Positions 1 to 21,038 of a stretch of 21,038 bases of DNA are shown piece by piece. Every line of letters starts with the position of its first letter. The stretch's first letter is position 1. Position numbers and translations under genes: made by a program. The stretch is from NCBI GenBank assembly GCA_003563255.1, contig PWSL01000139.1, positions 1 to 21,038 on the forward strand. The letters run 5' to 3'. Source of the DNA: Desulfonatronospira sp. GTDB lineage: Bacteria; Desulfobacterota; Desulfovibrionia; Desulfovibrionales; Desulfonatronovibrionaceae. A model generated the notes under the pieces. It saw only the letters and a list, made by a program, of their open reading frames with translations. It was not told the DNA's origin and searched no databases.

Positions 1-120
1 GGACTGGCTCTTCCGGGACCCACTTGTCCCAAAAAATGAGATATTTTAAGCACAAAATGATGCTCAAGTGGGTCCCGGAGTGCCTGTCCCCTGCTTTCCT
101 TAAAAGCGCTAAACAGATAC
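1..120 (+). repeat. Type A repeat, core ii hairpin (left end outside window)
   Basis: The window opens inside a composite element. The left arm GGACTGGCTCTT is followed by a 14-bp perfect inverted repeat, CCGGGACCCACTTG at 13-26 and its complement at 65-78. The right arm TGCCTGTCCCC and the terminal repeat AAAAGCGCTAAACAGATAC end at 120. The same design recurs at 12399-12550 and 12753-12903, which supports the boundary at 120. The left terminal repeat lies before base 1, so its target duplication cannot be checked here. Confidence 0.85.
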
Positions 121-130
121 ACGGATTATT

Positions 131-186
131 ATAATAAGTGCGGGGAGCCAGTCGCCTTCCAGCTAAAATAAAGTGTTGCTGTAGTG
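131..186 (+). repeat. Half of a type B repeat with core i arm
   Basis: AATAAGTGCGGGGAGCCAGT is followed by a decayed B end finishing in GCTGTAGTG. It matches the reverse complement of the left half of the complete copy at 20877-21018, including the CTTCCAGCTAAAATAAAG stretch. No left half is present. The type A element at 1-120 directly precedes it and may have been inserted into this B element, as seen clearly at 12280-12575. A weaker GTTCGCTGTTGTG echo follows at about 188-200. Confidence 0.7.
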
Positions 187-256
187 ATATATGTTCGCTG
201 TTGTGTTATTAAGCTTAAGAGATTGTTATTCGGACAGAGTTTAAAGGAGGAGTGTT

Positions 257-2176
257 ATGGAAGACAAAGGTGCCCTTGACTCTTTACTGCAAGAGGAAAG
301 GATTTTTCGACCGCTGCCCCAGATGGTAATCGATGCCAACATCAATCCGCAGGAGCATTCTGCGGTGATGAAGCAGTGCCAGGAAAACTACCTGGACTAC
401 TGGGAGGATGCAGCTAAGGAACTGGATTGGTTCAAGAAGTGGGACAAGGTTCTGGATGATTCCGAGGCCCCCTTCTACAAGTGGTTTACCGGGGCCAAGT
501 GCAATATCGTGTACAATGCCCTGGACAGGCATATCACCACAGCCAACAAGAATAAGCTGGCCCTTATCTGGGAGGGCGAACCCGGAGATACAAAAAAGTT
601 TACTTATTACGAACTTTACCGGGCAGTAAACAGGTTTGCCAATGCTCTGCGCTCCCTGGGCATAAAGAAAGGCGACCGGGTAATTCTTTACATGCCCCCG
701 CTCCCAGAGACCATGATATCCATTCTGGCGGTAGCCAAGATTGGTGCTGTGCACAGCATGGTCTTTGCAGGTTTTTCCGCCAAGGCCCTTCGGGAGCGCA
801 TCCAGGACACCGAGGCCAAGCTGGTCATCACTGCCGACGGTTTTTACCGCAACGGCCGCCCGGCCAACGTCAAGAACCTGGTGGACAAAGCTCTGGTGGG
901 CGGATGTGAAAGCGTGGACACAGTGGTTGTAGTACACCGGGCAGGCGTGGAAGTCGAAATGACCGAAATGCGCGATATCTGGTATGAGGATCTGATTCGC
1001 CAGGAAAGCCCGGTTTCAGAGACTGAGGTCATGGACTCTGAAGACATGCTGTTTTTGCTTTACAGTTCCGGCACCACCGGCAAGCCCAAGGGCATCGTGC
1101 ACACCCATGGGGGTTACATGGTGGGTGTCAATCGTTCCCTGAACTGGATTTTCGATATCAAGCCCACGGATATTTTCTGGTGCACTGCAGACATGGGCTG
1201 GATCACCGGGCACAGCTACGTGCTATACGGTCCGCTTATGGCCGGGACCACCACCATGCTTTTTGAAGGCCATCCCCTGTATCCCCAGGCGGACCGGCTT
1301 TGGCAGATGGTGGCCCGCTACGGAGTGACCATCTTTTATACTGCTCCCACCCTGATTCGCATGCTCATGCGTTTCGGCAGCCAGTACCCCAAACAACACG
1401 ACCTTTCCACCCTGAGACTGCTTGGCAGCGTGGGTGAGCCCATCAACCCCGAGGCATGGATGTGGTACTACAACAATATCGGTCGCGCCGAATGCCCCAT
1501 AATCGATACCTGGTGGCAGACGGAAACCGGTTCGGTCATGATCAGTCCATTTCCTATCACCCTGCTCAAGCCCGGATCCTGCGGCAAGCCTCTGCCGGGA
1601 ATCGAGGCCGACGTGGTGGACAACGAAGGCACCCCTGTACCTCCGGGCAAGGGAGGGCAGCTTATTATTAAGAATCCCTGGCCTTCAATGCTTCGCACCC
1701 TTTACAAGGACCCGGAGCGCTACAAGAAGACCTATTGGGAAAAAATACCCGGAGTATACCTGGCCGGTGACGTAGCCCGCAAGGATCAGGACGGCTATTT
1801 CTGGATCCAGGGCCGCTCCGACGACGTTATCAGCATCGCCGGACACAGGGTGGGCTCAGCTGAAATCGAAAGCGCCCTGGTATCTCACAAGGCCGTGTCC
1901 GAAGCTGCAGTCATCGGTGTCCCTGACAAGATCAAGGGCGAAGTGGCCAAGGCCTTTGTCACTCTCAGTGCTGACCACACTGTTGATGATCCGGACGAAC
2001 TCATTAAGACTCTCAAGTCCCATGTAAGATCCGAGCTTGGACCTGTGGCGGTAATCAAGGGTATCGAATTCACGGAGAAATTGCCCAAGACCCGCAGCGG
2101 CAAGATTATGCGCCGGGTGCTCAAGGCCCAGGAAATGGGCGAAGAAGTGGGAGATACCTCCACCCTGGAAGACTGA
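257..2176 (+). CDS. acs: Acetyl-CoA synthetase (AMP-forming)
   Basis: This is a 639-residue ANL-superfamily enzyme that activates acetate to acetyl-CoA through acetyl-AMP in the cytoplasm. Visible motifs are the P-loop-like YSSGTTGKPKG (269-279), WWQTETG (419-425; the tryptophan at this site narrows the pocket to acetate in known Acs enzymes), the hinge/A8 region GRSDDVISIAGHRVGSAEIE (519-538), and the A10 motif PKTRSGK with catalytic, normally acetylatable Lys616. The length is close to the roughly 650 residues usual for Acs, so it looks complete. The ATG is set by a strong AAAGGAGGAG about 5-8 bases upstream. It stands alone, bounded by repeat elements on both sides, so it is probably a single-gene unit. 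An acetate/propionate generalist is the only serious alternative. Confidence 0.95.
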   Translation: MEDKGALDSLLQEERIFRPLPQMVIDANINPQEHSAVMKQCQENYLDYWEDAAKELDWFKKWDKVLDDSEAPFYKWFTGAKCNIVYNALDRHITTANKNKLALIWEGEPGDTKKFTYYELYRAVNRFANALRSLGIKKGDRVILYMPPLPETMISILAVAKIGAVHSMVFAGFSAKALRERIQDTEAKLVITADGFYRNGRPANVKNLVDKALVGGCESVDTVVVVHRAGVEVEMTEMRDIWYEDLIRQESPVSETEVMDSEDMLFLLYSSGTTGKPKGIVHTHGGYMVGVNRSLNWIFDIKPTDIFWCTADMGWITGHSYVLYGPLMAGTTTMLFEGHPLYPQADRLWQMVARYGVTIFYTAPTLIRMLMRFGSQYPKQHDLSTLRLLGSVGEPINPEAWMWYYNNIGRAECPIIDTWWQTETGSVMISPFPITLLKPGSCGKPLPGIEADVVDNEGTPVPPGKGGQLIIKNPWPSMLRTLYKDPERYKKTYWEKIPGVYLAGDVARKDQDGYFWIQGRSDDVISIAGHRVGSAEIESALVSHKAVSEAAVIGVPDKIKGEVAKAFVTLSADHTVDDPDELIKTLKSHVRSELGPVAVIKGIEFTEKLPKTRSGKIMRRVLKAQEMGEEVGDTSTLED

Positions 2177-2238
2177 TCCATAAGGGCCTTCAATCCTGGA
2201 GGCAATAAAGTTGACTTGAGGGCGAAATTCGATTTTTA

Positions 2239-2522
2239 GTATCTGTCTAGCGCTTTTAAGGAAAGCAGGGGACAGGTACCCCCGCACTTATTTTAAAATG
2301 GTCTACCACTACTGCGACACTTTATTTAAGCTGGAAGGGGACTGGCTCACCGCACTTATTTTGCTTACAGAAGACTGACGGATTTTAAAAATAAGTGCGG
2401 GGTGCCTGTCCCCATAGGCCGAGGCGGCAATTTACACAAGTGTCGCTGTAGTGCTACGTTTACTTGGAAAAATAAGTGCGGGGTGCCTGTCCCCGAGCCA
2501 CATGCAAAGCGCTAAACAATAC
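2239..2522. repeat. Type A repeat interrupted by a type B repeat
   Basis: The left end GTATCTGTCTAGCGCTTTT at 2239 and the right end AAAGCGCTAAACAATAC at 2522 are type A termini. Between them is a core i hairpin whose loop is split by a complete type B element (2307-2453). The flanks GATTTTTA (2231-2238) and GATTTTGA (2523-2530) agree at 7 of 8 positions, consistent with an aged 8-bp target duplication. The whole block fills the gap between acs and the phosphate permease gene. Confidence 0.8.
2307..2453. repeat. Complete type B repeat with core i hairpin
   Basis: It begins CACTACTGCGACACTTTATT and ends GTGTCGCTGTAGTG. Inside are GGGGACTGGCTC, the stem CCGCACTTATTTT paired with AAAATAAGTGCGG, and GGTGCCTGTCCCC. 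It is bordered on both sides by CTAC (2303-2306 and 2454-2457), a 4-bp direct repeat. Removing the element and one CTAC restores a continuous type A loop. Confidence 0.85.
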
Positions 2523-2584
2523 GATTTTGAACAGTTTCGCCCTCAAGTTTTTGGTGTGTTTCTTGCGGGGCTAGCTACTTTACC

Positions 2585-2589
2585 AGGGG
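2585..2589 (+). promoter_or_regulatory. Ribosome binding site deciding a TTG start
   Basis: AGGGG lies 6 bases before the TTG at 2596. The first in-frame ATG (2629) would remove eleven residues of the first membrane segment and has no comparable site upstream, so the TTG start is preferred for the phosphate permease gene. Confidence 0.6.
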
Positions 2590-2595
2590 TGCAGG

Positions 2596-3834
2596 TTGGA
2601 ATTTTACGATCTGATATTTTATCTGTCCATGCTGGCCGGACTGCTCATGGCCTTCAGCCTGGGAGCCAACGACCTGGCCAACACCATGGCCACAGCGGTC
2701 GGTTCCAAGGCCCTTAGTGTCCACCAGGCGGTGATGATCGCAGCCCCTCTTACATTTGCAGGGGCGGTATTACTGGGTGCTCACGTTACGGCTACAATCA
2801 CCAGGGGGGTTGTGAACCCGGAGCACATAGCCGACCCCAGGCTGATGGTGCTGGGTATGTTTTCCGCCCTGCTGGCGGCGGCTCTTTGGGTGCTCATTGC
2901 CAGTCTGGCTTCTCTGCCCGTATCAACCACCCATTCTATTGTGGGCAGTGTCCTGGGATTCGGGATTGTGGCAGGCGGTCCGGAAGTTGTGAACTGGGCG
3001 ATTCTTCTGGTAGTAGTCCTGTCCTGGCTCATTTCGCCGATCTTCGCCGGTGTCCTTGCCTATCTGATATTTACCCACATCAGAAAGTTTATATTTTATC
3101 AGAAGCATTACCTGGAACAGGCCAGAATCTGGGCTCCCAGGTGGATCGGGCTGACCGTTCTGATCCTGGGTTTTTCATTTTTTTTCAAAACCCCTTTATA
3201 TGACGCTGTAGATCTGAGGGCGCCGTATGCTGTGATGTTGATTTTTGCAATTGCTTGCCTGGCCTGGGCCCTTTTTCGATACTTGATCATAAAAGCCACC
3301 AGGCATTTGGAGCAGAAGGTGGAAAATGTGGAGGGCATTTTCCGCAAACTGCAGATCATGACTTCATCCTATGTCGCGCTCTCTCTCGGGGCTAATGATG
3401 TCGCCAATGCCGTAGGGCCGGTGGCGGTTATATATATCATTGTCAGACAGCAGGAAATGGTCGAGCACGCAGATATTCCCACCTTTCTGCTGATAATGGG
3501 CGGTCTGGGCATAGCGGCAGGCATTGCCCTCCTTGGAGGCAGGGTTATACGTACGGTGGGGACCCGCATCACTACACTTACCCATACCAGAGGGTTTTCC
3601 GTAAATTACGGTTCTGCTACTGCGGTTTTAGTGGCTTCTATCTTGGGTATGCCTGTCTCCACCACGCATGCCTGCGTAGGAGGAGTGACAGGTGTTGGGC
3701 TGGCCAGGGGGTTCAGCGCCATTGACCTGAGTGTTTTGTTGCGCATCCTGGCCTACTGGGTACTGACTGTGCCTATTGCTGCTTTGACCTGCATTGTTAT
3801 TTTTCAGACATTGCGCTGGACTTTTGTTATATAG
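2596..3834 (+). CDS. pit: PiT-family inorganic phosphate permease
   Basis: A 412-residue integral inner-membrane protein of the Pit family, which imports phosphate (as metal-phosphate) coupled to a cation gradient. The family's internal duplication is plain: GANDLAN at 23-29 and GANDVANA at 265-272, and PVSTTH at 108-113 and again at 353-358, with hydrophobic segments in between and a short polar central loop (about 232-255). The length is at the shorter, archaeal/deltaproteobacterial end of the family. The TTG start is supported by AGGGG upstream. A DUF47/PhoU-like gene follows 30 bases downstream, the classic Pit partner. Sodium- versus proton-coupling cannot be read from the sequence. Confidence 0.93.
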   Translation: MEFYDLIFYLSMLAGLLMAFSLGANDLANTMATAVGSKALSVHQAVMIAAPLTFAGAVLLGAHVTATITRGVVNPEHIADPRLMVLGMFSALLAAALWVLIASLASLPVSTTHSIVGSVLGFGIVAGGPEVVNWAILLVVVLSWLISPIFAGVLAYLIFTHIRKFIFYQKHYLEQARIWAPRWIGLTVLILGFSFFFKTPLYDAVDLRAPYAVMLIFAIACLAWALFRYLIIKATRHLEQKVENVEGIFRKLQIMTSSYVALSLGANDVANAVGPVAVIYIIVRQQEMVEHADIPTFLLIMGGLGIAAGIALLGGRVIRTVGTRITTLTHTRGFSVNYGSATAVLVASILGMPVSTTHACVGGVTGVGLARGFSAIDLSVLLRILAYWVLTVPIAALTCIVIFQTLRWTFVI

Positions 3835-3864
3835 ATCTAATCGACTCCAAATGCGAGGTGTCAC

Positions 3865-4536
3865 ATGAGAATGAATTTTTTCGGGCTTTTGTCCTCCAAA
3901 TCCCCCATGGAGGGGTTGCATGACCATTATGAAAAAATCCATGAATCCATTGAGGTTATTAACGAGGCCCTGGAGTGCTATATTGGTGGCGGAGACAAAT
4001 GCCCGGAATTTCTTTCCCTGCAAAGCAGGATAAATGAACTGGAGAGCCAGGCGGACAAGATAATCCGGAATATTCGCAATCATCTGCCGCGTGGTCTGTT
4101 CATGACAGTGGATAAGATCCAGTTTCTCAATTATACCAGTGTGCAGGACAACATCCTGGATGCTGCCCAGGAAGCCTTGAACTGGCTTGGCATGCGCGAG
4201 GTCAACATCCCGGAAAAATTTCAGAAAGAACTCCTTTTTTTACAGGGTGATGTGGTCAAAACTCTGGAAATGTTGGGGCCGGCCCTGCGGGAGACTACAG
4301 CCCTGGTGCACATGGAGAGCATGAACCGCGAAGAGCTTAAGGAAAGTCTGCGCAAGATCAGGGAAAACAAGGACAAGGTGTTCAGGGACAAAAATGAGAT
4401 AACCCGCAAGGTCTTCAATTCTGAACTGGATTTCAAGGATATCTACCAACTCATTCACTACATAGACAAGCTTTACCTCATGGCCTTTAACAGCAGCAAG
4501 TGCGCCGAGATTCTGCGTACCATGATCGCCCGGTAA
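3865..4536 (+). CDS. DUF47/PhoU-like Pit accessory protein (TIGR00153 family)
   Basis: A 223-residue, largely helical cytoplasmic protein with the features of the DUF47 (TIGR00153, PhoU-like) family: an N-terminal FFGLLSSKSPMEGLHDHYEK segment, an acidic/basic heptad-like middle, and a C-terminal YIDKLYLMAFNSSKCAEILR stretch. Members are commonly encoded next to Pit permeases and are thought to control phosphate uptake through them, so the pairing with the gene 30 bases upstream indicates one operon. GAGGTG sits 4 bases before ATG 3865, while a second ATG at 3871 would have 10-base spacing, so the exact start could be two codons later. It ends before a type C repeat that separates it from the convergent helicase gene. 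Confidence 0.88.
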   Translation: MRMNFFGLLSSKSPMEGLHDHYEKIHESIEVINEALECYIGGGDKCPEFLSLQSRINELESQADKIIRNIRNHLPRGLFMTVDKIQFLNYTSVQDNILDAAQEALNWLGMREVNIPEKFQKELLFLQGDVVKTLEMLGPALRETTALVHMESMNREELKESLRKIRENKDKVFRDKNEITRKVFNSELDFKDIYQLIHYIDKLYLMAFNSSKCAEILRTMIAR

Positions 4537-4672
4537 TCTAGGCCCAGCGACAACAAGCACTGCCTGGTGTGAAATTACCCGGCATGGGTCAAGAACGGAT
4601 TAAAATATTCAACCCGGCAACCGGCGGACGTAACCTCGATGTTTTCAGGGCGAGAAGATTTTTGCAGAACAA
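4537..4672. other. Short intergenic stretch without recognised features
   Basis: Between the DUF47 stop and the target duplication of the type C repeat there is no convincing gene, strong hairpin plus T-run, or repeat. Transcription from both sides converges here. Confidence 0.5.
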
Positions 4673-4680
4673 GCCTGCCT

Positions 4681-4838
4681 GTAACCATTCAGGGGGGCAG
4701 GTACCGGCCAGGGGGACAGTCCGCGCACTTATTTTTTTTTGATGAACAATTTACAGATGTGAGCGTTAGAAAAATAAGTGCGGGACAGTCCCCTGGCCTT
4801 GTGCCATTAGCCACAACCGAGGACCCCCTGAATGGTTC
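4681..4838. mobile_element. Type C MITE-like repeat with perfect 8-bp target duplication
   Basis: The terminal inverted repeats are GTAACCATTCAGGGGG at 4681 and CCCCCTGAATGGTTC ending at 4838. Inside, GGCCAGGGGGACAGTCC and GGGACAGTCCCCTGGCC frame a core i stem (CGCACTTATTTTT from 4724, complement ending 4782). Perfect direct repeats GCCTGCCT flank it (4673-4680 and 4839-4846). Ends starting GTAA plus 8-bp duplications are the hallmark of IS66-family transposition, so this is probably an IS66-mobilised non-autonomous element; that link is inference. The right duplication overlaps the last base of the helicase stop codon. Confidence 0.8.
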
Positions 4839-4845
4839 GCCTGCC

Positions 4846-7347
4846 TTATGTGGCATCCTGCTTGTTTAGTACCCGCAGATGTGCCATGACCATTTTTATT
4901 TCTCCATAAGAATAAGCATCCCCAAGCTTTCTTTTGGCCTGGCCCAGGGACTTTTCCGGTACTGCCTGCAGAACCCGCGAGATGTTTTGCTGTTTTCCGG
5001 AGTCCATCACCTGGCTGATGTCGACTTCTCCTGTCTCAATAAAGGTGCTCAGATGTTCTTCAATGGTTGAAGGTGCCAGGCCTCTTTCTTCTGCTATTTT
5101 GTGGATGCCCTTGCCTTCTTTAAACAATGCCAGGGTGGTCTGCCTGGTGGCAGACAGACTTCTGGTGTGCAGGTCGGCCGGGTCCCGGTCCAGACTGTTC
5201 ATAGCCTGGTCTGCAGCAGGCTTCAGGATGTCGTGTCTGCTCATGTATTCTAGTATAGCTGCAATTATTTCGCTGCCGAACTTATCAACGGTTATTCTGC
5301 CGATTCCACTTATATGCAGCAGTTCTTTCCGGCTACAGGGCAGGGCATTGACTACCCGCACCAGGGTCTGCTGGTGCAGAACCTGATAAACCGCAATATT
5401 CTTTTCCCGGGCCTTTTCCAGACGCCATTTTTTCAGGATCTTGAAGAGTTCGGGGTGCTCAATGTCAGAAGGTACAATCTCCCGGGATGATTTTTTCTTG
5501 CCGCGGTCAGAGTCAAAATCAACTTCCGCCCTCGAAACCGCCTGTAGATATGCCTGGGACGAAAAGCCCTTTTCACATGACATTATGCCTGCCAGTTTTA
5601 CATGCAGTTCTTTTTGAACCTCAAGCAGGTTTCCCTCAGCCTTTTGCAGGAGTTCTCTGTTGTCCGAGTCCAGCTTGATTTCCCCAAGAGGCCGGACCAG
5701 CAGGTTTTGCAGTCTCTCCTGGAACCATGCCGAAGCCTTCTGAAGACGCTGCTGCAGAAGCTCATTGTCCTGTGGAAGCTGATGCTCATCAAAGAGGTTT
5801 TTCAGTTCTCTTGAAAATATTTCGCTGACTTCGAATATATACCCTGCGGAGTTCCGTCCCATTCCCGGCATCTCCTGAACACCATCAACCCGTAAAAGGC
5901 CGGGATTATCATCCAGGGACCGCAGGAGGTTCTGCAGGTGTTTTTGAAGCCCTGACAGGTCAAAGCATTCCAGCAGCAGGTCGTGCTGGTAGCTGATTTT
6001 GGCGGTTTGGAGCTTTTCAAGGGAAGGCGGGTTTTGCCTGGCCTGGATGGTGAAGTCCTGGACTTTAGAGTCTGTTGCAGGTCCCCGGGGTGTGAGGGGT
6101 GAAGTAAGCACCAGGCCCTCCAGGGTCTTGCACCGGCTCAGTGCAACGTATATCTGGCCATGGGCGAAAGCTGCCCCGGCGTCTATGACAGCCCTTTCAA
6201 AGGTCAGACCCTGGCTTTTGTGGATGGTAATGGCCCAGGCCAGTTTCAAGGGGTACTGGTGAAACTCACCGGTGACCTTTTTTTCTATTTCCAGGGTCTG
6301 GGGGTTAAGATCGTATTTTATGTTTTCCCATACTGCGGGTTCCACGGTTATTTCACGTGCGTCTCCAGGGCAGGAGACCACGATCTCCTTGTCAGTCACC
6401 CGGGTTACGTGGCCGATTTTGCCGTTGTAATATTGCCTGGCCGGGCTGAAGTCGTTACGTATAAACATGACCTGGGCCCCTTTTTTGAGCACCAGTTCAG
6501 AAGCTGCAGGGTAAAGGTGTTGAGGAAAGTCCCCGCTTACCCTGGCCGTGAAAGTGAAAGTTTCGTCTTTGAGGTTTTGCAGCCTGGACTGGTTGATGGA
6601 TTCGGCAATGCGGTTGTGGGTGGTCAGGGTGATGTATCCCTGGTCATCAGTGGGGGAAAAGCCTTCAATAAAGCGCTGGTTGAGTGCCTGCAGACAATAC
6701 TGGTCCAGGCGATTATCTCTGACCCGGTTCAGGATTTCAATAAATTCCTGATCCGACTGGCGGAAAATATGCTTCAGTTCCACTGTGACCATCTCTGTCC
6801 GCTTCAGGGCATTGCTGCTGAAAAAGTACGGGGAGTCATAATGCTCCCGGATCAGCTCCCACTCATCTTGTTTGACCACCGGCGGAAGCTGGTGCAGGTC
6901 TCCGATCATAAGCAGCTGCACCCCGCCGAAAGGCTGTCTGCTGCGTCGGAGCCGGCGCAGGGCGGTGTCTACACTGTCCAGAAGATCGGCCCGGACCATG
7001 CTTATCTCGTCGATGATCAACAGGTTCATGCTCTGGATGATTTTTAGCTTCTGCCTGCTGAACCGGAACTGGCTCCGGCCGTTATCGCTGCTAAACCCGC
7101 TTCCTGGCAAATTGGTTCCCAGGGGAATTTGAAAAAAGGAGTGCAGGGTCATTCCGCCCGCGTTGATGGCGGCAACCCCTGTGGGGGCTGTAACCACCAT
7201 ACGCTTGCCGAGGTTGTCCCTCAGATTGTGCAGAAAGGTGGTTTTGCCGGTTCCGGCCTTGCCCGTCAAAAAGATGTTGCAGTTGGTATGACGGACAAAA
7301 TCGTGGGCAAGCTGCAGTTCTGGATTGGTCTCATGGCTTTGGGACAT
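4846..7347 (-). CDS. PIF1-like helicase with HRDC and C-terminal helix-turn-helix domains
   Basis: An 833-residue superfamily 1B DNA helicase. Walker A GKAGTGKTT is at 29-37, Walker B LLIIDEISMV at 109-118, motif III GDLHQLPPV at 149-157, HKSQG at 376-380 and motif VI YVALSRC at 400-406, so the ATPase and translocase core looks intact. Residues 450-625 have no family I recognise and contain helical, charged stretches. An HRDC-type nucleic-acid binding domain follows (about 631-703), then a helix-turn-helix domain of the HTH_40 kind (about 730-828). It probably acts on DNA structures in replication or repair. The ATG has AGGA 6 bases upstream. The SIMPL gene lies upstream in the same direction, but a repeat element separates the two. 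A type C element abuts the stop codon. Confidence 0.9.
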   Translation of the reverse strand: MSQSHETNPELQLAHDFVRHTNCNIFLTGKAGTGKTTFLHNLRDNLGKRMVVTAPTGVAAINAGGMTLHSFFQIPLGTNLPGSGFSSDNGRSQFRFSRQKLKIIQSMNLLIIDEISMVRADLLDSVDTALRRLRRSRQPFGGVQLLMIGDLHQLPPVVKQDEWELIREHYDSPYFFSSNALKRTEMVTVELKHIFRQSDQEFIEILNRVRDNRLDQYCLQALNQRFIEGFSPTDDQGYITLTTHNRIAESINQSRLQNLKDETFTFTARVSGDFPQHLYPAASELVLKKGAQVMFIRNDFSPARQYYNGKIGHVTRVTDKEIVVSCPGDAREITVEPAVWENIKYDLNPQTLEIEKKVTGEFHQYPLKLAWAITIHKSQGLTFERAVIDAGAAFAHGQIYVALSRCKTLEGLVLTSPLTPRGPATDSKVQDFTIQARQNPPSLEKLQTAKISYQHDLLLECFDLSGLQKHLQNLLRSLDDNPGLLRVDGVQEMPGMGRNSAGYIFEVSEIFSRELKNLFDEHQLPQDNELLQQRLQKASAWFQERLQNLLVRPLGEIKLDSDNRELLQKAEGNLLEVQKELHVKLAGIMSCEKGFSSQAYLQAVSRAEVDFDSDRGKKKSSREIVPSDIEHPELFKILKKWRLEKAREKNIAVYQVLHQQTLVRVVNALPCSRKELLHISGIGRITVDKFGSEIIAAILEYMSRHDILKPAADQAMNSLDRDPADLHTRSLSATRQTTLALFKEGKGIHKIAEERGLAPSTIEEHLSTFIETGEVDISQVMDSGKQQNISRVLQAVPEKSLGQAKRKLGDAYSYGEIKMVMAHLRVLNKQDAT

Positions 7348-7424
7348 GGGTTATCCTGTGAAAGTCTGAGTTTTCTGCAAAGGGTACGGGTTTGAGACCG
7401 GGGTGGAGAAAAAAAACTATTTTC

Positions 7425-7591
7425 GTATCTGTTTAGCGTTTTGCATGTGGCATGGGGACTGGCTCTCCCCGCACTTATTTTTTCCAATAATACCAAGATC
7501 ATTTATAATAAAAATAAGTGCGGGGGTGCCTGTCCCCAATTGAGGTGCAATATTATATTTTATAAGTTTCGCTGTAGTGCTAAACAGATAC
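7425..7591. repeat. Hybrid type A/type B repeat with core i hairpin
   Basis: The left end is type A (GTATCTGTTTAGCGTTTTGC). The right side reads TATAAGTTTCGCTGTAGTG, a type B end, running straight into CTAAACAGATAC, a type A end. The interior holds GGGGACTGGCTCTCC, the core i stem and GTGCCTGTCCCC. The flanks CTATTTTC (7417-7424) and CTTTTTTC (7592-7599) match at 7 of 8 positions. It fills most of the 300-base gap between the SIMPL and helicase genes and could form a strong hairpin in the SIMPL transcript. Confidence 0.8.
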
Positions 7592-7647
7592 CTTTTTTCT
7601 TATTTGTGTTGCGGGCACGGTCCGCGATGGACTCTACAGTGCTGCAA

Positions 7648-8361
7648 TCAGTCTTCCAGAAAATAATCCACGCTGGTCACAACCCTGACCCGTTTTATCT
7701 CCGGAGTGAAATCGTCCCGGTCATTGATGGTGAAAAGTCCCTGACTGGCCCTTCGAATGGCTCCGACATTGCTGTCGGAATCATGGGCGAACCGCATGGC
7801 CGCGTTGCGGGCGTCGAGCGTGGCCTCAGCAATCATCTCCGGCTTGATATCGGCCAGGCCGGTAAATTCGAACCTGGGCTGAAACTCATAGGAATGCACC
7901 AGAATTACTCCCTCGGATACCAGCTCCCCGGCGGCGGACATGGCGTTTTTAACGGCCTGGGTCTTATCTGTGCGGACCGTGATGATGCTCTGGGCTGTGA
8001 AACGATTGGCAGGCATATGCTGCCGGGAAATCCCGTATGCGTGCTGGTCGTTAATCCTGGGTGATGAAATGGATACATCAGCGTCCCCAAGACCGTGCCT
8101 GTCAAGGAATGCGAATACTTTCTCAGCGGAAGCATCCAGTTCTTCCTGGATCTTTTGCAGATCATTGCCGGCCGTATTGAAGGACAACGGCCAGTAAGCC
8201 AGATCCGCCGGAACCTCCCTTTCAGCAAAGCCCCGGACACTGACATATCTGTCGTAAGCCTTGAAATCCTTAACAGCGGATCCAAGAATCAGGGCTCCCA
8301 GGATCAGAGCCACACTGATAAACATGCCCGCCAGAAAATTGTTGGTTAAATAATCGTTCAT
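7648..8361 (-). CDS. SIMPL (DUF541) domain protein, membrane-anchored
   Basis: A 237-residue protein with an N-terminal hydrophobic anchor or uncleaved signal (about residues 9-30), followed by a SIMPL/DUF541 domain. It opens with the typical YVSVRGFAEREVPADLAYW segment (about 40-58) and ends with a VTSVDYFLED tail. SIMPL proteins are periplasmic or envelope-associated and form oligomers in the studied examples; their biochemical role is poorly defined, so none is asserted here. The ATG is supported by a GGGGGGGAAA stretch just upstream. A 26-bp bare type A palindrome lies 16 bases before the start codon, so the mRNA leader or promoter is affected by a repeat remnant. The product looks full length. 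Confidence 0.88.
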   Translation of the reverse strand: MNDYLTNNFLAGMFISVALILGALILGSAVKDFKAYDRYVSVRGFAEREVPADLAYWPLSFNTAGNDLQKIQEELDASAEKVFAFLDRHGLGDADVSISSPRINDQHAYGISRQHMPANRFTAQSIITVRTDKTQAVKNAMSAAGELVSEGVILVHSYEFQPRFEFTGLADIKPEMIAEATLDARNAAMRFAHDSDSNVGAIRRASQGLFTINDRDDFTPEIKRVRVVTSVDYFLED

Positions 8362-8377
8362 TTTCCCCCCCTGAGTA

Positions 8378-8403
8378 GTATCTGTTTAGCGTTAAACAGA
8401 TAC
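8378..8403. repeat. Bare type A palindrome (two termini, no core)
   Basis: GTATCTGTTTAGCG is fused directly to TTAAACAGATAC, giving a 26-bp near-perfect palindrome that consists only of the two type A ends. The flanks share CTGAGT (8371-8376 and 8405-8410) within 8-bp windows that match at 6 of 8 positions. It appears to be an internally deleted type A element and sits 16 bases upstream of the SIMPL start codon. Confidence 0.75.
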
Positions 8404-8642
8404 ACTGAGTCTTTCCTTTGTTTTTATGACAGGATTTCAGATGAAAGTCACTATCTTTCCAGCGAAAATATTCAATTTTTGCTGTGCAGCCATGGTGCAG
8501 CATTTTGCATGTCGCATAGCTTCCTGCCCCTGAGGCCCGTGCCTACGGGTCGTCTTTCAGCCCGCAGGTCTTCCAGGCCTCTCTGGGCTGGAAACACAGC
8601 CTGGCGCTATAATCCCGTCATTGCTCAAAAATATTTTGTTTA
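8404..8642. other. Intergenic region upstream of the SIMPL gene
   Basis: No gene was found. Two small hairpins can be drawn: CCCGT/ACGGG around 8537-8550, and TTCCAG/CTGGAA around 8569-8591. GCATTTTGCATGTCGCAT near 8501 resembles the inner part of a type A end and may be an old remnant. The SIMPL promoter should lie here on the minus strand, but no clear -35/-10 pair was identified. Confidence 0.4.
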
Positions 8643-8646
8643 TTAT

Positions 8647-8801
8647 CACTACAGCGAAACTTATGACTGACCTCCGGGGACTGGCTCTCCCCGCACTTAT
8701 TTTTCCCAATAAAACCAAGATCATTTGTAATAAAAATAAGTGCGGGGGTGCCTGTCCCCAATTGAGATACGTAATTATATTTTATAAGTTTCGCTGTAGT
8801 G
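8647..8801. repeat. Complete type B repeat with core i hairpin
   Basis: It begins CACTACAGCGAAACTTATGA and ends TATAAGTTTCGCTGTAGTG. Inside are GGGGACTGGCTCTCC, the core i stem with the common loop (CCAATAAAACCAAGATCATT), and GTGCCTGTCCCC. It is flanked by TTAT direct repeats (8643-8646 and 8802-8805), consistent with a 4-bp target duplication. It lies between the divergent SIMPL and FadL-type genes. Confidence 0.88.
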
Positions 8802-8830
8802 TTATGATAGGGTGTTAAAAGTAACTCACT

Positions 8831-8857
8831 AAAATAATACATAGAATTTATTATTTT
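8831..8857. promoter_or_regulatory. Possible operator: 9-bp inverted repeat in the AT-rich fadL leader
   Basis: AAAATAATA (8831-8839) and TATTATTTT (8849-8857) form a perfect inverted repeat with a 9-base spacer inside a very AT-rich tract (8806-8960) upstream of the outer membrane protein gene. It could bind a dimeric regulator or simply reflect base composition. TTGCTT (8904-8909) and TATAGG (8925-8930) are a possible but poorly spaced (15 bp) promoter. Confidence 0.3.
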
Positions 8858-9000
8858 AAAATACCTATCAATTATATCTACAATTAAATTTTTAGTTATG
8901 CCCTTGCTTTTTGGGGTGAAAAATTATAGGACATGCCTGATTTTTGTGTGGTTAAAAATATTTTTGTAACAACTAGCGCAAATTTATTCTGGAGGGGGGT

Positions 9001-10266
9001 ATGAACTGGAAAAAAGTCGTGCTGATCTTGATGCTGATCTGTTTTGGATACGCCGGCAATGCCGGTGCAGCCGGGTTTGCCCTTTACGAGTGGGGCTCAA
9101 GGGGGACGTCTCTCGGGGGGACAATGCTTGGCAGAGCTGACGATGCCTCTGCAGTTGCCTATAATCCAGCCGGGATTACACAGCTTGATGGGACCAGGAC
9201 CCAGATCGGCTTGTCTGTGGTGGCTCCTGGAGGGGATATAAAAACCACTGATGCTGCAGGAAGCAGTCAGACAACCAGCATTAAAAGTAACTACTGGATT
9301 CCACCGCACGCTTTTTTGACACACCAGCTGACCGATCAGGCCTGGCTTGGCTTAGGGGTATACAGCAGGTTCGGCCTGGGTACTGAATACCCGGATGACT
9401 GGCCGGGCAGGTATAACTCAGTTTTCACCAGGGTACAGTCCCTGTCTTTCAACCCCAACCTGGCATTGAAACTGTCTGAATCCTGGTCCCTGGCTTTCGG
9501 TGGCGAGATCATGTGGTTTGACTTTAATCAGGAGCGTGCCATTAATGCCATGGGGCAACAGGTAAGGAGTCAAGATGTGGATGCCAAGGTTAGCGGGGAC
9601 AGCTATGGTATAGGTGCCAATGTCGCCCTACATTATAAACCCAACGACACCTGGGCGGTGGGTTTTACATATAAAAGTCGGGTTGAGCATTCTCTTGACG
9701 GGGATGCCAGGTTTGACCGTCCAGCTGTACTGCCTGCCGGACTGTTTGAAAATACTTCTGCCAAGGGCGATATTACACTGCCGGACTCTTTTGGTCTGGG
9801 CATCATGTTCAGACCTATGGAAAGGCTTACCCTGGAAGCCAATGCCATATACACCCTTTGGAGCACCTATGACGAGCTCAGGATTGATTATGGATCACCC
9901 TTGAATCCGATGGACCCCTCCACTGACACCACTGTAACCGACAAAAAATGGCGGGATGTATGGCGTTTTCAGTTTGGGGTTGAGTATGATCTTAATGATC
10001 TTCTGGACCTTCGGCTGGGGTATGTTTTTGACCAGATCCCGGACAGGGACAGTTATGCTGACTACATGACACCTACCAACCACCGCAATATTCTTAACAC
10101 CGGCATTGGCTTCAGCTGGGAAAAGGCCAGCCTGGACTTTTCCTATTCTTACCTGTGGTTTTCCGACCGCAGAATTGATGCCAGGGCAGAGGATGGTGTT
10201 CTGGACAGCAAATTTAAAAACGGACATACCCATATTGGAAGCGTGAGCTTCAGCTACATGTTTTGA
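9001..10266 (+). CDS. FadL/TodX-type outer membrane transport protein
   Basis: A 421-residue outer membrane beta-barrel of the OmpP1/FadL/TodX family, which passes hydrophobic compounds (long-chain fatty acids, aromatic hydrocarbons) across the outer membrane. The signal peptide runs to about residue 23 (MNWKKVVLIL start, then NAGAAGF). The mature N-terminus GFALYEWGSRGTSLGG and ADDASAVAYNPAGI carry the family's hatch region and NPAG motif. The alternating amphipathic barrel ends in SFSYMF with a terminal phenylalanine, as expected for barrel assembly. It is slightly shorter than E. coli FadL. GGAGG lies 5 bases before the ATG. The gene is flanked by repeats and appears monocistronic; the substrate is unknown. 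Confidence 0.9.
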   Translation: MNWKKVVLILMLICFGYAGNAGAAGFALYEWGSRGTSLGGTMLGRADDASAVAYNPAGITQLDGTRTQIGLSVVAPGGDIKTTDAAGSSQTTSIKSNYWIPPHAFLTHQLTDQAWLGLGVYSRFGLGTEYPDDWPGRYNSVFTRVQSLSFNPNLALKLSESWSLAFGGEIMWFDFNQERAINAMGQQVRSQDVDAKVSGDSYGIGANVALHYKPNDTWAVGFTYKSRVEHSLDGDARFDRPAVLPAGLFENTSAKGDITLPDSFGLGIMFRPMERLTLEANAIYTLWSTYDELRIDYGSPLNPMDPSTDTTVTDKKWRDVWRFQFGVEYDLNDLLDLRLGYVFDQIPDRDSYADYMTPTNHRNILNTGIGFSWEKASLDFSYSYLWFSDRRIDARAEDGVLDSKFKNGHTHIGSVSFSYMF

Positions 10267-10425
10267 TGGCTTTGGGCATAAAGAGTGGAGCTTGGTGGGG
10301 TGCCTGTCCCATTTGAAATATCCGGTAGATTTTAAAAGTTTGGCTGAATTTTTTAGTTTTTTTTATGCCTTGAGGCTTGAGATGCCAGGTTTGAGCTCAG
10401 AGCTATTAGCAATATTTTTTTTTTG
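10267..10425. other. fadL downstream region with solo GTGCCTGTCCC remnant
   Basis: GGTGGGGTGCCTGTCCCA near 10294-10311 matches the right arm of the composite repeats without a hairpin or terminus nearby. It is followed by T-rich sequence. No gene was found. Confidence 0.4.
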
Positions 10426-10455
10426 ACAGGGAACACCCCCGGGGTTGTTCCCTGT
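10426..10455. terminator. 30-bp near-perfect palindrome, possible terminator of fadL
   Basis: ACAGGGAACACCCC and its mirror GGGGTTGTTCCCTGT give 28 of 30 symmetrical bases with almost no loop. A ten-T tract precedes it (10415-10424) and only a weak TTCAATTT tract follows. It could end transcription of the outer membrane protein gene or be another short mobile hairpin. It does not share the arms of the A/B/C repeats. Confidence 0.45.
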
Positions 10456-10499
10456 TTCAATTTCTGGCAGTAATTGTGGTGAACTACAGCGAAACTTAT

Positions 10500-10675
10500 G
10501 TAACCATTCAGGGGGGCAGATACCGGCCCGGGACAGTCCCCGCGATACCTTTTCTGCACAAATAAAAAATGACAAATGCGCAGTTGTGTGCACCTGCACA
10601 GCTAGTACTCAGCGGGGAACAGTCCCCAGGCCTTGTGCCAGTAATCACCACCGAGGACCCCCACTGAATGGTTAC
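10500..10675. mobile_element. Type C MITE-like repeat, diverged core
   Basis: The ends are GTAACCATTCAGGGGGGC and CCCCCACTGAATGGTTAC. The sub-terminal arms CCGGGACAGTCCCCGC and AGCGGGGAACAGTCCCC match those at 4681-4838, but the core stem differs. After removing the B element next to it, the flanks read AAACTTAT and AGTTTTAT, only 5 of 8 alike, so the copy is old or the duplication is lost. Confidence 0.7.
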
Positions 10676-10828
10676 CACTACAGCGAAACTTACTTATTGA
10701 CCTCCGGGAACTGGCTCTCCCCGCACTTATTTTTTCCAATAAAACCAAGATCATTTGTAATAAAAATAAGTGCGGGGGTGCCTGTCCCCAATTGAGATAC
10801 CCTGTATTTTATAAGTTTAGCTGTAGTG
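10676..10828. repeat. Complete type B repeat with core i hairpin
   Basis: CACTACAGCGAAACTTACTT through TATAAGTTTAGCTGTAGTG, with the same arms, stem and loop as the copy at 8647-8801. It is bordered by TTAC at 10672-10675 and 10829-10832. The left TTAC is the end of the adjoining type C element, so this B copy inserted into the type C terminus. Confidence 0.88.
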
Positions 10829-10872
10829 TTACAGTTTTATTAGTATCGCTGTAGTGGTAAAGGAGTTTTGCA

Positions 10873-11976
10873 ATGAGTAAAGTATATTTCTGGAATTTGC
10901 GGGCTTCGCGAAAGATGCCCTATGACCTTCGCCTGAAAAAGCTTTTGAAAAAGATCGACCTGGGTAGTATGCTGGAACCGGGCATGCTCGCCGCAGTAAA
11001 GATTCATTTCGGAGAGGGCGGTACAACCGGCTTTGTGTCGCCTTTGTGGATCAGGCCGGTAGTGGAGTTTATCAAAAAGACCGGGGCCAGGCCGTTTCTC
11101 ACAGACACCAATACCCTGTATGTGGGCAACAGGGGAGAAGCTGTATCCCACCACTTGCAGGCCGCCTTGCATGGGTTCGACCCCAATATTGTCGGGGCGC
11201 CTGTGATAATTGCCGACGGTCTGAAGAGCAACCACCGGAGAAAGGTATTTTATGAAGGCCGGCGTTTGCGCGAATTTTATCTGGCCGGCGATATTATTGA
11301 TGCCGACTTTATGGTCAATGTCAGCCATTTTAAGGGCCATGAGCTCGCAGGTTTCGGCGGGGCCTTAAAAAATCTGGCCATGGGTTGTGCCACCAGACAG
11401 GGCAAAATGCACCAGCACTCAGGTCTGGAACCAAAGATTGAAGACTCTCACTGCCAGGGCTGTGGTATGTGTGTTCAGATGTGCGCCTCCGGGGCCCTTT
11501 CACTGGATAATGGCAAAATATGTATGGATCCTGAGAAATGCGTGGGCTGCGCAGCCTGTATCCTTGCATGCAGGACCGGGGCTTTACAGATTAACTGGCA
11601 GACCGAAATGGATGCATTTCTGGAGCGCATGATAGAGTATGCGGCAGCAGTGCTTTCCAGTAAACGAGACAAATGTGTGCATATAAACTACATTTTCAAT
11701 GTCACCCCTGACTGCGACTGTCCAGGGTTCAGTGATGCCCCCCTGTGCCCGGATCTGGGCGTGCTGGCTTCCCATGATCCTGTAGCCCTGGATCAGGCAT
11801 GCCTGGACCTGGTGAATATGGCCCAACCCTTGCATCCAAGTTTATTGCCGGAAGACATCAGGCCGGGTCAGGACAAATTTACTGCTGTTCATCCTAAAAC
11901 CAACGGGGCTCATGCCCTGGAATATGCCCGGCATCTGGGTCTTGGGAGCCAGAATTACGAACTTGCAGGGATATGA
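10873..11976 (+). CDS. DUF362 protein with two 4Fe-4S ferredoxin motifs
   Basis: A 367-residue cytoplasmic iron-sulfur protein. The N-terminal DUF362 part has AVKIHFGEGGTTGFV (41-55), a TDTNTLYVG segment (78-86) and NVSHFKGHELAGFGGALKN (149-167). Two CxxCxxCxxxC motifs follow at Cys194/197/200/204 and Cys223/226/229/233, each able to hold a 4Fe-4S cluster. The DUF362 fold resumes after the ferredoxin insert, with CDCPGF and SHDPVALDQACLDL. Proteins of this design are common in anaerobes, and no biochemical function is established. TAAAGGAG lies 7 bases before the ATG, directly after a type B repeat end. A truncated type A repeat starts within a few bases of the stop codon. It is apparently a single gene. 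Confidence 0.9.
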   Translation: MSKVYFWNLRASRKMPYDLRLKKLLKKIDLGSMLEPGMLAAVKIHFGEGGTTGFVSPLWIRPVVEFIKKTGARPFLTDTNTLYVGNRGEAVSHHLQAALHGFDPNIVGAPVIIADGLKSNHRRKVFYEGRRLREFYLAGDIIDADFMVNVSHFKGHELAGFGGALKNLAMGCATRQGKMHQHSGLEPKIEDSHCQGCGMCVQMCASGALSLDNGKICMDPEKCVGCAACILACRTGALQINWQTEMDAFLERMIEYAAAVLSSKRDKCVHINYIFNVTPDCDCPGFSDAPLCPDLGVLASHDPVALDQACLDLVNMAQPLHPSLLPEDIRPGQDKFTAVHPKTNGAHALEYARHLGLGSQNYELAGI

Positions 11977-11978
11977 TA

Positions 11979-12068
11979 TGATGCGAGTCGTTTTAAGCAC
12001 AAAATGATGCTCAAGTGGGTCCCGGAGTGCCTGTCCCCTGCCTTCCAAAAAAAGCGCTAAACAGATAC
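11979..12068. repeat. Right half of a type A repeat with core ii
   Basis: From the loop (GTTTTAAGCACAAAATGATG) through CAAGTGGGTCCCGG, TGCCTGTCCCC and AAAGCGCTAAACAGATAC ending at 12068. The left stem and left end are missing. The element begins about two bases after the stop codon of the DUF362 gene. Confidence 0.75.
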
Positions 12069-12161
12069 GTAGTGCATATCTGTATGCAAAATAACTTGTT
12101 TTATTGGAAAAAGTGGCTTCCTGCCCGGAGGAGGGACTCGTAAGGGAAGAACCTGTTCCAG
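12069..12161. other. Intergenic stretch between repeat remnants
   Basis: No gene seen. It begins GTAGTGC directly after the type A end, possibly a type B relic, and continues into the decayed type C copy without a recognisable left terminus. Confidence 0.35.
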
Positions 12162-12215
12162 TCACGCCTTCAGCGTGATTGCCAACAATCACCATCGAGG
12201 TCCCCCTGAATGGTT
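12162..12215. repeat. Right half of a decayed type C repeat
   Basis: CACCATCGAGG and CCCCCTGAATGGTT (12202-12215) match the right portion of the type C copies at 4681-4838 and 10500-10675. A TCACGC/GCGTGA hairpin (12162-12178) occupies the place of the core. No left terminus was found. Confidence 0.55.
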
Positions 12216-12279
12216 GCGTCTGAATGACGAATAAGTACTGGACAGGCCATAATTGATTGTACTATGTTGATTGCTCTTT

Positions 12280-12575
12280 GCTTCAGCGAAACTCATTATT
12301 GACCTCCGGGAACTGGCTCTTTTGCCGCTGGTGTGCCCGGCCGTTTTACGGTTAGAAGTTCGGCAAAAGTGCCTGTCCCCGGTGGTCTAATTATTACAGT
12401 ATCTATTTAGCGCTTTGGATGTGGCATGGGGACTGGCTCTTCCGGGACCCACTTGTCCCAGAAAATGAGTCATTTTGAGCACAAATTGATGCTCAAGTGG
12501 GTCCCGGAGTGACTGTCCCCTGCTTTCCTTAAAAAGCGCTAAACAGATACTTATCACAAAGGTGTCGCTGTAGTG
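12280..12575. repeat. Type B repeat with core iii, interrupted by a type A repeat
   Basis: The left part (CTTCAGCGAAACTCATTATT, GACCTCCGGGAACTGGCTC) is a decayed B end carrying a different core: TTTTGCCG (12320-12327) with CGGCAAAA (12361-12368), followed by GTGCCTGTCCCC. The matching right B end GGTGTCGCTGTAGTG finishes at 12575. A complete type A element with its duplications lies between, so A jumped into B. Confidence 0.75.
12399..12550. repeat. Complete type A repeat with core ii hairpin
   Basis: GTATCTATTTAGCGCTTT through AAAGCGCTAAACAGATAC, 152 bp. It has GGGGACTGGCTCTT, the 14-bp core ii stem and a GTGACTGTCCCC right arm. The flanks TTATTACA (12391-12398) and TTATCACA (12551-12558) agree at 7 of 8 positions. 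Confidence 0.88.
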
Positions 12576-12603
12576 TTTACAATTATCAGCTTTTTTTTAC
12601 TCT
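12576..12603 (+). promoter_or_regulatory. Weak candidate promoter of the small basic protein gene
   Basis: TTTACA (12576-12581) and TACTCT (12598-12603) are separated by 16 bases and lie directly after a type B end. The match to a sigma-70 promoter is modest. Confidence 0.3.
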
Positions 12604-12630
12604 CAAGTTTATATAGGGAGGTTTGATATA

Positions 12631-12747
12631 ATGAGTCGCCACAAGAAGATAGAACGTCACAAGGAACTGGACCGACGCCGCCGCAGAAAGAAAAAGCGTC
12701 TCAAGCAGCGCAAGAAAGAGGCCATTCAGGCAGCCGCAAAAGCCTAG
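12631..12747 (+). CDS. Small highly basic protein, 38 residues
   Basis: An ATG at 12631 preceded by AGGGAGG (9-base spacing) opens a 38-codon frame ending at TAG 12745-12747. The product starts MSRHKKIERHKELDRRRR and continues with a KKKRLKQRKKEA run and an AAAKA tail. About half the residues are Lys or Arg, it has no cysteine, and it is probably one helix. Similar tiny Arg/Lys-rich proteins occur in Desulfovibrionales-type genomes, possibly the group called DUF6800; that link is from memory and unverified. Binding RNA, ribosomes or DNA is a guess from charge alone. The gene lies between two type A repeats, and the target duplication of the downstream one begins with its stop codon. The clean RBS and balanced codon use argue for a real gene. 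Confidence 0.7.
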   Translation: MSRHKKIERHKELDRRRRRKKKRLKQRKKEAIQAAAKA

Positions 12748-12752
12748 CCGTC

Positions 12753-12903
12753 GTATCTGTTTAGCGTTTGCATCTGGCACAGGGACTGGCTTTTCCGGGA
12801 TCCACTTGCCCCAAAAGATGGGACGTTTTTGAGCATAAAATGATGTTCAAGTAGGTCCCGTAGTGCCTGTCCCCTGCTTTCCTTAAAAGCGCAAAACAGA
12901 TAC
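12753..12903. repeat. Complete type A repeat with core ii hairpin at the small gene's stop codon
   Basis: GTATCTGTTTAGCGTTTGC through AAAGCGCAAAACAGATAC, 151 bp. The core ii stem carries two changed pairs, one of which still pairs as G-U in RNA. The flanks TAGCCGTC (12745-12752) and CAGCTGTC (12904-12911) differ only by two T/C transitions. The TAG of the left flank is the stop codon of the small basic protein gene. Confidence 0.85.
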
Positions 12904-13068
12904 CAGCTGTCATGGCTTGACAATATCCGGCACTTTTTCAGGTCTTGACAATTGCATATTAAACTGTAGATGATCGTCCTTGTCTGGCGGGTCTGCAGTG
13001 ATTATCTTAAACTGAAGATATTGAATACTTTGTATGCAGGTCACTTCTTTTGAACAGGCTTTTTTTGG
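12904..13068. other. Intergenic stretch without recognised features
   Basis: About 165 bases between two repeats show no gene with a start site and no repeat family member. It may contain part of the fmdB-type gene's upstream control region. Confidence 0.4.
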
Positions 13069-13219
13069 GTATCTGTTTAGCACTACTGCGAAACTTATAT
13101 ATTGACCTCCGGAGACTGGCTCTCCCCGCACTTTTTTTTAATTCGGTCATACATCCTTCAGAAAAATAAGTGCGGGAAGAACCAGTCCCCGTACCAAATG
13201 CAAAGCGTTAAACTGATAC
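13069..13219. repeat. Hybrid type A/type B repeat with core i hairpin
   Basis: GTATCTGTTTAG runs directly into CACTACTGCGAAACTTAT, so a B left end is inserted in an A left end. The core i stem follows (left arm partly decayed, CCGCACTTTTTT), then AACCAGTCCCC and a pure A right end AAAGCGTTAAACTGATAC. No B right end is present. The flanking 8-mers (TTTTTTGG, CTTATATG) match poorly. Confidence 0.75.
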
Positions 13220-13373
13220 CTTATATGTGACTCACCCCTGAAGCCCTGTCAAAAAACCGGCATCACGCTGATCGCGTATAGACGCGTGGCAGGAAAGCGT
13301 GGCAGGAGGCCGTGACACATACAAGGCCCAGAATTTATTCTTACTTTATTTTAAACCTTTTAAGGAGGAACAT

Positions 13374-13679
13374 ATGCCTATTTACGAATACAGGTGCAAC
13401 GAATGCCACCAGCTGTTTGAGGAGTGGCAGAAGGATTTTCAGGAACGTGATGTCAATTGCCCCATTTGCGGGGGCGGTTCATCCAGGCTTATTTCCAACT
13501 CAGCCTTTGTGCTGAAAGGAAGCGGCTGGTATACGACGGATTATTGCAAAAACAGAATCGAGGCCGGCAACGGAAACGGAAAAAGCACAACCAATACCGA
13601 AGCAGCCAAAAACGACTCTACGTCCTCTACCGGCTCTGAAACCAGTACCCAGACTACCCAGGAAACAACAAGCAGTTAA
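13374..13679 (+). CDS. FmdB-family zinc ribbon protein
   Basis: A 101-residue protein. It starts MPIYEYRCNECHQLFEEWQK and has a second CPICGGG pair, so CxxC and CxxC knuckles (Cys8/Cys11 and the CPIC pair near residues 29-32) make the single zinc ribbon of the FmdB/CxxC_CxxC_SSSS family. The segment SAFVLKGSGWYTTDY is also typical. The C-terminal 40 residues are a low-complexity Thr/Ser/Asn/Glu tail. The ATG at 13374 is chosen over upstream frames because AAGGAGG lies 5 bases before it and the family begins MPxYEY. FmdB was named as a regulator of formamidase, but most homologues have no proven role. It precedes purB in the same direction, with a decayed repeat between. Confidence 0.88.
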   Translation: MPIYEYRCNECHQLFEEWQKDFQERDVNCPICGGGSSRLISNSAFVLKGSGWYTTDYCKNRIEAGNGNGKSTTNTEAAKNDSTSSTGSETSTQTTQETTSS

Positions 13680-13712
13680 ATTCAAAAAGACAGCATACAG
13701 CTGCCAATTTTA

Positions 13713-13830
13713 CACTGCAGCGACATTATAAAAGTCTTCCTCTGAGCCTGAATCCGTGCAGTTCTTTTTTTTACGGATTCAGGTTAAAAAATAAATACGG
13801 GATGCCTGTCCCCGGTGGCCGAGTGACAGG
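13713..13830. repeat. Decayed type B repeat with an alternative hairpin
   Basis: CACTGCAGCGACATTATAA at 13713 resembles a B left end. CCTGAATCCGT (13747-13757) and ACGGATTCAGG (13773-13783) form an 11-bp perfect stem. AAAATAAATACGGGATGCCT then echoes the core i right arm, and GTCCCC follows. No right terminus is visible. The stem could also help to end fmdB-type transcription, though no T-run follows on the plus strand. Confidence 0.5.
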
Positions 13831-13882
13831 ACCCCGGTTGAACACCCTTTGATGCAGCAGAGGATTATCGCCTGACAAAATC

Positions 13883-15175
13883 ATGATAGAAAGATATACA
13901 AAAAAGGAAATGGGCGAACTATGGACCCAGGAAAACAGGTTCCGGGCCTGGCTGGAGGTGGAGCTGGCCATATGCGAGGCCTGGCATGAGCTGGGAGCCA
14001 TCCCTGCAGGGGACATGGAAAACATTCGCTCCAGGGCGGACTTTGAACTGCATCGCATACTGGAGATAGAAGAAAGGACCAAACATGATGTCATTGCTTT
14101 TTTATCCGCAGTGGAAGAAAAGGTAGGATCCTCCGCCCGCTACATCCATCTCGGATGCACCTCGTCTGATATTGTTGATACCGCCAATGCACTTCTCCTG
14201 TACAGGGCCGGGAAAATTATCGCCAAAGCTCTGGAAGAGCTTATGGAGTCTTTGTCCGGACTGTCCCGGCGCTACAGGGGCCGGCTCATGATGGGGCGCA
14301 CCCACGGCATTCACGCCGAACCTATAAGTTTCGGACAGAAAATGGCCGGCTTCTACGCAGAAATGCGCAGGCACCAGGTTCGATGGGAGGCTTCCCTGGA
14401 GCAGATCCGGGTTGGAAAGATATCCGGTGCTGTGGGCACCTATGCCCACCTGGATCCGGAGTTGGAAGAACGGGCCTGCAAAAAGCTGGGACTGGAGGTA
14501 GACCCTGTTTCCACACAGATTGTGCAAAGAGACCGCTATGCCGATTATTTCACCACTCTTGCCCTGATGGCAGGCGGCATTGAGCGCTTGTGCGTGGAAC
14601 TCAGGCATTTGCAGCGCACCGAAGTCCTGGAGGCCGAAGAAGGGTTTACCAAAGGCCAGAAGGGATCATCCGCCATGCCCCACAAGAAAAATCCCATTTC
14701 CGCCGAAAATCTTACCGGGCTTTCACGCCTGGTGCGCAGCAATGCGCTGGCGTCCATGGAAAACATGGCCCTGTGGCATGAGCGCGACATCAGTCATTCC
14801 TCGGTGGAAAGGGTAATCATGCCGGATTCCACTATCCTGATGCACTACATGCTTACCCGGCTCAAGGGGGTTCTGGACAGGCTGCAGATTAACGAATCCA
14901 ACATGGAGCACAACCTGGACCTGTCCATGGGCCTGTACTTTTCCCAGAGAGTCCTTCTGGCCCTGGTGGAGAAGGGGCTGGAACGGCAAGAGGCCTACGA
15001 ACTGGTACAGGAGGATGCCATGTACTGCTGGGACCACAAGATAAATTTTCCGGACAGGGTCCGTGAAAATCAGAAAGTCCTTGAGCATCTTACCCAGGGA
15101 GAACTGGACCAGATATTTGACAGGGGATACTATCTCAAACACGAAGATCTGGTTTATAAAAGGGTGTTTAATTAG
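13883..15175 (+). CDS. purB: Adenylosuccinate lyase
   Basis: A 430-residue enzyme of the fumarase/aspartase superfamily. It catalyses two steps of purine synthesis: SAICAR to AICAR plus fumarate, and adenylosuccinate to AMP plus fumarate. Signature elements are HLGCTSSDIVDTANA (89-103), MGRTHG (137-142, with the catalytic histidine) and the mobile signature loop GSSAMPHKKNP (261-271) carrying the catalytic serine. The length is the usual 430 for the short bacterial form. The RBS is weak: only GAGG about 19 bases upstream. Even so, the ATG is the natural start because the family begins MIERYT. The stop codon shares a base with the pyrE start, indicating a coupled operon. Confidence 0.96.
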   Translation: MIERYTKKEMGELWTQENRFRAWLEVELAICEAWHELGAIPAGDMENIRSRADFELHRILEIEERTKHDVIAFLSAVEEKVGSSARYIHLGCTSSDIVDTANALLLYRAGKIIAKALEELMESLSGLSRRYRGRLMMGRTHGIHAEPISFGQKMAGFYAEMRRHQVRWEASLEQIRVGKISGAVGTYAHLDPELEERACKKLGLEVDPVSTQIVQRDRYADYFTTLALMAGGIERLCVELRHLQRTEVLEAEEGFTKGQKGSSAMPHKKNPISAENLTGLSRLVRSNALASMENMALWHERDISHSSVERVIMPDSTILMHYMLTRLKGVLDRLQINESNMEHNLDLSMGLYFSQRVLLALVEKGLERQEAYELVQEDAMYCWDHKINFPDRVRENQKVLEHLTQGELDQIFDRGYYLKHEDLVYKRVFN

Positions 15176-15750
15176 TGCAGACTTCAGATCTAAAGGCCAG
15201 GCTGGCTGGACTGCTGTATCACAAATCCTATCAGGAAGGCGATTTTATCCTTACTTCCGGTAAAAAAAGCGATTATTATTTCGATTGCAAGCAGACAGCT
15301 CTGCATCCTGAGGGAGCTTATCTACTTGGCCGGATCTTCCTGGACATGCTGTACAAATGTGCAGAATATCCGGATGGAGCAGGCGGCATGACCCTTGGTG
15401 CCGATCCTCTGGTAAGCGCGGTTACTGTCATGTCTTACCTCGACAACCGTCCCCTGCCCGGTTTTATAGTCCGCAAAGAGCCCAAGGGTCATGGTACAGG
15501 ACAGTTCCTGGAAGGCATGGCCAATTTCTATCCAGGGCAGAAGGTGTGTCTTCTGGAGGATGTAATAACCACCGGCGGGACTCTTCTTACAGCCTGTCAA
15601 AGGGTCAGTGATGCAGGGCTGGAGGTCAAGCTCATTCTATGCGTGCTGGACCGTCAGGAGGGCGGTACCGAAAACATACTCCAGGCCGGATATGACCTGC
15701 AATGCATATTCACCCGCAATAGCCTGCTGGAGGCAGCCAAAGGTGCATGA
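15175..15750 (+). CDS. pyrE: Orotate phosphoribosyltransferase
   Basis: A 191-residue type I phosphoribosyltransferase that joins orotate and PRPP to form OMP in pyrimidine synthesis. The PRPP-binding motif LLEDVITTGGT is at 126-136. GLLYHKSYQEGDFILTSGKK (12-31), DYYFDCK and the flexible-loop region RKEPKGHGTG (100-109) are typical of OPRTase. The GTG start at 15175 overlaps the purB TAG by one base (TAGTG), with AGGG 10 bases upstream, so expression is probably coupled to purB. The length is in the usual range of about 185-215. The lipoprotein gene follows with no gap. Confidence 0.95.
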   Translation: MQTSDLKARLAGLLYHKSYQEGDFILTSGKKSDYYFDCKQTALHPEGAYLLGRIFLDMLYKCAEYPDGAGGMTLGADPLVSAVTVMSYLDNRPLPGFIVRKEPKGHGTGQFLEGMANFYPGQKVCLLEDVITTGGTLLTACQRVSDAGLEVKLILCVLDRQEGGTENILQAGYDLQCIFTRNSLLEAAKGA

Positions 15751-16332
15751 ATGCCATTCTGGTGCAAGCTGCTTATTCTCATTGGAATAGCGACCATTAT
15801 TAGCTCCTGCCAGGGGCACAGGGCGACTGATTTTTTATGGCCGGAACTGGGGGATTCTTACATACAGACCACCAGCGATTGGACCAGACAGGATTCTTTG
15901 CATTCAGGACTGGATACCATGATTATCGCTAGGGCTACATACAAAAGTCCGGAATGGATGCAGGCTTATGCCGAAAAGAAGGCCTCTGATTATGGCCTCA
16001 CAGAAGATGAGAAAACCAAGCTGCAGGAGGACCTGCAATATTCTCTGCAACAGGAGACAGAAATATTTCTGGCCCTTTTCAAGGGTGACAAGGCCCGGAG
16101 CAGGCTGGTCTTTGAGGACCCTTTGTGGTCCATATTTGTGCTGAAAAATGATAAAAAATTATATCCTCTTGAGGTGCGGGAAAGCAGGGAGCCACTTGCC
16201 AAGCTGAAATCCTTCTACCCGTACGCCAACAGATGGCAGGATCATTATGTCCTGAGATTTCCTGCGTTACAGGCAGATTCTTTTGAACTGGTCATGTCCG
16301 GACCTTTGGGCAGAATTGAACTCAGCTGGTGA
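15751..16332 (+). CDS. Putative lipoprotein of unknown function
   Basis: I do not recognise a family. The 193-residue product begins with a hydrophobic signal segment and a lipobox-like ISSC with Cys20, so it is probably a lipidated envelope protein. The mature part is mixed, with a helical, charged region (about residues 70-105, including EKTKLQEDLQYSLQQETE) and a C-terminal beta-like end (RFPALQ to RIELSW). The ATG directly follows the pyrE stop (TGAATG), with AAAGGTG 5 bases upstream inside pyrE. Its downstream partner is an L,D-transpeptidase-like gene, which points to an envelope role. The neighbours give the only functional clue. Confidence 0.75.
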   Translation: MPFWCKLLILIGIATIISSCQGHRATDFLWPELGDSYIQTTSDWTRQDSLHSGLDTMIIARATYKSPEWMQAYAEKKASDYGLTEDEKTKLQEDLQYSLQQETEIFLALFKGDKARSRLVFEDPLWSIFVLKNDKKLYPLEVRESREPLAKLKSFYPYANRWQDHYVLRFPALQADSFELVMSGPLGRIELSW

Positions 16333-16339
16333 GGTGTTC

Positions 16340-17605
16340 TTGAGGACAGTCATTCTTTTACTCTTGCTTTTTACCTGGCCCTTGCCGGCCCAGGCCTGGC
16401 AACCCGTCATCACAGGCAACTCCAAAGCCCCTGAAAGGCTTTTGGTGGTGGACAAGAAAAACCAGTCTTTTTTTGTTTTTTCCAATAAAAGCCCTTTGAT
16501 AAAAGAATATCAGTGGCAGTGCACTACCGGAGAAGGCCTGGGGGATAAGGAACTGGAAGGAGACCTAAAGACCCCGGAAGGCATATATTTCATTGAGCGA
16601 AAAATTGACACCAGTTACATGGACCGGGAACTTTACGGGGAAATGGGTCTGACACTGAACTATCCCAACCCTGTGGACAGGGCTAAGGGCAAGACAGGCT
16701 TCGGCATCTGGATACATGGCCGGGGAAAGGAAGTCGTGCCTTTTGATACAGAGGGATGTGTGGCCATGGATATGAAATATATGTATAAACTGGAGGAAAT
16801 GGTCAAGCCGTGGTATACTCCGGTGATTATAACATCCACCATGGAGTGGATTCCTGACGAGATAGAGCTGGAAAAGTCACGGAAAATCGCCGATCTGAGC
16901 AGAAACTGGGCCCGGGCCTGGGCTGATGCAGCGGACGACTACTTTTCTTTTTATGCTCCGGACGAGTTTTCCAGAAGCAGTGCTCAGAGTTTTTCAAGTT
17001 TCAGGGACCACAAGAAGAGCCTTTTTCAGGCATATGACTGGATAGATGTATTTATAGAAGACCCCAAGGTGCTGCAGGGTCCGGATTACTGGGTGAGTTA
17101 CTTCGGACAGATTTTCAATTCATCCGGTTTTTTTTCCGGGGGAATTAAAAGGCTGTACTGGCAGAAGGACGAATCCGGGCAACTCAGGATAGTCGGCGAA
17201 GAGTTTCGCAATCTGAATAAGCCGGGCCTCCTGGATAATTATCGCCTTAAGCGGGGGGAAGAACTTGAGCAGGTTCTGGAAAAATGGCGCAAGGCCTGGC
17301 TGAAGGCTGATGTTGATAAATATGCCTCATTTTACCACCAGGGCGCTGTTCAAAATAATTTAACCGGTCTGGATAATATATTATCCCAGAAAAGGGATCT
17401 CTGGAGCAGGGGTCATGTTCCGGCTTCCATCGAAATCTCGCAGGTGCAGACGGAGGTGAGCGAAAACAGTTTTGAAATCAGCTTCAAGCAGGCATACTCC
17501 AGCAAAACCGGTTACCGGGACAAGGGTTTTAAAACCCTCAGCCTGGTCCCGAAAGCAGGCGGTAACTGGCTGATTTTGCATGAAGACTGGACAGAGATCA
17601 GATAA
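16340..17605 (+). CDS. L,D-transpeptidase/carboxypeptidase-like (YkuD) protein with two NTF2-like domains
   Basis: A secreted YkuD-family peptidoglycan enzyme candidate. From the TTG at 16340 it has 421 residues, starting with a signal peptide (MRTVILLLLL to AQAW). The YkuD domain covers about 31-175. It includes TGEGLGDKELEGDLKTPEG and the catalytic segment WIHGRGKEVVPFDTEGCVAM, with His126 and Cys140; the canonical S/T-H-G-C is here T-E-G-C. Two related NTF2/SnoaL-like modules follow (about 189-293 and 311-421), each beginning with a Trp-Ala-rich helix. A C-terminal NTF2-like domain occurs in the L,D-carboxypeptidases Csd6 and Pgp2 that shape helical cells. The start is uncertain: GTG 16334 or TTG 16283 in frame are alternatives, and GAGGTG sits 3 bases before 16340. 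Confidence 0.82.
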   Translation: MRTVILLLLLFTWPLPAQAWQPVITGNSKAPERLLVVDKKNQSFFVFSNKSPLIKEYQWQCTTGEGLGDKELEGDLKTPEGIYFIERKIDTSYMDRELYGEMGLTLNYPNPVDRAKGKTGFGIWIHGRGKEVVPFDTEGCVAMDMKYMYKLEEMVKPWYTPVIITSTMEWIPDEIELEKSRKIADLSRNWARAWADAADDYFSFYAPDEFSRSSAQSFSSFRDHKKSLFQAYDWIDVFIEDPKVLQGPDYWVSYFGQIFNSSGFFSGGIKRLYWQKDESGQLRIVGEEFRNLNKPGLLDNYRLKRGEELEQVLEKWRKAWLKADVDKYASFYHQGAVQNNLTGLDNILSQKRDLWSRGHVPASIEISQVQTEVSENSFEISFKQAYSSKTGYRDKGFKTLSLVPKAGGNWLILHEDWTEIR

Positions 17606-18309
17606 TGGGTAAGAAATACAGCGTGCTCCTGATGCGGGACGATACCTCTGTTAGAAGGTTCAGGGTGCGTCCCTTCTGGATCAAGTTTTTTGCTCTTTTT
17701 TTTGTCATTCTGGGGATTGTTGCGGGTGCAGGGGTTTACTTCAGCGTGTTGTTTTTTCAGGAAAAAGAACAGCTGGAAACCAGGCTGCAAAGAGTATCCG
17801 GCAAACTGGAGCAGACCGCGAAAGAACTGGAGAATAAAAGAAATCTACAGGCTGTATTTGAAACCTATGAAGCCCGTGACCTGCATTCATTGTTAACTGT
17901 CCCTGATGCATACCGGGAAAGCTCAACTGTGCTGGATCTAAGTGAAGTGTTTGCATATAAAGACAAAAGGATTGTCAGTATAGATAATATTCAGGCAAGC
18001 TTCAATAATGACAGAATGAGGGTCCAGCTTGAAATCAACAACCTGATGGAAGGCGAAACAATTAGCGGCCGTGTATTTCTGCATGTTGTGCGCAGAGACG
18101 GTGGCCAGGTGGACCTGGAGCTGGAACATGAGGACCTTTACTATACCATTGCCAGGTTTAAAGAAGTGGATGTAACCTTCCAACTCCCTGGAAGCTTGGA
18201 CCCTCAAAACATTTTCGCCCTGCGCATCAAGGTCGAGAATGATGACCAGGAGCTTATCTACAGCGAGACCTTCCCCCTTTCCAATATCCTGGTGCAACGG
18301 ATTCAATAG
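17605..18309 (+). CDS. Membrane-anchored coiled-coil protein of unknown function
   Basis: No family is recognised with certainty. The 234-residue product has a short basic cytoplasmic N-terminus (MGKKYSVLLMRDD, then RRFRVRP) that resembles the N-termini of membrane-bound M23 peptidases. One membrane helix (about 25-50) and a short coiled coil (about 52-80, with EQLETRLQRVSGKLEQTAKE) follow, and then a beta-rich periplasmic domain (about 100-230). There is no M23 catalytic motif. It starts at the ATG in TAATG, overlapping the L,D-transpeptidase stop by one base, so the two are translated together and may act together in the envelope. The last 56 bases overlap the 3' end of the convergent pseudouridine synthase gene. 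Confidence 0.75.
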   Translation: MGKKYSVLLMRDDTSVRRFRVRPFWIKFFALFFVILGIVAGAGVYFSVLFFQEKEQLETRLQRVSGKLEQTAKELENKRNLQAVFETYEARDLHSLLTVPDAYRESSTVLDLSEVFAYKDKRIVSIDNIQASFNNDRMRVQLEINNLMEGETISGRVFLHVVRRDGGQVDLELEHEDLYYTIARFKEVDVTFQLPGSLDPQNIFALRIKVENDDQELIYSETFPLSNILVQRIQ

Positions 18310-19183
18310 CTTCGGCAGTCGGGGCGAAATCCCCTGTCCAGTCCGGCAACAGCCGGAATTCATGACCCGGCCAGGACAGCATACAGGCATGCAGCAGCAT
18401 CTTGCTGCACTCTCCGGTACGGCCGTATTTGCAGTCACCTATTATGGGGTGTCCGCTCAGGGAAAGCTGGACCCTGATCTGGTGAGTACGTCCTGTAAGT
18501 ATTTCTATCTCTGCCAGGGTTTTGCCCTTGCGGTTCGTTATGGCTCTGACCCTGGACAAGGCCGGTTTTCCACGGGGTGAGGACTGCATCATTTCATGGG
18601 TCTTCAGGAGCCTGTGCTCCAGCTTGACCCATCTGGAAGGCCATGGGCCATGAATCCAGGCCAGGTAGAGTTTTTGTACCCGGTTACTTTTCCATGCCTG
18701 GTGCATGCTTTTGAGCCAGGTGTAGTTTTTGGCGGCCAGAAGAAGACCGGAGGTATCCTTGTCCAGTCTGTGCACCAGGGAAGGTGAGAAATCCACTCCG
18801 GCGTAGTGCTTGCGCAGGCGAAGGACCATGTTGTCCCTGCGGGCCGAGGTACCGGAATGAACAGGTACTCCTGCGGGCTTGTTGAGGACAACAAAGTCAT
18901 TGTTTTCATGCACTATGTCCAGATCCCCGGCCCGCTGAGGATCATCTCCGGTTTCCGGATAATGAGGTGGAATACGAACCGTATCCCCGGAATATACCCG
19001 GTCGTAAGGCTTGCTTCTTTTGCTGTTGACCCTGACCTGACCGGTACGTATGAGTCGCATAATACCTGAACCTGGAAACTCTTTGCCAAGCACCCTTTTC
19101 AGGTAGGAAAAGAGTTTCTGACCCGATTCAGAAGGGGTTACACGGCACTGCCGGGCTGTCTGCTTCTGGATGTTTCCGGACAA
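18254..19183 (-). CDS. RluC/RluD-family pseudouridine synthase
   Basis: A 309-residue RNA-modifying enzyme. An S4-like RNA-binding domain lies at about 15-75 (RLIRTGQVRVN). The pseudouridine synthase domain follows: VLNKPAGVPVHSG (99-111), the catalytic HRLDKDTSGLLL (138-149) with Asp141, KLYLAWIHG, and TGRTHQIRVQLSLSGHPIIG near 230-250. Uridines in 23S rRNA are the likely target, but the exact site cannot be told. The only in-frame start before the S4 domain is a TTG at 19183, with no good Shine-Dalgarno, 8 bases after the stop of the upstream FG-GAP gene, so translation is probably coupled. The 3' end overlaps the convergent gene by 56 bases. Confidence 0.92.
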   Translation of the reverse strand: MSGNIQKQTARQCRVTPSESGQKLFSYLKRVLGKEFPGSGIMRLIRTGQVRVNSKRSKPYDRVYSGDTVRIPPHYPETGDDPQRAGDLDIVHENNDFVVLNKPAGVPVHSGTSARRDNMVLRLRKHYAGVDFSPSLVHRLDKDTSGLLLAAKNYTWLKSMHQAWKSNRVQKLYLAWIHGPWPSRWVKLEHRLLKTHEMMQSSPRGKPALSRVRAITNRKGKTLAEIEILTGRTHQIRVQLSLSGHPIIGDCKYGRTGECSKMLLHACMLSWPGHEFRLLPDWTGDFAPTAEAIESVAPGYWKGGRSRCR

Positions 19184-19191
19184 GACTGGTT

Positions 19192-20787
19192 CTAAAACTC
19201 CATTTTATAAGCCAGCAAGATGGTTCTTTGTTCCTGCATACCGGTTATGCCGGGATGGGTATTTACGCACACTACCAGTTCTTTCCGGCCGTCCCCATCT
19301 ATGTCGTAAAGACCGAAGTCTTCTATGCTGGCCTTGATGCGCCGGGTGTTCCAGTGCAGATTTAGTCCTATTTCATCCCAGAACAGGGCGTGGATCTCGC
19401 CCTCGGGAAAATTGCGGTATCTTTGAAAGACACTGGCCAGACGCCCTGAAAAGTGCTTATGGGCCAGAAGATGATATTCATCCTGGCCTTCAAACCGGGC
19501 AGTTATCAGTCTTGTGGGGATATAGTAGTAGCTTACCTCTCTTTCTCTGGGAGACGGCTGTCCCATTCCAGGCATCCTTTCGTCTGTCTCTATGCCCAGT
19601 CCTGAACCGGCATATTCCTCGCTTGTAGTATAACGTCGATTGTTGTTGGAATATACCTCCAGACGATCATTGTCTGCTACAACCACCAGGTGGTCGTCGT
19701 TTCTTGGAAGGAAGGCAAAGTTAAAGATATTGGCTTTGTCTGGCAGTGTTATGCCCCGGCCTAGTTCCGGCCCATTGCTGGTCATCATTACTTCCTGAAC
19801 GCCGCCGGGTCTGAACAACCTGGTCCCGCTCGAGAGAGGCTGCCCCACCAGGGTGTGTTTGTATTGAGGAGGTACTTTTACCACGTTCATGAAAAAAGTA
19901 ATCCTGAGATGCATCTCCTGGAACTCGTTGTTTTTAAATCCCAGGATATATGACCTGGCCCGCTTATCCTGGATTGCAGAGACTATAATTTCCTTTTCCC
20001 CGTTGTTGTTGATGTCAAGCAGGTTTATGTTGAGGTTCTGATATGTTCCCGGGGCCTCGTAAGTACTTATGTGCTGCAGGCGCTTTTCGTGCATGCGGTA
20101 GGCATGCAGCCTGCGCTGGCTCAGGATGAATATGTTTTTTTCTCCGCTTCCCTGGGTGTCGCCTACTGCCACTCCGACACTGGAGAATGGGAGAGTCTGG
20201 CTGCGCCACCTGCCGGTTGCCTGGGGATCATCCTGGAATTGAAAGTGGGGGCTGATATAGGCCTCATCTTCGGGTGGAGCTTCGGCAACCGGTCCAACAG
20301 GTGTCAAGTCTTCCAGGTCGTCTTGATCCTCAACCCCTTTAATCACCATGGCTGTAAGTTCTTGAGCCAGGTCTTCCAGGTCAGGAATGAGCTGCCCCAG
20401 TGAACTCTCCCTGTCAAGCCTTTGGCGCTCCATATCGGGGCCCACAACGTATATTTCCAGGTTGCAGATGTTATTTACAATATTGGCCACGCCGTAAACC
20501 AGAAAGTCAGCATCGAGCTGGGCGGCGATCATGAGCGCTTCATCTTCTGTGGCAGGGGGGGTGTCGACTAGCTGGTTGACTTCACCGGGGGGGATGGGCG
20601 AAGTCTGTCCAGTGCGTGTCAATCTGGAACTGAGCATGGACTGAATACCCTGTTTTAAATAGGCATATTCTTGTGGTCCATATATTTCTATGGGCATGAC
20701 TGCATATTTTTTAGGCCCATGTCCAGCCCAGACCTGGGTACTAAAGGCCAGCAAAAAAATCAGAAAAAACAGAACTATTTTTGGCAT
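19192..20787 (-). CDS. Secreted FG-GAP/VCBS-repeat protein with FlgO/CsgG-like N-terminal region
   Basis: A 531-residue exported protein. The signal peptide runs from MPKIVLFFLIF to about STQVWAG. The N-terminal region (about 25-150: KYAVMPIEIYGPQEY, then LKQGIQSMLSSRL, then LDADFLVYGV) resembles the nucleotide-binding-like fold of the FlgO/CsgG/TolB-N group. A linker is followed by beta-propeller-like repeats with Asp-rich loops such as DINNNGEKEIIV and DIDGDGRKELVV, typical of FG-GAP/VCBS calcium sites. The ATG at 20787 is preferred over the one at 20796, because GGAGG lies 9 bases before it and touches the earlier ATG. The function is unknown; surface or periplasmic structure is likely. 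It heads a two-gene unit with the pseudouridine synthase. Confidence 0.82.
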   Translation of the reverse strand: MPKIVLFFLIFLLAFSTQVWAGHGPKKYAVMPIEIYGPQEYAYLKQGIQSMLSSRLTRTGQTSPIPPGEVNQLVDTPPATEDEALMIAAQLDADFLVYGVANIVNNICNLEIYVVGPDMERQRLDRESSLGQLIPDLEDLAQELTAMVIKGVEDQDDLEDLTPVGPVAEAPPEDEAYISPHFQFQDDPQATGRWRSQTLPFSSVGVAVGDTQGSGEKNIFILSQRRLHAYRMHEKRLQHISTYEAPGTYQNLNINLLDINNNGEKEIIVSAIQDKRARSYILGFKNNEFQEMHLRITFFMNVVKVPPQYKHTLVGQPLSSGTRLFRPGGVQEVMMTSNGPELGRGITLPDKANIFNFAFLPRNDDHLVVVADNDRLEVYSNNNRRYTTSEEYAGSGLGIETDERMPGMGQPSPREREVSYYYIPTRLITARFEGQDEYHLLAHKHFSGRLASVFQRYRNFPEGEIHALFWDEIGLNLHWNTRRIKASIEDFGLYDIDGDGRKELVVCVNTHPGITGMQEQRTILLAYKMEF

Positions 20788-20796
20788 GTAAGACAT

Positions 20797-20801
20797 CCTC
20801 C
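20797..20801 (-). promoter_or_regulatory. Ribosome binding site deciding the FG-GAP gene start
   Basis: On the minus strand GGAGG is immediately followed by ATG (20796), leaving no spacing. The next in-frame ATG at 20787 is 9 bases away and is followed directly by the signal peptide, so it is the better start. Confidence 0.6.
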
Positions 20802-20876
20802 ATGTGGTGGGCTTGCCCTTGACGGTAATATGTTCATTGTCCTAGAGCAGGCAAGTGTTTGTCAATATGAATTTAA

Positions 20877-21018
20877 CACTACAGCGATACTTTATTTTAG
20901 CTGGAAGGGGACTGGCTCCCCGCACTTATTTTTATTAAAAATGATCTTGGTTTTATTGGAAAAAATAAGTGCGGGGAGAGCCAGTCCCCGCAGGTCAATC
21001 ATAAGTTTCGCTGTAGTG
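20877..21018. repeat. Complete type B repeat with symmetrical core i
   Basis: CACTACAGCGATACTTTATT through CATAAGTTTCGCTGTAGTG. Both arms are of the ACTGGCTC kind (GGGGACTGGCTCCCCGC and GCGGGGAGAGCCAGTCCCC), unlike the usual ACTGGCTC/GTGCCTGTCCCC pair. The loop is the reverse complement of that in the copies at 8647 and 10676. The flanks are TTAA (20873-20876) and GTAA (21019-21022), 3 of 4 alike. It lies upstream of the minus-strand FG-GAP gene. Confidence 0.82.
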
Positions 21019-21038
21019 GTAAGTCTTCCTTAGGAAAA

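Follow-up and report, generated by a model that had tools for sequence, protein, structure and literature searches.

Terminal inverted repeats carrying the motif GGGGWSAS have been described on either side of the genes of TIRYT-type Y1 transposases, which form Y1 subclass 2.1 (PMC3733652, PMC6006769). As these accounts present them, some have self-complementary tracts, and they are also dispersed as dimers and clusters in genomes that encode Y1 transposases. In Streptococcus suis, BOX elements, MITE-like and modular by their description, occur with two sets of termini, which enclose the same boxB modules (PMC3049150). BIMEs containing the REPs of two RAYTs have been reported in Stenotrophomonas, and BIMEs and REPINs are likewise hairpins linked to Y1 transposases (PMC3116915, PMC2817692). 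TIMEs and mosaic non-autonomous transposons are non-autonomous shells that make mosaic elements; their 38-bp Tn3-type ends mobilise plasmid segments, and the abstract describes no hairpin exchange (PMC4133298).

The soda-lake bacterium Desulfonatronospira sp. carries hundreds of tiny non-coding mini-transposons with shared and swapped hairpin centres. The hairpin foot GGGGACAG fits GGGGWSAS, and a second foot, GGGGACTG (F1), departs from it at one base. Whereas the TIRYT repeats are described as flanking a transposase gene, the hairpins here form the interior of other mini-transposons. The preliminary description knew of no named family with this design, which was too strong a statement given the published precedent of BOX elements. 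As described, however, boxB consists of tandem modules of varying copy number, while the interior here normally holds a single hairpin, of one type or another; the ends here also come from families with different duplications, and both nests and their products are visible. BIMEs and REPINs are described with a GTAG-type tag, unlike these hairpins. Neither BIMEs nor REPINs are known to lie within shells flanked by target-site duplications. Neither the string GTGCCTGTCCCC nor Desulfonatronospira together with MITE was found in a literature search that mostly covered papers outside subscription.

The repeats are abundant and specific. Terminus A has 496 genome-wide matches at no more than one mismatch, against 0 for the reversed pattern, and GTGCCTGTCCCC has 549 exact matches, against 1 for its control; each of 296 other genomes, drawn from the phylum with close relatives not among them, has at most seven. 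The window, the whole 21,038-nt stretch analysed, had been said to hold some fifteen copies filling nearly every gap, and inspection by eye confirmed this. All ten gaps longer than about 150 bp between ORFs taken as genes contain at least one copy or fragment, giving about 15 to 18 in total depending on how nests are counted, and the segment 13883-20796 has neither such a gap nor a repeat copy. Paired copies are mostly 130-180 bp long, and several in the window are nested or truncated (Table 1). The window has no Rfam match at gathering scores.

Table 1. Repeat copies and fragments in the window, with their composition and flanking sequences.
Positions	Strand	Composition	Duplication or flanks	Assignment
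1..120	-	A shell, c2 core, cut at window start; within core of the B2 element whose remnant runs to 186		by eye
127..186	-	B2 remnant: c1-type right stem, F1-like foot, B2L arm, B terminus		by eye
2239..2522	-	A shell (AR, F2, c1, F2, AL)	GATTTTTA/GATTTTGA, 7/8 by eye	
2307..2453	+	B2 element, c1 core, nested in c1 loop of A copy 2239..2522	CTAC	
4681..4838	+	C shell, F3 feet, c1-type stem	GCCTGCCT at 4673-4680 and 4839-4846	duplication by eye; right end one base shorter than automated pairing
7425..7591	+	A/B1 chimera: AL, F1, c1, F2, B1R, outer 12 bp of A	CTATTTTC/CTTTTTTC, 7/8	
8378..8403	none	coreless 26-bp A palindrome		
8647..8801	+	B1 shell, c1 core	TTAT	
10500..10675	+	C shell, two F3 palindromes, adjoins B end at 10482		
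10676..10828	+	B1 shell, c1 core; target is end of neighbouring C copy	TTAC	
11987..12068	+	truncated A: c2 right stem, F2, AR, A terminus		left limit by eye
12193..12217	-	C end fragment		
12279..12575	+	B copy (B1L, F1, c3, F2, B2R-like right arm) split by nested A		
12399..12550	+	A shell, c2 core, nested in right arm of B copy 12279..12575	TTATTACA/TTATCACA, 7/8	
12753..12903	+	A shell, c2 core	TAGCCGTC/CAGCTGTC, 6/8	
13069..13219	+	A/B1 chimera: outer 12 bp of A, B1L, F1, c1, F1-like foot, AL	unmatched	
13757..13823	+	decayed copy: c1-like stem, F2 foot, beginning of B2R arm		
20877..21018	+	B2/B1 chimera (B2L, F1, c1, F1, B1L)		

Judged by their target duplications, A, B and C are the ends of separate mini-transposons. 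The A duplication is 8 bp (exact in 20 of 43 pairs, against a shuffled-flank mean of 0.54), the B duplication 4 bp (24 of 40, against 3.31; 23 of the 24 are NTAN) and the C duplication 8 bp (5 of 19, against 0.27). All three shells have the features of bacterial MITEs, being short and multicopy with terminal inverted repeats and a duplication of fixed length. Moreover, the flanks of the A copy at 2239..2522 meet when aligned in two relatives, so the site is empty there; these are G006 and L090, a contig of the T1Sed10_59 MAG that is one and the same as L204 and was counted once. The MITE-like nature proposed for the shells is thus supported. The proposed count of three terminal types stands as far as A, B and C are separate ends, but B splits into at least two subfamilies, B1 and B2, with a common terminus and different arms, and a less characterised fourth shell, D, is also present.

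A and C may be moved by IS66-like transposases. The genome's own IS66 element, at C430, has ends GTAACTTC and duplication CAAAAACA; its GTA start and 8-bp duplication resemble A and C, and nine IS66 copies in G006 begin GTAAGCG. Beyond the first bases, however, the terminal repeats differ from A and C in the own element and in the nine of 16 G006 matches whose ends were resolved, which speaks against IS66 as the source of the A and C ends themselves; the 16 also include a second group of five. The proposed search for transposases whose ends match A, B or C, carried out for IS66 (PF03050) and Y1, found no autonomous element with such ends.

The shells are nested and recombined. Genome-wide, a B end sits at the TTAG of 26 A ends, against 0 in the reversed control, and all 26 of these junctions between the outer 12 bp of A and B were read. 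By eye, four are nests of a whole B element with TTAG on both sides (L282, L320, L324, L325) and ten are finished chimeras bounded by an AL half and an A end; the remaining 12 run into contig ends, have a more complex structure or were left unclassified. The 8-bp duplication of the ten chimeras is exact in four (L315, L322, L017, L018), has one mismatch in four and is absent in two. In the nest L332 the deletion lies outside the feet, and in a reciprocal case, L215 5646-5812, B ends enclose an AR half, with an exact CTAA duplication. The automated list of mixed halves contains false B2L assignments and was used only for L017 and L215. Half-shell chimeras make up 14 of 111 units; for L274, one of the 14, the AR assignment is doubtful by eye. 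All six left-left chimeras have F1 at both feet, while the two right-right chimeras (one doubtfully labelled) have F1/F2 rather than F2/F2. Similarity between complete chimeras never exceeds 86%, and since all ten differ, they formed repeatedly. Their 8-bp duplications were rejected as proof of movement after formation, because alteration of an A element in place leaves the same mark; no near-identical complete pair was seen.

The best explanation, which we consider probable, is that nested MITE families with Y1-type hairpins recombine hairpin to hairpin into chimeras. Several separate MITE families, each after a presumed first acquisition, carry a hairpin of the TIRYT/REP kind at a constant position in their interior; its foot is GGGGACAG or GGGGACTG. 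Shells have often inserted into one another, B especially at TTAG within the A terminus, and the two hairpins of the resulting nest would act as direct repeats. Deletion between feet or stems, probably by host recombination or replication slippage, would drop one half of each element and leave a chimera in which a hairpin with either core is flanked by half an A and half a B element. The same deletion route could also carry cores from B to A, and a chimera with two A ends could move on. Because all that remains of one A terminus in a chimera is about 12 bp, new MITE families with nearly the whole interior swapped could arise if chimeras are mobile. The progression from empty site to nest to chimera offers a natural series for reading the origin of mosaic repeats, and it joins two classes of small repeats usually handled apart, namely MITEs that have target-site duplications and hairpins associated with Y1 enzymes.

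The REP-like character proposed for the hairpins is supported by several observations in addition to the foot motif. Of 16 Y1 genes inspected in G006 and the own genome, 15 are preceded by GGGACAG; no inverted partner of this motif was found at the loci examined in this genus. Inverted GGGGACAGCCAC arrays flank a Y1 gene in two genomes of one other genus, and a compact hairpin with both feet occurs in 6 of 395 phylum genomes. The predicted DNA folding is strong (z of -6.75 for c2, -7.44 for c1 and -3.95 for c3, and only -2.15 for the C type). G006 has 31 Y1_Tnp matches and the own genome four. For a cognate enzyme of the TIRYT kind (subclass 2.1, with a C-terminal HTH) the picture is mixed: a 306-aa G006 protein scores above the cut-off for Y1_Tnp and below it for REP_Tyr_transpos (57.6 of 80 bits) and has no HTH, and another Y1 protein matches HTH_23 at the cut-off.

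These data bear on a rather unlikely alternative, in which the F-core-F hairpin is cut out and reinserted as a block by the genus's Y1 (RAYT/TIRYT) transposases, so that cores change shells by single-strand transposition. It is favoured by the fitting feet, the GGGACAG motif, the number of Y1 matches and the orientation of cores, which is kept within the shell in 91 of 96 units of the eight largest core clusters (an orientation could be assigned to 133 of 140 units). Against it, none of 140 F1/F2 hairpins in 685,589 bp lies outside a shell, in a count that set aside arms labelled Cx or Cr and unclassified arms carrying two mismatches; of the 140, 137 have a recognised half-shell and three were placed in shells by eye; with no solitary copy found, the F1/F2 hairpin was also rejected as a free-moving REP. 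F3 palindromes, too, lie near a shell end (61 of 64 in the own genome and 66 of 68 in G006, against 481 of 1,500 random places), and nests with their deletion products account for the chimeras with no need of a Y1 enzyme. In the suggested check for RAYT genes beside the hairpins, none of 24 Y1 loci (20 in G006, four in the own genome) has F1/F2 hairpins as the gene's own ends. An A shell lies about 175 bp upstream at locus L161, and L032 is bordered by B ends on either side. A two-enzyme system, with DDE-type transposases moving the shells and multicopy Y1 enzymes recognising GGGGAC feet and exchanging cores, is likewise a doubtful proposition; if true, vehicle and cargo would be moved by different transposases.

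Under the preferred explanation, hairpin recombination within nests, cores would be shared across shells, and the typing shows this for one core type. Cores of type c1 were found in A, B1, B2 and C shells. Among shells without conflicting halves, the 61 A shells hold 34 c1/c1b, 25 c2, no c3 and two c4 cores, and the 60 B shells 30 c1/c1b, two c2 and 28 c3. Thus c2 is nearly confined to A and c3 to B, which limits core exchange, although Fisher values for this association overstate independence because copies are related by descent. Among the nine intact F1/F2-footed hairpins typed in the window, c1 was found in B1, B2 and A/B1 and B1/B2 chimeras, c2 in A and c3 in B1. The preliminary description is therefore upheld in part: shuffling between shells holds for c1 cores and half-shells, c1 not being tied to a single terminus, whereas c2 and c3 are largely bound to one shell family, and a role of Y1 enzymes in the exchange is conjecture.

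The near family-specificity of c2 and c3, together with c1 loops in C copies that differ from those in A and B, would also suit a history without shuffling, in which each shell family captured a hairpin once and the likeness reflects an old common hairpin and stem convergence. This is very unlikely, as core lineages are shared across shells, loops included: 41 cross-shell core pairs reach at least 90% identity (36 between A and B1 or B2, five between B1 and B2), and one core cluster of 28 comprises 14 A, seven B1, three B2, three chimeras and one unassigned. Both 100% pairs involve A copies with damaged outer ends, and intact pairs reach 97%. The existence of nests and chimeras also speaks against it.

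Chimeras of this kind can mislead repeat annotation and short-read assembly, and they might conversely be artefacts, short-read contigs misjoined at 140-bp repeats. The assembly has 532 contigs, at least five of which have an A end 104-107 bp from their start, and in the five-contig G006 not one of 51 units combines halves from two families, with one A/B junction seen. False joins would not, however, yield matching 8-bp duplications, present within one mismatch in eight of the ten chimeras, or TTAG on both sides of a nested B. Core sharing between A and B1 also occurs in G006, where c1 is found in A (4), B1 (9) and C (4) and the best A/B core identity is 93%. An artefactual origin is accordingly highly improbable overall, though less so for chimeras bounded by an A terminus on one side and a B terminus on the other. 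Finally, despite the terminal inverted repeats and duplications, there is hardly any chance that the blocks are pieces of one ordinary insertion sequence, since the three termini have duplications differing in length or target and the arms are unrelated between shell families.

Repeats are abundant throughout the genome from which the window derives. The window (C176) is one of 532 contigs of a 3.52 Mb genome, and, judged by its acetate-CoA ligase, its closest named relatives are MAGs of Desulfonatronospira (protein identity 96% to T1Sed10_59, own-genome records possibly being excluded). In G006, a near-complete congener, the gene order is largely conserved, and most gaps that bear repeats in the window are short or different. 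The preliminary description had repeats in nearly every gap, which was borne out: all 10 intergenic gaps above about 150 bp, judged by eye between ORFs taken as genes, contain at least one copy. Across the own genome, terminus A gave 259 + 237 matches at up to one mismatch (reversed pattern, 0) and GTGCCTGTCCCC gave 549 exact matches (control, 1); GTGCCTGTCCCC was found at most 7 times in each of the other 296 genomes of the phylum draw, which lacks close relatives. Apart from the own genome, 4 of 30 relatives, drawn from two genera, carry the exact A terminus. Contigs C63, C74, C89, C95 and C109 of this assembly start about 104-107 bp away from an A end, so these repeats are probably a partial cause of its fragmentation.

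To characterize the shells, the MITE-like outer parts with terminal inverted repeats, termini lying no more than 330 bp apart were paired across 685,589 bp from 88 loci, a sample in which A is over-represented; pairs with both flanks numbered 43 for A, 40 for B and 19 for C. All unit counts refer to copies related to one another. Exact 8-bp direct repeats abut the ends of 20 A pairs (shuffled mean 0.54; 27 pairs if one mismatch is allowed) and of 5 C pairs (shuffled 0.27), and exact 4-bp repeats those of 24 B pairs (shuffled 3.31), 23 of them NTAN. These duplications identify A, B and C as separate mobile families. Exact duplications were found around A with c1 (7) or c2 (10) cores and around B with c1 (14) or c3 (10). 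One A copy of the window is absent from both T1Sed10_59 (contig L090) and G006, where the aligned flanks join. A fourth shell, D, was also found, and B comprises two subfamilies with different arms (B1, B2). Copies of both the A and the D shell carry a further ~31-base module (GGCTTCCTGCCCGGAGGC...CCCGGAG) between arm and foot.

Transposases with A, B or C ends, raised in the preliminary description, were sought among IS66 elements only. An own-genome IS66 element resembles A and C in its GTAA ends and its 8-bp duplication (CAAAAACA); the ends of this element and of nine G006 copies match neither. The loop of an A-like element carrying a fourth core type apparently holds, at L149 (C430), an IS66 element flanked by an 8-bp duplication.

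The shells enclose hairpins with conserved feet: F1 (GGGGACTGGCTC), F2 (GGGGACAGGCAC) and, chiefly in C, F3 (GGGGAC[A/T]GTCCC). With arms at up to one mismatch, left half-shells pair with F1 (A, 79/82; B1, 44/45; B2, 26/27) and right half-shells with F2 (79/85, 36/36 and 23/24, respectively). Folding of one example each of c1, c2 and c3 is much stronger than that of shuffled DNA; for the C type the difference is weak. GGGGACAG matches GGGGWSAS, the motif common to inverted repeats flanking TIRYTs, which are Y1 transposases (PMC3733652) and probably Y1 subclass 2.1 (PMC6006769). GGGACAG lies upstream of 15 of 16 Y1 genes examined from G006 and the own genome and is missing from other G006 Y1 types (e.g., L157, L162). 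At L226 and L236 (G105 and G070, one other genus), a Y1 gene sits between inverted GGGGACAGCCAC arrays with varying stems, and a compact hairpin bearing both feet around a loop of 5-6 bases is present in 6 of 395 phylum genomes, the own genome not among them. On these grounds, the frame is interpreted as the foot of a Y1-type hairpin. G006 has eight near-identical Y1 genes (loci L175, L176, L177, L178, L179 and L181), six of which start at GAAGAAGGGGACAGTC, with the same GGGGACAGTCTC motif. The usual state is one full-length gene per REP type (PMC6006769). A double GGGGACTGTCCC palindrome without a shell end within 220 bp occurs in two genomes.

Hairpins with F1/F2 feet (n=140) have at least one recognized half-shell in 137 cases; the other three have shells by eye. 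A-family shells hold 34 c1/c1b, 25 c2, no c3 and 2 c4 cores, and B-family shells 30, 2 and 28 of the first three. Among 51 G006 units, A shells contain c1 (4) and c2 (11); B1 shells c1 (9), c3 (6), an F3-framed core (3) or a bare palindrome (2); and C shells c1 (4), other cores (10) or a bare palindrome (2). The interchange of cores and termini proposed earlier thus holds for c1, found in several shells, while c2 and c3 are each nearly tied to one terminus. A c1-type stem occurs in 2 of 31 C shells of the own-genome sample. One cluster of 28 similar cores draws on 14 A, 7 B1 and 3 B2 copies, 3 chimeras and an unassigned copy; at least 90% identity is reached by 41 cross-shell core pairs, and the two at 100% both involve an A copy with damaged outer ends. 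Shared sequence gives way to unrelated sequence at the foot. S. suis BOX elements likewise place the same boxB modules within two sets of ends (PMC3049150), and BIMEs combining REPs of two RAYTs have been described (PMC2817692). A literature search that left out most subscription papers turned up no description of several MITE families sharing Y1-type hairpins as interchangeable interiors.

Chimeras, with halves of different shell families around one hairpin, account for 14 of the 111 hairpins whose two halves could both be classified (the label of one is doubtful). At 26 sites genome-wide, a B end directly follows the outermost 12 bp of A (GTATCTGTTTAG; up to 2 mismatches; reversed control, 0), and all 26 were read. 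In four of them the nest is intact: an entire B lies in an A end with TTAG, which fits the B target type, on both sides, followed by the remaining A. Ten are finished chimeras, in which the A 12 bp lead into a B half and a hairpin (two of these lack a core), and an AL half with its A end follows. The 12 others run into contig ends, have a more complex structure or fall into no class; L332 carries a nest whose deletion lies outside the feet. L215 is a reciprocal chimera with B ends, an A half inside and an exact CTAA duplication. Similarity among the complete chimeras does not exceed 86%, which indicates that they arose repeatedly. Left-left chimeras carry F1 at both feet (6/6), right-right chimeras F2 at both feet in 0/2. 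In G006, 0 of 51 units are cross-family, though a single A/B junction, holding a nested C, is present there.

These arrangements are probably best explained by a B element inserting into an A end at TTAG, after which deletion between feet or stems of the nest's two hairpins would yield a chimera. The nests and chimeras at A/B junctions make this reading slightly firmer. They slightly weaken the alternative that Y1 transposases of the genus carry cores between shells, which appears unlikely despite the Y1-type feet. False joins are ruled out by the 8-bp duplications of chimeras, which would also arise by formation in place and so do not by themselves indicate movement; as the MAG is fragmented, those chimeras whose two termini differ may be products of misassembly.

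Locations of chimeras, nests and other repeat-associated features
Feature	Location	Remark
Chimeras, exact 8-bp duplication	L315, L322, L017, L018	4/10
Chimeras, one-mismatch duplication	L323, L331, L334, window 7425-7591	4/10
Chimeras, no duplication	L321, window 13069-13219	2/10
Intact nests	L282, L320, L324, L325	
Switch at foot	L277 8215 (B1), L009 2408 (A)	Cores 97% alike
A copy absent from relatives	window 2239-2522	
A elements inside B-type cores	window 1-186, L017 15027-15324	Nearly same position, one base apart
PIF1-type helicase gene (HRDC + HTH_40)	window 4846-7347	Between C copy and A/B chimera; only 106 bp between flanking genes in G006
~31-base module	L014 533-671, L282 7865-7942, others	
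Double palindrome	L124 3680-3710, L144 15188-15219
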